A stretch of 64,000 nt of DNA from Algoriphagus halophilus (GTDB taxonomy: Bacteria > Bacteroidota > Bacteroidia > Cytophagales > Cyclobacteriaceae). The translations under genes and the position numbers were made by a program. The stretch spans positions 248,001-312,000 of the forward strand of contig NZ_FSRC01000004.1 of NCBI RefSeq assembly GCF_900129785.1, in the 5' to 3' direction. Under the pieces are notes generated by a model that was not told the origin of the DNA, did no database searches, and saw nothing but the letters and a program-made list of their open reading frames with translations. Below are positions 1-64,000 of the stretch, piece by piece (within the stretch, counting starts at the first letter, position 1; each line of letters starts with the position of its first letter).

Positions 1-201
1 TGTTTTGTGCTGTACTTTGGATTTTCTGCTTTAGCAGATCTTCAGGTAGGGGATTTTGCCTACTGGGTAGAAGAGCTGAGTTTGAGTTTCCACTATATCA
101 ATTTGAGTAGGGGAGTGGTCGATTCAAGCGATGTGTTTTTTATGCTTGGAATGGTTTGGTTATTTCTTGGATTGAGTGTTTTGACTTTGAAAAACAAATG
201 A
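1..201 (+). CDS. gldF: GldF, gliding-motility ABC transporter permease (3' end only)
   Basis: The reading frame is open from the window edge and ends in TGA at 199-201, so only the last 66 codons are visible. They show a short periplasmic stretch with the SRGVVDSSD pattern typical of ABC-2 type permease C-termini, followed by a final hydrophobic helix (FMLGMVWLFLGLSVL). The stop overlaps the ATG of the next gene by four bases (ATGA), which indicates translational coupling. The call rests on this tail and on the gldG neighbour: GldF and GldG form an ABC transporter needed for gliding in Bacteroidota. Start and upstream part lie outside the window. Confidence 0.8.
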   Translation, partial: CFVLYFGFSALADLQVGDFAYWVEELSLSFHYINLSRGVVDSSDVFFMLGMVWLFLGLSVLTLKNK

Positions 202-1886
202 AAAAGTCATCATTAAATAGCGTCAAGTCTTGGCTACTCCTAGTAAGTGGTATTTTAATTTTAGCACTGCTGGCTCAATTGCTCAGATTTAGAATTGACT
301 TGACAGAGGAGAAGAGATATTCTTTGCATCCGGCAACTGAAGAAGTCCTTTCTGAGTTGACAGAACCTATTCACGTAGATATTCTTCTGGTGGGTGAAGA
401 CTTACCTGGAGGAATGAGAAGGTTGCAAAAATCCATAGAGGAGACTGTAAGAACCTTTAATGCCTATAGCCCTGAGAAAATTACCTTCTCATATTTTGAC
501 CCATTGACAGTTGCAGAATCGGAGCAAGAGGATTTTATAGGTTCACTTACAGCATATGGAATCAATCCAACAAATCTCTATGTAAGCCAAAATTCTGGAC
601 AACAAGCAACTTTGATATTTCCAGGGATTTTGGTCAGCAATGCAGAATTTGAAACTGGGGCCTTGGTATTAAAAGGTGAAAGAGGAATGGGCCCTGATGA
701 GATTTTGAATCAGTCCATAGAAAACCTAGAGTTTGAGTTGAGTAATGCCATCAAGAAATTGGTGAGTCCGGAGGAATCAGCCATTGCTATGATCATGGGA
801 CATGGAGAAATGGCAGAGGATGAAGGGTACGGAATTGTAGAGGCATTGGATGGAGAATTTGAGTTGTTCAAAGTTCCATTGGAACAGGCCAAGTCGCCCG
901 CTGATTTGGAGAATTTTAAAATCATTTTCATAGAAGGGCCAAGAGACATTTATTCTGATCGAGAGGTTTACCTACTGGATCAATATGTCATGAATGGAGG
1001 TAACCTAGTAGTTATGGTGGATGGAGTGGCAGTAGATATTGCAGAAGCTGGTGGAGAGGGGACCTTGGCAATGCCGGTGGACTCAGGGCTGGAAAACCTA
1101 CTTTTTAAGTATGGTATTCGGGTAAATAAGGACTTAATACAGGACTTGAATTTTGGTTATTTTCCGGTAATGGCCGGGAATTTTGGAAATCAGGATCAAA
1201 TGGTTCCATTGCCTTGGCCATTTTTCATTCAGGCAGGTGTCATGCAAACTCATCCTATTACCAAAGGATTGGATGTGGTTTATTATCGTTTTGCAAGTAG
1301 TTTGGATACTGTAATGGCAGAGGGAGTAAAAAAGACTCCATTGATATTTTCCTCCAATAACTCACGGGTTTTGCCTGCTCCTGTTCGAGTAGCTTTCAGT
1401 GATATGGAACAAGAACCTCCGGTAGAGGCTTTCTCTGTTAGGAATTTGCCTTTGGCGTATTTGCTGGAAGGAGAGTTTACTTCGTTGTTTAAGAACAGAT
1501 TTTTGCCTGAGGGCTTTTCTAAAACAGATTTTAAAGAGTCCGGCAAAGGGAAAGTAGTAGTCTTTGGAGATGGGGATGTATTTCAAAGCCAAAAAAGCCT
1601 TCAAGATGGAAGCCCCTTGGCCTTGGGAGAAGACCCATTCAGTCAAGTGACCTTTGCCAATAAATTATTGTTGAGAAATATGGTCAAATACCTGGTTGAT
1701 CCCGAGGGGATCATTGCCTCTAGGGCCCGAACTTTTCAAATCCGACCTTTGAATAAAGTAAAAGTTGCCCAACAAAAGACTTTTTGGCAATTAATCAACG
1801 TGGTGGCTCCCGTTGTCATTCTGCTTTTGATTGGAGCAATTGTATGGTGGATTCGTCATCAAAAATATTCTAAAAAAATAAACTAG
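198..1886 (+). CDS. gldG: GldG, gliding-motility-associated ABC transporter substrate-binding subunit
   Basis: A protein of 562 residues. It has one N-terminal membrane helix (about residues 11-29), a large extracytoplasmic GldG-type domain with the conserved IHVDILLVGEDLPGG opening and a MIMGHGE segment, and a C-terminal helix (VVILLLIGAIVWWI) before a basic tail. This two-anchor layout is the usual one for GldG. GldG works with GldF (and GldA) in the gliding transporter; in many Bacteroidota it is also kept in species that do not visibly glide. I chose the ATG at 198 because it overlaps the gldF stop; an in-frame GTG at 156 would extend into gldF and is less likely. Confidence 0.9.
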   Translation: MKKSSLNSVKSWLLLVSGILILALLAQLLRFRIDLTEEKRYSLHPATEEVLSELTEPIHVDILLVGEDLPGGMRRLQKSIEETVRTFNAYSPEKITFSYFDPLTVAESEQEDFIGSLTAYGINPTNLYVSQNSGQQATLIFPGILVSNAEFETGALVLKGERGMGPDEILNQSIENLEFELSNAIKKLVSPEESAIAMIMGHGEMAEDEGYGIVEALDGEFELFKVPLEQAKSPADLENFKIIFIEGPRDIYSDREVYLLDQYVMNGGNLVVMVDGVAVDIAEAGGEGTLAMPVDSGLENLLFKYGIRVNKDLIQDLNFGYFPVMAGNFGNQDQMVPLPWPFFIQAGVMQTHPITKGLDVVYYRFASSLDTVMAEGVKKTPLIFSSNNSRVLPAPVRVAFSDMEQEPPVEAFSVRNLPLAYLLEGEFTSLFKNRFLPEGFSKTDFKESGKGKVVVFGDGDVFQSQKSLQDGSPLALGEDPFSQVTFANKLLLRNMVKYLVDPEGIIASRARTFQIRPLNKVKVAQQKTFWQLINVVAPVVILLLIGAIVWWIRHQKYSKKIN

Positions 1887-1904
1887 GTAAAAAAGTACAT
1901 TTTC

Positions 1905-1933
1905 TTGACATTAATTTCGAGTCTTTACGTTTC
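1905..1933 (+). promoter_or_regulatory. Candidate Bacteroidota-type promoter of dnaN
   Basis: A TTG at 1905-1907 is followed after 18 bases by TACGTTTC at 1926-1933, one base from the Bacteroidota -7 consensus TAnnTTTG, at about the spacing of the -33/-7 pair. It lies 72 bases before the dnaN ATG, in the 119-base gap after gldG. This is pattern matching only; no transcription start is known. Confidence 0.4.
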
Positions 1934-2005
1934 GGGTCAGTTCTAAATCAATTTTATTTATAAATTTACCCCATTGCGAGAATTAAAATTAATAAGCCCT
2001 TCGAT

Positions 2006-3130
2006 ATGAAATTTATTGTTTCCTCTTCTGCCTTACTCAAGCAGCTTTCTGCGATCAACGGTGTGGTGACTACCAACCCTGTTGTTCCAATTTTGGAAAA
2101 CTTCCTTTTTGAGATAAAAGACAGTGTTTTGACCATTACTGCTTCGGATCTTCAAACTTCGATGATTACCGAAATCGCCGTAGAGGCAAAAGAAGATGGA
2201 AATATTGCTGTCCCCGCTCGTATTTTGATCGAAACTTTGAAAAACTTGCCTGAGCAGCCAGTTACTTTCAGTATTGATCATGATACTTATGCTGTTGAAA
2301 TCAGCTCTGACAATGGTCGATATAGACTTGCGGGAGAAAATGCAACTGATTTCCCTAAGATCCCAACCGTAAGCAATGCTACTACTGTGGACATGTCCAC
2401 TGAGGTGCTTGCGAGCGCAGTTTCCAATACAATTTTTGCTACGAGCTCAGACGAGTTGAGACCGGCAATGACAGGTGTTTACATTAACCTAAGTCCTACC
2501 AATACCACATTTGTGGCTACAGATGGTCATCGATTGGTACGATATAGAAGAGTAGATGTGGCTTCTTCGGATGCTGCAAGTTTAATTATCCCTCGAAAGG
2601 CTTTGAACTTACTTAAATCTACTTTACCATCTGAGAATGTGCCTGTATCTGTAGAGTTCAATCAGTCCAATGCCTATTTCAAGTTCAATAGCATCAAGAT
2701 GATTTGTAGATTGATTGATGAGCGATTCCCAGATTATGAAAATGTAATCCCTGCTGAGAATCCAAACTTGATGACCATTGATCGTTCTGAATTATTAAGT
2801 TCTTTGAGACGTATCGCGATCTATGCCAATAAGACCACTCACCAGGTAAGATTGAAGTTGACAGGAAGTGAATTGATGATTTCAGCAGAAGATCTTGATT
2901 TCTCCAATGAAGCGAATGAAAGACTATCTTGCGAGCATGATGGAGAGGATATTGAAATCGGATTCAATGCGAAATTCTTGGTAGAAATGTTGAACAACCT
3001 TTCTTGCAAAGAAGTGACCTTGAAATTCTCTGCTCCAAATAGAGCTGGTTTGATTTTACCAGCAGAGCAAGACGAAAACGAAGACATCCTAATGCTGGTG
3101 ATGCCAGTGATGTTAAATAATTACGTATAA
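2006..3130 (+). CDS. dnaN: DNA polymerase III beta subunit (sliding clamp)
   Basis: A protein of 374 residues, the normal length of bacterial beta clamps. It starts MKFIVSSSALLKQL, has the expected three repeated clamp domains (about 1-125, 126-250, 251-374), the GHRLVRYR segment in the middle domain, and ends with the conserved hydrophobic C-terminus LMLVMPVMLNN. The clamp is a ring around DNA that holds the replicative polymerase on its template. The gene stands alone, with a candidate promoter before it and a strong hairpin terminator after it. It is not next to dnaA here, which is common in Bacteroidota. Confidence 0.97.
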   Translation: MKFIVSSSALLKQLSAINGVVTTNPVVPILENFLFEIKDSVLTITASDLQTSMITEIAVEAKEDGNIAVPARILIETLKNLPEQPVTFSIDHDTYAVEISSDNGRYRLAGENATDFPKIPTVSNATTVDMSTEVLASAVSNTIFATSSDELRPAMTGVYINLSPTNTTFVATDGHRLVRYRRVDVASSDAASLIIPRKALNLLKSTLPSENVPVSVEFNQSNAYFKFNSIKMICRLIDERFPDYENVIPAENPNLMTIDRSELLSSLRRIAIYANKTTHQVRLKLTGSELMISAEDLDFSNEANERLSCEHDGEDIEIGFNAKFLVEMLNNLSCKEVTLKFSAPNRAGLILPAEQDENEDILMLVMPVMLNNYV

Positions 3131-3150
3131 CAACCACAACCCATAAAGCG

Positions 3151-3182
3151 AAAAGCCCGGAGATTCCTTCGGGCTTTTTTTA
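3151..3182 (+). terminator. Rho-independent terminator after dnaN
   Basis: AAAAGCCCG at 3151 pairs with CGGGCTTTT ending about 3178, closing a short loop, and a run of T follows. It begins 21 bases after the dnaN stop and also stands at the tail of the opposing small gene, so it may act in both directions. Confidence 0.85.
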
Positions 3183-3197
3183 TTGGAATTGAATGGG

Positions 3198-3437
3198 TTA
3201 TTTTTTCTTGGCATCTCTCAATGATTTGAGGTATAATCCTTCCACCCGATCCCGGGCCCAAGGAGTTTTTCGTAAAAATTTTAAACTGGAATTGATCGAT
3301 GGATCATGGGTAAAACATCGGATGGTAATTCGCTGCCCTAGCTCTTCCCAGCCATAGTAGTTTACCAAATGCTCTACCATATCCACGAGTTTAATTCCAT
3401 GAAGTGGATTGTTGGGTTGAGAAGATGATTCTTTCAA
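3198..3437 (-). CDS. VF530 (DUF2132) family small protein
   Basis: A 79-residue protein covering the whole VF530 fold. Key blocks are NNPLHGIKL (about 9-17), [11 protein letters not shown] (about 28-38), IRCFTHDPS and [12 protein letters not shown]. The family is small, widespread in proteobacteria and Bacteroidota, and proposed to bind DNA from its structure; its function is unproven. The only possible start that keeps the conserved N-terminus is a TTG at 3437, since an in-frame stop lies five codons upstream and no ATG occurs before the core. It converges on dnaN. Confidence 0.85.
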
Positions 3438-3512
3438 AATTAGAGGGTTTTAAGGAGATGCAAAACTCCTGCAATATAAGCTGTAATCCGGTTGAATAGG
3501 TAATAGAATAAG

Positions 3513-3926
3513 TTACTTGCCCGCCATTCTAGCCTCTACTTCTACCTTGGCCCGTTTGGTCAATAGTATGTTTCCAACTGAATCATATTCCAGCTCTATT
3601 TTTTTCAAGGCTGGATCTCCACCCTTGCCAGGAAGATCCCAAGCCAAAGAAGTCATTCCATTGGTCAGTACTCCCACCCCTTTGGCATCATATTCTTTTT
3701 CTGTACCATCAGCCATAAAGACTCGGACTTTTTTAAGTTTTACCGTTCCCTGGATACATTTAATCCTGATTTTATCAACTTTCCTCTCTCCTGGCATGGG
3801 ATTTACCACATCTTTTTCTGCTTTAAAATTGACTGTTTTTTCAGCAATCACCTTCCAGTCTTGAGCCTTCACACCAAAGCTGGCCATGCAAAAAAAAGTG
3901 AGAAGTACAATGAATAGCTTTTTCAT
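3513..3926 (-). CDS. Small exported protein of unknown function
   Basis: A 137-residue protein with a clear Sec signal peptide (MKKLFIVLLTFFCMASFGVKA, cleavage predicted after residue 21) and a compact beta-rich mature part. That part contains a KIRIKCIQGTVKLKKVRV strand pair and an AWDLPGKGGDPALKKIELEY segment. The pattern resembles small periplasmic proteins of the DUF2541 type, but I cannot assign it firmly. It begins one base before the stop of the META-domain lipoprotein that precedes it in transcription, so the two are probably co-transcribed and act in the envelope. Confidence 0.75.
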   Translation of the reverse strand: MKKLFIVLLTFFCMASFGVKAQDWKVIAEKTVNFKAEKDVVNPMPGERKVDKIRIKCIQGTVKLKKVRVFMADGTEKEYDAKGVGVLTNGMTSLAWDLPGKGGDPALKKIELEYDSVGNILLTKRAKVEVEARMAGK

Positions 3927-3927
3927 A

Positions 3928-4371
3928 TTATTTTCTGGTTAGTCTCATAATCGCCATATCTCCCATGATCAAGTTCAGGGTGTTTCCTTGTTCTGTGACC
4001 GAGTAAGAATTCACTTTATGCAAACTCTCTAGAAAAGTGTTTTCTCCCGAAATATCTGGACACATTTTCCTGGTGACGGCCAAATTCTCTGGAATAGTAA
4101 TTTTATTACCGTCCGTCGAAAACGATCCATTGAAAATGTTGCATCCTGCAAATCCCGAAATTGAATTTTCAGCAGTTTGAAAGGTCACTGTGGGATTTCC
4201 ATTTGGGAAGAGTTCCTGCATCCCTTTTGGAGTTCCCATGATGTAATTTGCTTCCCATTCTCCATCTAACAAGTTCGCTTTCATATTGGTGGACGGTTGA
4301 GTGGTTTTACATCCTGCTGAAACCATCAAAAAAATAATGATGAGAATATGAAATGGAAAAATCAGCTTCAT
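3928..4371 (-). CDS. META-domain (HslJ-like) lipoprotein
   Basis: A 147-residue protein from the ATG at 4371, which puts a lipoprotein leader first: hydrophobic stretch, then VSAGC with the lipidated Cys at residue 21. An in-frame ATG at 4446 would bury the leader and is rejected. The mature part is one META domain, with the signature SGFAGCNIFNGSF and a second Cys in RKMCPD. The family includes HslJ, linked in E. coli to heat shock and novobiocin resistance; the biochemical role is unknown. It is the first gene of a likely two-gene unit with the small exported protein. Confidence 0.82.
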   Translation of the reverse strand: MKLIFPFHILIIIFLMVSAGCKTTQPSTNMKANLLDGEWEANYIMGTPKGMQELFPNGNPTVTFQTAENSISGFAGCNIFNGSFSTDGNKITIPENLAVTRKMCPDISGENTFLESLHKVNSYSVTEQGNTLNLIMGDMAIMRLTRK

Positions 4372-4549
4372 AAGATACAATAATTGATTGACTACTAATT
4401 TACTAAAAAAAATTGCTGTCGCTTTTTGCTTTTGATTGAATACCAATCTCTGATTAACAAACCCATGAAAAATGAAATAGTTTAAAAACTATTTTATAAG
4501 ATCTAGGAAAACCGTTCCTCAAAAGGGAAGTCTGTCCTGGTTTACAGAC

Positions 4550-5965
4550 CTATGATAATTCATCCAAATTTGATTTGGGAGCTCCTTCAATTTGAAAATA
4601 TCCGATAATTCCGTTAAGACATTCCAATAGGATGGAATCGCTCTTACATTCTTCAATCTCTTTCTGTAATTCTTCGAGGGTGTGTACTTCTTGATCGTTT
4701 GCTTTGATGATCATTTCACCAAGTGGCCATTCCATTTCGTCAGCTTGTGTGCCTTGGTAGATATGAGTCACTACCAACATGGGGTTGTCCTGATCGATGG
4801 TTTTCAATAGTTCTATTTGTGCATAGGAATCGACTTCTTGAATTGCTTGGATAATCTCAAAACTCAAAGGTTGAATAACCATTCCAAAGACTTCAAGATA
4901 CCTTCTTTCATTCAAAATAGGGTTGGAGATGATTCCCTTCATGGGATTCCGCATTGCTGGGGCTTTGGAATGATGGATTTTCCCATTTCTCAAGAAGGTG
5001 ATTTCAGCAGGTTCACCAATTGGGACCAACTTCATGACATCATAGATGTTTTTGTGTCTATACAATCCCTCCTTGCCTATTACAATGCCATGTCGATCAA
5101 AGGAAACTTTATTGATGGATAGAATTACATCCCTTGGTTGAATCTTTGCCTCTGCAAGAAATCCGTCCTTTAGGACTTTTGAAACTATTACACCTTTCGC
5201 TTGGGACTGCTTCAAAAAGCGATTAAAGTTTTCTGCGTTTTTCTGCAATTTTCCTCCGATGTCTGCAAAATGTGGCTCGTTGAGTAACAGTAAGTTCTCG
5301 ATGATTATTTTCACAAAACCAGCCGGAGTAATAAACCCAATATTTTCCGCATCAATCATTACCGCGGTATTCAGGCCTACTACCTTCCCTTCTTCATTGA
5401 TGCTTGGCCCACCTGAATTACCTGGGTTAATGGCAGCATTGGTTACAAATCTTTCTGTGGTAAACTCTGAGCCAGATATGAAGTTAGTGATTTCCCCTCC
5501 GGTGATATTCGGTTCTATCATTCCCAAAGGGTATCCAATGGCCTTGATTGCCTCGCCTCGAGAAGGACTGATTCCTTCACTAAGTTCTAAATATTCGATG
5601 GGTTGGAGGGCAATTTTTTTGAAGCGGATCAGCTCCTTCGCGGTTAGTTTGATTAATGCTACATCTGGTTCAAGCTGTTTTACAAGCCCAATGACCTCTG
5701 CTTCGAAGCGCTCTTCGCTGGTAAGCATGGAGCTGATTTCCACTTTTACAGCATTTCTAGCTACGTGGGCATTTGTTACTATATAGCCTTCCAAATCTTT
5801 ATACTTGACAAAAAATCCAGATCCTGACCAATTACCAGGAATCTTTATGGATGGGTTTAATACAGACTGAATGTCTTCTTCTATAAAGCCTTCCACATGC
5901 ACTTGCACCACACCACTCATCATTTGGCGGGCTATTTCGGTGAGTTTGCGTTTAGTTTTTGTCAT
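4550..5965 (-). CDS. HtrA/Deg-type serine protease with PDZ domains, no export signal
   Basis: A 471-residue protein with a trypsin-like domain (about 15-215) and the full triad visible: His67 in VTNAHV, Asp101 in EPDVALIKL, Ser184 in PGNSGGP. Two PDZ-like regions follow: about 225-315 (IQPRDVILSINKVSF) and about 370-460 (GEMIIKANDQEVHTLEEL). The N-terminus MTKTKRKLTEIARQ is polar and has no signal peptide or membrane helix, unlike periplasmic DegP/DegQ, so it should be cytoplasmic. The architecture recalls Deg9/Nma111-like proteases. No partner gene is adjacent; the flanking genes are unrelated. The protease call is firm, the substrate unknown. Confidence 0.87.
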   Translation of the reverse strand: MTKTKRKLTEIARQMMSGVVQVHVEGFIEEDIQSVLNPSIKIPGNWSGSGFFVKYKDLEGYIVTNAHVARNAVKVEISSMLTSEERFEAEVIGLVKQLEPDVALIKLTAKELIRFKKIALQPIEYLELSEGISPSRGEAIKAIGYPLGMIEPNITGGEITNFISGSEFTTERFVTNAAINPGNSGGPSINEEGKVVGLNTAVMIDAENIGFITPAGFVKIIIENLLLLNEPHFADIGGKLQKNAENFNRFLKQSQAKGVIVSKVLKDGFLAEAKIQPRDVILSINKVSFDRHGIVIGKEGLYRHKNIYDVMKLVPIGEPAEITFLRNGKIHHSKAPAMRNPMKGIISNPILNERRYLEVFGMVIQPLSFEIIQAIQEVDSYAQIELLKTIDQDNPMLVVTHIYQGTQADEMEWPLGEMIIKANDQEVHTLEELQKEIEECKSDSILLECLNGIIGYFQIEGAPKSNLDELS

Positions 5966-6032
5966 TGTTTCAATAATTAAATGAAATGCCAGACCAAAGA
6001 CAATTTTTTTGACAAGACCGATAAGGAATTAT

Positions 6033-6419
6033 CTATTTCTTTTCAATCAAATCCCAAAGGTTTCCGTATTGATCTTTGAATACTGAAACTATCCCAAAAT
6101 CCTCATTCGAGGGTTCCCGAATAAACTCCACACCTCTGGTTGTATATTTTTTATAGTCCCTCCAAAAATCATCAGTATAAAGAAAGAGAAAAACCCGACC
6201 ACCAGCTTGGAAGCCTACTTGTGCTTTTTGGGATTCATTTGCAGCCTTTGCTAAGAGCAGATGGCATGATGATCCGGGAGGGGAAACTCTCACCCATCGC
6301 TTGGTTTCATTGATTGGAGTGTCTTCCACCAATTCAAAATCCAGGGTTTTGGTATAATAAGCGATGGCATCATCATAGTCATTGACTAAAAGTGAAATTT
6401 GTCCTAATTGTTGTGTCAT
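6033..6419 (-). CDS. VOC (glyoxalase/bleomycin-resistance fold) family protein
   Basis: A 128-residue single VOC module: two beta-alpha-beta-beta-beta units, with IAYYTKTLDFELVED in the first and FKDQYGNLWDLIEKK closing the second. In metal-dependent members the first strand carries His; here it reads GQISLLV, so that ligand is Gln, as in some glyoxalase I and extradiol relatives. The closing Glu of LIEKK is present. The substrate cannot be deduced. It sits alone between the protease gene and a second VOC gene, with a terminator-like hairpin just upstream. Confidence 0.8.
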   Translation of the reverse strand: MTQQLGQISLLVNDYDDAIAYYTKTLDFELVEDTPINETKRWVRVSPPGSSCHLLLAKAANESQKAQVGFQAGGRVFLFLYTDDFWRDYKKYTTRGVEFIREPSNEDFGIVSVFKDQYGNLWDLIEKK

Positions 6420-6446
6420 TCGCTAAAGTTACTAGGTTGAGGACAT

Positions 6447-6473
6447 AAAAAAAGTCAGAGAGAATCTGGCTTT
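6447..6473 (-). terminator. Probable terminator of the minus-strand unit ending with the second VOC gene
   Basis: AAAGTCAGA (6451-6459) pairs with TCTGGCTTT (6465-6473) with one G-T wobble around a 5-base loop. On the minus strand the hairpin is followed by a T run (6447-6453 region). It lies about 220 bases past the VOC gene that ends at 6694. Confidence 0.45.
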
Positions 6474-6693
6474 TTCAATTTCTATTGTTGGCATAATCTT
6501 CTATTTCTAACAATAGAGAATCTTCCAAAATCAAGGTTAGAGTCTGTGCAGCTAGAATCTGTTCCATGGCTAAGTCACAGTTTTTGGATGGGATGCATTC
6601 AATTCAAAGATACTCTCTTGGACCATGATATAGCATAGAAAAATAGTGCTAAATCATATTTACCAATTTTCAACTGGAAAATTCCAAAGCGGA

Positions 6694-7056
6694 TTAAACG
6701 TCCTCTACAAAAAAGATTGCATTGTTATTCAAATCGTACAATCCAAATTCATGAGTTCCCCAAGGGGTATTCTTTCTTAATTTATCTTTTGGAACCACTC
6801 CTTTCGAGACCAATGAGTTGAAATAGTTTTCAATGTTTTTTACAAAAATTCGTACTACAGACCCTCCGAGTAAAGGATCATCTTCGGTATCTGCATGCCA
6901 TTGGAGATGCAGCCAAACTGTTTTGAAATGAATGCCTACATACATGGAGTCGCCAAAAATTTTCTTAAAACCTAAATTCTCCTCATACCAACGTAAATCT
7001 CTTTCGATATCACTAGAAGGTAGAACCGGAATAGTTGATAAAAATTCTGTTTTCAT
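6694..7056 (-). CDS. VOC family protein (bleomycin-resistance-like)
   Basis: A 120-residue protein with the glyoxalase/bleomycin-resistance fold. Visible are IPVLPSSDIERDLRWYEENLGF at the N-terminus, given here as IPVLPSSDI plus RWYEENLGF, a central IHFKTVWLHLQWHAD strand pair, and DLNNNAIFFVEDV closing the fold. Members bind small hydrophobic or drug-like ligands or act as lyases and dioxygenases. It follows the TIM-barrel gene by 57 bases in the same direction and may be the last gene of that sugar unit. The ligand is unknown. Confidence 0.78.
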   Translation of the reverse strand: MKTEFLSTIPVLPSSDIERDLRWYEENLGFKKIFGDSMYVGIHFKTVWLHLQWHADTEDDPLLGGSVVRIFVKNIENYFNSLVSKGVVPKDKLRKNTPWGTHEFGLYDLNNNAIFFVEDV

Positions 7057-7113
7057 ATTCGGGGTTAAAAAAAAGGATTCAATACCTAATACTGAATCCT
7101 TTCCCTTTAGGTT

Positions 7114-8070
7114 TTACCCTTCTGCTTCCAGGGTCCTTCTAACATCCTCCAAGCCCCTTCTTATTTCAAAAATACTATCCCACTCTCGGCCTTCTACGCC
7201 ATGCTCTATTCCCACATAGCCATGGAAGTCATGGGCTAAAACAATTTTTATCATTCTGGTATAGTCCAAGGGATGTTCTCTTCCCTGATCGTCCCATACT
7301 ACTGGCTTGAGGCTGACCCCTTTAGCGTAGGGCATTAATTCATCCACTCCGCGGTAAGAGTCGTAGGAAATATTTTTATCACCCTCCGATGCAATTCTGA
7401 AATTTCCAAAGTCTGGCAAGGTGCCTGCACGAGGATGACCTGTCTCTTTGATCATTTCTGCCAGCCATTTGGCATTGCTCGAAAAGCCTCCATGATTTTC
7501 AATGATCACATTGATGTCAAAATCGTCTGCAAATTCACAGAGTTGTCTCAAGCCTGAACTGGTTATGTCCATGGCAGTTTTTTCATCTGCAGGATTGGTA
7601 CTCCATGGTACTGCGGAATAGGCATTGACGCGTATGGCATGGCAACCCAGAAACTTGGCTGCTTCTACCCATTTTTTATGATTTTCTACCGTTTGTTTTC
7701 TGCCTTCTGACGTAGCAGCGCCCAACATCCCCTCTCCATCACACATGATAAGGACTGAGGTCACTCCTTCACCATCTGCCCGGGTTTTCATTTCTCTCAA
7801 ATAGGCCATGTCGGTGGCTTTGTCTTTGAAAAATTGATTGACATATTCCACCGCATCGATTTCATGTTGCTTTGCCAAAATAGGGAAGTCTAAATGATCT
7901 ATCTTACCTGCAAAAAGCGCTTTATTTAAAGACCATTCCGCTAGGGAAATTTTGAAAAGTGGGTCTGCCTTTTTTTCCTTGAAACTCATTTGCGGAAGGC
8001 CAATACTCAATGCTGCAGTGGCAAGTCCTGCAGATTTTAAGAATTCTCTCCTGTTTGTCATAACGTTCAT
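7114..8070 (-). CDS. Tat-exported sugar phosphate isomerase/epimerase-like TIM-barrel protein
   Basis: About 318 residues. The N-terminus TNRREFLKSAGLATAALS is a twin-arginine leader, so the protein should be exported folded. The rest is an AP-endonuclease-2-type TIM barrel, with the metal-site acids expected in VIIENHGGF and VGIEHGVEG and a His in GCHAIRVNAYS. Relatives are sugar isomerases, inosose dehydratases and 3-keto-glycoside processing enzymes. I chose the ATG at 8070; a second at 8061 is equally possible, and one at 8097 would run close to the upstream stop. It follows the Gfo/Idh/MocA gene by under 40 bases, so the two probably act on the same oxidised sugar. Confidence 0.85.
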   Translation of the reverse strand: MNVMTNRREFLKSAGLATAALSIGLPQMSFKEKKADPLFKISLAEWSLNKALFAGKIDHLDFPILAKQHEIDAVEYVNQFFKDKATDMAYLREMKTRADGEGVTSVLIMCDGEGMLGAATSEGRKQTVENHKKWVEAAKFLGCHAIRVNAYSAVPWSTNPADEKTAMDITSSGLRQLCEFADDFDINVIIENHGGFSSNAKWLAEMIKETGHPRAGTLPDFGNFRIASEGDKNISYDSYRGVDELMPYAKGVSLKPVVWDDQGREHPLDYTRMIKIVLAHDFHGYVGIEHGVEGREWDSIFEIRRGLEDVRRTLEAEG

Positions 8071-8108
8071 GTTTTGGTTGAAAAAAATGTTCGGCAATTA
8101 TTTAAAAT

Positions 8109-9623
8109 CTAGATTTCCCAGCCCTTTCTATATGTTCGGGTCAGGAACTCATTGGAAGATTCATCATTGGTAATTTTTGGAATACTTGCATCAAACTCAA
8201 CTCTTTTCTTTGCCCTCAGTGCAATGGCGCCCAAGTTGATGGTGTCTGTAATCGTTTGAGCTCTTATGAAGCTTCCTGGGGTTTGCTGCTTCTCCTTAAC
8301 CGCATTGACCCACATATCCGTTTTTCTATTTACTTCCCTGGAATTGATTTTTTCGGATGCTGGTCTTGAGTCCATTTTGCTTTTTGGAAGTAAAACGGGA
8401 TTTTCACCTCTAAAACCTCCTAAGATTTTACCTTTTGTCCCAATGAGCATCAATCCTTCTTCAGGCGTGTCTTTTCCTTCCATTTCCAGTTCTTCGGGAG
8501 CAAAAGGCTTCATCCCTCCATCGTACCAAAACAGGTCAAAAGATGGGAGTGTTTTTTGTTTTGGAAATTTCCACTTAATCATACAGCTGGCAGGGAATGC
8601 CACATCATTTTCCACCCAATGGTATACATGGTCGATTTCTTCTCGAGTGGTGGTTCCAAATGCTTTTGCAGCAACGGGGGACTGATCTATTCCCAAGGTT
8701 TCAAATAAGGGGAAAAGGCTATAATGTCCCATGTCGGCTACTGATCCACCTCCGAAATCGTACCAACCTCTAAATACATTATTGGTGTAATGTGGATGGT
8801 AAGGCATGTCAGGAACCGGACCCAACCATAAGTCCCAATTAAATCCTTTTGGGATTGGAGGGGTATCGGTAGGTCTTTTAGTCCATTGTTGCCATACAGG
8901 TCGGTAAGACCAGTTGTGAATCTCTTTTAATTCTCCAATCAATCCCTCGTCCATCCAAGATTTGATCTGACGGTATTCAGGTCGGTCTGACCAAGCCAAT
9001 AAATGCGTGGTTACCCCAGAAGATTTTGCCTGTTCTATGACTTTCCTTCCTTCTATCAATCGATTGGAAATGGGCTTGTGGGTCACTACATGTACTCCAT
9101 TTTTCATCGCCTCCATGGCAATGGATGCATGGGTATGATCTGGGGTCATTATTTTTACTACATCGATCCCTTTTTCCTTTGCAAAGAGCTCCCTGAAGTC
9201 CTCATAAGATGCACAACCCGAATAGGTACCTCCGGGCGTATTCTTGGAATAGAATTTTTCTACATAGGCTTGTCCTACGTCCCGACCTCCTGGTATACCC
9301 TTGATATTACTCCACCAGGAATCGTCACCCAATACTTTTCTAATATCATTTCGAATGCCGTAGGGAGACCAGTCTATGTAATCTTCCGTGTATTTATTGG
9401 AATCACATACTGCTACCACCCTGATAGCGGGATTGAGTAGTAATCCACCCATCTCTCTTAGTCCCTGAGTGCCGCAACCAATATTGGCAACGGTGATTTG
9501 GTCAGATGGGGGAACTTTGCCTAATCCGGCAATGACATGGGATGGAACAATGGAAAAAGATGCTGCGATAGAGGCGGCAGTCCCTATAAATTCTCGGCGG
9601 TTAAGCTTGTCCTTTGAAGACAT
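8109..9623 (-). CDS. Tat-exported Gfo/Idh/MocA family oxidoreductase
   Basis: A 504-residue protein. A twin-arginine leader (NRREFIGTAASIAASFS) precedes an NAD(P)-binding Rossmann fold with GCGTQG at about 49-54, then a THKPIS segment at the position of the family's EKP-like motif, and a long C-terminal domain rich in Trp. Family members oxidise or epimerise sugars or hydrolyse glycosides with a tightly bound nicotinamide cofactor. Exported long forms like this are common in Bacteroidota glycan loci. It is the first gene of a unit with the TIM-barrel protein and perhaps the VOC gene. The sugar substrate cannot be read from the sequence. Confidence 0.88.
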   Translation of the reverse strand: MSSKDKLNRREFIGTAASIAASFSIVPSHVIAGLGKVPPSDQITVANIGCGTQGLREMGGLLLNPAIRVVAVCDSNKYTEDYIDWSPYGIRNDIRKVLGDDSWWSNIKGIPGGRDVGQAYVEKFYSKNTPGGTYSGCASYEDFRELFAKEKGIDVVKIMTPDHTHASIAMEAMKNGVHVVTHKPISNRLIEGRKVIEQAKSSGVTTHLLAWSDRPEYRQIKSWMDEGLIGELKEIHNWSYRPVWQQWTKRPTDTPPIPKGFNWDLWLGPVPDMPYHPHYTNNVFRGWYDFGGGSVADMGHYSLFPLFETLGIDQSPVAAKAFGTTTREEIDHVYHWVENDVAFPASCMIKWKFPKQKTLPSFDLFWYDGGMKPFAPEELEMEGKDTPEEGLMLIGTKGKILGGFRGENPVLLPKSKMDSRPASEKINSREVNRKTDMWVNAVKEKQQTPGSFIRAQTITDTINLGAIALRAKKRVEFDASIPKITNDESSNEFLTRTYRKGWEI

Positions 9624-9819
9624 AAAATGGATAAATTGGGTTTTGGTAATAATTTACCAAAGGTTGAGGCTAATACAAAACAAATCTTCTTGAAGTCCAT
9701 AATTATTAGAAGAATATACTGGAAAAAGTAGAGGGGTGGTGGGTTAAATGGTCATGCATGATGGTGTTTTCTTATAAAAGTTCTAAATTTCAATCTACCT
9801 AAAAACACCATTAACCTTG

Positions 9820-11466
9820 ATGAAAATCCTGTCTCGCTTCAATCTACTTTTCCTTATGGTCACAAGTATTTCAATAGTTGCTTGTGATACAGATCCTGAA
9901 AAAGAAACTGAAATTCAATATCCGGAACATCCTAACATTGTATGGATTGTGAATGAGGATATGTCTCCGGAACACTTGGGGGCTTATGGTGGGACAGGGG
10001 GAAAAACACCGGTATTGGACCAATTTGCCAGCGAAAGTTTAAAGTACACCAATGCCTTTTCAACGGCAGGGGTTTGTGCACCCAGCAGAGCAGCAATCAT
10101 CACAGGGGCCTATCAAACTTCGATCGGAGCCCACAATATGCGAACCTTGGGAATGTCTGCGAATGCATTAGAGGCCTATCCTGATGGCTTCAAGACCTAT
10201 TCAACAGTTCTTCCAGATGGAATGCGTGGTTTTCCAGAATACCTTCGGATGATTGGATATTATACAACCAATAACTCCAAGGAGGATTATCAGTTTGTTG
10301 CTCCCAAAACAATGTGGGACGAAAGCAGTAGAACTGCCCATTGGAAAAACAGACCTGATCCAAATCAACCTTTCTTTTCCATTTTTAATTTGACCATCTC
10401 CCATGAGTCCCAAGTTTGGGCAAGGGCGGATGAGCCTCTATTGGTAGACCCGGATTCAGTGACCATTCCTCCTGTTTATCCCGATGATTCTATTTCAAGA
10501 CATACCATGGCTCGGTTTATTACGAATGTGATGCGGATGGATACCCAAGTAGGAGAGATTATTCAAGAGTTAAAAGATGCAGGTCTCTATGAAAACACCA
10601 TCATTTTCTATTACTCTGATCATGGAGATGGAATGCCGTATTTCAAAAGAGAAATTTACGATAGAGGTCTGAAGATTCCACTTTTGATCAAAGCACCTTT
10701 CCTAGAGCCTGGATCTGTGACCAATGAATTGGTGAGTTTTGTGGATTTTGGACCAACCGTATTGTCTTTGGCAGGAGTGAAAATCCCTATTGCCATGCAA
10801 GGACAAGCATTTTTAGGGCCTCAGAAATCTGCCCCTAGGAAATATGTGTATGCTGCACGAGATCGAATGGATTCCGAATATGATAGGGTTCGGGCAGTAA
10901 GCGATGGACGATATAAGTATATTAGAAATTACATGATTGATAGACCTAACTATCAAAACATCCAATATAGACTCAATAACCCTTTGATGGTTCATCTATT
11001 GGAGCTTCATGAGCAAGGGAAGTTGACTCCTGAACAAGAGCGCTGGTTTGATGAAACAAAGCCCAAAGAGGAGCTTTACGATACACAGGTAGACCCTTGG
11101 GAATTTAACAATCTTGCGGGCAACCCGGAATATGATGCCAAGTTGGAGGAGTTGCGAAAAGCGCATTTAGATTGGATCGATTACTATGGGGATTTAGGAG
11201 CGAAACCAGAAATGGAAATGGTCAGAGAATGGTGGGGAGGAATGGATCAGGCTCCAACCACAGAACCTGCAGCTATTTTATATGAAGATGGCTTGGTAGC
11301 ATTAAAATCTCCAACACCTAGTGCTTCCATAGGTTACAGAAAATCCAGCTCGGACGTTTGGCAGGTGTATACTAAACCATTTGAATGGAATGCCGGAGAT
11401 TCATTATATGTGCTGGCCCATAGAATTGGTTATGAACCGACCATCGAGGCAATCATCGTAAAATAA
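9820..11466 (+). CDS. Sulfatase (formylglycine-dependent, heparan-sulfatase-like) lipoprotein
   Basis: A 548-residue protein from the ATG at 9820 (a TTG just before it is rejected). The leader ends in SIVAC, lipidated Cys22. Metal-binding acids follow in VNEDMSPEHLG, and the active-site motif CAPSR has Cys86, the residue converted to formylglycine. Asp-His in YYSDHGDG completes the metal site. The last ~70 residues form a small C-terminal domain of the chitobiase/hexosaminidase C type (IGYRKSSSDVWQVY). Such enzymes remove sulfate from glycans or glycosaminoglycans. The gene converges on a second sulfatase, stops only two bases apart. No sulfatase-maturing enzyme lies in the window. Confidence 0.9.
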   Translation: MKILSRFNLLFLMVTSISIVACDTDPEKETEIQYPEHPNIVWIVNEDMSPEHLGAYGGTGGKTPVLDQFASESLKYTNAFSTAGVCAPSRAAIITGAYQTSIGAHNMRTLGMSANALEAYPDGFKTYSTVLPDGMRGFPEYLRMIGYYTTNNSKEDYQFVAPKTMWDESSRTAHWKNRPDPNQPFFSIFNLTISHESQVWARADEPLLVDPDSVTIPPVYPDDSISRHTMARFITNVMRMDTQVGEIIQELKDAGLYENTIIFYYSDHGDGMPYFKREIYDRGLKIPLLIKAPFLEPGSVTNELVSFVDFGPTVLSLAGVKIPIAMQGQAFLGPQKSAPRKYVYAARDRMDSEYDRVRAVSDGRYKYIRNYMIDRPNYQNIQYRLNNPLMVHLLELHEQGKLTPEQERWFDETKPKEELYDTQVDPWEFNNLAGNPEYDAKLEELRKAHLDWIDYYGDLGAKPEMEMVREWWGGMDQAPTTEPAAILYEDGLVALKSPTPSASIGYRKSSSDVWQVYTKPFEWNAGDSLYVLAHRIGYEPTIEAIIVK

Positions 11467-11468
11467 AC

Positions 11469-12974
11469 TTATTGATCTAAACAGGGGATGCCTCCTTTTG
11501 GGTAGTTACCGAAAGGAGGCATGATTCTATATTCCTCAATCATTTTTTTGAAATCGTAATTTTCAAATTGATAGTCCGGAGTGTATCGTACCTTATCCCA
11601 ATAAAGACTTCTGGGTTCTGCTGCCCTTAAATCCCCTGTTTTTTCCATCCAATTTTGAAGTTTCGCCCTCATGTTAGCTTTGACTTCGGAATAGGTCTTA
11701 TCCTCCGCTAAGTTTGTTAGTTGGTAGGGATCGTTGATCACATCATACAGCTCTTCCTCAGGTCTTTTCTCAAATGCCAATTTGAAATAATCTGGCTGCC
11801 CAGGAATGGGGTTACCTTCCATATTCATGATCAAAAACTTGGTAATGGAGTTATCTATGTCCCCATATTGGCCCACTGATACATGCACACTCGGATCACC
11901 TGCCGGGTTTCGTTCAGGCATCATATTTCGGATGTATAAAAACTGATGATCCCTAACCGCTCTCATAGGATAGGAGAGATCTCCTTTCCTTACATTGGCA
12001 TGGCGTTCACGCTCTAGGTACACTTGACCTCGGTCTTGCTGTATCCCTGCCAAAAGAGGCCAAAGCGATTGGCCAGTCATGGTTTCCTGCTCTTGTCCGG
12101 CAGCCTCTACAAAGCTTGGAGCAAAATCAATAAAGTTGACAAAATCGTCGATGACGGTACCGGCCGCTATTTTTTCTGGCCATCGAATTACCAAAGGCAT
12201 TCTGGTTCCATAATCGTATAAATTGGCTTTTGCCCTAGGGAAAGGCATTCCGTTGTCACTGGTCATGACAATGATGGTATTGTCGAGCTCTCCAGCTTCT
12301 TCCAGCATCTTGATAATTTGACCGCACTCTCGATCAAATCTCTCCACCTCAAAATAATAATCCAACATATCGTTTCGTACGCAATCATTGTCTGGGAAAA
12401 AACCTGGTACGATTACATCTTCCAAATCCATCCCTGTTTGGATTCCTGTGTTGGGTACATAGGTTCGATGTGGGTCAGTGCTTCCAAACCAAAAAGTAAA
12501 GGGTTGGTCTTCCATTTTGGATTCAAAAAACGTTTTGAAATCTTTAAAGTTCTTGCCTGCAGGGTTATGTTCCAGACCTTTAACCCGAAAATCACCCGGT
12601 CCCCATCCTTTTCTGGTGGAACCGGTAAAATACCCTGCCTTTTCCAAAATGGAAACATAAGTGGGGTATTGAGCCGGGAATTCAGACCAAAGATTTCCTC
12701 CATCTTCATTCTGATGGGGGTACCTGCCCAAAAGCACCGAGGCTCGCGAAGGAGAACAGGAAGGAGAAGCCGTATAGGCATTGGTAAATAACGCCCCTTC
12801 TTTAGCTAATCGGTCAAAAGTAGGAGTTCGAACGATGGGATCCCCATATACTCCCGCATGGGGAAATGACCAATCATCGGCGATTAGAAATAAAATATTG
12901 GGCTTGCTCTTTTGACTGAATGAGTAGGAAGCGAAGGAAAAAAGAAGTGCAAAAATCAGAGATAATTTTTTCAT
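11469..12974 (-). CDS. Exported sulfatase (formylglycine-dependent)
   Basis: A 501-residue protein with a Sec signal peptide (MKKLSLIFALLFSFASYSFS). It has metal-site LIADDWSFPHAG and the Cys-type motif CSPSRAS with Cys73, the residue to be modified to formylglycine. Asp-Asn in MTSDNGMPFP replaces the Asp-His of the neighbouring sulfatase, a usual variant. The length and order match family S1 sulfatases of the N-sulfoglucosamine type. It faces the lipoprotein sulfatase tail to tail; the last codons of this gene contain an 11-bp perfect inverted repeat. Likely role: desulfation of an algal or animal-type glycan in the periplasm. Confidence 0.9.
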   Translation of the reverse strand: MKKLSLIFALLFSFASYSFSQKSKPNILFLIADDWSFPHAGVYGDPIVRTPTFDRLAKEGALFTNAYTASPSCSPSRASVLLGRYPHQNEDGGNLWSEFPAQYPTYVSILEKAGYFTGSTRKGWGPGDFRVKGLEHNPAGKNFKDFKTFFESKMEDQPFTFWFGSTDPHRTYVPNTGIQTGMDLEDVIVPGFFPDNDCVRNDMLDYYFEVERFDRECGQIIKMLEEAGELDNTIIVMTSDNGMPFPRAKANLYDYGTRMPLVIRWPEKIAAGTVIDDFVNFIDFAPSFVEAAGQEQETMTGQSLWPLLAGIQQDRGQVYLERERHANVRKGDLSYPMRAVRDHQFLYIRNMMPERNPAGDPSVHVSVGQYGDIDNSITKFLIMNMEGNPIPGQPDYFKLAFEKRPEEELYDVINDPYQLTNLAEDKTYSEVKANMRAKLQNWMEKTGDLRAAEPRSLYWDKVRYTPDYQFENYDFKKMIEEYRIMPPFGNYPKGGIPCLDQ

Positions 12975-13069
12975 TAGTTTGGGTCTAATGAGGAATTTAA
13001 GGTCTTATGATTTTTTATCCAATTATCTATTAAACAAATCTTCTCACAAGGATTAGAGCGTAAAAAAGC

Positions 13070-13864
13070 TTAATCCAGTATCAGCGCATCGAGGGTAGTT
13101 TTTCCACCTCTTAAGATATTCAAATCCACATTTTCATAGATGCCGTTTAGTCTACCCTTTTCTGAAAACTGCCAAATGACCCAGTAATCACTTTCAGGCT
13201 CTTTGATAGGATTGTAATTTGCTACCCACAAAGGGTAATCTTCAAATCCATTTCCAACTAAGACATGTCTATTAAATGTATCTCCGGTATAGATGATAGG
13301 TTTTACACCATAATGCTCCTCTACGATATTTAACCAGTTTTGAATGCCTTCCCTGAGCCGGGTTTGAGATTGGATGGTGGAATTTCGTTCTATATCCAAA
13401 ATCGGTCTCATATCTCCAGATCTTAACTTTACTTGGTGAATGAAATTTTGCGCCTGAAGCGTACTATTCATATTGGGGCGATAATAATGATATGCCCCTC
13501 GAATAATATCTACTGTGTCCAAAGAATGCCAATGTTCTTTGAAAAGCCCATCTTGATCATCCCCCATGGTCGCTCTGAAAATAATAAAATCTACCGGGCG
13601 ATTTTTAATTTGGAGTTCTAGGTTATGCCAGTTTATTTTTCCTTGATAATGGGAGATATCAATTCCCAAAAGACCGCTTGGCTGGGTTTTGAAAATATAA
13701 TCAAACTTTAATTCCTCATGCTCAGAAATCGGTTTATTGGCATAATAGGGTTGATCATGAAGTAAATGCCAAGTACTATAGACTAAAGCCCCTGCACTGA
13801 CGGTGATCAGGATCAATAAGGCGATTAAAGCAGGAGGAATTGACTGTGACTTTTTCTTAGGCAT
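13070..13864 (-). CDS. Glycoside hydrolase family 25 (lysozyme) protein, membrane-anchored
   Basis: A 264-residue protein. One membrane helix lies at about 11-29, then the catalytic GH25 domain (about 64-255). The family residues are visible: GIDISHYQG (Asp69) at the start, DFIIFRATMG, and the catalytic pair Asp157/Glu159 in PILDIER. GH25 enzymes cut the MurNAc-GlcNAc bond of peptidoglycan. The anchor suggests action on the cell's own wall from the inner membrane. It stands alone between a sulfatase and an M20 peptidase on the same strand. Confidence 0.88.
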   Translation of the reverse strand: MPKKKSQSIPPALIALLILITVSAGALVYSTWHLLHDQPYYANKPISEHEELKFDYIFKTQPSGLLGIDISHYQGKINWHNLELQIKNRPVDFIIFRATMGDDQDGLFKEHWHSLDTVDIIRGAYHYYRPNMNSTLQAQNFIHQVKLRSGDMRPILDIERNSTIQSQTRLREGIQNWLNIVEEHYGVKPIIYTGDTFNRHVLVGNGFEDYPLWVANYNPIKEPESDYWVIWQFSEKGRLNGIYENVDLNILRGGKTTLDALILD

Positions 13865-13904
13865 TTAAGTGACATGTTCTAAACGCGCTGCGAAGCTACT
13901 AATT

Positions 13905-15191
13905 TTACCTTGTCAAACGGTAAAGAAATAAGGTGCTTCTTTTGATCAATTCAGGGTACTCTTTCATGTTGATGGTCTCTCCGGGAGCATGTGCTCCCCG
14001 ACCTGATGCACCTAATCCATCCAAGCAATCCACGTAATCGGCAACAAACGAAATATCACCGGCACCTCTACTTCCCGGATCACCAGGTTTGACCTTGCCA
14101 AGTCCCATGTCTTGACTCAATTGGTTTAATACTTCAGCTAAAGCATAGTTCCCTTCAGTAGGTACCATGGACGGTAGCCCATCTCCAAAGATAATTTCTG
14201 CATCGGTTTGATTCAGATTCCTGTCCACTATTGCCTGCATTTTAGCCCTAGCAGCATTTTTTTGCTCTTCCCCAAGAAATCTTAGATCTCCTGTCACGAT
14301 TGCTTCTCTTGCTACGATATTGGTTTTTCCCAGGGCTTCCCCCTTACCAGTTTCTTCGTCAAAAGAAACGTCGGATCCACCAATAATCTGACCTGGATTA
14401 AAAGTTAAATATTGCTCTCCAGCTAACTCTTCCCGAAATTCAGTTAATATCCTTGCCGCTTCATAAATCGCTCCATAGCCTACCGATTCACGGAATACAC
14501 CGCTTGAGTGAGACTGATTTCCGGTGGTTCTCAATCTCCAACCACTACTTCCTCTTCTGGCTACCGTAGCAATTCCAAAGCTTTGGGTGGTTTCATAACC
14601 TAATGCGATGTCATGCTCTTTCGCTCTTTGGATAAAATCCCTTCTGGAAAGCTCTTCGTCGGCAGAACTTTCCTCATCTCCCGTAAAATAAACGGTGATC
14701 GTTCTGTCTTCCAATAAACCCAAATCATGCAATGCTTTTAGGCTGGCAAAGGCCATGACATCTCCACCTTTCATATCATTGACTCCTTGGCCCGTTGCGG
14801 TAGAATCATTTAAAAAAGTAAATGGAGTAAAAGGCATGTCCTTTTCAAAAACGGTATCCAAATGTCCGATGATAAAGATCTTTTTCCCTTTGCTTCCTTT
14901 TCGCGTAGCGATAAAATGTCCTGCACGCTTTGCTTCAGGTGGAAGTTTATACCACTCTGTTTCAAATCCTATTTTTTGAAACTCCCGCTCAAATACCTTG
15001 GACACAGCTTCTACGCCTTCCAGGTTAAGCGAGCCGGAATTAATGTTGGTGACCTCTTCGAGCAGGGCAACTGTTTCCTCGTAATTTTTCTCTACCTCTG
15101 CTATAAGTTTTTCCTCGATTTTGGAAAGTTTCTGAGCGAAAGTAATCGAATAGAATCCGATCAAAACAAGAGTTATAATGAGCTTTTTCAT
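13905..15191 (-). CDS. Exported M20/M28-type metallopeptidase (glutamate carboxypeptidase-like)
   Basis: A 428-residue protein with a signal peptide (MKKLIITLVLIGFYSITFA). The di-zinc site of family M20 is complete: His110 and Asp112 in IIGHLDTVF, Asp139 in GVNDMKGG, the Glu173-Glu174 pair in GDEESS, and a final His in RGAHAPGE. The lid/dimerisation domain lies about 215-325. M20 enzymes release C-terminal amino acids from peptides or hydrolyse acylated amino acids. Here it should act in the periplasm on dipeptides. It precedes nothing obvious and is probably a single-gene unit. Confidence 0.9.
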   Translation of the reverse strand: MKKLIITLVLIGFYSITFAQKLSKIEEKLIAEVEKNYEETVALLEEVTNINSGSLNLEGVEAVSKVFEREFQKIGFETEWYKLPPEAKRAGHFIATRKGSKGKKIFIIGHLDTVFEKDMPFTPFTFLNDSTATGQGVNDMKGGDVMAFASLKALHDLGLLEDRTITVYFTGDEESSADEELSRRDFIQRAKEHDIALGYETTQSFGIATVARRGSSGWRLRTTGNQSHSSGVFRESVGYGAIYEAARILTEFREELAGEQYLTFNPGQIIGGSDVSFDEETGKGEALGKTNIVAREAIVTGDLRFLGEEQKNAARAKMQAIVDRNLNQTDAEIIFGDGLPSMVPTEGNYALAEVLNQLSQDMGLGKVKPGDPGSRGAGDISFVADYVDCLDGLGASGRGAHAPGETINMKEYPELIKRSTLFLYRLTR

Positions 15192-15267
15192 AGCTGAAAA
15201 TTAAGTCAATTGTTGGATAAATGGATTCCGATTGTCAAATATTGATTCAAAAAAAAAGATCGGGGTT

Positions 15268-15723
15268 TTATAAGAATTTACGAATACTTAGGATATAGCC
15301 CATGTGTAAACCCTCATGAAAATTATTGAATTCCAATGCGTCTTGCACATTGGCCAAATGAAAGCCTGTCGCCGTCTGTCTTTCTTTATAGTTTTTAAAA
15401 ATTTCTTTTTCTAAATCACGTTCTGTCAACACTGTCAGTTCAATCAATAGACTTTTCAATTCATTAACCTCATCTTCGGAGGTGAAGGACTCAGGCTTGG
15501 TGCCTGGTTTATATTTATTGAACAAATCGTCAGAAATATAGCCTGTCAATCCCGAGGATTTGTACACCAAACCTTGTTGGGCCACGATAATGTGTCCGAT
15601 ATTCCAGATGATATTATTGTTGAATCCAGCTGGAATGGTATTTAGTTTTTCGATGCTGGTTTGTTCTAACAAGTTAAGGAACAGGTTTCTACTGGTTTTC
15701 CAGGTTTTGAGTGTGGCGTTCAT
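15268..15723 (-). CDS. DinB family (DUF664/DinB_2) protein
   Basis: A 151-residue four-helix-bundle protein. The metal-binding His residues of the family are in place: WNIGHIIVAQQ near residue 48 and NNFHEGLHMGYI near the C-terminus. DinB-like proteins of Bacteroidota resemble bacillithiol and mycothiol transferases, but most have no known reaction. A second DinB protein is encoded at 28757-29224. This one is a lone gene facing away from the GMC oxidoreductase operon. Confidence 0.82.
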   Translation of the reverse strand: MNATLKTWKTSRNLFLNLLEQTSIEKLNTIPAGFNNNIIWNIGHIIVAQQGLVYKSSGLTGYISDDLFNKYKPGTKPESFTSEDEVNELKSLLIELTVLTERDLEKEIFKNYKERQTATGFHLANVQDALEFNNFHEGLHMGYILSIRKFL

Positions 15724-15867
15724 AGTTTACTGATTTAAAGCTAGGTTTATTTTGATGGGATTGTCAGGTAAATCTATTAGGAAACATCCATAATACTAGT
15801 TGTTACGATTTTATGTCCTTGTTTTTTTTAAGGAATTGTTAACTTATAGCCCAATAAACATAAACCT

Positions 15868-17574
15868 ATGGCCAATTTTAATATTGACGCAAAACAAGAA
15901 ATGACCTACGATGCGATTGTAATCGGATCGGGGATTAGTGGTGGTTGGGCCGCGAAAGAACTTTGTGAGAAAGGATTGAAAACTCTCGTATTGGAAAGAG
16001 GGAGAATTGTAGAACATGTGACAGACTACCCTACCATGAGTTTGGATCCATGGGATACAGAACTCAGAGGAAGTCTTACTCCAGAGCAAAAAGCAAGGCA
16101 TCCAAAAGGGGGTAGATCTGGATTTATTGGGGCTTATAATGAGCATTTTCATGCCAATGATGTAGAAAATCCCTATACCGAAGTGAAACCTTTTATGTGG
16201 GTTAGAGCCCATCAAATGGGGGGACGATCTATTCTTTGGGGTAAGCAATGCTACCGATGGTCTGACTTGGATTTTGAAGCCAATTTAAAAGATGGGCATG
16301 GGGTAGACTGGCCTATCCGATACAAGGATTTGGCACCTTGGTATACCCATGTGGAGAAATTTGCAGGGATCAGCGGAGAAGCATTGGGTTTACCGCAATT
16401 GCCGGATAGTCATTTCCTTCCTCCTATGGAGCTCAATTGTGTGGAGAAACATGTGAAAGAGCGCATAGAAAAGGAATATAATGGGCGAAATATGATCATT
16501 GGCCGTGTGGCGCATTTGACTGAGCCGATCAATGGTCGTGGGAAATGTCAGTTCAGAAATCGATGTGATCGGGGATGTCCTTACGGTGCCTATTTTAGTA
16601 GTAATGCAGTGACTCTTCCAGCAGCCAATGCGACGGGGAACCTAACCATCCGCCCTTTTTCAATCGCACAATCCATTATTTATGATGAGGAAACCGGGAA
16701 AGCTACAGGTGTAAGAATCATTGATTCCGAAACCAGTGAGTTTATGGAGTACCATGCAAAAATCATTTTCTGTAATGCCTCTGCCTTGAGCTCGACTCAA
16801 ATTTTATTGAATTCCACTTCTGACCGTTTTCCAAATGGCTTAGGGAACGACAGTGGGGAGTTGGGACATAACCTAATGGATCATACTTATAGAGTTGGGG
16901 CCATGGGAAAAGTAGAAGGCTTTGAGGATCAATATTACAAGGGTAGAAGACCGAATGGAATTTATATTCCTAGATATTACAACTTGGACGAAGGTACCAA
17001 AAACGAAAATTTCGTGAGAGGATTCGGATTCCAGGGCAGTGGAGGAAGAGCTGGATGGAGCGCAGGGTCTAATCAGGAAAACTTCGGAGGTGAATTCAAA
17101 GATAGTCTAATGAAGCCAGGACCTTGGGAATTCTTCATTACTGGATTTGCGGAATGTCTTCCAGACCATAAGAACAAAGTAACCTTGAATAAAGAGGTGT
17201 TGGATAAGTGGGGTCAGCCAACCTTAAGCATCGATGCAGAATGGGGACCCAATGAATTGGCGATGAATAAGCAGATTCGAAAAGATGCCAAGGAAATGCT
17301 GGAAAGAGCAGGGTTAACGGATATCACTGATTTTGATAATGAACATGAAATGGGGTATGGAATCCATGAAATGGGAACCGCAAGAATGGGTAGAGATCCT
17401 AAAACTTCCGTATTGAATGGGAATAACCAGGTACATGGTGCCAAGAATGTCTTTGTGACCGATGGAGCTTGTATGACTTCCTCCTCATGTGTCAACCCAT
17501 CCTTGACCTATATGGCCTTGACAGCTAGAGCAGCCAATTTTGCAGTATCCGAATTGAAGAAAAAAAACCTTTAA
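15868..17574 (+). CDS. GMC family FAD oxidoreductase, sugar (glucoside/gluconate) dehydrogenase large subunit
   Basis: A 568-residue flavoprotein. The FAD-binding Rossmann motif GSGISGG is at 20-26, GGRSILWGKQCYRW at about 118-131, and a Cys cluster at 227, 233 and 237 (CQFRNRCDRGC) is typical of the gluconate 2-dehydrogenase-like subgroup. His500 in HEMGTARMG and Asn543 in CVNPSLT are the likely catalytic pair. No leader is present: in this family the large subunit is carried out by the Tat leader of its small partner, encoded four bases downstream. Related pairs oxidise sugars at C2 or C3 and pass electrons to a cytochrome. The context suggests a 3-keto-sugar route. Confidence 0.9.
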   Translation: MANFNIDAKQEMTYDAIVIGSGISGGWAAKELCEKGLKTLVLERGRIVEHVTDYPTMSLDPWDTELRGSLTPEQKARHPKGGRSGFIGAYNEHFHANDVENPYTEVKPFMWVRAHQMGGRSILWGKQCYRWSDLDFEANLKDGHGVDWPIRYKDLAPWYTHVEKFAGISGEALGLPQLPDSHFLPPMELNCVEKHVKERIEKEYNGRNMIIGRVAHLTEPINGRGKCQFRNRCDRGCPYGAYFSSNAVTLPAANATGNLTIRPFSIAQSIIYDEETGKATGVRIIDSETSEFMEYHAKIIFCNASALSSTQILLNSTSDRFPNGLGNDSGELGHNLMDHTYRVGAMGKVEGFEDQYYKGRRPNGIYIPRYYNLDEGTKNENFVRGFGFQGSGGRAGWSAGSNQENFGGEFKDSLMKPGPWEFFITGFAECLPDHKNKVTLNKEVLDKWGQPTLSIDAEWGPNELAMNKQIRKDAKEMLERAGLTDITDFDNEHEMGYGIHEMGTARMGRDPKTSVLNGNNQVHGAKNVFVTDGACMTSSSCVNPSLTYMALTARAANFAVSELKKKNL

Positions 17575-17578
17575 TGTC

Positions 17579-18172
17579 ATGAACAGAAGAAACGCACTTA
17601 GAAGAACCGCATTATTGGCTGGATCGGCGATGGCAACACCCACCTTGCTTTCCCTGCTTCAATCCTGTAAAGAGCAAAAGCGGGTAGACTGGGTTCCACA
17701 GTTTTTATCTCAGGACCAGGCAGTTTTTGTCTCCTCATTTGTGGATACGATCTTACCGAAAACCGAGACTCCAGGAGCTTTGGATGTGAAAGTAGATATT
17801 TTCATTGATCTGATGTATGCGAAGGCTTATGATGAGGGAGCACAGCAATATGTGGTGGCAGAAATAGAAAAGTTCAATACCAATTGCAAAAATGATTTTG
17901 GAGATGTCTTTGCTAATCTGACTCCCGAAGATAAAACGGCGGTATTGAAGAAAGCGGAAGCAGAAACTGCTAAGTTTAACCCTGGAGTTTGGGGTACTGC
18001 GGTAGGAGAGCAAAAACCGGTAGCCTACTATCGTCAATTGAAATCCATGGCGCTCTGGGCTTATTTCTCTTCTGAAGAAGTAGGGAAAAATATTCTGAGC
18101 TATGATCCGATTCCAGGTGAATACCTTGGGTGTATTCCGCTTTCGGATGTAGGGAATACCTGGAGTCTTTAA
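17579..18172 (+). CDS. Gluconate 2-dehydrogenase subunit 3 family protein (Tat small subunit)
   Basis: A 197-residue protein with a twin-arginine-type leader (MNRRNALRRTALLAGSAM), then an SCKEQ segment that could be a lipid site, and a helical domain of the subunit-3 family (SQDQAVFVSSFVDTILPKT, about 45-63). It starts four bases after the stop of the GMC oxidoreductase, so the two are translated together and presumably form one complex. The small subunit supplies the export signal and stabilises the flavoprotein. No cytochrome c subunit is adjacent, so the electron acceptor lies elsewhere. Confidence 0.88.
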   Translation: MNRRNALRRTALLAGSAMATPTLLSLLQSCKEQKRVDWVPQFLSQDQAVFVSSFVDTILPKTETPGALDVKVDIFIDLMYAKAYDEGAQQYVVAEIEKFNTNCKNDFGDVFANLTPEDKTAVLKKAEAETAKFNPGVWGTAVGEQKPVAYYRQLKSMALWAYFSSEEVGKNILSYDPIPGEYLGCIPLSDVGNTWSL

Positions 18173-18182
18173 ATAAATCCCA

Positions 18183-18211
18183 GTGATCAGTATTCAGTAG
18201 CTGTGATCAGT
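18183..18211. repeat. 9-bp direct repeat GTGATCAGT, 20-bp period
   Basis: Copies at 18183-18191 and 18203-18211, the core TGATCA being self-complementary. It lies just after the subunit-3 stop and before the long palindrome. It could be the remains of a dispersed repeat unit rather than an operator. Confidence 0.4.
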
Positions 18212-18259
18212 GTTTATTTAATGGTCAATCAGGATTTAATAATTACAGCAAATTACTAT

Positions 18260-18306
18260 GTCAGTCCAAGCGGAGTCGAAAGGTCCTCGACTCCGCTCGG
18301 ACTGAC
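18260..18306. repeat. Long palindromic repeat (REP-like element)
   Basis: Two 20-base arms, 18260-18279 and 18287-18306, are inverted copies with one mismatch (pairing as a wobble) around a 7-base loop. It sits between two convergent genes. Palindromes with this CGACTCCGCTCGGACTGAC arm are of the kind scattered through Bacteroidota intergenic DNA. No T run follows, so it is not a classical terminator, although it may protect both mRNA ends. Confidence 0.75.
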
Positions 18307-18334
18307 AATGTTTTTTTCTGAAACAGCCTCTTAA

Positions 18335-19225
18335 CTACTTCACTTGAAGCGAATTTCCAGAAGGAAAATGAGTCACTGGAACACCAGGTACATGCTCCTC
18401 TAACCAGTTCTTCATAAATTCCGATCCACCTTCCTCACTAGCAGAATGACCAATTACAATCAGTCCCAACTCTTCTCCCATTTCATTGGCATTTCTCACG
18501 TACTCCGGAGTTTCCCATTCTGGACTTTCTCCACAGATCAGCACATCTGGCTTTTCTTTCATCAGGAGTTCAATTTGCCTTCTTCCTCCGATTGCTCCAG
18601 GTAGTAAGAGAATTTTGGAGGCGGATTGACTTAAATCTCCCACATATCGTAAAGCGGGAACTCCCATTTTCTCTTTGATATGGCTAATTAGATTGCCAAG
18701 CGTGGTTTCCGGAAGGTTCAAAACGGCGTTCTGTTTGTAATAGGCATTCCAACCCAATTCATCCACCACTCCCTTTTGTACTCCATCGACTTGAAGCCGG
18801 TGTACATAGTCATGATTTCGCCAAACTGCAATCCCATGTTGGTTTAACAAATCTGCTTTGAATTGGTAGACCGGGTCATTTTTTAACCAGTCCGTTTCGT
18901 CTAGGTGATTGTAAAAAGTAGGTTCATGGACAATGATGAAATTGGCATTCAACTCAATGGCTTTTCGAATCACCGTCAACGTAGCAAACATAGTGGTGAT
19001 AATGCCTGTAACTCTTTGATCACGATTCCCGGATTTTAAGGTATCCACTGTAGGGCTAAATGGTGCATTGGGAACTTTGGAAATAAAAAGATCCATGATG
19101 TCTCCCACAGTATAGGCTGTTTTTACAGAAGCGGAGAAGAGATCCAAAGGATTTAGAAAAATTCCTGTTCCTAGCAGGACAGAGGTTTTTAGGAAATTAC
19201 GGCGGTTGGAATAGGGCTTGTACAT
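18335..19225 (-). CDS. NIF3-family (dinuclear metal centre) protein with Tat leader
   Basis: A 296-residue protein of the NIF3/YbgI family. Metal-site segments are IIVHEPTFYNHLD (about 108-120; the common form is HHP) and VIGHSASEEGG near the C-terminus. ICGESPEWE marks the middle of the fold. The N-terminus SNRRNFLKTSVLLGTGIFL is a twin-arginine leader, unusual because NIF3 proteins are normally cytoplasmic and linked to GTP cyclohydrolase- or metallohydrolase-like functions. It converges on the sugar-dehydrogenase operon, and its leader matches the Tat enzymes of that block. Function unknown. Confidence 0.82.
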   Translation of the reverse strand: MYKPYSNRRNFLKTSVLLGTGIFLNPLDLFSASVKTAYTVGDIMDLFISKVPNAPFSPTVDTLKSGNRDQRVTGIITTMFATLTVIRKAIELNANFIIVHEPTFYNHLDETDWLKNDPVYQFKADLLNQHGIAVWRNHDYVHRLQVDGVQKGVVDELGWNAYYKQNAVLNLPETTLGNLISHIKEKMGVPALRYVGDLSQSASKILLLPGAIGGRRQIELLMKEKPDVLICGESPEWETPEYVRNANEMGEELGLIVIGHSASEEGGSEFMKNWLEEHVPGVPVTHFPSGNSLQVK

Positions 19226-19610
19226 AGCTAGATGGATTTATCTAAAGATAAGAAAGCCATTTTATTTTGGGTGAAGATTAGGCATTTGTTATAAGGAGGA
19301 ATGTTTAATCGTTGGAAGGGAGGGGGGCGTCGAGCAGGTATGGGAACAGTAACTCATTTCGAAGAGATTACTTGTCTGCTATCACAAATTATTAAATTCA
19401 CAGATCTTGAATTTACCACTTCAACTTCTTTTTCTCTTATTTGATGTTGTGTAATCTTGCTTTATCTTTTCTGTTCATGACTTGGGATAAAGACACTTAC
19501 TGGCAAGTTTTAGCTTATTCGGAAGGTTTGAATTCTAAAATTGAAGCCTATTTAACTAATAATTCAGATTGTAAATCTTATGGGATAGGTTATGATTACA
19601 TATAATAATG
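19226..19610. other. Gap of 385 bases with one very short open frame
   Basis: No assignable gene. A plus-strand frame runs from ATG 19444 to the stop at 19603-19605 (53 codons; an inner ATG at 19477 gives 42). The predicted peptide ends SKIEAYLTNNSDCKSYG plus a short aromatic tail. Its composition is protein-like, but the length is too small to judge. It could be a gene remnant at the edge of the accessory stretch. The rest, 19226-19440, shows nothing else. Confidence 0.3.
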
Positions 19611-20729
19611 CTATTTAGCAGAACCATCATTTTGAATTAACCCGTTTAAAAATGCTGTATGATTGCCGATTACGACATTTTCAATCACTCCATCTTCATT
19701 AATTAACACAAAAGTTGGTGTAGAAGATATCTTGTAGGCTTTTGCAATATCTTCTGAATTTGAAAGCACAGGCATACCTGCTGTTACTTTTGAGAAGTAA
19801 TCTATGACATCTGCTTTTTTATCCCACATAGAAAGGTAAATGGGTTTGATGTTTTCGGGTAACTGAAAATTTTCCTGATTCATATACAATAAGGCTTCAT
19901 GGGAATTCCCACAGCCAACACTGGAAAATTTAAGCAAGACTTTATTCCCCTTAAAATCGGCTAAACTCACAGAGTTTCCTTGTAAATCTTTCATATCAAA
20001 TTCAGGGGCTTTTTCACCTTTTTCAAGTGGCGGTATTGTAGTCTTTTGACTAAAAAGTACAGATGGATATGAAGTTGGTAAACTAAAAGATAGTGGCGAA
20101 TTATCATCACTAAAAATGTAGTTGTTGTATACCGAGACGACGCGTTGGCTAAGTTTTCCCTTAAAGTAATTTCGGCGTTCCCAACGTTCGATTAATTTGC
20201 TTTGAGGATTTATAAACAAGTGTTGCTCTGTATAAACAGTATTGCCATCAATCACTTTATCGTTAATTACATTGACGTAATTGTTATAAACCTGTGAATT
20301 TATTAAAGTGTCTTTTACAAATTGCCAATCAATATCTTGCAGTAAAAACATTGGTGATCTCTGATAGGTATCCGAACTTTCAAAAACTGCTTTGGCGTAG
20401 GCGGGTTTTTGATCTGAATAAAGTTCAACTACTTTTTTGAAATGATTTACAGATTTGTATTCTTCGCCTTTTATATAATAATCAAAGTAAGGTCCATCAA
20501 TAATCGTATTGTAACCTATTAGACTTGAAGGATTTTTTAAAAACTCAAAGATGTAAGTAAATGTATCTATTTTACCAGCAGGATTTGGGGAGTAGGTTAT
20601 TTGATTGAATGAGACTTTGTTCTGGTTAAAAAATTTAGCTTTCGTGTCTTGAAATACCTTTGTAGGCGATTGCGATTGACAAGAACTGAACAGAAGGATA
20701 TTAAAAATTGATAATATGATTGCTTTCAT
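19611..20729 (-). CDS. Thioredoxin-fold (AhpC/TSA, TlpA-like) lipoprotein with a single active-site Cys
   Basis: A 372-residue lipoprotein (leader ending LLFSSC, Cys17). The first ~230 residues are a beta-rich region often seen before Bacteroidota redoxin domains. A TlpA-type domain follows from about 240, with GEKAPEFDMKDLQGN and ADFKGNKVLLKFSS. The redox motif reads GCGNS (Cys273), so the second Cys of CxxC is Ser and it cannot act as a normal disulfide exchanger alone. The cis-Pro loop (SSTPTFVLI) is present. It probably works as a one-Cys reductase or isomerase, or has lost activity. It is the first recognisable gene of the AT-rich accessory stretch. Confidence 0.85.
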   Translation of the reverse strand: MKAIILSIFNILLFSSCQSQSPTKVFQDTKAKFFNQNKVSFNQITYSPNPAGKIDTFTYIFEFLKNPSSLIGYNTIIDGPYFDYYIKGEEYKSVNHFKKVVELYSDQKPAYAKAVFESSDTYQRSPMFLLQDIDWQFVKDTLINSQVYNNYVNVINDKVIDGNTVYTEQHLFINPQSKLIERWERRNYFKGKLSQRVVSVYNNYIFSDDNSPLSFSLPTSYPSVLFSQKTTIPPLEKGEKAPEFDMKDLQGNSVSLADFKGNKVLLKFSSVGCGNSHEALLYMNQENFQLPENIKPIYLSMWDKKADVIDYFSKVTAGMPVLSNSEDIAKAYKISSTPTFVLINEDGVIENVVIGNHTAFLNGLIQNDGSAK

Positions 20730-20811
20730 CGTTATTCTTTAAAGGTGAATTAGTATTGGAATTATTTAATTGCTGTGAAAGTAAAACTTGGTCATTTCAT
20801 TAATAAAGTTT

Positions 20812-22128
20812 TCAATTTTCATTAGTTGTATTTATTCCTTTCCATTGTACGCCCTGAAAATCTATCAACAGATCATATGTCCCTTTATTATTTTTAACAA
20901 ATTCAATGGATTCCTTATTGGTCTTGTCCGAGAAAAACACTGTTTTAGATTCAGGTAGTATCACACCATTATTTTTCCCTTTTTGATATACATAAAGACT
21001 GTCATTTTCAAATCTTATATTGAGCAAAATATGGCCAGCTTCTACCAAGTCATAGGTGCCTTCGTAGCGTTTTAGAATTTCAGGTTTAAGTTGTATTGCG
21101 GATCTGTTTATAGCTTCTGGCATATTAACTGATTCTCCTTTTAGAATGGATTGTAAATCTTTCACCAATTGTTCAAAAGGAATGCCGTCGAAATTGGCCA
21201 GAAAAACAAGCGTGTAATTGTCTACAAAGTTACGTTCTATGTATGCGCGCTTGCCACGCGTTCCTCCGGCATGAGAAATGATGTTGTCATGTAACAGGTC
21301 TTGATAAGCCACAGGGTCTAAACTTGATAATAAGTTGTTTAAATCGTCAACTGTTGAAAATAAATTGCCCATTTTCATTTCATCATCAGGAAAAGTGCAT
21401 TCACAAACGATTTCATTATTTTTTTCAAAATGTCCATAAGCATAATCTTGTTTCCTGTCTTTTCCTTCATAAAAATTACTACCTGAATTGAACATTTCTA
21501 ATGGCTCAAAAAATGTTCGGTTGATGTAATCTTCAAAGGTGGAATTGGTCACTTTTCCTAAGGAATAGTACAATAATTGAAAGCCAATATTGGAGTAGAG
21601 TTCTTTTTCACCGGGTTCAAATTCTAACTTAGATTTTGATGCTAAATCCACTACTTCCTCGGGACTAAGTTCGATATATGGCTTAGCAGAGGCTTCAAAA
21701 GAACGCGGTAGACCAGACGTATTGGTCATTAAATGATGAATCGTAATCTGATCTCCATTCGGAAAATCAGGTAAAAAATCACTTAGCTTGTTGTTTTGGG
21801 ATAGTTTACCCTCTTTTTCAAGTTGAATCACACTTAGTTTGGCAAATAATTTAGCTATAGATCTTAAATCAAATTGGCTGTTTTCACTGACAAAAAGTGT
21901 CGAAGTCGAATCGCTTGACATATTATAAGCCTTACTCAAGATCACCTCATTCTTTTTCTTCATGAGAACCACCCCATTAAAATCACCGAGTTCCGTCAAC
22001 TTGGTAAAATATAGATCGGCTATTTCTGCCATTTTATTTTCTGGAATCTCACTTTCAACTGTCTGTTTTTCTTCGGAGAATAGACAACTGAAACAAATAG
22101 TTAAGAATATTAAAATTTGGAACTTCAT
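20812..22128 (-). CDS. Serine hydrolase of the beta-lactamase/penicillin-binding fold (class C-like)
   Basis: A 438-residue protein from ATG 22128 (a TTG at 22146 is rejected). The leader is hydrophobic with a possible lipid Cys at 15. The fold's three active-site elements are visible: Ser90-Ile-Ala-Lys93, Tyr178-Ser-Asn180, and HAGGTRG with His286 in place of the KTG triad. About 100 residues follow as a C-terminal lipocalin-like domain (RYEGTYDL). Relatives are D-amino peptidases and esterases rather than drug-resistance lactamases. It lies upstream of the redoxin gene, 83 bases away and co-directional, and downstream of an AraC regulator. Confidence 0.87.
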   Translation of the reverse strand: MKFQILIFLTICFSCLFSEEKQTVESEIPENKMAEIADLYFTKLTELGDFNGVVLMKKKNEVILSKAYNMSSDSTSTLFVSENSQFDLRSIAKLFAKLSVIQLEKEGKLSQNNKLSDFLPDFPNGDQITIHHLMTNTSGLPRSFEASAKPYIELSPEEVVDLASKSKLEFEPGEKELYSNIGFQLLYYSLGKVTNSTFEDYINRTFFEPLEMFNSGSNFYEGKDRKQDYAYGHFEKNNEIVCECTFPDDEMKMGNLFSTVDDLNNLLSSLDPVAYQDLLHDNIISHAGGTRGKRAYIERNFVDNYTLVFLANFDGIPFEQLVKDLQSILKGESVNMPEAINRSAIQLKPEILKRYEGTYDLVEAGHILLNIRFENDSLYVYQKGKNNGVILPESKTVFFSDKTNKESIEFVKNNKGTYDLLIDFQGVQWKGINTTNEN

Positions 22129-22188
22129 AGAATTTATTTTCAGCAAAGAAAAAACTTCTTGAAGAGGATAAATTGTAAAAATGTAAAC

Positions 22189-22989
22189 CTAGGTGTGCCT
22201 AAGAATAAATTCTGGTAGTCTGTTAAAATATTGACTTGGTGTTAAACCGGAAACTTTTTTAAAATCATTTATAAAATGAGCTTGATCGAAATAACCATAA
22301 TCATAACTGAGCCTTGTCAAAGAGAGCTCTTTATGTTTTACTTTATGTTTAATTAGATTCAGAATCCGGACTGAAACAATAAATGTTTTTAAGCTACACA
22401 TGGCTTCTTGCTTAAAAACTTTGTTGATGTATTGTCTGGATTTATTAAAGTGGTTGCTTATTTCTTTAACTCTAAGTATTCCTTTTTTAGAATAAATAAA
22501 TTGGCATACTGACATTACGAATTGCACAGTATCCGTAATCACAATCTGTTTATTTCTAAAAAAATCATCTGCTGTGGATACTATTTCTTCAATAGTATAA
22601 TTGTCTGACATTTGTTGATGTATTTGTAAAAGCTGTGGATTATGGTTTTCTAAGTTCACTACCCCTGATTCGTTTATTTCAGAGAAGAAATAACGGTTCA
22701 TCCATGGCTGGCATTTAATGGTGAAAAAGGTAAGGTTATCCTTAAATTTTAATTGATATGGAGGATGTAAATCAAGAATAGTAAAAACCTTGTATTTTAT
22801 ATTTAAAGTTTTTTGTTGATCACCAAAACAAAAAAGTGCATTAGCCTCTTTGAATACAATAAAATCATGACAGCAGTCATCTACAATTGGTATATGTTTA
22901 GTCGTTCCTTTTTCGTTCAATTGAAAATAGTAATACTCCTTTATTATTTCCCGGAGTGAAGAATGCGGAAGTGGGGTTTTGATTAACAT
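22189..22989 (-). CDS. AraC family transcriptional regulator
   Basis: A 266-residue protein. The N-terminal ~150 residues are a cupin-like sensor domain without a recognised ligand (HIPIVDDCCHDFIVFKE). The C-terminal ~100 residues carry two helix-turn-helix units: VKEISNHFNKSRQYINKVFK and the signature end SYDYGYFDQAHFINDFKK, LTPSQYF. It lies 60 bases before the beta-lactamase-fold gene on the same strand, so it probably regulates, or is co-transcribed with, the hydrolase and redoxin genes. Confidence 0.88.
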   Translation of the reverse strand: MLIKTPLPHSSLREIIKEYYYFQLNEKGTTKHIPIVDDCCHDFIVFKEANALFCFGDQQKTLNIKYKVFTILDLHPPYQLKFKDNLTFFTIKCQPWMNRYFFSEINESGVVNLENHNPQLLQIHQQMSDNYTIEEIVSTADDFFRNKQIVITDTVQFVMSVCQFIYSKKGILRVKEISNHFNKSRQYINKVFKQEAMCSLKTFIVSVRILNLIKHKVKHKELSLTRLSYDYGYFDQAHFINDFKKVSGLTPSQYFNRLPEFILRHT

Positions 22990-23018
22990 TTGGAACTTAA
23001 TAGGTAAAGTAGTTCTAT

Positions 23019-24425
23019 TTATTGCTCTAAGATTTCCATTAATCCCTCCAAAATTTCATCTTGATCATCCAACAATCTGTCGTTTATCATTATATCTGGA
23101 ATCACCCCTTTGCCATTATCTACTCCACTTATCCGCTCTATTTTACCTTTTGAAACCTCAACGGTTATGCCTGTTTTTGGTAAAAGATAATTGTAGATTG
23201 AGGCGTAAAGGTTCGGAAACTCTGCGGTTTCCTCTCCTACTATTTTCCCCCAACCATAATCCTGAATCTGGGCAGCTGTTACTGTAGATTGAGAGTATGA
23301 TTGCCTGTTGACCAACACATATACTTTTCCCTGGAAGCGTTTATGTTTTGGCTGAGGTTCATAAAGTCCAAATTCATAGTCATAAATTTCGCCATCATTA
23401 TGATTTAAAATAGATTTCCAATAGGCCTGAGTGGTGTCTTTTCTAAGCCTCGTATTTTCTTTAAGTTGTTTACTTGTTTTTAGTTGAAATCTAGACGCCC
23501 ATTTAAAAGGTTTATCGCTAATGTAGGATACCAAATAATTCCCAAAAGAGTCATCTCCACCAGAGTGGTTTCTTAAATCAATAATCAAATTTTTAGTTTC
23601 ATTATCCTTAATTTCAACAAAAGCGGAGTCTATGAAGAGTTTGTATTGTTCTAATTCGCCTCCAAAATCTCCAGGTCTTAAATACGCAGTACTTTTTTCA
23701 ATAAACTCTAGTTTCCATTTGTGCTTTATAATATCATCTCTTTTCATTTCAAAATCCTCAATAGCACTTATAGCCTTGAGTTGATGCTTTTGGCGCTTTC
23801 CATTTGTTAAAATCTCAACTTCAAAGCTACTTTCCTCTCCCTGAACCAACCAGTAAAATCTGGGCAATGACATATTTTCCAATTGCGCATTTTTAAAATA
23901 TTTTCGTTCCGCAGAAATTTGGGGATAAATATTTTCTAGAATGGCATTAATTGGCTGACCGTTAATGCTTAATAGTTCAGAATTATTTTCTATTTCTGTG
24001 TTTTCCGACCAGTTTTTTCTGACCATTACTTTACCGTTTTCAATAGCCACTTCAAGTGGAAACAAAGTGCCACCATTTTGGGCATAGGCGATGTATTCTG
24101 GAATTGGAAAAGGGATTCGGGTATGCCCATTATTAACCTGAGAAACTACTTGTTGAAAAAGTTTTTTCGCCTGCAGGCTACTGAGACTGTCTTGATTAAT
24201 GCTTTGTTTTACCTTCTCATAATTGTTTTCAAACCTATCTTTTGTGGTGTAAGCGTATAAATTAATGTGGGCTTCTTCCAAAGACTTTTTTAAATAAGTT
24301 AAATCTGATAAAATATCTGCTTTTGAAAACTGCTGCGATAAACTGGATTGACTTATTAATAAAACACACCAAAACAAGACAATTCTGTAGCACCTTAGTT
24401 TCAAATAAAAATTATTCATTTTCAT
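23019..24425 (-). CDS. S41 family C-terminal-processing-like peptidase
   Basis: About 468 residues from ATG 24425 (ATGs at 24443 and 24419 are alternatives). A signal peptide (FWCVLLISQSSLS) is followed by an N-terminal helical/PDZ-like part and the S41 catalytic core (about 240-460). The core has NLIIDLRNHSGGDDSF, then VYVLVNRQSYSQSTVTAA, the usual place of the nucleophilic Ser, and a late GVIPDIMI. S41 enzymes (Ctp, tricorn-like) cut exported proteins; many Bacteroidota paralogues have unknown targets. It is flanked on both sides by AraC-type regulators on the same strand. Confidence 0.85.
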   Translation of the reverse strand: MKMNNFYLKLRCYRIVLFWCVLLISQSSLSQQFSKADILSDLTYLKKSLEEAHINLYAYTTKDRFENNYEKVKQSINQDSLSSLQAKKLFQQVVSQVNNGHTRIPFPIPEYIAYAQNGGTLFPLEVAIENGKVMVRKNWSENTEIENNSELLSINGQPINAILENIYPQISAERKYFKNAQLENMSLPRFYWLVQGEESSFEVEILTNGKRQKHQLKAISAIEDFEMKRDDIIKHKWKLEFIEKSTAYLRPGDFGGELEQYKLFIDSAFVEIKDNETKNLIIDLRNHSGGDDSFGNYLVSYISDKPFKWASRFQLKTSKQLKENTRLRKDTTQAYWKSILNHNDGEIYDYEFGLYEPQPKHKRFQGKVYVLVNRQSYSQSTVTAAQIQDYGWGKIVGEETAEFPNLYASIYNYLLPKTGITVEVSKGKIERISGVDNGKGVIPDIMINDRLLDDQDEILEGLMEILEQ

Positions 24426-24477
24426 TAATTTTTCGGTAAACATACTGCTTAAAAAGTGTCCTGCCGACCGACTGCTT

Positions 24478-25608
24478 CTATTCGGACGTATTTTTTAGCC
24501 TTTTAAGATATTGACTTGGTGTGAGTTGATTAAATTTCTTGAAAACATGATTAAATGTGGACTTGGAATTAAACCCACATTCATATGCGTGTCCTAAAAG
24601 GGATAATTTTTCATGTTCAGGTGATTCTAATCGGTTTTTAAATGCTTCAATCCTGTAAGAATTGATTAAATCATAAAAATTTTGATTACAGTTCTGGTTG
24701 ATTTTTTGTGATAATTCTTTTGGTTTCATGTCTAAGAATTCAGCTAGCATAGAAAGATTTAATTCTGGGTTGAGGTATGGTTTTTGGGTTTTCATCAGGG
24801 TTTTCAAACTAGTAAGAAATTCTTCATCCCTATTATCTTGATTATCCTCGAATTTATTTTTAATAGGTTTTAAATGAACTACTTCTCTTTCTTTTTGAAT
24901 ATATGCTTTAAAACTTAACCAACATGTTATAATAGAAAGTATAACAAAACTTGGCAGAAAGTAATATTCTCTTAAGGACCTGTCAAACACAAACCAGTCT
25001 ATTCCTGTTAAAATATTCCAATATATAAAATACCCTGCAAAAAAAAGTATTGGTAATTTCAGCCATTTATGAGATAAATGTTCAATTTTAGAATAGTACT
25101 CCTTAAGTAAATATTTGTATTTTAAGAGTATTTTTAAAGAAATAAAACTATAAATCAATATAGAAATTACACCTAACCACTGCTGTATTAGATACACATA
25201 AGAATAGATAGGCATTTCTTCTAAATACAAGCCATTAGATCCAATCCTGTAGATGGTTGTTCTATAAAAAATAAACTCCAAGACTAACGGTATAAAATGG
25301 ATGAAATGCTTTCTCTGGAATTTAAATTTTGAATTAGTTATGCATTTGGTGTAAAAATATAAGCATGGACCAATGCCATAAAGCATTTCCATTTGAAAGT
25401 ATCTAAAGATATAAAGCAAATCATAGTCTTTCAATACATTTACAAATACTATGTTTAAGGGAATTATTGCATAGAAAAAAATAAGTAATGCTAAAAAAAT
25501 ATTGGCTAACCGTCTTGGTTTTTTGAATAGGATTAATCCCCCAAACATTATGGATTGAAGTCCAAAGACGCAAATAATAGTGAATAAAATCGAGTTAGAT
25601 TCAATCAT
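24478..25608 (-). CDS. Membrane-anchored AraC-type transcriptional regulator
   Basis: A 376-residue protein. The first ~230 residues hold about seven hydrophobic helices (for example IICVFGLQSIMFGGLILF and ILSIITCWLSFKAYI). The C-terminal ~105 residues are an AraC DNA-binding domain (MLAEFLDMKPKELSQKIN; YECGFNSKSTFNHVFKK; LTPSQYLKRL). This membrane-sensor plus AraC layout is common in Bacteroidota and suggests sensing of an external or membrane signal. The gene ends 52 bases before the S41 peptidase start, so the peptidase is the likely target or partner. Confidence 0.88.
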   Translation of the reverse strand: MIESNSILFTIICVFGLQSIMFGGLILFKKPRRLANIFLALLIFFYAIIPLNIVFVNVLKDYDLLYIFRYFQMEMLYGIGPCLYFYTKCITNSKFKFQRKHFIHFIPLVLEFIFYRTTIYRIGSNGLYLEEMPIYSYVYLIQQWLGVISILIYSFISLKILLKYKYLLKEYYSKIEHLSHKWLKLPILFFAGYFIYWNILTGIDWFVFDRSLREYYFLPSFVILSIITCWLSFKAYIQKEREVVHLKPIKNKFEDNQDNRDEEFLTSLKTLMKTQKPYLNPELNLSMLAEFLDMKPKELSQKINQNCNQNFYDLINSYRIEAFKNRLESPEHEKLSLLGHAYECGFNSKSTFNHVFKKFNQLTPSQYLKRLKNTSE

Positions 25609-25719
25609 ATTTATATCATGAATAATTTTAAAGCTGAAAACAAGTAATTCAAAGCTTGATAAACCAGCCTTTTAAGAACATTTACATGCACGGGTCAAAA
25701 AGCGTTGTAAAAAGTTTAG

Positions 25720-26052
25720 CTAAAGGGAGTATGCGACCCAGTTGCTAAACCAGTTTGAATTTCTTTTTATTAAATACCTTTCAATGTGTTCATTTCCCAT
25801 ATTCATTATAACGCTTGGTGTTTGCCATTTAATTTTTTCTATCGGTACCCATGGTTCTTTCTTAACTAATCCACTTCGAATGTTAATTCTACGTCCGTCC
25901 CCATTAGCAGAATAGGTCGGTTCAAATTCTTCTGCCCTAAATGATCGAACTTTCCTCCAAATTGAATATGCTACTCTACAAATGTCAACTTCCCAGTTTT
26001 TGATTCTTGGATAAAGCTTTCCTTTTCGGCGACTCCCAGTGTAAATTCCCTC
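25720..26052 (-). pseudogene. Start-less protein-like open frame, probable gene fragment
   Basis: An uninterrupted minus-strand frame of 110 codons plus stop, checked triplet by triplet. There is no ATG, GTG or TTG in its first 80 codons, so it escapes ordinary gene finding. The peptide is rich in Trp and charged residues (WEVDICRVAYSIWRKVRSF, GDGRRINIRSG, KKEPWVPIEKIKW) and looks like real protein. A 30-residue frame beginning MPSFKPKYDTCFIDGDE lies 43 bases upstream in another frame and could be its original N-terminus. I do not recognise the family. Confidence 0.5.
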
Positions 26053-26350
26053 TTAAGAAAAATGTATTCGTTTTTTAATCCGTTTAGATGTTAATTAGAT
26101 TTTGTTTGCTGATTTTAGGATTGAGTTTGTTTCTATTTCGTCTCCGTCGATAAAACAAGTATCATATTTCGGTTTGAATGAGGGCATATTGAAGGATTTT
26201 ATTCAAAAGCCACCATATAAAATGTAAATTCGTATTCACCCAAAATTGTCAAAGAATCTTTTAAAAAGACTTGTTCCTAATTCTCAATCAGCAAAGTTTT
26301 TGCCATTCTGTAGTTCGCAGAATCGTTCATATAGTTTGATGATAAACCAA

Positions 26351-26375
26351 TTTTTTAGCCAAAGATTGGCTAAAA
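26351..26375. repeat. Perfect 10-bp inverted repeat (hairpin)
   Basis: TTTTTAGCCA (26351-26360) and TGGCTAAAAA (26366-26375) around a 5-base loop. With T on one side and A on the other, it could terminate transcription from either strand. No intact gene ends nearby, so it may mark the end of a lost one. Confidence 0.5.
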
Positions 26376-26528
26376 ACAATTGTTAGATAGATAAAAACTT
26401 TCATTCTGATTGCGGTTTGCAGTTCTCTCCCTTTGAAGAACAATTTTATATACCCAAACCCAATACCCTATTGCTTAATTACCTGCATTAAACCAAAAGG
26501 ATATTAGGTGTAGTGGAATTTATATTAG

Positions 26529-26546
26529 GAATTTCGGTGATTCCCT
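26529..26546. repeat. Dispersed short motif, copy 1
   Basis: GAATTTCGGTGATTCCCT; 17 of 18 bases match copy 2 at 28460-28477. Both copies lie in non-coding accessory DNA. Confidence 0.5.
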
Positions 26547-26776
26547 CCTTCACAGCCTTTTGTTTTTGAATTGAAGGCCTTATTGACTCAACAATGGGTA
26601 GTTATAGAAAGTACGAAGGGGATGGAGCTGACGATTTGAAAGCCCTAACACCTAGTCAAGGTTTTATTTAATATTTATGTTTAAAAGGGCTTCCCAATCC
26701 CAAATAAAACCTGTAATCCGGGAAAATTGGTACCCTTAATAATAATCCTTATTCATAGATAGCACGAAGTATTTTC

Positions 26777-27340
26777 TCAATCAGTCATTTGATGATTGGT
26801 ATAGGGTTCTTCAAGAATTTGACTTACTCTTGAAAGGATCTGCCAAGTACCATCTTCACTCTTTTGCCAAGTATCGATTAAGACTGCATATGGAGGAAGT
26901 TTACCAACACCTTCCTGTTGCCAATCCATAGACATTGCAGCTTTTGCTATAGCAAGGTCATCATGCACATCAAGTATTTCAAAATGCGTTACGTCCATTT
27001 TTGATGCACTCATTCCAGTCATGCTTAGATACATTTCCTTACTAATAGGTAAGGCATCTCCATAGACTCTTTTAAGCCTAAAATCACGATGCATCAAGGC
27101 TTCTACAATGTTTAGGTCATTGGCAACGAGCGCCGCAGCCCATGCCTTTTCTTGAGCTAGAATCTTGTATGCAACTTCTCTTTGGTGGTTGCCAGAGTCG
27201 ATTACTTCCTCAATATTTGATTCCGATGCTCTTTCATTTTTTTCACTTTTACATGATAGTACTAAACAAAATAGTATTCCGAGGAAAAATAATCTAGAGT
27301 TGCGTTTAAAAGCAGTAGATGAATTTTCTAAAGTTTTCAT
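26777..27340 (-). CDS. DUF4440/SnoaL-like lipoprotein
   Basis: A 187-residue lipoprotein from ATG 27340 (leader ends LFCLVLSC, Cys30). The mature part is one NTF2-like alpha+beta barrel: EKAWAAALVANDLNIVEAL in the first helix, HRDFRLKRVYGD, and a closing IDTWQKSEDGTWQILSRV. The shape matches DUF4440/SnoaL-type proteins, whose pocket binds varied small molecules; no catalytic residues stand out. It lies downstream of an AraC regulator transcribed the same way, with about 100 bases between them. Its role is unknown. Confidence 0.75.
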   Translation of the reverse strand: MKTLENSSTAFKRNSRLFFLGILFCLVLSCKSEKNERASESNIEEVIDSGNHQREVAYKILAQEKAWAAALVANDLNIVEALMHRDFRLKRVYGDALPISKEMYLSMTGMSASKMDVTHFEILDVHDDLAIAKAAMSMDWQQEGVGKLPPYAVLIDTWQKSEDGTWQILSRVSQILEEPYTNHQMTD

Positions 27341-27436
27341 GATATTTTTTTTAAGTTTTCCTACTGCAAAATAGACCACAAGAAGAGTTTGGGTTTAATG
27401 CAAAAAGTCACTCCATTAGTGGAAAAAGACAAAAGT

Positions 27437-28375
27437 CTAATCAAATGAGGAGGGAAGCTGACCGAAGTATTTTTTAAATGCTTTGGTGAAGTTGGAAGGG
27501 TGTGAATACCCAAGCAAATAACTTACTTCCGAGGGAGTCTTAGCATTGTGTTGAATTTCTGCCGCAGCAAATTCCATACGCACTCTATTGTGGTATTCCA
27601 TGGGAGGTAAACCAAATACCTGCTTGAAGGAATTTTTGAATTTGGATTGTCCCATATTTGCCATTTTAGCCAATTCTTCAACGGTTGGAATTTGACTAAT
27701 TATTGGGTCTCTAAGCAAGGTTGAAGTTTTGAAAAGATTTTTGAGGTCTTCAGGGTGAAGTTTACCTGGATTTATTCCCTTTTTATGACTTTTCAGCTTA
27801 TTAAAGAATTGCTGCACGAAGTCTAGTACAAGTCCATGACATTTTATTTTTTCATCCATGGCTGATAAAGCCAATGATAACTTATGGTCCAAAATAGGGT
27901 CTAAGTCTTCATAGACCAAGCTTTTTTCCCGGTCAATTAGGTTTTGCCAATCTTTAAAGTAGGCGCTCAAAAAGGTATCACTAAACCGAATAGTAGCTAA
28001 TTCAGATTCAATATTTGGAGGGATTTGAGTTTCGATTTTAAGGTTTGGACCATAGAGCAGAATACCAATTGGTAGATGTCTTTGAAAGTGAATGATTTGA
28101 TCTCCTGCCTTTTTCTCCTGCTTAATTTTTGAAAGGTTGATATGGATAACATACCATTTGGTGTCAACAGGATTTACCGAGGTCATAGAAATAGGTACTT
28201 TGAATGATGCATTGCCAAAATGATGAAACTCCAGTTCACCCGGGAATTCTATATATTTTACGTCACTTTCAATAATTTCAGGATCTGGTATTAGTCCATT
28301 TTCTGTTTTTGTTAAATTGAAATAGCGATCAAATTGCTCTATGATATTTTTAGTGATGTCAATATGAATTTCCAT
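27437..28375 (-). CDS. AraC family transcriptional regulator
   Basis: About 312 residues from ATG 28375; a GTG at 28408 would add 11 residues. The N-terminal ~200 residues have no recognised sensor domain. The C-terminal domain carries both helix-turn-helix units: VEELAKMANMGQSKFKNSFK, and EVSYLLGYSHPSNFTKAFK with the closing YFGQLP. It is the third AraC-type regulator within 7 kb and is followed on the same strand by the DUF4440-like lipoprotein, its likely target or partner. Confidence 0.85.
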   Translation of the reverse strand: MEIHIDITKNIIEQFDRYFNLTKTENGLIPDPEIIESDVKYIEFPGELEFHHFGNASFKVPISMTSVNPVDTKWYVIHINLSKIKQEKKAGDQIIHFQRHLPIGILLYGPNLKIETQIPPNIESELATIRFSDTFLSAYFKDWQNLIDREKSLVYEDLDPILDHKLSLALSAMDEKIKCHGLVLDFVQQFFNKLKSHKKGINPGKLHPEDLKNLFKTSTLLRDPIISQIPTVEELAKMANMGQSKFKNSFKQVFGLPPMEYHNRVRMEFAAAEIQHNAKTPSEVSYLLGYSHPSNFTKAFKKYFGQLPSSFD

Positions 28376-28756
28376 AGCAAATGAGTCGATTCTTTTTTTA
28401 TTGGTCACAACTATGGCATTTATCCATAGGGCTAAAGAATGTTGGGTGACCTAAAATAAGAATTTCGGTAATTCCCTTTCTTACTAAGTAAAAAGTATTG
28501 TTCTGAATATTGGAATTTGGAGATCTGATAGCACACAGTTCTTGTTAACCTCTAGGGTCTGAAATTGCATTGAGAGACTTTTTTAGCCTATTAGCTCTTG
28601 ACTATGGTTATAGTATATAACAAAAATCAATTTAGCTGATTCAATAAGGTCAAAAATAACCCTACAATAATTCTAAAGGTTAAATCGGGTAATTGCTTGA
28701 GCATGAACTTTTGATTATTTATTGAAGAAGTTTTGGGTGATTGTGCCATTAATTTT
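28376..28756. other. Gap of about 380 bases without a gene
   Basis: AT-rich non-coding DNA upstream of the AraC gene, so it should hold that gene's promoter. It contains copy 2 of the dispersed motif. No open frame worth calling was seen on either strand. Confidence 0.5.
28449..28477. repeat. Dispersed short motif, copy 2 (extended)
   Basis: The part GAATTTCGGTAATTCCCT (28460-28477) matches copy 1. The preceding part GACCTAAAATAAGAATTTCG (28449-28468) matches 29340-29359 at 19 of 20 positions. The two matches overlap, so all three sites are related. Confidence 0.5.
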
Positions 28757-29224
28757 TCAGTCCCAAATCTCTGGGCGATTAACTTTCATGGCTCTTAAAT
28801 AAGTGATGAATTGTCCAGCATGAACAGATTCGTGATAGCCAATCCGTAATAAATATTTTCCAAGGATTTTCTTTTCTCCATTTCCAGGATGAATGATTTT
28901 CTTTTCACTTAATTCTGTATCCGAAAATTGACGAACACTTTCTAAAAATGTGTTTCTAAAGGGTTGAGCAAATTCAAGTTCGTCAGCAACACTAATGAAT
29001 GGTCGATTCTTCCAAGGCGTTTGATAATTGGATAAACTTCTGTCATTGATAATCATATTCCATCCATAATCGGCTTCCAACACGTGCCTAATCATTTCTA
29101 TGGCTGTCATGGCTTTTTCGTCAGGCTTCCAATTATAATTGCTCTCAGGAAGCCCATTCCAAAGTCTTATGCTTCTTCTCCGTATTTCTGTAAAATTTAA
29201 AATTATAAGTTCGGATTGGGTCAT
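28757..29224 (-). CDS. DinB family protein
   Basis: A 155-residue four-helix-bundle protein. Metal-ligand His residues fit the family: IRHVLEADYGWN at about 46-57 and IGYHESVHAGQFITYL near the C-terminus. GLPESNYNWKPDEKAMTA is the conserved opening of this DinB_2 subgroup. It is a paralogue in fold of the protein at 15268-15723 but distant in sequence. It stands alone within the accessory stretch; reaction unknown. Confidence 0.83.
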   Translation of the reverse strand: MTQSELIILNFTEIRRRSIRLWNGLPESNYNWKPDEKAMTAIEMIRHVLEADYGWNMIINDRSLSNYQTPWKNRPFISVADELEFAQPFRNTFLESVRQFSDTELSEKKIIHPGNGEKKILGKYLLRIGYHESVHAGQFITYLRAMKVNRPEIWD

Positions 29225-29339
29225 TTAATTTATATCAAGAATGTCGTTTGACGTTTCAGCCAACACTTGTATATACGCAACTCCAATACTCTTTTGCATA
29301 TATATTTGCGTTGTCCACAATGGTTTTTCGATGTTACGA

Positions 29340-29360
29340 GACCTAAATTAAGAATTTCGT
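29340..29360. repeat. Dispersed short motif, copy 3 (partial)
   Basis: GACCTAAATTAAGAATTTCG matches copy 2 (28449-28468) with one difference, then diverges. It lies in the 297-base gap between a DinB gene and a terminator, where nothing else was seen. Confidence 0.45.
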
Positions 29361-29467
29361 TGAGATGATTCTAGTGGTAATTGATAATGGATTCTTTTGT
29401 CTTAAAAAAGTGCTGATTATGGTCTATATTTTTCAACTTTTTCCAAAAAGTATTTTTAAGTATAAAC

Positions 29468-29503
29468 ATAAAAAAAGCCGTCTGAAGAACTTCAAACGGC
29501 TTG
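29468..29503 (-). terminator. Rho-independent terminator of the lipoprotein gene ending at 29522
   Basis: On the minus strand a hairpin of AAGCCGT with its complement, extended inside by TGAAG/CTTCA across one mismatch, is followed by a run of seven T. It starts about 20 bases after the stop codon of the lipoprotein gene. Confidence 0.85.
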
Positions 29504-29521
29504 TATTCAATTTTTAAGGGC

Positions 29522-30163
29522 TTAATTAACTGAGATATTGGAGATCCAGATAAAGCGTTTGCCATTGGCTCCCATATGATCTTGAGCGAAGGTCAGAGGA
29601 CCTATTTGTTTCTCATTTTCCCAAGTCCAAGTAGCTCCTTGTTCCCCGTTTCCTCTACGAAAAGTCCACTCTAGGATTTTATTGTTTTCATCCAGATATA
29701 GATCATACGCATCTCCAGGAGTATAGCCATCTCCAGAATTATAAACGATTGTCAATTTGGTGGAATTGGTTCCCTTCAAAGGCGTGCTTACACCTTCTTC
29801 CGTCTCAAAGGTATAGCCAGAATCCCAACCCAATTGGAAAGGCATCATCGCCCAGTATTTATCATTGATGAAAGCCCTGTCAGCTGGAGGAAGCGAATCT
29901 GTTAACAAGCTATACGAATACGTAGTATCAGGATCGGTATAATCTACGGTTTGGTCTTTCCTATTCCAGACATAAGATCGTGAAAGAACATTCACTGAGT
30001 CCCGCTGTACGTTCCAAGTGAAGCCAATGGTATTAACCTGATCCATTTGATCAAAGCCATAGGCCATGGCCACTTTCATGGGAAGTGTATCCGGGATGGT
30101 TTCTTTAGGCTGACAAGAGCTCAAGGCCCCTACAATTAGTATTACAAAGCTGAGTTGTTTCAT
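29522..30163 (-). CDS. Lipoprotein of unknown function (DUF6503-like)
   Basis: A 213-residue lipoprotein; the leader ends VGALSSC (Cys17). The mature protein is beta-rich, with WNVQRDSVNVLSRSYVWNRK, a YTPGDAYDLYLDENNKI segment and GQ-rich Trp strands near the end. It resembles a Bacteroidota family of short secreted lipoproteins that model as a beta-sheet barrel related to LolA-type lipid carriers, but the match is from memory and weak. It is a single-gene unit with its own terminator; the promoter must lie in the repeat-containing gap upstream. Confidence 0.7.
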   Translation of the reverse strand: MKQLSFVILIVGALSSCQPKETIPDTLPMKVAMAYGFDQMDQVNTIGFTWNVQRDSVNVLSRSYVWNRKDQTVDYTDPDTTYSYSLLTDSLPPADRAFINDKYWAMMPFQLGWDSGYTFETEEGVSTPLKGTNSTKLTIVYNSGDGYTPGDAYDLYLDENNKILEWTFRRGNGEQGATWTWENEKQIGPLTFAQDHMGANGKRFIWISNISVN

Positions 30164-30373
30164 GGTAGGTTGTTTTTCAAAGCATATAATATACTATGAA
30201 TTCATTAGGATTGTTATTTTAAGAAGTAAAATATGTTGCAGATCCGTTTTCGGACGTATAAAAATTTTTTTACTCCTAAGCTCTTTTGTCTTGATATAAA
30301 GAGATCACCACTATCTTTATCGACTCCGTTTAGCTTATGTTAAGCTTTTTTAAGAACTTTCCGAAAATAGTTC

Positions 30374-30494
30374 CGTCTTTGCGAGGAGGAACGACGAAGC
30401 AATCTCGATCTAATTCACAGGAATTGCTTCGTCGGCTTACTAGCCTTCTTTCACCTACTGTGGACAGGGGAAATGAAGGTAGGAAGGCAATGAC
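30374..30494. repeat. Dispersed intergenic repeat with internal inverted repeat
   Basis: It begins CGTCTTTGCGAGGAGGAACG and ends GGCAATGAC. Inside, CGACGAAGCAAT (30392-30403) and ATTGCTTCGTCG (30423-30434) are a perfect 12-bp inverted pair. Elements with this GCGAGGA...GACGAAGCAAT core are of a type found many times in unrelated bacterial genomes. It fills most of the 341-base gap before the SDR gene; the rest, 30164-30373, holds only AT-rich DNA. Confidence 0.65.
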
Positions 30495-30504
30495 CAGTGA
30501 AATA

Positions 30505-31266
30505 TCAATCGTAAGGAGAGGGACTAATACTGGTCCATCCTCCATCTACCACTAAAGTTTGCCCAGTAATATGACTGGAGGCATCGGAAACCAGGAAGGC
30601 TGCTGCATCTGCAATGTCTTTCGGGGAAGCAGGTTTGCCCAATGGGGTTAGTTTTGACCAAGTCGCTTCATAGTCTGGATCCAAAGCGGTTCTGTTCGTC
30701 ATGGTAGCACCAGGAGCGATGGTGTTCACCCGGATTCCAAAAGGAGCTAGTTCCAATACCAGGTTTTTGGCAAGCATTTCTATGGCTGCTTTACTCATGG
30801 CATAAGCTGCTAAATTCTCATGACTTTGATGGGCAGTCACGGAAGAAGTCAATAAGATGGATCCACCGCTGGCCTGGCTTTTCATCACTTTTGCCGCTGC
30901 CTGGGTCAGAAAGAATGTTCCTGCCTGATTTACTCTGGTCACCTCCATAAAGTCTTCTCTGGTATATTCCAAAAAATTTCCAAAGAGGGTAATTCCCGCA
31001 TTGGCCACCACAATATCCAAGGAACCGAAATTAGTAACCGCTTCACGGATCATGTTATTGATCGTTTCCTGATCACTGGAATCTCCAGCAACAGGGATCG
31101 CTTTCATGCCATGGGCTTTCGAAATCTGGTTGCATGCATCTTTGATTAATCCTTCCTCTAAATCATTTAGGATTAAATTAACAGATTGAGCGGCAAGTTT
31201 CTCGGCAATTGCAAGGCCGATTCCTTGCCCAGCTCCAGTAATAATGGCGGTTTTCTGTTTATTCAT
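30505..31266 (-). CDS. SDR family NAD(P)-dependent oxidoreductase
   Basis: A 253-residue classical short-chain dehydrogenase from ATG 31266. The cofactor motif TGAGQGIG is at 10-17, NAG at about 89-91, and the catalytic set is Ser141, Tyr155 and Lys159 (YAMSK). The C-terminus has ITGQTLVVDGGW. The gene starts nine bases after the stop of the IlvD/Edd dehydratase on the same strand. The pair fits a non-phosphorylating sugar-acid route, where the dehydratase makes a 2-keto-3-deoxy acid and an SDR oxidises the sugar or keto acid. The exact sugar is not known. Confidence 0.88.
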   Translation of the reverse strand: MNKQKTAIITGAGQGIGLAIAEKLAAQSVNLILNDLEEGLIKDACNQISKAHGMKAIPVAGDSSDQETINNMIREAVTNFGSLDIVVANAGITLFGNFLEYTREDFMEVTRVNQAGTFFLTQAAAKVMKSQASGGSILLTSSVTAHQSHENLAAYAMSKAAIEMLAKNLVLELAPFGIRVNTIAPGATMTNRTALDPDYEATWSKLTPLGKPASPKDIADAAAFLVSDASSHITGQTLVVDGGWTSISPSPYD

Positions 31267-31275
31267 CACGCAACA

Positions 31276-32994
31276 TTAATGTGAATCTCGCTTGACTTCA
31301 GAACCTGAACTTCCTTGAAGGAAATCAAAATCAACCCCTTCATGGGCTTGGTTCACTTTATCTAGGAATAGGTTGACATACCCTCGCTCGTAGGGAAGTT
31401 GGGAGGGTTTAAACTCGGCTCTTCTTTTTTCAAACTCTTCCTCCGAAATCAAAAGGTTCAAAGTTCTTGCTGGGACGTTCAATTCGATTAAATCTCCGGT
31501 TTTTACCAAAGCAAGTGGTCCACCTATGGCAGATTCAGGGGAAACGTGTAGCACGACCGTACCATATCCGGTTCCACTCATTCGACCATCAGAAATCCGA
31601 ACCATATCTTTGATTCCTTTGTCCAATACTTTTCTTGGCAATGTCATATTTCCCACTTCCGGCATGCCTGGGTAGCCTTTTGGACCTACATTTTTCATGA
31701 CCATAATGGAGTTTTCATCAATGTCCAATTCAGGGTCATCAATTTTTGCTTTGTATTCATCGATGGTTTCAAAAACAACGGCTTTTCCAGTATGGGTCAA
31801 TAAATGAGGACTGGCAGCCGAGGGCTTGATTACCGCTCCATTGGGACAAAGATTTCCTTTCAATACTGCGATTCCAGAATCCGGTTTGATGGGTTTCTCC
31901 ATCGTACCGATCAAATCCCGATCATAGCATTCCGCGTTGTGGATATTTTCTCCTATGGTTTTGCCATTGATTGTCAAGGCATCTGTATGCAAATGCTTTT
32001 CCAGTTCTTTCATGACCGCTGGCAATCCGCCTGCATAGAACAGGTCCTCTACCCAATGCTCTCCCGAAGGTTGAACGTTGGCGATTAATGGAATTTTAGA
32101 AGAAAAATGGTCAAAATCCGTCAGATCCAATTCCACCCCAATTCTTTTGGCAATGGCGGTCAGATGAAGGATAAAATTGGTAGACCCCCCCAAGGCCGCA
32201 TTGACCATGATGGCATTTTCAAAGGATTTTCTGGTCAGGATTTTACTCATTTTCAAGTCTTCGTTGACCATTTCCACGATTCTCATCCCTGCCATATGTG
32301 CCAAGACTTTTCTTCTGGAATCAGCTGCAGGAATGGTGGCATTATCTGGTAAAGCCAAACCTAGAGATTCTACCATGGCTGCCATGGTGGAGGCCGTTCC
32401 CATTGGAGCACAATGTCCCACAGATCTGGACATAGCTGCTTCTGCCTCTATTAATTCCTCTTGCGTGATTTTTCCTGTTTTAAATTCTTCCGCAAAACGC
32501 CAAACGTCGGAGGTTCCGATTTTCTTTCCTTTAAACCTACCTACCAGCATCGGTCCGCCTGATACCACCAATGCAGGGATATCTACAGAAGCTGCACCCA
32601 TGACTAGGGATGGGGTTGTTTTATCACATCCACACATCAATACCACTCCGTCCATTGGATTGGCTCGGATACTTTCTTCTACATCCATACTGGCCAGATT
32701 TCTGAACAGCATAGCGGTTGGCTTTATGGAACATTCTCCTAAAGACATTACAGGGAATTCCAATGGAAATCCTCCTGCCTCCCAGATTCCTCTTTTGAGG
32801 GCTTCCGCAAGATCCCGAAAATGGGCATTGCAGGGAGTGAGTTCTGACCAGGTATTACAAATTCCGATCACAGGCTTGTCGCCTTCGAACAAGTGATGTG
32901 GGAAACCTTGGTTTTTCATCCAAGATCTATAAATGAAACCGTCTTTTCCGGTTCTACCGTACCATTCTTGGCTGCGGAGTTTTTTCTTCTTCAT
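31276..32994 (-). CDS. IlvD/Edd family dehydratase (sugar-acid type)
   Basis: A 572-residue Fe-S dehydratase. The three cluster Cys are at 55 (ELTPC), 123 (CGCDKTTPS) and 195 (VGHCAPMGT). The N-terminus RSQEWYGRTGKDGFIYRSW and GFPLEFPVMSLGE match the L-arabonate/D-xylonate dehydratase branch rather than IlvD proper. It should convert a pentonate (or related aldonate) to a 2-keto-3-deoxy acid with a [2Fe-2S] cluster. It is first in a two-gene unit with the SDR oxidoreductase. No aldolase is present in the window. The substrate call is inference from branch and neighbour. Confidence 0.88.
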   Translation of the reverse strand: MKKKKLRSQEWYGRTGKDGFIYRSWMKNQGFPHHLFEGDKPVIGICNTWSELTPCNAHFRDLAEALKRGIWEAGGFPLEFPVMSLGECSIKPTAMLFRNLASMDVEESIRANPMDGVVLMCGCDKTTPSLVMGAASVDIPALVVSGGPMLVGRFKGKKIGTSDVWRFAEEFKTGKITQEELIEAEAAMSRSVGHCAPMGTASTMAAMVESLGLALPDNATIPAADSRRKVLAHMAGMRIVEMVNEDLKMSKILTRKSFENAIMVNAALGGSTNFILHLTAIAKRIGVELDLTDFDHFSSKIPLIANVQPSGEHWVEDLFYAGGLPAVMKELEKHLHTDALTINGKTIGENIHNAECYDRDLIGTMEKPIKPDSGIAVLKGNLCPNGAVIKPSAASPHLLTHTGKAVVFETIDEYKAKIDDPELDIDENSIMVMKNVGPKGYPGMPEVGNMTLPRKVLDKGIKDMVRISDGRMSGTGYGTVVLHVSPESAIGGPLALVKTGDLIELNVPARTLNLLISEEEFEKRRAEFKPSQLPYERGYVNLFLDKVNQAHEGVDFDFLQGSSGSEVKRDSH

Positions 32995-33071
32995 AGGTTA
33001 TTTTGGCAATTGAGGCTAGAATTTACCAAAAATTTCGAGAAGGATTAGGGCTTAAGAAGAATGATGGGAAA

Positions 33072-34046
33072 TTAATCTTTTAGCTGGCGAATGACTTGGG
33101 TCAATGCATCCAGATTTACAGTCAGATCTTCTGAACCAGAATTGCTGACATCTCCTTGATTTTGAGTGTAATAATAGTCCAGCCCAAGTGCATTGGCCAG
33201 ATTATAGTAACACAAGGAATTATTGCTATCTTGATTTCTCAGTTCCAATACTTGACTGGTCTCTGGGAGAAAAAGCATATTAGTCAGACCTGTTCCATGG
33301 AGTGAAACCAAGGTTTTGGTTTCTGACATTAAAAAGATTTGCTCCTTGAGGCTCAGTTTTTCTGCGTAGACTATTTCAAAGCCTTGCTTTCTCATCAAGA
33401 GTTCTACGTCTACCTCATTCAAGGCTTTTCCTTTGGGAGCGTATTTGGTACTTAAATAGACTTTTTTAAAGGCTTCTTTAGGTGTTTTACATCTCAGCTT
33501 TTCTCGGCTCAGCTGAGTGAGTTCCACATTGAAATTAGGGAAGGGGGAAGTTCTTGGCGTCAAAACCAAGTCTTCTACGTACAGATTTTCATTGGATTGG
33601 TAATAGGTGGGCTTGATTTTGAGGATTTCCAAGCTTTGGGAAACATAGGGGAGGTGGCGAAAGGAATCGTTCAAAATCACCCGGTCTGAAATGCCGGTAT
33701 TTAAGCCCATCCAAAGTCTGGGAAGGCAATCCGTCATCCAATGTAGATAATCAGAACTCCATTCATCTTTGATCCAGATGCCATGGGGGACTTTCCTCCA
33801 TTTTTTCAACATGCAATGGGCCACTCTTTTTCCTAAAGGGAGAAAGCCAAGGGAGTTTACATGCGTATGACTAGCATAAAAACTCATGTGGGACGGAGAA
33901 AATACGGTGTCCTGAAGGATAAAAGAATTTTCTAAATGCAGAATTGGGTTCATTTTATACCTGCACTCGTAAGAATCCTTAAATACTTTTTCATCTTCAG
34001 GTTGAAGATTCAAAGGTGGATTTCTTTTGATATAAATTTCCTCCAT
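33072..34046 (-). CDS. Glycosyltransferase family 61 protein
   Basis: A 324-residue protein from ATG 34046; an ATG at 34094 lies in the loop of the murA terminator and is rejected. The GT61 core is recognisable: GIWIKDEWSSDYLHWMTD (HWMTD region), PRLWMGL, KKVYLSTKYAPKG and, near the end, LVSLHGTGLTNMLFLPE, which holds the conserved HGxGL element. Bacterial GT61 proteins add sugars to capsular or cell-surface glycans. There is no signal peptide, so it acts in the cytoplasm. It follows murA but is separated by a terminator. Confidence 0.82.
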   Translation of the reverse strand: MEEIYIKRNPPLNLQPEDEKVFKDSYECRYKMNPILHLENSFILQDTVFSPSHMSFYASHTHVNSLGFLPLGKRVAHCMLKKWRKVPHGIWIKDEWSSDYLHWMTDCLPRLWMGLNTGISDRVILNDSFRHLPYVSQSLEILKIKPTYYQSNENLYVEDLVLTPRTSPFPNFNVELTQLSREKLRCKTPKEAFKKVYLSTKYAPKGKALNEVDVELLMRKQGFEIVYAEKLSLKEQIFLMSETKTLVSLHGTGLTNMLFLPETSQVLELRNQDSNNSLCYYNLANALGLDYYYTQNQGDVSNSGSEDLTVNLDALTQVIRQLKD

Positions 34047-34071
34047 CAAAGTCAAAACAGTGGTATTTAGT

Positions 34072-34104
34072 AAAAAACAGCACCATCCGGACATTGCCGG
34101 ATGG
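34072..34104 (-). terminator. Terminator of the murA transcription unit
   Basis: CCATCCGG (34083-34090) pairs perfectly with CCGGATGG (34097-34104) around a 6-base loop. On the minus strand the T run at 34072-34077 follows after a short spacer. The hairpin starts nine bases after the murA stop. Confidence 0.8.
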
Positions 34105-34112
34105 TTGGGGTT

Positions 34113-35420
34113 TTATGGGATTCGTTCGATTTCTGCGCCAAGGGCATTTAATCGCTCGTCAATATGCTGATATCCTCTATCGATTTGTTCAATGTTATCG
34201 ATGATGGAAGTTCCAGTAGCAGATAATGCTGCTATCAACAGGGAAACACCCGCTCTAATATCCGGGGAAGTCATTCGGATTCCTCTCAATGGGTATTTTC
34301 TATCCAGACCTATGACTGTCGCTCTATGTGGATCACAAAGAATTATCTGTGCTCCCATATCAATCAGCTTATCCACGAAGAATAAACGGCTTTCGAACAT
34401 CTTTTGGTGTACCAATACAGTTCCCTTTGCTTGGGTAGCGGTAACCAATACAATGCTCAACAAATCTGGAGTAAAGCCCGGCCAAATGGCATCAGCCACG
34501 GTCAGGATGGATCCGTCTATAAAGGTTTCGATTTCATAATGTTTTTGGGCTGGAATAAAGATGTCATCTCCTTTGATTTCCAACTTAATCCCCATTCTAC
34601 GAAACGTTTCAGGAATAATGCCTAATCGATGAACCTGCGCATCTTTGATGGTGATTTCAGATTGAGTCATGGCTGCTAAGCCAATGAAAGACCCAATTTC
34701 AATCATATCAGGAAGCATTTTATGTTCGGTGCCTCCAAGTTTTTCTACTCCTTCGATGGTCAGTAAATTGGAACCTACCCCTGTGATTTTTGCTCCCATG
34801 CGGTTCAGCATGTCGCAAAGTTGCTGTAGGTAAGGTTCGCAGGCAGCATTATAAATGGTGGTGGTACCTTCTGCCATAACTGCAGCCATGACGATATTGG
34901 CTGTTCCGGTTACGGAAGCTTCATCCAATAACATGTAACAGCCTTTTAAGCCTTTCCCATCGATATGGAAAATTTCATTTTTGGCATCGTATCGGAATTT
35001 TGCACCCAGCTTTTGAAAGCCAAAAAAGTGAGTATCCATTCTTCTTCTTCCAATTTTATCTCCTCCGGGTTTGGATAGTTTTCCAGTTCCAAATCGAGCC
35101 AACAAAGGACCCAAAATCATAACGGAACCACGAAGAGAGGAAGCTTTTTTCAAAAACTCTTCCGTTTCTAGGTAATCCAGATTGACCTGATCAGCTTTAA
35201 AAGAATAGGATTCTGGACCTAATTTGGTCACTTTGACACCCATGTCACCCAGCAATTCGATGAGTTTATTTACATCACGAATATTTGGGATTTTATGTAT
35301 GGTGACCTCCTCAGATGTGAGTAGGACAGCACAAAGGATTTGCAAAGCTTCGTTTTTTGCGCCTTGCGGGATGATCTCACCCTTAAGATGATTTCCCCCT
35401 TTAACCCGAAATGAAGCCAT
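34113..35420 (-). CDS. murA: UDP-N-acetylglucosamine 1-carboxyvinyltransferase (Asp variant)
   Basis: A 435-residue EPSP-synthase-fold enzyme that makes the first committed step of peptidoglycan synthesis, adding enolpyruvate from PEP to UDP-GlcNAc. Lys22 and Asn23 (GAKNEAL) of the active site are present. The flexible loop reads SKPGGDKIGRRRMDTH: Asp121 stands where most MurA enzymes have the catalytic Cys that fosfomycin alkylates. This Asp form is known from Mycobacterium and Chlamydia and gives natural fosfomycin resistance. The start overlaps the DUF4290 stop by one base, so the two are coupled in translation. Confidence 0.95.
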   Translation of the reverse strand: MASFRVKGGNHLKGEIIPQGAKNEALQILCAVLLTSEEVTIHKIPNIRDVNKLIELLGDMGVKVTKLGPESYSFKADQVNLDYLETEEFLKKASSLRGSVMILGPLLARFGTGKLSKPGGDKIGRRRMDTHFFGFQKLGAKFRYDAKNEIFHIDGKGLKGCYMLLDEASVTGTANIVMAAVMAEGTTTIYNAACEPYLQQLCDMLNRMGAKITGVGSNLLTIEGVEKLGGTEHKMLPDMIEIGSFIGLAAMTQSEITIKDAQVHRLGIIPETFRRMGIKLEIKGDDIFIPAQKHYEIETFIDGSILTVADAIWPGFTPDLLSIVLVTATQAKGTVLVHQKMFESRLFFVDKLIDMGAQIILCDPHRATVIGLDRKYPLRGIRMTSPDIRAGVSLLIAALSATGTSIIDNIEQIDRGYQHIDERLNALGAEIERIP

Positions 35421-36079
35421 TAATTTCTACGTTTTTTGTTGTGGTTGTTGTTGCGACGCTTGTTGGTATGCGAGCGCTTGTTTTTGTGGTTGTGTTCGTT
35501 TTGTGTCGGAAGTTTGAAATCTCTTCGGGTATTGGATTCAAATAATCCGTTTTCTTTAACCTTTTCCAAATCAATGTGAAGCTTTCCTTTTGATAAGGTT
35601 TTGATGTCATCCAGGATGATAGCATCGTCAAAATTGTCTCTGTTCCAAGTAGAATGGAAACTTCTCATCAATTGACCAATGAAGATGATGGCGGCTTCCT
35701 GCTCCTCGTCATTTTCTATTTGAATGGCATTTTCAATGAGTTTTTCTATGTTTCTTCCGTAATGCTTGAACTTGATTTCACCTTTTGGATAGCCAATAGG
35801 CTCAGGTTTCTTTCCTAAAAGTTCTTTTTCAGGCATTGGAAAAGGACTGTCAACATCTAATTTGAAATCAGACATGATGTATAAATCATCCCAAAGCTTC
35901 TGATCATTCTCCTGCTTCAATGGAGGATTCAGTTGCTTGATGATTTCAATAGCGGTATAAGCACTAGCGGTGCGCTTATCGCGGTCTTCAATGCCTGTGA
36001 TATGATCAACCAGGCGTTGAACGTTTTTGCCGTATTCTTTCAAAATAAGTCTTTGTTTGTCAGGTTCAAGTTGCTCCAT
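35420..36079 (-). CDS. DUF4290 family protein
   Basis: A 219-residue, mostly helical protein typical of Bacteroidota (DUF4290). Two repeats of a similar helical unit can be seen: LILKEYGKNVQRLVDHITGI and FKHYGRNIEKLIENAIQI. The last ~25 residues are a very basic, Asn/His/Lys/Arg-rich tail. There is no leader or membrane helix. Function unknown; the fixed position right before murA, with overlapping stop and start, suggests a link to cell-wall synthesis or its control. The basic tail could bind RNA, DNA or acidic lipid (inference). Confidence 0.85.
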   Translation of the reverse strand: MEQLEPDKQRLILKEYGKNVQRLVDHITGIEDRDKRTASAYTAIEIIKQLNPPLKQENDQKLWDDLYIMSDFKLDVDSPFPMPEKELLGKKPEPIGYPKGEIKFKHYGRNIEKLIENAIQIENDEEQEAAIIFIGQLMRSFHSTWNRDNFDDAIILDDIKTLSKGKLHIDLEKVKENGLFESNTRRDFKLPTQNEHNHKNKRSHTNKRRNNNHNKKRRN

Positions 36080-36144
36080 GTGGCCTCCCTTTTTTGCATA
36101 GTAAAAGGTAACAAAAAATTACCAAATGTCAGGAGGGCAGGTGA

Positions 36145-38424
36145 TTAGTCTATAATTCTGAGCTTCGCAAAGCTAAGTAATAAAGTCTTCTCTCCAAAAT
36201 GTTCGAATTGAATCCTTGCTTTTCTATTAAGTCCTTCAGTTTCAATTTTTTGAACTTTCCCAAAACCAAATTTGGGATGTTCCACCAGTTGTTCTGCTCT
36301 TAGGTTATTGGTATTGGAGGGTTTAAAATCAGGGCTGGGGGTATGTACCTTCATGCCACTGGGAACTCTCGATTCTGGCTTTTTCTTGATTCCAATGAAC
36401 CCAGAACTAGCCTCTGTATTAGTTGTTCTACCCGGTAATCCTTCTCTTCTAAAAGCTCCAGGCATATCCCTACTGGCCATACGTTTGTTGACTTTGATGC
36501 AATTCGGGTCTACCTCTTCCAAAAACCGGCTAGGTTCACAATTTAACAACCTCCCAAATCTGTAACGTGTCAAGGCATAGGTAAAGTATAATTTATCCAT
36601 GGCTCTGGTGGTGGCCACATAAAATAATCTTCTTTCCTCTTCCAAATCCTCTCTGCTTTGCATCATCATTTGGGAAGGAAATAGGTCTTCCTCTAATCCC
36701 ACCACAAATACCTGCTTAAATTCCAGGCCTTTGGAGGAGTGGATAGTCATTAGGGTAATCGCCTCTGTTTGATCCTTGTCCTGATCGTTATCAGTAAGCA
36801 GGGCAATTTCCTGTAAAAAGGCACCTAAACTCTTGTCCTCATTTTCAGGATTATCTACGTATTCCTTGATGGCGTTGAGGAGTTCCTGAACGTTTTCGTA
36901 TCGATTGAGCCCTTCAATGGTTTTATCCTCGTAAAGCTCCCGAAGCAAGCCACTTTGCTTGGCAATATTATTTGCCGCTTCGTAGGCATCTTTGCGCTCC
37001 ACGTCAATTTGAAAAGCCTTGATCAAGGTGGCGAAATTATCAACCGCGTTGCCAGCTCTTCCAGGTAAAAAGCTGTGCGCATTCGTGACTACTTCCCATA
37101 AAGGGATATCATGTTCATAAGCTGCTACCAGCATTTTCTCTACGGAAGTATCTCCTACTCCTCGTTTTGGATAATTGATGACTCGTTTGAAGGCTTCTTC
37201 ATCTGCAGGGTTAACGGTGAACCGCATGTAGGCCATCAAATCCTTGATTTCCTTTCGTTGGTAGAAAGAGAGGCCTCCTACTATCTTATAGGTCAGATTC
37301 ATCTTTCTCAAGGCCTCTTCTATCGATCGTGACTGAGAGTTGGTTCGGTACAAAATAGCAAAGTCATTATTGCTGAGCTTTTTGTTGTTCTTTTCTTCGA
37401 AAATCGTGTTGGCCACGATTCGCCCCTCTTCATTATCCGAACTGGCTTTGATCAATTCGATTTGATCTCCATCCGGATTAGAAGTCCAGACCACTTTCTT
37501 CAGCTGGGCCTTATTTTTATCGATGATGGAGTTAGCCGCTTCCACGATGGTTTTTGTAGAACGATAGTTTTGCTCCAGTTTCACCACAAAAAGGTCTGGA
37601 TAGTCCTTTTCAAAATTTAGAATGTTTTGAATGTCGGCTCCTCGGAACGCATAGATACTTTGAGCATCGTCACCTACTACGCAAATGTTTTGGTGTACCG
37701 CAGCGAGCTTTTTGGTAATCAGGTACTGGGAAACGTTGGTATCCTGAAACTCATCCACCATGATGTATTTGAAGCGCTGCTGGTACTTATTCAACACGTC
37801 CAAATGATCCCTGAACAGGATGTTGGTATTGAAAAGCAAGTCGTCAAAGTCCATGGCTCCCGCTTTGAACAAGCGTTCTTGGTAGCGTTGATAGATTTCC
37901 CCCATTTTGGGCTTCATCGCAGCCTCATCATCCGCTTTGACAAAGGGATCGTTTTGATACGCTTGCCAGGAGATTAACCGGTTTTTAGCTCCCGATATTC
38001 TGGAAAGAACTGTATTGGCTTTATATACTTTATCATCCAAATGCATCCCCTTGACAATGGATCGGATCAAGGATTTGGAATCATCTGTATCGTAGATGGT
38101 GAAATTGGAAGGGTATCCAATCTTTTCCGATTCTACACGAAGGATTTTTGCAAAAACCGAATGGAAGGTTCCCATCCAGGTATTTCTTGCTTCCAAACCG
38201 GCCAAAGATTCAATCCGGTGCTTCATCTCACTTGCAGCCTTGTTGGTAAAGGTCAATGAGAGAATATTGAATGCATCTACACCTTTGGCGTAGATTAAAT
38301 GTGCTATTCTATAGGTGAGTACCCTAGTCTTACCCGATCCGGCTCCTGCAATAATCATCACAGGGCCATCAGTATGTTCTACAGCTTCTCGTTGGGGTGG
38401 GTTTAAACTATCTAGGTAATCCAT
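36145..38424 (-). CDS. UvrD/PcrA-type superfamily 1 DNA helicase
   Basis: A 759-residue helicase. Motifs in order: Q-motif LNPPQREAVEH (8-18), Walker A AGAGSGKT (26-33), TFTNKAASEM, DEFQDTN (Walker B), GDDAQSIYAFRGA, QNYRST, GDTSVEKM, TIHSSKGLEF and VATTRA. The C-terminus has a Tudor-like HPKFGFGKV domain that binds RNA polymerase in PcrA. It unwinds DNA 3' to 5' in excision repair, replication restart and clearing of stalled polymerases. It may form the head of a unit with DUF4290 and murA, 65 bases downstream. Assignment to uvrD or pcrA is a matter of naming. Confidence 0.95.
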   Translation of the reverse strand: MDYLDSLNPPQREAVEHTDGPVMIIAGAGSGKTRVLTYRIAHLIYAKGVDAFNILSLTFTNKAASEMKHRIESLAGLEARNTWMGTFHSVFAKILRVESEKIGYPSNFTIYDTDDSKSLIRSIVKGMHLDDKVYKANTVLSRISGAKNRLISWQAYQNDPFVKADDEAAMKPKMGEIYQRYQERLFKAGAMDFDDLLFNTNILFRDHLDVLNKYQQRFKYIMVDEFQDTNVSQYLITKKLAAVHQNICVVGDDAQSIYAFRGADIQNILNFEKDYPDLFVVKLEQNYRSTKTIVEAANSIIDKNKAQLKKVVWTSNPDGDQIELIKASSDNEEGRIVANTIFEEKNNKKLSNNDFAILYRTNSQSRSIEEALRKMNLTYKIVGGLSFYQRKEIKDLMAYMRFTVNPADEEAFKRVINYPKRGVGDTSVEKMLVAAYEHDIPLWEVVTNAHSFLPGRAGNAVDNFATLIKAFQIDVERKDAYEAANNIAKQSGLLRELYEDKTIEGLNRYENVQELLNAIKEYVDNPENEDKSLGAFLQEIALLTDNDQDKDQTEAITLMTIHSSKGLEFKQVFVVGLEEDLFPSQMMMQSREDLEEERRLFYVATTRAMDKLYFTYALTRYRFGRLLNCEPSRFLEEVDPNCIKVNKRMASRDMPGAFRREGLPGRTTNTEASSGFIGIKKKPESRVPSGMKVHTPSPDFKPSNTNNLRAEQLVEHPKFGFGKVQKIETEGLNRKARIQFEHFGEKTLLLSFAKLRIID

Positions 38425-38929
38425 TCTAAATCAACTCTATTTTATTTACCTGGTTAAGAGAAATTTCATCTCTTGGACTCTTCATCGAAGGCTAAGGTTT
38501 AGGTATCTCGCCCTTATCCAAAAAAGGTTATCTTTTTTTAGAAGTCACTTATTACTTACCTCAGTAAAGAATTTTTTGCCAATTAAATTCTTCTTCTAAA
38601 ACTGAAAGGGATTAACCTTTTCTGTAATACTCCTATTCTCCTTGGATGGTTTTGAAAAGGTAAAAGATAATACCTCTAACATCTTTTCAGGTTTTTGGAA
38701 AGGTAATCACGGTCATGAAGAAAAGCCTTCTTGATCAAAATATTCCGGTCAAATTGTGTCGGAACACAACTATAAATTTGAAGAAAATGGTCAATTGCTT
38801 TCAGACTTTAATCCCTATGGTTTTTTCCAAACGCTCATTTGATGAGTCTGCAAAATAAATGAATTCGAAGTGAATATAAGTAATCAGCACTTCTTTGTTT
38901 CAAATCTCACAGAATCTTGGGGCAATGGA
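38425..38929. other. Gap of about 500 bases without a gene
   Basis: AT-rich DNA upstream of the helicase and downstream of the acyltransferase. It must hold the helicase promoter. No open frame, clear hairpin or repeat was recognised on either strand. Confidence 0.5.
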
Positions 38930-39769
38930 TTAAAGCTTCCATCTTTTATGACTCCACAAATAAAGATCTGGTTGGGCACGAATGTTTTGTTCAAGTCTTT
39001 TACAGAACTCATCTGTAATGCTATGAGGAGCGTGATCAGCATAGGGAGGATTGGCTAAATTTGAAAATTCAAATGTATAGTGTCCTCGTTTGATTTTAGT
39101 GATGGTACCAAAAAACACTGGTAACTCCATCTTTTTGGCCATAAATTCCCCGCCTTCAAAAAACAGGGCCGGTCTATTTAAGAATTCCCGCTGATACCTA
39201 GTTTCAGAAACTGGAGGTCTTTGGTCTGCCGCCAAATGGACGATTCTCGGCTTTTTACGCATTTGAATCATACTCTTTCTAAAATCTTTCTTTTCGGTCA
39301 TGACACCTCCCAGCCTGGTCCTGATCTCGAGCATCATTTTATTGAAAAAGGCATTGTTCAGTTTCAAATAAACGGTTTCTGCCATCACCTGCGTATTAGA
39401 AGCAACTCCCAAAATGGCCATTTCCCAATTGAAGATGTGCCCAGCCATCATCAAAGAACTTTTACCACCTAATACAGGAGCATCTACCAGTTCTTGGTTG
39501 ACCACGTGAAAACGTCTCTTCAGCTCTTTTTCAGAAATGGTCAGCATTTTAAATGTTTCAGCAAAAAATGCGTCGGTGAAATTTCTATAGAATTTGTTTC
39601 GAATGTCTTTTCTCTCTTTTTCGGATTTCTCAGGAAAGGCGAATTTCAAATTTTCATCAATTACTTTTTTGCGGTATCTAATAATGTAACGTGCTATTAA
39701 ATACAGGACATCTGAGAATAAATAGAGGACTGGTAATGGTAATCGGGAGAAAAGCCTTAATAAAAACAT
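38930..39769 (-). CDS. Lysophospholipid/lipid A acyltransferase (LpxL/HtrB family)
   Basis: A 279-residue protein with an N-terminal membrane segment (LPLPVLYLFSDVLYLIARYII) and the catalytic HIFNWE motif (His111, Glu116), the H(x4)D/E box of this acyltransferase superfamily. HLAADQRPP follows later at the second conserved block. Family members add secondary acyl chains to lipid A at the inner membrane. In Bacteroidota the exact acceptor differs, and some also make ornithine or other lipids. It faces away from the sigma-factor operon, with only 120 bases between the two starts. Confidence 0.87.
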   Translation of the reverse strand: MFLLRLFSRLPLPVLYLFSDVLYLIARYIIRYRKKVIDENLKFAFPEKSEKERKDIRNKFYRNFTDAFFAETFKMLTISEKELKRRFHVVNQELVDAPVLGGKSSLMMAGHIFNWEMAILGVASNTQVMAETVYLKLNNAFFNKMMLEIRTRLGGVMTEKKDFRKSMIQMRKKPRIVHLAADQRPPVSETRYQREFLNRPALFFEGGEFMAKKMELPVFFGTITKIKRGHYTFEFSNLANPPYADHAPHSITDEFCKRLEQNIRAQPDLYLWSHKRWKL

Positions 39770-39812
39770 CCTTAATTAAATTGGAAATACAGAATTTTTA
39801 GAGAGGGTTCAT

Positions 39813-39838
39813 GAACGTATTTTATGCAATATACGTTC
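39813..39838. promoter_or_regulatory. Inverted repeat in the promoter region of the sigma-factor operon
   Basis: GAACGTAT (39813-39820) and ATACGTTC (39831-39838) are a perfect 8-bp inverted pair, 10 bases apart, in the 120-base divergent gap. The spacing suits a dimeric regulator. A TACTTTTG matching the -7 consensus occurs at 39879-39886, but it is only seven bases before the sigma-factor ATG. Confidence 0.35.
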
Positions 39839-39892
39839 GAATTATTCTTATTTTCTAGTTATAATATACCTCAATCATTACTTTTGAGACTT

Positions 39893-40489
39893 ATGTCGGA
39901 AGTTCAGCGCAGAAAATATTCTCAAGAGCAAAAAAATGCCATCTTCGATGGAGAGTTTATGCCCAACATAGACTCCATGTATAATTTTGCTTATCGACTC
40001 ACCTTTGATGAGGATGATGCCAAAGACTTGGTGCAGGATACTTATTTGAAAGCCTACCGCTTTATCAATTCTTTTGAGCAAGGAACCAACGCGAAGGCTT
40101 GGTTGTTTCGAATCCTGAAAAACAGCTTCATCAATGAATACCGCAAGAAAAGTAAGCAACCTGCCAAGGTAGATTATCAGGAAGTTGAAACTTATTACAA
40201 CTCTGATGATGTTGATTACCAAAGTACTACTGACCTCAGGGCAGAATCAGTAAAAGGAATGCTGGGAGATGAGATCTCCAATGCATTGAATAGCCTTGCA
40301 GTGGATTTTCGGACCGTTATTATACTTTGTGACCTAGAAGGATTTACATATGAAGAAATGGCCAAGATTTTGGATATTCCGATTGGGACAGTGAGATCTA
40401 GGCTTCACAGAGCAAGAAATCTACTCAAAGAAAAGCTTAAGGGCTATGCCCAGAATATGGGTTATGACACAGACGAGGAGGAAATTTAA
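39893..40489 (+). CDS. ECF-type sigma-70 family RNA polymerase sigma factor
   Basis: A 198-residue sigma factor from ATG 39893; an ATG at 39824 would add 23 hydrophobic residues overlapping an inverted repeat and is less likely. Region 2 is clear (DDAKDLVQDTYLKAYRF, WLFRILKNSFINEYRKK), and region 4 gives the -35-binding helix-turn-helix (EGFTYEEMAKILDIPIGTVRSRLHRARNLL). It leads an operon with a small zinc-finger-like gene, gmk and nadD. ECF factors switch on stress or envelope regulons; the signal is not evident. Confidence 0.92.
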   Translation: MSEVQRRKYSQEQKNAIFDGEFMPNIDSMYNFAYRLTFDEDDAKDLVQDTYLKAYRFINSFEQGTNAKAWLFRILKNSFINEYRKKSKQPAKVDYQEVETYYNSDDVDYQSTTDLRAESVKGMLGDEISNALNSLAVDFRTVIILCDLEGFTYEEMAKILDIPIGTVRSRLHRARNLLKEKLKGYAQNMGYDTDEEEI

Positions 40490-40501
40490 AGAAGATTTAG
40501 C

Positions 40502-40771
40502 ATGGATATGAATGAAGAAACATCTGAGTCGCGAAAGTTAAAGTGCGATGATACCAGTAGGTGCTTTCAGCTGTTAGAAAGTATTCTAGACGGAGAAATA
40601 GACAATTCAAAAGAAGTTCTCAAAGAGAAGTTGGCCAAGTGTCAACCTTGTTTTGAACACTTTCATTTAGAACAAGCAATCCGTGATGTGCTGAAGACCA
40701 GATGCACCAAGCAAGAAGTTCCTACCGAATTAGCTGATTGTATCCGCCAAAAAATTCAAGAGATCAAATAA
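40502..40771 (+). CDS. Small anti-sigma-like zinc-finger protein
   Basis: An 89-residue soluble protein 12 bases after the sigma-factor stop. It has the ZAS-type pattern: CFQLLESILDGE at the N-terminus, then the closely spaced Cys-x-x-Cys pair CQPCFEHFH. This resembles RsrA-like and mycothiol-system anti-sigma factors, which hold their sigma partner until zinc-bound Cys are oxidised. Position and motif make it the likely regulator of the preceding ECF factor, but the fold assignment is from pattern only. Confidence 0.8.
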   Translation: MDMNEETSESRKLKCDDTSRCFQLLESILDGEIDNSKEVLKEKLAKCQPCFEHFHLEQAIRDVLKTRCTKQEVPTELADCIRQKIQEIK

Positions 40772-40773
40772 AT

Positions 40774-41346
40774 ATGACTCAAGGAAAGGCTATTATTTTT
40801 TCCGCTCCCTCTGGATCGGGCAAAACTTCGTTAGTCAAACACTTAATTCAAAAAATCCCAACCTTGGGATTTTCTATTTCAGCCTGTACTCGGGACAAAC
40901 GTGGAAGACACGAAGTGCATGGCAAGGACTATTATTTTTTAACTCAAGAACAATTTAAGCAGCACATCGATAACGGAGACTTCATTGAATGGGAAGAAGT
41001 ATATGCAGGTAATTTTTACGGCACCCTCAAAGAAGAAATCCAGCGAATCTGGGATGCAGGTAAAACCGTGATCTTTGACGTAGATGTCAAAGGCGGATTG
41101 GCTTTGAAAAAGTATTTTGGGGACCAGGCCTTGGCCATATTCGTAAAAGTCCCCTCTCTAGAAGTTCTCAAGACTCGATTGAATGATCGGGGAACAGAAT
41201 CTGACGAGTCTCTTTCCAGAAGAATTTTCAAAGCGGAATTCGAGATGAAATTTGAGCCTCAATTTGATGTGACGATCGTCAATGATGATTTTGAAGTATC
41301 TTCAGCAGAGGCGGAAAAATTAGTCAGAGATTTTATAGCCAAATAG
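40774..41346 (+). CDS. gmk: Guanylate kinase
   Basis: A 190-residue enzyme converting GMP and ATP to GDP and ADP. Visible are the P-loop SAPSGSGKT (10-18), the GMP-binding SACTRDKRGRHEVHGKDYYF stretch (SACTRDKRG and GKDYYF), GNFYGT, and DVKGG. The start is ATG 40774, two bases after the anti-sigma-like stop; a TTG at 40738 inside the previous gene is rejected. It belongs to the operon sigma factor, anti-sigma-like gene, gmk, nadD. The gap to nadD is four bases. Confidence 0.95.
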   Translation: MTQGKAIIFSAPSGSGKTSLVKHLIQKIPTLGFSISACTRDKRGRHEVHGKDYYFLTQEQFKQHIDNGDFIEWEEVYAGNFYGTLKEEIQRIWDAGKTVIFDVDVKGGLALKKYFGDQALAIFVKVPSLEVLKTRLNDRGTESDESLSRRIFKAEFEMKFEPQFDVTIVNDDFEVSSAEAEKLVRDFIAK

Positions 41347-41350
41347 AATT

Positions 41351-41917
41351 TTGAAAATCGGACTCTATTTCGGCTCCTTCAATCCCATTCATATTGGTCA
41401 CCTGATCATTGCAGACACCTTGCACGATCAAACTGACTTAGATCAGGTTTGGTTTGTGGTCAGTCCCCAAAACCCCCTAAAGAAAAGACAGTCCCTAATT
41501 CATGAATTTGACCGCCTGAAAATGGTGGAATTGGCGATAGAGGATAATTTTCATTTTAGGGCTTCTGATGTGGAATTTTCCATGCCGAAGCCTAGCTATA
41601 CCATCGATACTCTTGCCTATCTGACGGACCAATATCCACAACATCAATTCTGTTTATTTTTGGGTTCAGATAATTTGACCCAACTCAAGCGTTGGAAAAA
41701 CTATCAGATGATCCTGGATAACCATGAGATTTTTGTGTATCCGAGACCAGGAGAGTTAAAGAACATTGATCATCCTAACATCAAAATGGTGGACGCTCCT
41801 TTACTGGATATCTCTGCAACTTTTATCCGAAAATCCATATTGGAAGGAAAATCAGTGAGGTATTTATTACCTGATGGGGTAGCAGAATATATTCGGGATA
41901 AGAAATTGTATTTGTAG
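41351..41917 (+). CDS. nadD: Nicotinate-nucleotide adenylyltransferase
   Basis: A 188-residue NAD-synthesis enzyme that joins nicotinate mononucleotide and ATP. The nucleotidyltransferase box GSFNPIHIGH is at 8-17 and the late ISATFIRKSI box is in place. No ATG occurs before the conserved N-terminus: the start is the TTG at 41351, four bases after the gmk stop. The weak start and tight spacing suggest translational coupling to gmk. Confidence 0.95.
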   Translation: MKIGLYFGSFNPIHIGHLIIADTLHDQTDLDQVWFVVSPQNPLKKRQSLIHEFDRLKMVELAIEDNFHFRASDVEFSMPKPSYTIDTLAYLTDQYPQHQFCLFLGSDNLTQLKRWKNYQMILDNHEIFVYPRPGELKNIDHPNIKMVDAPLLDISATFIRKSILEGKSVRYLLPDGVAEYIRDKKLYL

Positions 41918-42021
41918 ATTACTGTTCTTAATCACATAAAACCTTGCAATAGGGCCTACTTTTTATTTTCTTTAAAGTAAACCCAGAAACCGACTTTTTT
42001 CTTTCCTTCAAAGACAAGTTA

Positions 42022-43803
42022 ATGCAAAAACATACATATGGTAGTGGGCTGATTGGTAACTGTGCTTATATCGCTCATGTAGAAAAAGATACCAATATCA
42101 GTTGGTTATGTCTTCCAAGATTTGATTCTGATTTTATTTTCGGAGGCATGTTGGACAGGGAAAAAGGTGGGAAGTTCACCATTTTACCAGAGTCTGAAAA
42201 TTTTGAAACCTCTCAGACATACTTAGAGAATACGAATATTCTGGAAACGACTGTGACCTATGGTGAAAACAGTTATAAGGTCACGGATTTTGCTCCCCGA
42301 TTCAAAAACTTTGATCGGTATTATAAACCATTGATGCTGATCCGTAAAGTGGAAAGTCTTTCAGGATCTCCAAGGATAAAAATTAACTGTGAGCCGGTGA
42401 CGGATTATGGGAATATGGCTTTGACTCCAAGTATTGGTAGTAATCATATCCGATACATGGGCATAGATCAGGAGCTTAGACTGACTACCAATGCACCGAT
42501 GTCCTACATTGTGGATGATAAAGCATTTGCGATTCACCGTCCAGTTTATTTGGTCTTGACTTATGGTAGACCCTTGGAGGCTCCCATCGAGACAACTTCC
42601 GAACGGTTTTTGCATGCTACCGCTGCTTATTGGCAGGAGTGGGTAAAATCCACCAGTATTCCGAATTTTCATCAGAAGTTGGTGTTACGATCGGCACTTA
42701 TTCTTAAAATCCACCAGTATGAAGATACAGGAGCCATCATAGCTGCTTCTACCACGAGCTTACCGGAGTCTCCCAATTCTACCCGAAACTGGGATTATCG
42801 CTATTGCTGGATCCGTGATACCTATTATACCTTGACTTGTTTCAATAGTTTGGGACACTTTGAGGAGTTGGAAAAATATTTTGAGTTTATTCATAATCTG
42901 AGACCTGTAGAAGGTGGTCGATACCAACCTTTGTATTCCATTACCGGTGATTCCTTATTGACGGAAGAGATTTCTAATTTGGATGGGTATTTGGGAAATA
43001 AACCTGTCCGGTTTGGTAATCAGGCTTATACTCACATCCAAAATGACTTGTATGGTCAGGTGTTGGTATCCTTGCTTCCCTTGTATTCTGACCAACGATT
43101 TACCGAAGAGGAGAGAAGCTCTTCTAAACCCATGATCATGAATTTGCTCAATAAAATTGAGGCCACCATGCATGAGAAGGATGCAGGGCTTTGGGAGTTT
43201 AGAAATTTAGCCCAAGAGCATTGCTACACCTTTTTATTCCATTGGGCTGGTGCTTGTGCCGCAGCGAAAATCGGAATCCGATTGAAAAGTGATGACATGT
43301 ACCAAAAGGCGATCTATCTTCGGGATGAGGCCATCAAAAAAATAGAGTCCTGTTACTTGCCGGAAAGAAAAGCCTATGCACAAGCAGTAGGGTCCACTTA
43401 CATGGATGCCTCTACTTTACAATTGATAACTATGGGGTATTTTGGGGATGATCTGGAACGTGCCAATGACCACTTGAAAGCATTGGAAGAGGAATTACTG
43501 GCCAAGGATTTCTTGTTCTACCGCTATAAGCACATGGATGACTTTGGAGTACCGGAAACGACTTTTCTCATCTGTGCATTTTGGTATATAGAAGCTTTGG
43601 CTTGTGTGGGAAGAATCAGTGAGGCGGAGGAAGGCTTTGAGACCCTAACTAAGTATTGCAATCATTTAAACTTATTTTCGGAGGATGTAGACCAGAAAAC
43701 AGGAAGTCAATGGGGGAATTTTCCTCAGGCATATTCCCATGTAGGCTTGATGAATGCAGCATTCCGAATCGGAAAAAAATTGGATAGACCAAACTTCTTG
43801 TAA
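42022..43803 (+). CDS. Glycoside hydrolase family 15 protein (trehalase/glucoamylase-like)
   Basis: A 593-residue protein without a leader, so cytoplasmic. The N-terminal beta-sandwich (about 1-205) opens with YGSGLIGNCAYIAHV and ISWLCLPRFDSD. The (alpha/alpha)6 barrel carries the GH15 hallmark NWDYRYCWIRD (256-266) and GLWEFR further on. This GH15 branch in bacteria includes trehalases. A trehalose-making otsA-otsB gene lies 1.1 kb away on the other strand, so trehalose turnover is a fair guess, but alpha-glucan hydrolysis is equally possible from sequence alone. Confidence 0.87.
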   Translation: MQKHTYGSGLIGNCAYIAHVEKDTNISWLCLPRFDSDFIFGGMLDREKGGKFTILPESENFETSQTYLENTNILETTVTYGENSYKVTDFAPRFKNFDRYYKPLMLIRKVESLSGSPRIKINCEPVTDYGNMALTPSIGSNHIRYMGIDQELRLTTNAPMSYIVDDKAFAIHRPVYLVLTYGRPLEAPIETTSERFLHATAAYWQEWVKSTSIPNFHQKLVLRSALILKIHQYEDTGAIIAASTTSLPESPNSTRNWDYRYCWIRDTYYTLTCFNSLGHFEELEKYFEFIHNLRPVEGGRYQPLYSITGDSLLTEEISNLDGYLGNKPVRFGNQAYTHIQNDLYGQVLVSLLPLYSDQRFTEEERSSSKPMIMNLLNKIEATMHEKDAGLWEFRNLAQEHCYTFLFHWAGACAAAKIGIRLKSDDMYQKAIYLRDEAIKKIESCYLPERKAYAQAVGSTYMDASTLQLITMGYFGDDLERANDHLKALEEELLAKDFLFYRYKHMDDFGVPETTFLICAFWYIEALACVGRISEAEEGFETLTKYCNHLNLFSEDVDQKTGSQWGNFPQAYSHVGLMNAAFRIGKKLDRPNFL

Positions 43804-43819
43804 TAGATTAAGACCTTTG

Positions 43820-43883
43820 AGGTTTTTAAAACCTAGACAATTCTAATTTCCTATTCAGGCTTATCCTGGATAGGATTTTTTTT
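43820..43883 (+). terminator. Probable terminator region after the GH15 gene
   Basis: Two hairpins: AGGTTTT/AAAACCT (43820-43834), and ATCCT/AGGAT (43863-43876) followed by a run of T. The first resembles a dispersed ACCTTTGAGGTTTT-type repeat; the second has the T tract expected of a terminator, though its stem is short. Confidence 0.45.
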
Positions 43884-43946
43884 AAATGGCATTTTAGAAC
43901 TAGTACAATACTTGTAGCTTCATCTGTTTATCAATTATTCTATTCT

Positions 43947-44843
43947 ATGAATATTCAGAGAATCACCATGCACCTGTTAGGTTTTTGCATTTTCCTCTTG
44001 GTAGTTTCCTGTGCATCCAATCCCTATAAGAAGATTAATAAAGAACACCGAAAGAGTGTCAAAGAGGTGGCTGAAGCCTATCGAGTAATTCCTCCCACAA
44101 AAGAAGAGCTGGATTATGATACCCTCAGTATCACTGATGAATGGGTGGGGACTACCAATTTCAGCATCAGAAGGCCCAATTTTGTGATCATTCACCATAC
44201 GGCTCAGGATTCTTTAGAACAGACGATTTCAACTTTTACGAAAAGCAGTACCCAGGTGAGTTCGCATTATGTGATCGGGAAGGACGGGACGATCGTTCAG
44301 ATGCTGAATGATTACCTCCGTTCCTGGCATGCAGGGAGAGGTAAATGGGGGAGCGTTACTGATTTGAATTCAGTTTCCATTGGGATTGAATTGGATAACA
44401 ATGGTTTTGAACCCTTCTCTGAGGAACAAATCGTAAGTCTATTAGTGCTTTGTAAGCGATTAAAATGGAAATATGGGATTCCTACTGCCAATTTTATCGG
44501 GCATTCGGATATCGCCCCTTCCAGAAAAGTAGATCCTAACAGGTATTTTCCCTGGAAACTGCTAGCTGAAGAAGGATATGGGTTTTGGTACGATGAAGAA
44601 GTGGTCCAGCCTGCTATTGACCCGATTAATGGGGTGGATCTTATTGAATTAGAAACCATGGATTCTTTACCTCAAGACGCATTTGATCCTATTATAGCGC
44701 TAAGAATTATTGGATATGATGTAAGTGATCCTGCCTTGGCAATTCAATCATTTAAGCTCCATTTTGTGCAAAATGAAGTGGATAGTGAACTTACGGATTA
44801 TGATATCCGAGTTCTAAAAAATTTATATAAAAAATACCTGTAA
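43947..44843 (+). CDS. N-acetylmuramoyl-L-alanine amidase (AmpD/PGRP type) lipoprotein
   Basis: A 298-residue lipoprotein; the leader ends LVVSC, lipidated Cys22. The amidase_2 domain (about 68-205) has the zinc ligands His83/84 in IIHHTAQDS, His186 in GHSDIAPSRK and Asp196 in KVDPNRYFPW. The conserved SWHAGRGKW supplies substrate contacts. About 90 C-terminal residues resemble a peptidoglycan-binding module (IALRIIGYDVSDPALAIQSF). It cleaves the lactyl-alanine bond of peptidoglycan. It shares a bidirectional terminator with otsAB. Confidence 0.88.
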   Translation: MNIQRITMHLLGFCIFLLVVSCASNPYKKINKEHRKSVKEVAEAYRVIPPTKEELDYDTLSITDEWVGTTNFSIRRPNFVIIHHTAQDSLEQTISTFTKSSTQVSSHYVIGKDGTIVQMLNDYLRSWHAGRGKWGSVTDLNSVSIGIELDNNGFEPFSEEQIVSLLVLCKRLKWKYGIPTANFIGHSDIAPSRKVDPNRYFPWKLLAEEGYGFWYDEEVVQPAIDPINGVDLIELETMDSLPQDAFDPIIALRIIGYDVSDPALAIQSFKLHFVQNEVDSELTDYDIRVLKNLYKKYL

Positions 44844-44867
44844 CAGCTGCTACAGGTATTTTTTAAG
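44831..44867. terminator. Bidirectional terminator between amidase and otsAB
   Basis: AAAATACCTGTA (44831-44842) and TACAGGTATTTT (44851-44862) form a perfect 12-bp stem with an 8-base loop. T and A runs on both sides serve the two convergent genes. The amidase stop codon lies inside the stem. Confidence 0.88.
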
Positions 44868-44871
44868 CTGC

Positions 44872-47049
44872 TTAACTTTCAGCCAGTTTATGGAGTAGCT
44901 GCCTGACTTGTTTCACGGATTTAATATTATAATTCGCCTGCGTATAAGCATAACCTACTCTAATGGAATAGGCATTTTTTGGCATTGCTTTGAAGGTGTC
45001 CTCATCAGTCCAGTCATCTCCAATCGCCAAAATAAAGTCAAATTCATGCCCTTTCATCAAAGAGTTTGCAGCTCTTCCTTTGTTGATGTCTGGTCGTTTA
45101 ATTTCCAATACCATATTCCCTTCCAATACTTGCAGATTATGACCTCTGGCCATGTATTTCAAGTGACTGAATAGTTCGCGCATTCTCAAATCTCCCAGTC
45201 CACTTTCTACTTTTCTATAATGCCATACCAGCGAGTGGTGTTTTTCTTCAATAAATGCTCCAGGAGTTCTCAGAACGTAGTATTCCATAACTGATCGGAT
45301 GTCATCTTTCCAGCTATCATCTACTTCTGCATATAATTCCCAGTCTTGGGAATGGTCTTTCCTATGCACCCAAACTCCATGTTCGGCAATCATATCAATC
45401 TGCTGTCCTTTGAACCATTTTCCTAAGGTGTCTTTATCCCGGCCGGAAATGATGACCACTTGGGCTTTTCCGCTGAGTTCTTTTACGAGACTTTTTAATT
45501 CAGTATCAGGTACGGCATCTTGAGGGTTGGCTTTGAAACCAGTCAAGGTACCGTCATAATCTAAAAAGAAGATCGGTGATTTTGCCTTCTTAAAGCTGGC
45601 CTGAATCTCATTCATGACTTTGGCATCTACATCCTTCGAGGTCAATTCAGCTTGTTTTGCTTTGACATGCTCGATTCGATCCATGAAAACCTTCACCCAT
45701 TGAAAGACATCGTATTTCTTGAGACTTTCCTGCATGGTGCTAATTCGAAGCTTTTGCTCTTCTTCACTCATGGAAAGCGCTTGATAAATAGCGTCCACTA
45801 CTCCTTGTCTATCATTAGGATTGACGAGGATGGCATCTTGTAGTTCCTTGGAAGCTCCAGCCATTTCAGATAGTATGAGAACTCCCTTTTCATCATTTTT
45901 ACTGGCCACGAACTCTTTACAGACGAGATTCATTCCATCTCTTAATGGAGTGACCAATGCGATATCAGACATGCTATAAAAAGCACTTAATTCTTCAAAT
46001 GGGAAGCTTCTATAGAAATAATGAACAGGTACCCAATCTAAGGTGGAATATTCACTGTTGATTCTTCCGACCAGCAAATCAATTTCTTCTTTCAGCTCTT
46101 TATAAGATTGAACCCGGTCTCTGGAAGGTACCACAATCATGATCATGGAAACTTTCCCTCGAAGTTCTTTGTGTTGTTTCAATAGCTGATCGAACACATG
46201 AATCCGTTGGGGAATTCCTTTGGAGTAATCCAAACGGTCAATAGTCAGGAGTAGAGTCTGGTCTCCGACTTTCTCCCGGAAGTCCTTGACAATATTTTGT
46301 GTTTTTCGACTTTTGGCTTGCTTGGCAAACTTGTGGTAATCAATTCCCATTGGGAAAGAATCCACATTGATGATTCGATTCTCTGCTTGAATGTAGCCAC
46401 TTTCTCCTGACATGCCGGTAATTCTACCTACGGCACTTAGGAAGTGACGCATATCATCATATGTGTGGAAGCCAATTAAATCTGCGCCACAAACTCCTTC
46501 AAGCAGTTCTCTTCTCCATGGAATCATCCGGATAATTTCATAGGAAGGGAATGGGATATGTTGGAAAAATGCGATGGTAGCATCGGGAAGAATTTCCCGG
46601 AGCATTTGAGGGAGCAACATCAATTGATAATCATGAACCCAGATGGTATCGTCAGGATCAGCTTTTTTTACAATAGCGTCACAAAATTTCTGGTTTACTC
46701 TGACATAGGCTTCCCAGTGATCCGGGTTGTACACCATGTATTGAGTAAAATAGTGAAAAGCCGGCCACAGGGTCTCATTACTAAACCCCTCGTAAAACTG
46801 CTCGACGTCTTTCTTTGAAAGAAATACAGGAGCCATTTTAAGCTCATGGAGCTCAAGAATGATCTCTGCTCGTTGTTCGGCATCGTCTACTGTATTACCA
46901 GGCCAGCCAATCCAGATATTTTCTCCTGATTTGTAAATGGAGTCAAGTCCAGTTGCAAGCCCTCCAGCACTAGGTTTGAATTCGAATTTGCCATTGCGGT
47001 GTCGCAAACTAATGGGCAATCTGTTGGATACAATTATGGTTTTTGCCAT
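44872..47049 (-). CDS. Bifunctional trehalose-6-phosphate synthase/phosphatase
   Basis: A 725-residue fusion from ATG 47049 (an upstream ATG at 47097 would add 16 residues). The GT20 synthase half (1 to ~470) opens IIVSNRLPISL and has IWVHDYQLMLLP and the retaining-transferase loop VTPLRDGMNLVCKEF. The HAD phosphatase half (about 485-725) has the nucleophile Asp497 in FLDYDGTL, the Ser/Thr block VVIISGRD, and AIGDDWTDED. The fused protein makes trehalose from UDP- or ADP-glucose and glucose 6-phosphate, for stress protection or storage. It is near a GH15 protein on the other strand, which could degrade the product. Confidence 0.93.
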   Translation of the reverse strand: MAKTIIVSNRLPISLRHRNGKFEFKPSAGGLATGLDSIYKSGENIWIGWPGNTVDDAEQRAEIILELHELKMAPVFLSKKDVEQFYEGFSNETLWPAFHYFTQYMVYNPDHWEAYVRVNQKFCDAIVKKADPDDTIWVHDYQLMLLPQMLREILPDATIAFFQHIPFPSYEIIRMIPWRRELLEGVCGADLIGFHTYDDMRHFLSAVGRITGMSGESGYIQAENRIINVDSFPMGIDYHKFAKQAKSRKTQNIVKDFREKVGDQTLLLTIDRLDYSKGIPQRIHVFDQLLKQHKELRGKVSMIMIVVPSRDRVQSYKELKEEIDLLVGRINSEYSTLDWVPVHYFYRSFPFEELSAFYSMSDIALVTPLRDGMNLVCKEFVASKNDEKGVLILSEMAGASKELQDAILVNPNDRQGVVDAIYQALSMSEEEQKLRISTMQESLKKYDVFQWVKVFMDRIEHVKAKQAELTSKDVDAKVMNEIQASFKKAKSPIFFLDYDGTLTGFKANPQDAVPDTELKSLVKELSGKAQVVIISGRDKDTLGKWFKGQQIDMIAEHGVWVHRKDHSQDWELYAEVDDSWKDDIRSVMEYYVLRTPGAFIEEKHHSLVWHYRKVESGLGDLRMRELFSHLKYMARGHNLQVLEGNMVLEIKRPDINKGRAANSLMKGHEFDFILAIGDDWTDEDTFKAMPKNAYSIRVGYAYTQANYNIKSVKQVRQLLHKLAES

Positions 47050-47149
47050 GGGTGGTTTTAAGTTGAAAAGCGAGAATGAAAAGTGTTTTCCATTCAAAAA
47101 AGGCCTATCCGAGAAGATAGGGATAATACCTGTGATTTAAAACAAAAAC

Positions 47150-47164
47150 AGGGCTAAAAGCCCT
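47150..47164. repeat. Small perfect inverted repeat upstream of otsAB
   Basis: AGGGCT/AGCCCT with a 3-base spacer, 101 bases before the otsAB start. Could be a weak terminator or operator; no T run adjoins on the minus strand. Confidence 0.3.
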
Positions 47165-47213
47165 ATTCTTAACGGTTTCTTTGGTTTTTATTAATCTTTC
47201 AAATGCAAAAAAG

Positions 47214-47247
47214 CATAAAAAAAGCAGTCCGTTTTGGGACTGCTTTT
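47214..47247 (-). terminator. Terminator of the haloperoxidase gene
   Basis: AAAGCAGTCC (47221-47230) and GGACTGCTTT (47237-47246) form a perfect 10-bp stem. On the minus strand a run of T (47214-47223) follows. It adjoins the stop codon of the haloperoxidase gene at 47250. Confidence 0.88.
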
Positions 47248-47249
47248 TC

Positions 47250-48593
47250 TTAGTTGGATTGTGCTAATCTTTCGGGTTTAGTACTGATATTATTCCAGAT
47301 AAATTCCCCGACAGAAAGGCCTTGAGTCACCCCATAATCAATAGCCGGCATATAGTGGATACCTCCATAAAAACGGCTGATAGCAGCCTCTTTATAGGCT
47401 TGACTGAAAGAATCATATTCTCTGATAGGTAGACCGTAAGCCACTTCTGAACTGTCAACTAAATGAAACTCATCCCCGAATAATTGGCCTAAGGTATAAC
47501 CAGCAGCTGAGGAAGCTACGCTATGCCCACTGGTGTGTTCTGGGAAAGGAGGGGTCTGTAAAATCGGTACCCATTCCTCATCGATGTATTGATTGATGTA
47601 AGTTTCCGGTCTGATTAAGTTGCTGCGATATTTTTCATCCCAACAGGAAATAAATGCCTCATTTAGGGCAATTCCAGTCAAGGCAAAAGTTTCTGCGGTA
47701 CCTTTCCAATCTTTGCCGGCCGCTTTGCTGGCTATACCAGCAATGCTCATCCAGTGACCTCCTGGAGTGATTTTTTTCTCAGCAAACATGACATGTCCTT
47801 TGACATTCATTTTATAAGGATTGCAATCCCAGAATAAAGCAATGTTTTTCTGTTCTTCATCTGCCGTAACAGCTGCATCATACACTTCTTTTGCCGCATT
47901 ATAAAACTCTGACCCTGGTTCGCTTGAAAACTTAGGTGGAGCAAGCGGCTTAAACTGGGCTGCTGAATCCAATACAAATGTTCTGATTTTATTCCAATGA
48001 GGCTCAATTGCCTCCATGTAAGCAGGAGGAGTAGGTTCCCAAGTTCCAATTTCCCCTGTTACAGTAAATTTGGGGAAGGAACGACTCTGATGATAATTGT
48101 CTTTAGAAGAATAGGCTTTGATTACATCACCCACTTCTTTACCAAATTCAATAGATGCTTCAAATACATCGTCAGGAATTCCTTTTTCCTTCAGTCCTGC
48201 ATAGGCTGCATCTCTATGCTCGTTCATCATATCTTCAGAGAAAATTAAACCGGTACCTACATGGTAATATGCTGCAAGGGAAGCAAGCGGTAGGTACACC
48301 TCCTCAGAAGGAGTAAAGGTGGTTTTTTCTGATCCATTTAGCTGACCTAATAAGGAAACGTAATTGGGGTCGGTAGCTGCAGCAACCTCATAGGCAGCCA
48401 AGCTTGAATAGGAATAAATCCTTGCAGCCACTGGGGGTGAAAAGATATCATGAATAATGACCTCAGTAATCCTATCCTGTGCTTTGATTAAATAATGGCC
48501 ATCAGTAATGGCATTGGAATAATCGACTTGTTTTTGGCATGAAAGCATGCTAAAGAGCAAGCCTAGGCCAAGTATGGTTTTAAATAAGCGCAT
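47250..48593 (-). CDS. Vanadium-dependent haloperoxidase-like (PAP2 superfamily) lipoprotein
   Basis: A 447-residue lipoprotein from ATG 48593 (an earlier ATG-like start is rejected because it would bury the leader); leader ends LFSMLSC, Cys19. The helical PAP2/haloperoxidase domain shows every vanadate-pocket residue: Lys321 and Arg328 in KYRSNLIRP, Ser355-Gly-His357 in EHTSGHS, Arg407 and the axial His413 in SRFYGGIH. Such proteins oxidise halides with hydrogen peroxide or, in phosphatase relatives, hydrolyse phosphate esters; the sequence cannot separate the two. It stands downstream of two CRTAC1-type genes on the same strand, and the association recurs in the surrounding locus. Confidence 0.85.
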   Translation of the reverse strand: MRLFKTILGLGLLFSMLSCQKQVDYSNAITDGHYLIKAQDRITEVIIHDIFSPPVAARIYSYSSLAAYEVAAATDPNYVSLLGQLNGSEKTTFTPSEEVYLPLASLAAYYHVGTGLIFSEDMMNEHRDAAYAGLKEKGIPDDVFEASIEFGKEVGDVIKAYSSKDNYHQSRSFPKFTVTGEIGTWEPTPPAYMEAIEPHWNKIRTFVLDSAAQFKPLAPPKFSSEPGSEFYNAAKEVYDAAVTADEEQKNIALFWDCNPYKMNVKGHVMFAEKKITPGGHWMSIAGIASKAAGKDWKGTAETFALTGIALNEAFISCWDEKYRSNLIRPETYINQYIDEEWVPILQTPPFPEHTSGHSVASSAAGYTLGQLFGDEFHLVDSSEVAYGLPIREYDSFSQAYKEAAISRFYGGIHYMPAIDYGVTQGLSVGEFIWNNISTKPERLAQSN

Positions 48594-49009
48594 TATGTGA
48601 TTTTCAAATTGGGAATGTTGGGGTACAAATTTAAGGTAATCAGGAGTCAAGCTCAAGTTTTTTATAAATTCCTCAATCGTATTTAGATGGCAAAACTATT
48701 GGAAATAAGGGATTAAGCAAATGGCAAGGCTTAGGTTTTATCCCAATAAACTTTACCTGAATTAGAAGTAGTCAATAAATACTTCTCACTTAACACCTGA
48801 ATTGGAGCTATTCTTCTGATTTCTAACTGACTTGGTATCCTAAAAAACGAAATTATTCTGCTCCAAGTTCCAATTTGGTATTTGCATGTTTGATAAGAAA
48901 GCACGTTATTTTTTCCTAAAATTCTTAAGGGAGTTGATAGACAGACTGTTTTTCCGGAGAAAATCAATTGAGAAATAAGGCAAAAACTGATCGGGTATAT
49001 TGATGGGCA
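48594..49009. other. Gap of about 415 bases without a gene
   Basis: Between the haloperoxidase start and the CRTAC1 stop. It must hold the haloperoxidase promoter. A 78-codon minus frame from a TTG at 48967 has no recognisable features and is not called. Confidence 0.45.
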
Positions 49010-52000
49010 TCACTTGAAATCCCAAATCTCAGCCTGAGCACTATTTTTTACTACCAGTAGTTTTTTGTTTTCAAGAAGTCCAAAAGCTCGGATATCCCCA
49101 TCTAATTTGAGACCATGCGCTGCATTTTTCCAATAATCAAAGGTTCCATCTCCTTTACCTAATAAGACCTCACCATAGCTGGCATCATATTTACCCACTT
49201 CCGGTTTGGCCTGGGATAGGTTTCCTCCCAAAATCAAATCCAAATTTCCATCCTCATTCAAATCTAAAACTGCAATTGCAAAAACGTAGGAACGTTGAGC
49301 TAGGATAGGAAATGGTTTCCAGGAAAAGTTTCCGTTTCCTTCATTCATAAGCACTCCGGATTCTAAATTGTTAACTTCATTGATGATGGACTGATTGACA
49401 ATTTCAGAAGGGAAAATATCTGTTAATGATTCATTATTGTAATTACTATAGCGTATGTATTTCTTTTTGACCGAAGGAATTTGACGCTCTAGTTCATGTT
49501 TTAAAGTATATGGGACTTGAACTCCTCCCACTTCTTGTGTAAAAATTTGTTCGACAGATCCATTTTGATCAAAGTCATTTAAAAACATTTTAACAGGGGA
49601 ATCAGAAGTGATTTTGAATCTTGAATTCAGTCCATTGTTCCCTAGAATCAAATCTGGCAATCCATCGTTATTCAAATCTGCTACTTCCACTGCTCGATAC
49701 CATCCTTTCAAGGTCTCCAGTTCTGGCATTTCGATTTTTTCTAGTCTGCCATTGATGTTTTTCAGGAAGATTGGAGCAGCCCATTCCCCAACTAAAACCA
49801 AATCCTCGTTTCCATCCTGATCCCAATCAAGCACGGTGGCATCGGTAATCATTCCAAGATCTTTGAGGATAGGAGCAAGGGTAGTCGACTCCTCTGTAAA
49901 ATTGCCATTTCCGTCATTGATCCATAGTTGACTGCTCGCATAGGCGCCATAAGTGAAAGGAACCAGCCTTCCCCCTACAAATAGATCTATTGCACCGTCT
50001 TTGTTGATGTCGATTGGTTTGACGGAACTGCTGCTCCCAAAAACGGTAGCAAATCCGGCCGAAGAATTCTTGGTGAAATTTCCTTTTCCGTCATTTAAGT
50101 ATAGCCGGTCTGCCAGATCTATCGATCCAAAACCAGATTCATTGCCTCCAGATGTTACCATCAAGTCCATATCGCCATCTCCATCCGCATCGAAAAATAC
50201 CGCATCGGTATCCTCAGATTGTATATCTTTTACAAATGCATCTTGCGGACTTTCATAGTATTTTCCAGAAGATGTAGCGAGAAATAGTTTCGCAGAGAAG
50301 GTTTTAGCTCCTCCAAAAAAGAGATCCTCCAGCCCATCACCGTTTACATCGGCTTTCGCAAATGCCGGCCCTTCGGTGGAATACATGATATAGGTGAGTC
50401 GGTCCCGATCAAAGTCCACGAATGCATTTTCTTCATGAACGAAGCTTAAGCCCGGGTTTTCAATTTTATGGAATTGTTGGTTGTTAGGTTTTTCAAAGAA
50501 GGGCTTTTCAGAGAGTATTTCTCCCGCATCTTCCCAATTCAATTTGAGTAACTGATCGACTGCTTGATTTTTTAGTTCTGTGTATTTTCCGTCTGGCCAA
50601 AGAATTTCAATAGATTCAACCTTTGTCAACTCCCCTAAACCTATGGTGATTTTCGGGTCTACTGAGGATTGAAAACCCCGGTTTGGCATTTGTTCTGAAT
50701 AGAATATTTTTCCTTCTGCTTTCAGACGGATTTGTGTTCCTATGGCATGGGTATTTTTTTCTTTACCCTCCAGTTGAATTTGAATAAAGTGATGAGTTGG
50801 GTAAATGGATTTTCCCTGATTTTTGAAGATCTGGGAAGGTTGATTGACATTGTTTACCACCAAATCCAGCGTGCCGTCGTTGTTTAAGTCTCCGTATGCG
50901 GCACCATTTGAATGGATTGCTTTACCAAGTCCCCAGTCCTCAGCTATATTTTCAAATTTCAATTCACCCAAATTACGGAATGCGTAATTTGGTATGGGAT
51001 TGATTGGTATGGGGTCGACTAATGCTTTAAAATTCACTCCTTCCTGAGAGATGATTTGACTTTTGGTTTTATCATCGTCAATGAAATTTAAATAATCAAG
51101 GTCCGTAATGTCCTGATAGATGCCATTCGCTACAAAAATATCCCTTAATCCATCATTGTCCATGTCAAATATCAGTGCTCCCCAACTCCAATCCGTAGCC
51201 TCTACATTGCTGAGTCTACCTATTTCGCTGAATGTACCATCCCCATTGTTAAGGTGGAGCATATTGCGGGAAAGCTGATAGTGATACCCGTAGGTCTTGT
51301 TGAATTGGTATTTATCCCAATTCTCAAAAGTAGTGACCTGCTTTAGCCGGGTTTGTGATTCCGGAAGCATGTCAGTCACAAAAATGTCCAAAAGACCGTC
51401 TCCATTGATATCAGCTATGTCAGCCCCCATGGATGCTGCGCTGATAGAGCGCATGGACTTTTCCAATGATTCTGTGAAGGTGCCATCTTGATTATTAATA
51501 TAGAGGTAGTCCTTTTCGAAGAAATCATTGGAAATAAAAATGTCAGGCCAGGTGTCCTGATTGACATCCCCGATGGTAATCCCCAGACCAAAACCGATTA
51601 CGGAACCATAAATGCCGGCTTCTTCGGATACGTCCTGGAATTTTCCATCATCATTCCGATAGAGTTTATCACCTCCAACATTGTCCCGTTTGATCCTTTC
51701 GTTCTGCATTTTGTTGAAAGTACCGATCGCTTGGTAAGAATTATTCAGCAAATAGACATCCAGGTCTCCATCTTTATCATAATCAAAAAATACTGCATGT
51801 GTGGAAAATCCTTGATCAGCCAATCCATAAGCCTCGGCCATTTCTAAGAAGGTCCCATCTCCCTGATTGATAAAAAGTTCGTTTTGTTTGTTATCTCCTG
51901 AAATGTCACCAGAGTTGCAAACATAAATATCCAGAAATCCATCTCCGTCTACATCAGCCATGGAGACCCCGGTGCTCCAGGCACGAGCTCCTGCCACTCC

Positions 52001-52312
52001 AGCTTGTTCTGTGATGTCTTCAAACTTGAATTCTCCTTTATTGAGATAAAGTTTGTTGGGTCCTAAGTTAGCCGTGAAGTACAGGTCAACTAGCCCATCG
52101 TTGTTGATATCTCCGATAGCCACTCCACCGCCGTTATAGTAGTTCCGGTAAGTGAAAATATTGAAATCTTCACTAAAACTTAAGTCATTCCGGAAATCTA
52201 CCCCTGAACTAGTCTTGTCAATTTCCTGAAATAGGGTAGTTTTTTTTTCCGTTTCTTCTTTACAGGAAAAAAGTGAAACTACTAGAATAAGGCTTGCAAT
52301 ATGATTCCTCAT
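49010..52312 (-). CDS. CRTAC1/UnbV-type FG-GAP (VCBS) propeller lipoprotein A
   Basis: A 1100-residue lipoprotein (leader ends VVSLFSC, Cys17). From about residue 60 to 500 it carries a run of FG-GAP/VCBS repeats, each with a DxDxDGxxD calcium loop (for example GDINNDGLVDLY, ADVDGDGFLDIY, DYDKDGDLDVY, ADINGDGLLDI). An ASPIC/UnbV domain follows at about 520-590 (GTQIRLKA, RGFQSSVDP, IGLGE, ILWPDGK). A second propeller half runs to the end (DVNGDGLEDLF, DINKDGAIDLF, DLNNDGLPDLILG). The family is best known from animal CRTAC1 and bacterial UnbV; it probably binds glycans or proteins at the surface. Next to a near-identical-length paralogue and a SusC/D pair. Confidence 0.9.
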   Translation of the reverse strand: MRNHIASLILVVSLFSCKEETEKKTTLFQEIDKTSSGVDFRNDLSFSEDFNIFTYRNYYNGGGVAIGDINNDGLVDLYFTANLGPNKLYLNKGEFKFEDITEQAGVAGARAWSTGVSMADVDGDGFLDIYVCNSGDISGDNKQNELFINQGDGTFLEMAEAYGLADQGFSTHAVFFDYDKDGDLDVYLLNNSYQAIGTFNKMQNERIKRDNVGGDKLYRNDDGKFQDVSEEAGIYGSVIGFGLGITIGDVNQDTWPDIFISNDFFEKDYLYINNQDGTFTESLEKSMRSISAASMGADIADINGDGLLDIFVTDMLPESQTRLKQVTTFENWDKYQFNKTYGYHYQLSRNMLHLNNGDGTFSEIGRLSNVEATDWSWGALIFDMDNDGLRDIFVANGIYQDITDLDYLNFIDDDKTKSQIISQEGVNFKALVDPIPINPIPNYAFRNLGELKFENIAEDWGLGKAIHSNGAAYGDLNNDGTLDLVVNNVNQPSQIFKNQGKSIYPTHHFIQIQLEGKEKNTHAIGTQIRLKAEGKIFYSEQMPNRGFQSSVDPKITIGLGELTKVESIEILWPDGKYTELKNQAVDQLLKLNWEDAGEILSEKPFFEKPNNQQFHKIENPGLSFVHEENAFVDFDRDRLTYIMYSTEGPAFAKADVNGDGLEDLFFGGAKTFSAKLFLATSSGKYYESPQDAFVKDIQSEDTDAVFFDADGDGDMDLMVTSGGNESGFGSIDLADRLYLNDGKGNFTKNSSAGFATVFGSSSSVKPIDINKDGAIDLFVGGRLVPFTYGAYASSQLWINDGNGNFTEESTTLAPILKDLGMITDATVLDWDQDGNEDLVLVGEWAAPIFLKNINGRLEKIEMPELETLKGWYRAVEVADLNNDGLPDLILGNNGLNSRFKITSDSPVKMFLNDFDQNGSVEQIFTQEVGGVQVPYTLKHELERQIPSVKKKYIRYSNYNNESLTDIFPSEIVNQSIINEVNNLESGVLMNEGNGNFSWKPFPILAQRSYVFAIAVLDLNEDGNLDLILGGNLSQAKPEVGKYDASYGEVLLGKGDGTFDYWKNAAHGLKLDGDIRAFGLLENKKLLVVKNSAQAEIWDFK

Positions 52313-52535
52313 GAAATACGATTATCCTTTGTTATTTTTCTCTGATGAGAAACCCGAATTCTCAAGACACACATCAGAGAGGTGTTTTTTTGAAGCCCAG
52401 GTTTGTTGGTTACTGACCATTTTTTCCAAGGTCAACTGGGTTCCAATCCCATGTTTTAGTCCAATTATAAAACCTTTTCTACCTATTCTTCCAAAATCAA
52501 GTTGGAATAAGAAAAGGGGGAAATAAACGGTGGAA

Positions 52536-55500
52536 CTATTCGTGAAATTCAAAAACCAATGGCACATCATTATTTCGTAATACTACTAAATTTGGTCTGT
52601 TTTCAAGATTGATTTGAAGAAAATCCCGGATTTCACCAGGGACAAATAAACCGCTTTCTTCCGGTATTAAGGTTTTCCATTCATTTTTTCCATTTGGTTT
52701 CAATACCCAGCCATAGCTTCCCATCTGACTGCCTAATTCTGGTTTGATCCTACTTTGATTTCCTCCAAAAATCAACAAAGGCTCTCCTGATTCTCCAGTT
52801 ATAGAAGTGATGGAATAGACAGGAGCAGATTGAATTTCAGCAGGTAAATCAGTCATCTTGAAATTACTTTTTCCGTCATTTAGCCATAGGCTAGTTTCAA
52901 GAGTACCAGCTGTTAGAATTAAGGAATTAGCCCAAACAGCTTCAGGGAAAAGATCTTCTAAAGACTTGTTTTGGTAGGATTCGTAGGTCAGTAATTGCTT
53001 TCGCAAAGAGGGGAGTTGACGTAGTAAAGCAGGCTTTAGCACCCAAGGAATTGTTCTTTGATTTTCAAATTGGGAAAGGATTTGATCCAAGGTTCCATTT
53101 TGATCAAAGTCATTCAGGATCATTCTGAGTTGAGAGTTGCTATTGCTATGAAGTCGGGAGTTTAAGCCATGATTCCCAGCTAGAATATCAGGATGGCCAT
53201 CCATATTGACATCTGAAACAAATAGGCAATTCCAAAGACCACTTGAATTTTCAAAACCAAAATCGGAAGTTTTTTCAATTAATTTATTTCCCTCAAAACT
53301 AAATATCCGAATGGACATCCATTCTCCTGCCACAATTATTTCGAGTTTCCCATCTCCATCCAAATCGGCCAAATCTCCGCTAGTCAGCATCCCAATTTTG
53401 GAAAGTTCAGGGTTTAGACTCTGAGAAATTTGCTTAAAACGTCCCATTCCATCATTCTCCCAGACTTGCAGGCCAGTCGGGATTCCATATCCAAATGGTA
53501 TTGCTCGGCTACCGACGATCAAATCCATATCTCCGTCTTCATCAAAATCTAGAGAAAGAAGAAAGGCGGTTGGGTTTGAAGAAAAGAATTGAGGTGACTT
53601 TTGGAAGTTTCCAGTTCCATCATTCAGATAAAGTCGGTCCGAATAAGCTGGCGAATTATCACCAAACTCGATTCCCCCACTTCCTACCAGTAAATCAGGC
53701 TTTCCATCACCGTTAGCATCAAAAAAATGTGCGGTGACATCTTCGGAAATTGCATCCGAATCAAAGAGTTCTTCTTGGTGGGATATAAATTGACCTGTTG
53801 GATTTTGGATCAGCAAGATAGAGGTTTGTTCTTTCGCCCCTGGAATGAAAATATCTTCCAAACCATCTCCATTCACATCTGCTTTGGCGGCTTTTGGTCC
53901 CTCATTGCTGATCATCCAAAATCGTAAGCGATCACGATCAAAATCAATAAAGTTGCTCTCCTGATGCTGAAACGGAAATTTTGTGTCTTTTTGAATGAAT
54001 AGCGTTCCTGGATTTTTCTCTAGGTTTGGGTTTATTTTGTCCTCCTCTTTTGGGATAAGTTTCAGTGCCTGATTGGCTTGAACATCTCTGATAATTTGGA
54101 TTTTACCGTCTGGCCAAAAAATCTCTAGGGAATCGAGTTTTTCAATAGTACCCAAGCCAAAATGCATCCGAGGATCAACCGAAGACATGTAACCTTTGAC
54201 AGGTTGATACTCCTGAATGAATTTTTGATCGGATGCATAGGCGATGACTTTGGTGCCAAATTCCTGACCTAGCTCTATGCTCAGGTAGTTTCCGATATTT
54301 TTGTCGGAACTGGTATTTCGGTAAATGAAAGCTCGGTCATTTAAATTATTTATTACTAAGTCAAGATCTCCATCATTATCTAAATCCCCATAAGCTGATC
54401 CAGTGCTGAAAGTAAGCTGGTCTAAACCCAAATTTTGAGCAAGGTTTTCAAAATTCCAGTTGCCTTGATTTTTAAAGAGAAAGTTTTGCTGGGGGGTAGA
54501 AGGAAATGCATCAATCATTTTGGTCAAAAGGATGGAGTCTTTCTGAAAACCTTGAATTTTCTCCTGATTGTTGACATAGAAATCTACGAAATCAAAATCA
54601 GTCAAATCTTTCACAATTCCATTAGTGACTAATATATCCTTCAGTCCGTCATTGTCCATGTCGAAAATCAAGGCTCCCCAACTCCAGTCTGTCGCTTCTA
54701 ATCCGGCCATTCGACTAACTTCTGCAAAAATGGGGGTTTGAGTTCCAGGTCTGAATCCTAAGTTTCTTTGAAGGGTATTTCTTGTGAATTGTTGATGGTA
54801 TCCAGCCTTAATATTAGATTGAAATTTGTCCCATTCTTCAAAAGGAGTTTTCGTTTTGACACGAGAAAGTTCCTTTGGCAGCATTTCTGTGACAAAAATA
54901 TCTGGCCGAGTATCATTGTCCAGATCGGCAATATCAGCTCCCATACTTCCCAAGCTGATCTCAGGCAGAAGATCTGGCAGAACTTCAGAAAATGTTCCAT
55001 CCTGATTGTTCAGGTAGAGATAGTCCCGTTCAAAAAAATCATTGGAAACATATAAATCTGGCCAATTATCATCGTTTAGGTCAGCTACAGTGACTCCAAG
55101 ACCATATCCTATATTACTCCCGTATATTCCAGCCTCCTCAGATACATCCGTGAAGATATCTCCATCGTTTCTGAATAACTTATTTCCTCCTTCGGGATCA
55201 CGGATTTCACGTTGCCCAACCCTAAGGTCATAAATCCCTATGGATCTTGCCGAATTACTGAGTAGGTACATGTCCAAATCTCCATCTTTGTCAAAATCAA
55301 AGAAGACAGCATGCTGGCTCAGTCCTTTTTCAGCAATTCCGTACTCTTTTGATTTTTCTGAAAAAGTGAGGTTATTATTATTGATAAAAAGTTCATTATG
55401 GCGTTTATCTCCACCTGGAGGGCCCGATTTGCAAATGTAAAGGTCCAATAAACCATCCCCGTTTACATCAGCCATACTTACACCGGTAGTCCAATATCCA

Positions 55501-55826
55501 GTTGAGCTAAGTCCAGATTGGTCGGTAATGTCTTTAAATTTAAGCCCCCCTTGGTTCAGATATAGTTTGTTAGAAGTTTGATTTCCGGCTAGGAAAATAT
55601 CAATTAAACCATCATTATTAATATCGCCTAATGCTACTCCTGCTCCGTTGTAAAAATTACGAAAAGTGTAGGGATTTACTTTTTCGGTGTAAGTAAGATC
55701 ATTTCTGAAAGATATCCCTGAATCTTCCTCTGAAAGAAGTTGGAAAAGTACGTCATTACTTTTCTCTTCCTTTTGGCAAGAAAGGCACGAAATAAATAAA
55801 ATAATAAGGAGGGTTTTTTGCTTCAT
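52536..55826 (-). CDS. CRTAC1/UnbV-type FG-GAP (VCBS) propeller lipoprotein B
   Basis: A 1096-residue lipoprotein from ATG 55826 (a TTG at 55832 is rejected); the leader ends ISCLSC, Cys17. It has the same layout as protein A: FG-GAP loops (GDINNDGLIDIF, ADVNGDGLLDLY, DFDKDGDLDMY, GDLDNDGDLDLV), an ASPIC/UnbV domain near 525-595 (FGTKVIAY, GYMSSVDPRMHFGLG, IFWPDGK), then a second propeller half (ADVNGDGLEDIF, DANGDGKPDLL, DFDEDGDMDLI, ADLDGDGKLEII). The two share long identical blocks (for instance EATDWSWGALIFDMDNDGL), so this is a tandem duplication with divergence. Spacing to protein A is 223 bases. Ligand unknown. Confidence 0.9.
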   Translation of the reverse strand: MKQKTLLIILFISCLSCQKEEKSNDVLFQLLSEEDSGISFRNDLTYTEKVNPYTFRNFYNGAGVALGDINNDGLIDIFLAGNQTSNKLYLNQGGLKFKDITDQSGLSSTGYWTTGVSMADVNGDGLLDLYICKSGPPGGDKRHNELFINNNNLTFSEKSKEYGIAEKGLSQHAVFFDFDKDGDLDMYLLSNSARSIGIYDLRVGQREIRDPEGGNKLFRNDGDIFTDVSEEAGIYGSNIGYGLGVTVADLNDDNWPDLYVSNDFFERDYLYLNNQDGTFSEVLPDLLPEISLGSMGADIADLDNDTRPDIFVTEMLPKELSRVKTKTPFEEWDKFQSNIKAGYHQQFTRNTLQRNLGFRPGTQTPIFAEVSRMAGLEATDWSWGALIFDMDNDGLKDILVTNGIVKDLTDFDFVDFYVNNQEKIQGFQKDSILLTKMIDAFPSTPQQNFLFKNQGNWNFENLAQNLGLDQLTFSTGSAYGDLDNDGDLDLVINNLNDRAFIYRNTSSDKNIGNYLSIELGQEFGTKVIAYASDQKFIQEYQPVKGYMSSVDPRMHFGLGTIEKLDSLEIFWPDGKIQIIRDVQANQALKLIPKEEDKINPNLEKNPGTLFIQKDTKFPFQHQESNFIDFDRDRLRFWMISNEGPKAAKADVNGDGLEDIFIPGAKEQTSILLIQNPTGQFISHQEELFDSDAISEDVTAHFFDANGDGKPDLLVGSGGIEFGDNSPAYSDRLYLNDGTGNFQKSPQFFSSNPTAFLLSLDFDEDGDMDLIVGSRAIPFGYGIPTGLQVWENDGMGRFKQISQSLNPELSKIGMLTSGDLADLDGDGKLEIIVAGEWMSIRIFSFEGNKLIEKTSDFGFENSSGLWNCLFVSDVNMDGHPDILAGNHGLNSRLHSNSNSQLRMILNDFDQNGTLDQILSQFENQRTIPWVLKPALLRQLPSLRKQLLTYESYQNKSLEDLFPEAVWANSLILTAGTLETSLWLNDGKSNFKMTDLPAEIQSAPVYSITSITGESGEPLLIFGGNQSRIKPELGSQMGSYGWVLKPNGKNEWKTLIPEESGLFVPGEIRDFLQINLENRPNLVVLRNNDVPLVFEFHE

Positions 55827-56769
55827 TGACAATGTTTAGAAAGCGGGGAGTGAACAAAAGAACATTTCCTTTTTAAAAGAGCTCAGATTCTATTGCTTAC
55901 TTAAGTTTTGAATCAGGTTAGAAATTCATTTTTAATTGCCTGGACTTATTTGCATGATTAATTGCTTTAGTTTTTTATGAATCTACCAGTTTGTTTGATT
56001 TTGCCAAAGCGAGAGTAACATTTTACTCGATAAGAAAATTTAGAAGAGGGTTTCCTAGTTTATAAAATCAACTTCTCTTCCTTGGAAAAAGGTAAAGGGC
56101 TTTTAAAGTCTTCAATACTTTTAAATCCAATATCAGAATTATTTCCATTGCCATAAATTAAAAGCGGAGTTCTGACTGTGGTGAATTTGTTTTTTGAAGT
56201 TAAATCATACATCAAAACAACTGGTTTAGTAAGGATTATGAACATTTGAAGAACCAATTTTAGTTTTTAATGCTACTTTATTTTCGTGGCCCTTGACTAA
56301 TTTATTCTAGTTAGGAAGGCTAACTATTTTAAACTTATTCAGAAATAAAATCAAGATCATTAATTTTTTTTAGGAAGGGTGTTATGGATGGTTCTATTGC
56401 TAATTAAATATTTTTACAATTATCTTTTGTTTTGTTTTAGATATGCAAAATTATTTTTTAAAATTGCTTCGAGGCATGTAAACTCAAAACTTCAATAAAA
56501 AATTGTCAAAAGCTTTGTTTTAAAGCGGAAATTTTTTTCACCAGTTTTGATTTTAAATGATTTAGTTTTTTGAATTCAGAAATCATTTTTGATTTCATAA
56601 AACCAAAATTGATTGCTTTCAGGCCTTAGGTCTGAGGGTAAGATGCCAAAAAGAAAACCAATTTGTTTTACTTATTTATTTCAGGGAAAATTTCTGGAAT
56701 AGGGAGGTAGAACAAAAAATAAGGATTGCTAAAAGAGCTATCAAACAATTAACCATAACCTAAAATCAC
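55827..56769. other. Long divergent intergenic region (0.94 kb) of the SusC/CRTAC1 locus
   Basis: Separates the minus-strand CRTAC1 pair from the plus-strand susC. It must contain promoters for both directions. It is strongly AT-rich. A minus-strand frame at 56060-56242 (61 codons from an ATG) ends in a plausible protein-like tail (GFKSIEDFKSPLPFSKEEK) and may be a gene fragment, but I do not recognise it. No clear operator or regulator gene is present; the controlling sigma or anti-sigma pair is not next to susC. Confidence 0.5.
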
Positions 56770-59736
56770 ATGAAAAAACAAGTAAAACTGGTTTTCATGT
56801 TATTCTTGTCTTTTGCTTTATGCATATGTCAGGTGACATATGCACAGCAGACTAGGGTAACAGGAAAAGTAACAGATGCTGCTACTGGGGAGGGAATCCC
56901 GGGTGTAAGTATTCTGATAAGTGGTACCACGACTGGAGTGGTGACAGATTTAGATGGGAGCTATTCAATCGAGGCTAGTCCAACTGATATTTTACGAATC
57001 TCATTTATCGGTTATACTACCGTAGAGGAGGAGGTCGGAAACCGGACCGTTATCGATGTTGCACTAGCTGAAAACATACAAGCGCTTACAGAGGTGGTAG
57101 TCGTGGGGTATGGTACCCAAGAGAAGAAAGAGATTACCAGTGCCGTAACTAGTGTCAAATCAGAGGATTTTAATCAAGGTACTGTTAATGACCCCGCACA
57201 ATTGCTACAAGGAAAAGTTGCTGGTCTAAACATTGCCAGACCAGGGGGAAATCCTAACTCCGGATTTAATGTACGATTAAGAGGAATCTCCTCAATTGGA
57301 GAAAATGCTTCACCACTTGTAGTTATCGATGGTGTTATTGGAGCCTCATTGAGTACAGTAGACCCTAATGATATCGAGTCCATGGATGTATTGAAAGATG
57401 GATCTGCTGCGGCTATTTACGGTACCAGAGGATCGGCTGGTGTAATCTTAGTTACTACAAAAAAAGGTAGAAAGGGTAGATCAGTCGTTGAGTTTAACAG
57501 TAGTGTAGCTGTTGAAAATGTTGCCAGGACTATTAGTGTCATGAATGCAGAAGAGTACAAGGCGATACCTAACTCAAGAGATCTCGGAGGTAGTACCGAC
57601 TGGTTCGATGAGGTGACAAATACAGGACTTAGTTTTATAAACAACCTTTCACTTGGTGGAGGTAATGAAAGTACCAGCTACCGAGTTTCGATCAACTCCC
57701 GAAATGTGGACGGTGTTGGTATTAATTCTGGTTTTGACCAATTAAATGCCAGATTGAGCTTGACTCAAAGAGCTTTAAAAGACAAGGCAACATTTACTGT
57801 AAATATTTCCAATACAATAATTGATAGAGAATTTGGTAACGAAAACTCTTTTAGATATGCTATCATAAGCAATCCAACGCTTCCAGTTTTTGATCCAAAC
57901 CCTCAAAGTCCTGATTTTGGAGGTTATTCAGAGCGAGATATTTTTGACTGGTTCAATCCTGTGTCCATTGCGGAACAGAATATTGCAGATGGTCGAGATA
58001 ACAGACTATTAGCCAGTATCCGTGGAGAATATAATTTTACGAGCAAGTTTAGCGGTGCATTATTTTATTCCACTCAGAGAGAAACCGATTGGAGAGGATC
58101 TTATTCCCCAAAGACTGCTAAATTCGGTGGTGGATTTGGTAGAAATGGTTTGGCCACTATTGTAAATAATGAGAGGCTAAATGATCTATTCGAAGCCACA
58201 TTGAATTATTACGAAAACGTGAATAAACTTGGAATGGCTTTCTTGGCAGGATATTCTTACCAGGAATTCTTTAACCAGGGTGATTTTACACAAGCGGGAA
58301 ATTTCTTAACAGACGCATTTACTTATAATAACATCGGGGCGGCGCTTGACTTCGCTAATGGATTAGCGTCAGTTTCAAGTTATGCCAACTCAAACAAATT
58401 GGTAGCATTCTTTGGACGGGCTAACTTCAATTATGATGATACCTACTTGCTATCTCTAAGTGCCAGATATGAAGGTTCCACTAGATTCGGAGCTAACAAT
58501 AAATGGGGTTTGTTTCCAGCAGTTAGTGTGGGTGTAAACATCGCTAACTTGGTAGACCTTACCGGTGTTAGTTCAATGAAATTCAGAGCCAGTTATGGTA
58601 GAACTGGTACACAGCCAGGAGAATCCTATTTATCCTTGTTAAGATTTGGACGTCAGGGTAACTTCTTCTATAATGGACAATTTGTGCCATCATATGGACC
58701 GGTATCCAACGCCAACCCAGATTTGTCATGGGAAACAAAGGATGAATACAACGTAGGATTGGACTTTGTGATTTTAAATAACAAGTTAGATGGTGCGATA
58801 GACTATTATACCAGAGTGACAACAGGTATGATCCTACCAATCAACGTACCCGTACCACCAAACCTTTTCCCTACGACCCAATTGAACATCGGTGAAATGT
58901 CAAATTCAGGTTTGGAGGTTATGTTAAATTATAGAGCCATTCAAAATGCTGATTTCAGATGGACTACTGGAGTCAATTTCTCCACTTTAAAGACAAATCT
59001 TAGAAGCTTGTCTGCAGGAGATTTGAGTTTCGGAGAAGTTAATTACCGCTCTAATTTTGGATCTCCAGGTCAGAACCTAACGCAATTGATCCGAATCCAA
59101 GAAAATGGACCTTTAGGACAAATTTGGGGACCAATTCAAGTAGGTGTCAGCGATGATGGAAGTCCGATCATGAAGGTGATTGATGGCACAGCTGTAGATG
59201 ATGAAGGGAACCCTGTTTATTGTAACTGTAACGATGACAGAACTCAATTAGGTACCGCATATCCTACTTTAAATTTTGGTTTCAATAACTCCTTAACTTA
59301 CAAGAATTGGGATTTGAACTTCTTCTTTAGAGGATCATTTGGTCATTATCTGATCAACAGCTACAGAGGTTTCTATGAAAACACTGAAAGTACAACTGTT
59401 CAAAACTGGAATATTGTAAATACTAAATATTTTGATCCGAATATTACCAAAGCAGAATATAACAGCACTCATGTTGAAAAAGCTGATTTTGTGGTATTGG
59501 ACAATGCAACCCTTGGCTATAACTTCAATGTCCAGCCAGGCAAAGCAGTCGGAAGGATTAGGGCTTATGTTTCTGTACAGAATCCCTTCATGTTTACCGG
59601 ATATACCGGTGTAGATCCTGAGGTAAGGTATGGAGATTCAGAGCAAAACAATGATCCTCTTGCACCGGGTATTGAAAGAAGGGCAACTTATTTCACCACT
59701 ACGATCACTACTCTAGGCCTTAATCTAAGTTTCTAA
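56770..59736 (+). CDS. SusC/RagA-type TonB-linked outer-membrane transporter
   Basis: A 988-residue protein. Signal peptide (FMLFLSFALCICQVTYA), then a carboxypeptidase-regulatory-like domain (about 28-105; VTGKVTDAATGEGIPGVS, FIGYTTVEEEV), a TonB-box/plug region (about 108-225; VVVGYGTQEKKE, GSAAAIYGTRGSAGVI), and a ~760-residue beta-barrel. It ends TTTITTLGLNLSF, with the terminal aromatic typical of outer-membrane barrels. It imports a large substrate, usually a glycan or peptide, with the SusD lipoprotein as its lid, powered by TonB. SusD follows 17 bases later. There is no STN domain, so anti-sigma signalling is unlikely. Confidence 0.93.
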   Translation: MKKQVKLVFMLFLSFALCICQVTYAQQTRVTGKVTDAATGEGIPGVSILISGTTTGVVTDLDGSYSIEASPTDILRISFIGYTTVEEEVGNRTVIDVALAENIQALTEVVVVGYGTQEKKEITSAVTSVKSEDFNQGTVNDPAQLLQGKVAGLNIARPGGNPNSGFNVRLRGISSIGENASPLVVIDGVIGASLSTVDPNDIESMDVLKDGSAAAIYGTRGSAGVILVTTKKGRKGRSVVEFNSSVAVENVARTISVMNAEEYKAIPNSRDLGGSTDWFDEVTNTGLSFINNLSLGGGNESTSYRVSINSRNVDGVGINSGFDQLNARLSLTQRALKDKATFTVNISNTIIDREFGNENSFRYAIISNPTLPVFDPNPQSPDFGGYSERDIFDWFNPVSIAEQNIADGRDNRLLASIRGEYNFTSKFSGALFYSTQRETDWRGSYSPKTAKFGGGFGRNGLATIVNNERLNDLFEATLNYYENVNKLGMAFLAGYSYQEFFNQGDFTQAGNFLTDAFTYNNIGAALDFANGLASVSSYANSNKLVAFFGRANFNYDDTYLLSLSARYEGSTRFGANNKWGLFPAVSVGVNIANLVDLTGVSSMKFRASYGRTGTQPGESYLSLLRFGRQGNFFYNGQFVPSYGPVSNANPDLSWETKDEYNVGLDFVILNNKLDGAIDYYTRVTTGMILPINVPVPPNLFPTTQLNIGEMSNSGLEVMLNYRAIQNADFRWTTGVNFSTLKTNLRSLSAGDLSFGEVNYRSNFGSPGQNLTQLIRIQENGPLGQIWGPIQVGVSDDGSPIMKVIDGTAVDDEGNPVYCNCNDDRTQLGTAYPTLNFGFNNSLTYKNWDLNFFFRGSFGHYLINSYRGFYENTESTTVQNWNIVNTKYFDPNITKAEYNSTHVEKADFVVLDNATLGYNFNVQPGKAVGRIRAYVSVQNPFMFTGYTGVDPEVRYGDSEQNNDPLAPGIERRATYFTTTITTLGLNLSF

Positions 59737-59753
59737 GCTAAAAATAAGATATC

Positions 59754-61388
59754 ATGAAAAAAATAATAAATATTCGATACTTCTTGATTGGCCTGGGAAT
59801 GAGTTACTTCGCTTCGTCCTGCGTAGACTTAGATGAAGAAGTATATAGTGCTGTTACAGCTGATAACTTTTTCCAAACAAATGAAGAGTTTATTTCTGCA
59901 CTTGGACAAGCATATACATCCCTAGGAGGGCTGGGTAACCACTCCGGACTTTGGTCCATCAATGAAATTGCTTCAGACGAAATTGTTGTTTCCCACAAAG
60001 GAGGTGACTGGTTTGACGGAGGAGTTCTATTGCAATTACACCAGCATGAATTCAAAAGTGATAATCCATTCTTTCAAAATTCTTGGAATTTCCTTTTTGG
60101 AGGGATCAATACTTGTAATCGATTGATCTTTTCTTTTGAAACTCTGGATAACCCTAATTCTGCAGCATTTATAGCTGAACTCAGGGCATTACGAGCGCTT
60201 TATTATTACTGGGCTCTGGATGCTTTTGGAAATATTCCAATCGTAACAGACTTCACTGATGTGGAAGCTCCTAGTACCAAACCTCGGCAAGAAGTTTATG
60301 ATTTTGTGTTGAGTGAACTCAATGAAATCATTCCACTGCTTCCAGTAGCCAAAGATGGTACAACTTATGGAAGGATGACCAAATGGAGTGCTTTAATGAT
60401 TAGAATGAAGCTTTACCTCAATGCAGAGGTATATACAGGTACTCCTCAATGGGCTCTTGCTGCGGCAGATGCTTCAGAAATTATCAATAGTGGTGTTTAC
60501 AGTTTGATGCCAACTTACAGTAACAATTTTGTAATCAACAACAGTCAATCCACTGAAAATATCTTTGTATATCCTTATGACAAGGTTTTCGCAGGTGGTT
60601 TTAACTGGGTAATGATGACATTGCATATTGTAAGTCAATCTACCTTCAATCTTACCCAACAGCCTTGGAATGGCTATCAGACAGTTGAAGAGTTTTATAA
60701 CTCTTATGTTGATCCTGAAAAAAATCCAGGTACTCAAGGTCCTGTATGGAAGGGATTGGCATTGGAACAATCTACCGGAACAATTGATGGAAGATTAAGT
60801 AATTTCTTGGTTGGACCTCAATTCAGATCAGATGGAACAGTATTGGAAGATCCAGGAGTTGAGCCAACAGACCCAACAGGAAGAAATGGGGATCCAAATG
60901 GCCCACCGCTTACATTCATGCCTTACCTTAATGAAATTTCCCCTGGAGGGTTGCGTCAAGCAGGAGCCCGAATTGCGAAATATGAATTTGAAATGGGAGG
61001 CACAAATAACATGAGCAATGACTTTGTGATTTTCAGACTATCTGATGCCATCCTTTCGCTTGCTGAAGCCAAGTTTAGAATGGGAGAAACCACAGAGGCA
61101 TTGGCCTTGGTGAATCAAATTAGAGCCAGAGCTGGTAACCTAGATCCATTTACTACACTGACCGAAGAAAATCTGTTTGAGGAAAGAGGTAGAGAAATGT
61201 TTGTTGAAATGACAAGAAGACAGGATTTAATCCGATTCAAAAAGTATGGAGAAGCTTGGTGGCCTTTTGAAGGAATGAACAGACCTAAGCAAGTACACTC
61301 TCCAGGAAGTTACTTGGAGTTGTTCCCAATTCCACAGCCACAAATACTTGCGAATCCAAAATTACAACAAAATCCAGGGTATAATTAA
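59754..61388 (+). CDS. SusD/RagB-type surface lipoprotein
   Basis: A 544-residue lipoprotein, leader ending YFASSC (Cys23). The SusD fold is recognised by its TPR-like helices and hallmarks: NNFFQTNEEF-type start (TADNFFQTNEEF), ALRALYYYWALDAFGNIP (about 145-162), KWSALMIRMKLYLNAEVYTG, LSLAEAKFRMGE, ERGREMFVEMTRRQDLIRF, and the end LFPIPQPQILANPKLQQNPGY. It caps the SusC barrel and binds the substrate at the surface. With SusC it forms the transporter core of this locus. A terminator follows. Confidence 0.93.
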   Translation: MKKIINIRYFLIGLGMSYFASSCVDLDEEVYSAVTADNFFQTNEEFISALGQAYTSLGGLGNHSGLWSINEIASDEIVVSHKGGDWFDGGVLLQLHQHEFKSDNPFFQNSWNFLFGGINTCNRLIFSFETLDNPNSAAFIAELRALRALYYYWALDAFGNIPIVTDFTDVEAPSTKPRQEVYDFVLSELNEIIPLLPVAKDGTTYGRMTKWSALMIRMKLYLNAEVYTGTPQWALAAADASEIINSGVYSLMPTYSNNFVINNSQSTENIFVYPYDKVFAGGFNWVMMTLHIVSQSTFNLTQQPWNGYQTVEEFYNSYVDPEKNPGTQGPVWKGLALEQSTGTIDGRLSNFLVGPQFRSDGTVLEDPGVEPTDPTGRNGDPNGPPLTFMPYLNEISPGGLRQAGARIAKYEFEMGGTNNMSNDFVIFRLSDAILSLAEAKFRMGETTEALALVNQIRARAGNLDPFTTLTEENLFEERGREMFVEMTRRQDLIRFKKYGEAWWPFEGMNRPKQVHSPGSYLELFPIPQPQILANPKLQQNPGYN

Positions 61389-61409
61389 TCAGTATTTGAT
61401 ATAAACTAA

Positions 61410-61442
61410 AAAGCAGGCTGAGGTTTCAGCTTGCTTTTTTTT
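61410..61442 (+). terminator. Terminator after the SusC/SusD pair
   Basis: AAGCAGGCTGA pairs with TCAGCTTGCTT (one wobble) around a 4-base loop and is followed by nine T. It starts 22 bases after the susD stop. Confidence 0.87.
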
Positions 61443-61568
61443 TAAGAGCTTGTTAACCAAGTTTCCTTAAAAAAAGATTGTATCATAGATTCAAATTCAT
61501 TTAATTTCTTCGCCCAGTAAAACACTTGCTTGAAAAAAGTTCCTTAGTTGCTTATTACCGATTTATCA

Positions 61569-62171
61569 ATGCTTAGATATTTAACCAAAGTATTCTCCAC
61601 TTTAATTCTCATCTTACTCATTCAGAGTTGTGATTCTTCATTCTTTAATTCTTCTGAGGAAAATATATCGGAAACCGATAGTTTGTTTTTAGGCTTTTAT
61701 TTAGGAATGCCCCAAAAAGACTTTTTTGATCACTGTACCGACTTAAACAAACAGCAAAAAATCACCCAAGGCCCAGGGGGATCTACCAATGTAGAGTATA
61801 GAATTGTCGATGAATATGACAGCGAAGTCAGCATGCGGTTTTTCCCGACCTTCATTGACGAAAAGATATTTGAAATGCCTGTCATCTATTCCTATGTGGC
61901 TTGGGCACCTTGGAATAGGCAGTATTGGGCTGAAAACCTTCTTCCTAAAGTTTTGGAAAAATACAAAATGACCTACGGTGATGATTTCCAATTACTCAAT
62001 CATCCTACCCAAGGGAAAGTATATTATAAAATTGATGGGAAAAGAAGAATTAACTTGTTTGTCAAAGATGAACAATTTGTTCAAGCAGTTTTTACTGATT
62101 TGAAGGTAGAAAAGAGGCTTAATGAAGAATTTGAAAATAGCCAGTCCCAAGAACAAATTCCATCGAATTAA
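61569..62171 (+). CDS. Lipoprotein of unknown function
   Basis: A 200-residue lipoprotein from ATG 61569 (a TTG at 61548 is rejected); leader ends LLIQSC, Cys21. The mature part shows a GFYLGMPQKDFFDHCTDLN segment, a beta-rich middle (MRFFPTFIDEKIFEMP), and a basic C-terminus. I do not recognise the family. It lies between susD and the third CRTAC1 gene on the same strand, 103 bases before the latter, so it is probably a member of this locus, perhaps co-transcribed with that gene. Confidence 0.8.
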   Translation: MLRYLTKVFSTLILILLIQSCDSSFFNSSEENISETDSLFLGFYLGMPQKDFFDHCTDLNKQQKITQGPGGSTNVEYRIVDEYDSEVSMRFFPTFIDEKIFEMPVIYSYVAWAPWNRQYWAENLLPKVLEKYKMTYGDDFQLLNHPTQGKVYYKIDGKRRINLFVKDEQFVQAVFTDLKVEKRLNEEFENSQSQEQIPSN

Positions 62172-62274
62172 GCCAATTATAGCTCATGTTGTGAAGCAAT
62201 TGTCTGTAGATTGTCCTATGTAGGTAAAGTGTAGCTAGGGCATTCCAAGTGGTTGACGATACAAATTATAATCC

Positions 62275-64000
62275 ATGAAAAATGCCTGTTTTCATTTTTT
62301 GATTTTTACGCTATTTATTCTGACTTCATGTTCAAAAAAAACTGATTTACAGGAACAGCAATCACTTTTTGAAAGTCTTCCTCCTCAAAAAACAGGTGTT
62401 GATTTTATTAACACCCTGAATGAAACTGAGGAGTTTAATATTATTGAATACCTGTACTTTTACAATGGAGGTGGAGTAGCTGCAGGAGATATTAATAATG
62501 ATGGGCTGATTGATCTCTATTTTTCTTCTAATCAGGGACCCAATAAACTTTATTTGAATAAAGGGGGGATTGTTTTTGAAGATATTACCCTGAAGGCAGG
62601 ACTGGCATCTGAAGGACCCTGGAAAACGGGGGTTACCATGGCCGATATCAACGGAGATGGACTGTTGGATATTTACGTCTCTAGGTTGGGGAATTGGAAA
62701 ACAGTGGTAGGGAGAAATGAACTATATATTAACAACGGTGACCTGACTTTTACAGAAAGTGCTGAAGAATATGGTTTGGCCTTCCAAGGATTTAGCACTC
62801 AAGCCGCATTTTTTGATTTTGACAAGGATGGTGATTTGGATATGTACCTGCTCAACCATGCAGTACATACGGAGAGAAGTTATGGAGGGGCTGAATCTAG
62901 GTATTTTGACGATGGGTTGGCTGGGGATAGGTTATATCGAAACAACTTAGAAAGTGGAGAAAAGAAGTTTACAGGAATTACACCACAAGCAGGAATTTTC
63001 TCCAGTAAAATCGGATATGGCTTGGGAATTGGGATTTCTGATATCAATAACGATGGATGGCCTGATATCTATGTATCAAATGATTTTAATGAGAATGATT
63101 ACCTATATATCAACCAAAAGGATGGAACCTTCAAAGAACAAATTTCTTCCGGAGTCAACTACAGCAGTAGGTTCTCAATGGGAAGTGATTTTTCAGATTT
63201 TAATAATGATGGGTGGATTGACTTTATCACCATGGATATGTTGCCTAGGGATGAAATCATTCAAAAAATGTCAGCTGGAGAAGACAGCGAGGAAGTATAC
63301 CAACTCAAATTAGGGTTTGGATTTGAAAGGCAAGTGTCTAGAAATAGTCTTCAATTAAATAATGCCAATGGTACATTTTCGGAAATTGGGCAATACTCCG
63401 GCGTTTACGCTACAGATTGGAGTTGGGCGGCATTGTTTGGTGATTTTGACAATGATGGCTGGAAAGATTTATTTGTTACCAATGGAATAGTTCGAAGACC
63501 AAATGATTTGGATTATATGAATTTTGTCACCAATCCTGAAATTGAAGATGGTTTACAAAACAAGCCGAATATCAGTGACCTTGAGCTTGCGGGAAAAATG
63601 CCTCCTGGAGATGTCGGTAATTTTATTTTTAGAAATAATGGAGATCTGACATTCAAGGATGTTTCACAAGAATGGGGTCTTTCTGGGAATGGGATCTCTA
63701 ATGGAGCCATCTATGCAGACTTAGATAATGATGGGGATTTGGATTTGGTGATTAACAATATCAATCAACCTGCTGGAATTTATGAAAATAGATTAGGGCA
63801 TTTCTCTGACAGTAGTAAAACCGTAAATTATTTAAAAGTGAGGTTTGATGGTCTGGGTTTAAACAAATTTGGAATTGGAAGTAGAGTGGAGCTATACTAT
63901 AAAGATCAGATCCAAGTTCAGGAAAATTTTACAAGCAGAGGATTTCAGTCATCCATTGCTCCTGAGGTCCATTTTGGTTTTGATGGTGTGCAGTACCTGG
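62275..64000 (+). CDS. CRTAC1/UnbV-type FG-GAP propeller lipoprotein C (5' part)
   Basis: Open from the ATG at 62275 to the window end without a stop (575 codons visible). Leader MKNACFHFLIFTLFILTSC, lipidated Cys19. FG-GAP/VCBS calcium loops follow (GDINNDGLIDLY, ADINGDGLLDIY, DFDKDGDLDMY, SDINNDGWPDIY, DLDNDGDLDLV). EATDWSWGAL of proteins A and B is here ATDWSWAALF. The ASPIC/UnbV domain begins at the edge (GSRVELYY, RGFQSSIAPEVHFGF). So this is a third, more divergent member of the family at one locus. The missing part should hold the second propeller half. Confidence 0.9.
   Translation, partial: MKNACFHFLIFTLFILTSCSKKTDLQEQQSLFESLPPQKTGVDFINTLNETEEFNIIEYLYFYNGGGVAAGDINNDGLIDLYFSSNQGPNKLYLNKGGIVFEDITLKAGLASEGPWKTGVTMADINGDGLLDIYVSRLGNWKTVVGRNELYINNGDLTFTESAEEYGLAFQGFSTQAAFFDFDKDGDLDMYLLNHAVHTERSYGGAESRYFDDGLAGDRLYRNNLESGEKKFTGITPQAGIFSSKIGYGLGIGISDINNDGWPDIYVSNDFNENDYLYINQKDGTFKEQISSGVNYSSRFSMGSDFSDFNNDGWIDFITMDMLPRDEIIQKMSAGEDSEEVYQLKLGFGFERQVSRNSLQLNNANGTFSEIGQYSGVYATDWSWAALFGDFDNDGWKDLFVTNGIVRRPNDLDYMNFVTNPEIEDGLQNKPNISDLELAGKMPPGDVGNFIFRNNGDLTFKDVSQEWGLSGNGISNGAIYADLDNDGDLDLVINNINQPAGIYENRLGHFSDSSKTVNYLKVRFDGLGLNKFGIGSRVELYYKDQIQVQENFTSRGFQSSIAPEVHFGFDGVQYL

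What the first reader, a model, noticed from the sequence alone, without database searches (positions are those of the whole stretch)
47250..64000. Surface locus combining a vanadium-haloperoxidase-like lipoprotein, three CRTAC1/UnbV propeller lipoproteins and a SusC/SusD transporter
All recognisable products are envelope proteins: one PAP2/haloperoxidase with an intact vanadate pocket, three large CRTAC1-type lipoproteins, SusC, SusD and an unrecognised lipoprotein. There is no glycoside hydrolase, polysaccharide lyase or sulfatase in this block, so it is not a standard polysaccharide-utilisation locus. The set suggests capture and oxidative (halogenating) or dephosphorylating processing of a substrate at the surface before uptake. 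The parts are known families; their combination as one system is inference.
Basis: partly seen in the sequence, partly recalled or inferred. Interest (0 to 1): 0.72.

Follow-up and report, generated by a model that had tools for sequence, protein, structure and literature searches.

The report
Sugar-uptake locus with a vanadium haloperoxidase
A surface gene cluster of a marine-type bacterium joins a sugar importer, large propeller-shaped surface proteins and a vanadium enzyme of the iodine-oxidising kind; similar teams recur across the phylum, often beside genes for splitting small glucose sugars, which gives this enzyme family a possible nutritional setting that can be tested.

Summary
The window is from an Algoriphagus-like genome. 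It holds a vanadium-haloperoxidase (VHPO) lipoprotein 52% identical to the crystallised Zobellia iodoperoxidase zgVIPO1, with eight of eight active-site positions kept; three CRTAC1/UnbV lipoproteins; SusC; SusD; and an orphan lipoprotein. The grouping is not accidental: UnbV genes lie near 61 of 83 close VHPO relatives in a phylum sample (about 0.02 expected per locus), and a gene 99% identical to zgVIPO1 sits behind three UnbV genes. Kojibiose-hydrolase-type GH65 genes are within 14 kb of a VHPO in 13 of 17 cases, GH37 trehalase genes within 10 kb in 9 of 29. Against one fixed system: in seven SusD relatives outside the genus, none has VHPO nearby and four have UnbV, so SusCD-UnbV looks like the core and VHPO a frequent addition. 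Best reading: an alpha-glucoside uptake module with surface propellers and an anchored VHPO that works on halide and peroxide. The VHPO's role is inference, and the own genome has no GH37 or GH65, so the substrate is inferred by kinship. New variant of a known kind.

The parts
42022..43803 (+). Flank: GH15 family protein with trehalase-like N-terminal domain (TREH_N)
   Evidence: PF00723 163.8 bits and PF19291 51.4 bits, both over cut-off; NCBIfam archaeal TreH1 282.6 bits, under its cut-off of 820; no PDB relative at E 0.001. In 20 of 80 named VHPO loci.
44872..47097 (-). Flank: bifunctional trehalose-6-phosphate synthase/phosphatase
   Evidence: NF011071 1001.8 bits, cut-off 634. In 21 of 80 named VHPO loci but only 2 of 20 TPS genes of the 62 sampled genomes lie near a VHPO: weak evidence of a functional link.
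47250..48593 (-). Vanadium-dependent haloperoxidase (zgVIPO1 group), predicted lipoprotein (ORF from a TTG at 48656; likely start ATG at 48593)
   Evidence: 4cit E 1.1e-141; 52% identity over 422 columns and 8 of 8 active-site positions identical; lipobox MLSC
49010..52312 (-). UnbV/CRTAC1 lipoprotein A (1100 aa): CRTAC1-like half plus a second propeller
52536..55832 (-). UnbV/CRTAC1 lipoprotein B (1098 aa; TTG-started ORF, ATG two codons later)
   Evidence: UnbV_ASPIC 77.3 bits; lipobox-like pattern and 11 DxDxD[GN]-type motifs
55833..56769 (.). Intergenic region between the two divergent transcription units
   Evidence: sequence; consensus promoter scan of 55700-56900: 9 found against 4.9 (sd 2.7) in shuffles, not decisive
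56770..59736 (+). SusC/RagA-type TonB-dependent transporter
   Evidence: TIGR04056 659.7 bits, cut-off 368
59754..61388 (+). SusD/RagB lipoprotein
   Evidence: PF07980 92.9 bits, PF14322 38.9 bits, over cut-off; lipobox ASSC
61548..62171 (+). Orphan lipoprotein (ORF from TTG; probable ATG at 61569), conserved in related UnbV loci
   Evidence: no Pfam/NCBIfam family; Cys28 invariant in 30 of 30 aligned homologues; model pLDDT 84.9 without a clear fold match
62275..64000 (+). UnbV/CRTAC1 lipoprotein C, cut by the window end (complete CDS ends at 65625 in the contig)
   Evidence: UnbV_ASPIC 37.1 bits on the cut protein; complete 1116-aa frame in L117

Best explanation
The block is an outer-membrane nutrient module: SusC-SusD import a small alpha-glucoside (trehalose- or kojibiose-like, osmolyte-type glucosides included), the CRTAC1/UnbV double-propeller lipoproteins, rich in calcium-type motifs, act as surface partners of SusCD that hold or present the ligand, and a zgVIPO1-type vanadium haloperoxidase is anchored beside them. 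SusCD-UnbV is the core; VHPO is a frequent, inherited addition, widespread in Algoriphagus. In relatives the imported glucoside is then split by GH65 kojibiose-hydrolase-type, GH37 trehalase or GH13 enzymes. The VHPO most likely oxidises iodide or bromide with peroxide at the surface, using up peroxide and making hypohalite while the cell feeds. Shown here: gene content, conserved order, linkage statistics, active-site conservation, CRTAC1 fold of one model. Inferred: the substrate (from relatives, not from this genome), the complex with SusCD, and the role of the VHPO.
For: UnbV in 61 of 83 close VHPO loci against 4 of 22 distant ones, expected about 0.02 per locus; SusD in 36 of the 83, 34 of them with UnbV (a lower bound as the stretch often ends before SusD); common order SusC-SusD-UnbV(1-3)-VHPO. 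SusC/D found upstream in 8 of 8 loci whose flank was extended. A gene 424 of 429 residues identical to zgVIPO1 (L162) lies directly behind three UnbV genes. Kojibiose-hydrolase-type GH65: 10 of 17 within 3 kb and 13 of 17 within 14 kb of a VHPO, expected 0.05 and 0.23; full-length GH37: 9 of 29 within 10 kb, expected 0.27; one GH65 per genus, 8 of 12. These GH genes are in 15 of the 83 close VHPO loci, 14 with UnbV, and in 0 of 22 distant ones; in 13 of 28 loci with two or more UnbV against 2 of 55 others. NCBIfam names the tested GH65 kojibiose hydrolase (1109 bits, cut-off 800). The 13 SusDs that I labelled GH-linked all score 142-301 bits against the window SusD. Own-genome UnbV: 6 of 6 lie beside SusC/D or VHPO.
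Against: The own genome has 0 GH37 and 0 GH65 genes. The adjacent TPS is near VHPO in only 2 of 20 cases. In seven SusD relatives (34-58%) of other families no VHPO lies in the stretch fetched, and three lack UnbV too; one of them (G042, SusD 58%, with SusC, two UnbV and the orphan lipoprotein) is a genome with no VHPO match at all. 22 of 83 close VHPO loci have no UnbV. G009 has VHPO and one UnbV but no near SusD relative. GH-linked VHPO rows do not form one clade (8 label changes; 16.1 in shuffles). SusDs without a GH label score as high (Algoriphagus variants 414-437 bits; L196 with one UnbV 268; L154 without UnbV 171), so the SusD score does not single out the GH-linked type. Only 54 of 88 related VHPO frames show a lipobox-like pattern near the start. 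No complex, ligand or activity could be tested. Linkage P values treat related genomes as independent.
Confidence: 0.45

Rival explanations
1. Iodine or halide system: the VHPO oxidises iodide and the UnbV/SusCD proteins take up or hold the oxidised or organo-halogen product, as proposed in part for iodine-accumulating marine flavobacteria; sugar genes only supply glucose from which peroxide is made.
For: The closest studied relative is an iodoperoxidase encoded in the same kind of locus. Arenibacter C-21 takes up iodine in a glucose-, oxygen- and calcium-dependent way and has at least five zgVIPO1 homologues (PMC5064120, whole text read). UnbV A-C carry 11-13 calcium-type motifs each.
Against: SusCD-UnbV occurs without VHPO and with GH65/GH37/GH13/MFS genes, which points to sugar import; I recognised no peroxide-forming oxidase among the recurrent neighbours, but looked only at cluster representatives and sequence starts.
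Confidence: 0.18
2. Dephosphorylation before uptake: the PAP2-fold enzyme acts as a surface phosphatase on a phosphorylated glucoside or glycerol-type head group.
For: Weak Pfam PAP2 match; shared vanadate/phosphate pocket of the superfamily (recalled); glycerol kinase- and aquaporin-like genes in L158 and L255 and glycerophosphodiesterase-like genes in L255 and L256 (named by eye).
Against: 52% identity to an enzyme studied as an iodoperoxidase, with W, K, R, S, G, H, R, H all kept.
Confidence: 0.12
3. Shield: the VHPO is a separate peroxide or hypohalite defence of the outer membrane that shares place and perhaps regulation with a feeding locus used on algae.
For: Zobellia vIPO3 is up-regulated on a brown alga in a study that also reports induced antioxidant functions (PMC9296495, passages); VHPO occurs without UnbV (22 of 83) and SusCD-UnbV without VHPO.
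Against: Orientation-conserved linkage of VHPO to UnbV across families.
Confidence: 0.2

Closest known systems
Zobellia galactanivorans vanadium iodoperoxidase zgVIPO1 (PDB 4cit, 4usz)
   Same: 52% identical over 422 columns, same eight active-site residues; a gene 424 of 429 identical to it lies behind three UnbV genes
   Different: Halide specificity of the window enzyme unknown; in that genome SusC/D lies about 11 kb from the UnbV genes with other genes between
CRTAC1 / ASPIC-UnbV family (PDB 9etn)
   Different: The bacterial proteins carry a lipobox and a second propeller (610-1100 in A)
SusCD polysaccharide-utilisation loci, e.g. FjDexUL with kojibiose hydrolase FjGH65A (PMC10316084, PMC8626586; passages read)
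   Same: SusC-SusD pair; relatives carry FjGH65A-type GH65 (7fe3, 763.5 bits) and LacI-type, beta-PGM and GH13 genes
   Different: No carbohydrate-active enzyme in the block; UnbV and VHPO are present, which FjDexUL lacks by its published gene list
BtuB-BtuG vitamin B12 uptake (PMC10404256, passages read)
   Same: A beta-propeller surface lipoprotein serving a TonB-dependent transporter
   Different: Here a SusD is present as well; no complex shown; kinship of the propellers not tested

Membership tests
Vanadium-dependent haloperoxidase (zgVIPO1 group) | Conserved vanadate-binding and catalytic residues (W, K, R, S, G, H, R, H; motif recalled) | tested here: met
   8 of 8 identical to 4cit
Vanadium-dependent haloperoxidase (zgVIPO1 group) | Full-length homology to a member of known activity | tested here: met
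   residues 37-460 of 468, E 1.1e-141
Vanadium-dependent haloperoxidase (zgVIPO1 group) | Halide oxidation by peroxide with vanadate | not testable with these tools
   needs purified enzyme
CRTAC1 / UnbV_ASPIC | UnbV_ASPIC domain with FG-GAP repeats over cut-off | tested here: met
   71.9, 77.3 and 37.1 bits (last on the cut protein), cut-off 23.4; six sites in own genome
CRTAC1 / UnbV_ASPIC | CRTAC1 fold | tested here: met
SusCD polysaccharide-utilisation locus | Adjacent SusC and SusD | tested here: met
   TIGR04056 and PF07980 over cut-off
SusCD polysaccharide-utilisation locus | Carbohydrate-active enzymes within the locus | tested here: not met
   none in 47250-64000; GH15 at 42022-43803 lies beyond TPS and an amidase gene; present in relatives
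SusCD polysaccharide-utilisation locus | Linked sugar-sensing regulator | tested here: not met
   none recognised among block genes; LacI-type in relatives
Trehalose/kojibiose utilisation locus | GH37 or kojibiose-hydrolase GH65 | tested here: not met
   0 and 0 in the own genome; present in 15 of 83 related VHPO loci
BtuG-like transporter lid | Stable complex of propeller lipoprotein with the TonB-dependent transporter | not testable with these tools
   no complex prediction or co-purification possible

The most novel reading that the evidence does not exclude
SusCD, two to three CRTAC1/UnbV double propellers and a vanadium iodoperoxidase form one surface machine in which halide oxidation is part of alpha-glucoside acquisition itself: peroxide made from or around the sugar is turned into hypohalite at the transporter, linking sugar feeding and iodine turnover in marine Bacteroidota.
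Probability: 0.15. Interest if true: 0.8.

Novelty: new variant of a known kind. Interest (0 to 1): 0.55.

Why it matters
The natural role of bacterial vanadium iodoperoxidases is unclear (recalled) although one is crystallised. A recurrent partnership with CRTAC1-type surface propellers, SusCD and genes for splitting trehalose or kojibiose makes that role testable by growth, deletion and co-purification, and gives a bacterial setting to CRTAC1-type proteins. It could also tie iodine cycling on algae and in sediments to sugar uptake.

Tried and rejected
Trehalose genes next door as direct proof of substrate: rejected, because TPS is near VHPO in only 2 of 20 cases and the window's GH15 falls under the NCBIfam trehalase cut-off.

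SusC counts from my first scans (45 of 80 named loci; 46 of 83 phylum loci) were dropped as too loose: they take in distant TonB receptors. Stricter counts are 31 of 80 (SusC 150 bits or more, or SusD) and 36 of 83 (SusD).

A Bacteroidota-type promoter pattern (TTTG-N17-23-TAnnTTTG, recalled): 6 matches in the window against 4.08 expected, one at 48691-48721 before the VHPO; not significant. The sigma-70-type scan of the divergent region is not decisive.

Simple inversion of the collinear Algoriphagus operon as the only origin of the divergent layout: not supported, because SusC, SusD, LP and UnbV C are only about 31-45% identical to the collinear version while UnbV A/B and VHPO are about 58-81%, so a cassette exchange is more likely (inference).

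Print status: the listings showed me no paper that joins haloperoxidase with UnbV/VCBS and SusD in one locus; one search found 312 papers by three of four terms, of which 20 were listed. The library holds open papers only, and the key paper on zgVIPO1 (Fournier 2014) could not be read, so an earlier mention is possible.

Full report
WHAT IS THERE. The window lies at C4:248001-312000 of a 4.98-Mb, 8-contig genome. Its VHPO is 95% identical to that of Algoriphagus lutimaris, so the host is an Algoriphagus or close kin. On the minus strand run UnbV B (52536-55832), UnbV A (49010-52312) and VHPO (47250-48593). Divergently on the plus strand run SusC (56770-59736), SusD (59754-61388), an orphan lipoprotein (61548-62171) and UnbV C (62275 to 65625, beyond the window). 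A lipobox-like pattern was found in VHPO, UnbV A-C and SusD (it also fires, probably wrongly, in SusC); it misses the orphan lipoprotein, whose Cys28 is invariant in 30 of 30 aligned sequences. Of 88 related VHPO frames 54 show the pattern (starts are mechanical).

THE HALOPEROXIDASE. The only strong PDB relative is 4cit/4usz, E 1.1e-141. On an alignment of 113 VHPO rows the eight active-site positions of the window protein equal those of 4cit; over the 113 rows the Lys, the first Arg and the last His are invariant, the others kept in 105-111 rows (the positions were chosen from recalled motifs). One genome of the sample (G236) encodes a VHPO 424 of 429 residues identical to 4cit, so it is a Zobellia or close kin (the name is inferred); there the gene lies directly behind three UnbV genes.

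IS THE SET REAL. Named genomes: of 80 loci around close VHPO relatives (153 candidates confirmed, the best 80 kept), 76 hold an UnbV-type gene and 73 have one directly upstream of VHPO on the same strand; 31 hold SusC or SusD in the flank by a strict rule, 30 of these with UnbV (two or three 3.3-kb UnbV genes often fill the 10 kb). The four without UnbV are L017, L061, L081 and L084; several contigs are short. Phylum sample: 62 of 296 genomes (at least 95% complete) have a VHPO at E 1e-20 or better, 106 matches (at most five candidates per genome were scored, so copies are undercounted). I fetched up to 20 kb around the 105 matches other than the window's own. Of the 83 closer ones (over 210 bits), 61 have UnbV in the stretch, 48 directly upstream on the same strand by the gap rule, 36 have SusD and 34 both; of the 22 distant ones (under 201 bits) 4 have UnbV and 2 SusD. 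UnbV density in these genomes gives about 0.02 expected per stretch. I extended eight loci upstream (G236, G349, G188, G184, G033, G240, G105, G172): all eight have SusC-SusD upstream, though in G236 and G184 other genes lie between.

SusD of the window was sought in 58 relatives and set against VHPO places. Window-type SusD (82-95%) occurs in 12 relatives: 9 share a contig with the VHPO ortholog at 4-21 kb, 2 are on other contigs of fragmented assemblies, 1 (G002) has no VHPO ortholog. A variant SusD (43-50%) occurs in 22 Algoriphagus relatives: 17 about 12 kb from VHPO, 4 on other contigs, 1 (G002) without. No case was seen of these two SusD types far from VHPO on one contig within the genus; weaker SusD hits (28-40%) do lie elsewhere. 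Outside the genus the result goes the other way: seven SusD relatives (34-58%; G042, G038, G057, G039, two in G052, one in G045) were fetched; none has a VHPO in the stretch, four have UnbV (G042, G039, one of G052, G045), three have neither. G042, whose SusD is 58% identical and which keeps SusC, two UnbV and the orphan lipoprotein, has no VHPO match at all. Two further SusD hits of that set (G045:C23, G052:C606) and one in G047 were not fetched. Conversely G009, a one-contig Algoriphagus, has VHPO, one UnbV and TPS but neither SusD type. So SusCD-UnbV looks like the core and VHPO like a common partner that can be absent.

WHAT TRAVELS WITH IT. Clustering neighbour ORFs of the 83 loci brought out, besides ordinary neighbours, a GH65 (10 loci), a GH37 trehalase (9), an MFS transporter (8) and kinases. 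NCBIfam calls the tested GH65 kojibiose hydrolase (1109 bits, cut-off 800); the tested GH37 passes two trehalase subfamily cut-offs but not the TreA equivalog one. In the 62 genomes there are 17 such GH65 genes (told from 26 others of 757-814 aa, probably phosphorylases, by frame length of about 670-740 aa and score), 10 within 3 kb and 3 more within 14 kb of a VHPO; the four others are in G093, G346, G192 and G180, of which those of G346 and G192 lie next to a GH37 and SusC/D, in G346 also two UnbV. There are 29 full-length GH37 genes, 9 within 10 kb. Expected by uniform placement: 0.05, 0.23 and 0.27. These P values ignore kinship; with one GH65 per genus the count is 8 of 12 against 0.16 expected. 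Further members seen in single lineages: LacI-type regulator, beta-phosphoglucomutase (over cut-off), the longer GH65, GH13 enzymes and a sucrose-phosphorylase-like GH13 (321 bits, cut-off 334); glycerol kinase and aquaporin-like genes were named by eye only.

TRANSFER TO THE WINDOW. The own genome has no GH37 and no GH65, so the substrate must be argued by kinship. All 13 SusDs that I labelled GH-linked (by hand; two of them, L255 and L256, for the longer GH65 and GH13) score 142-301 bits against the window SusD, while most SusDs of single-UnbV loci score 84 or less; but L196 (one UnbV) scores 268, L157 340 and L154 (no UnbV) 171, and Algoriphagus variants 414-437. This places the window's SusD in a group that includes the GH-linked ones; it does not prove the substrate. 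GH65/GH37 genes are in 13 of 28 loci with two or more UnbV and 2 of 55 others; the window has three UnbV. The adjacent GH15 and TPS genes fit the theme but are weak evidence. In the VHPO tree the GH-linked rows fall in several clades (8 label changes, shuffled mean 16.1), among them Cyclobacteriaceae rows near the window's clade, by a fork of moderate support (88, drawn open).

HOW IT MOST LIKELY WORKS. SusC-SusD import an alpha-glucoside; UnbV propellers serve as surface partners, by analogy with BtuG on BtuB (PMC10404256, passages). The VHPO, by kinship to an iodoperoxidase, oxidises halide with peroxide. Why this is useful during sugar uptake is not shown. A lead is Arenibacter C-21, whose iodine uptake needs glucose, oxygen and calcium and was ascribed to a glucose oxidase and a haloperoxidase (PMC5064120, whole text); Zobellia vIPO3 is induced on a brown alga (PMC9296495, passages).

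VERDICT. Observation right; 'one system' well supported inside Algoriphagus and for UnbV-VHPO across the phylum, less so for SusCD with VHPO outside the genus; 'not a polysaccharide locus' true of the block, but the module belongs to the sugar-uptake world in relatives; enzyme role open.

Noticed in passing
G000:C1:907000-926999 (L118): A second, 44%-identical VHPO with an UnbV gene beside it and a SusC/SusD pair nearby in the same genome.
   Followed up: partly
L119 and L120 (G000:C2 and C3): SusC-SusD-UnbV trios without VHPO in the same genome; L120 also has an FG-GAP protein related to that of L207.
   Followed up: partly
L190, L192, L197, L202, L207, L210, L215: A second locus type: SusC-SusD-single UnbV-VHPO with an extra FG-GAP protein (a CxxCH motif seen in L207) and no GH65/GH37 found in the stretch.
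   Followed up: partly
L163:8346-9245 and relatives in 12 phylum loci: A protein with a GyrI-like small-molecule-binding domain (tested in L163) lies beside or near VHPO, role unknown.
   Followed up: no
window 56770-65625 against L007-L086: The SusC-SusD-lipoprotein-UnbV C half looks like an exchangeable cassette: about 70-95% identical in some Algoriphagus, only about 31-45% in others whose UnbV A/B and VHPO stay about 58-81% identical.
   Followed up: partly
L256:5309-8312: SusC of this relative (G188) is split into two overlapping frames, a frameshift or sequencing error.
   Followed up: no
window 20000-30000: A stretch of lower GC (31-36% against about 40%), possibly acquired; not examined.
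   Followed up: no
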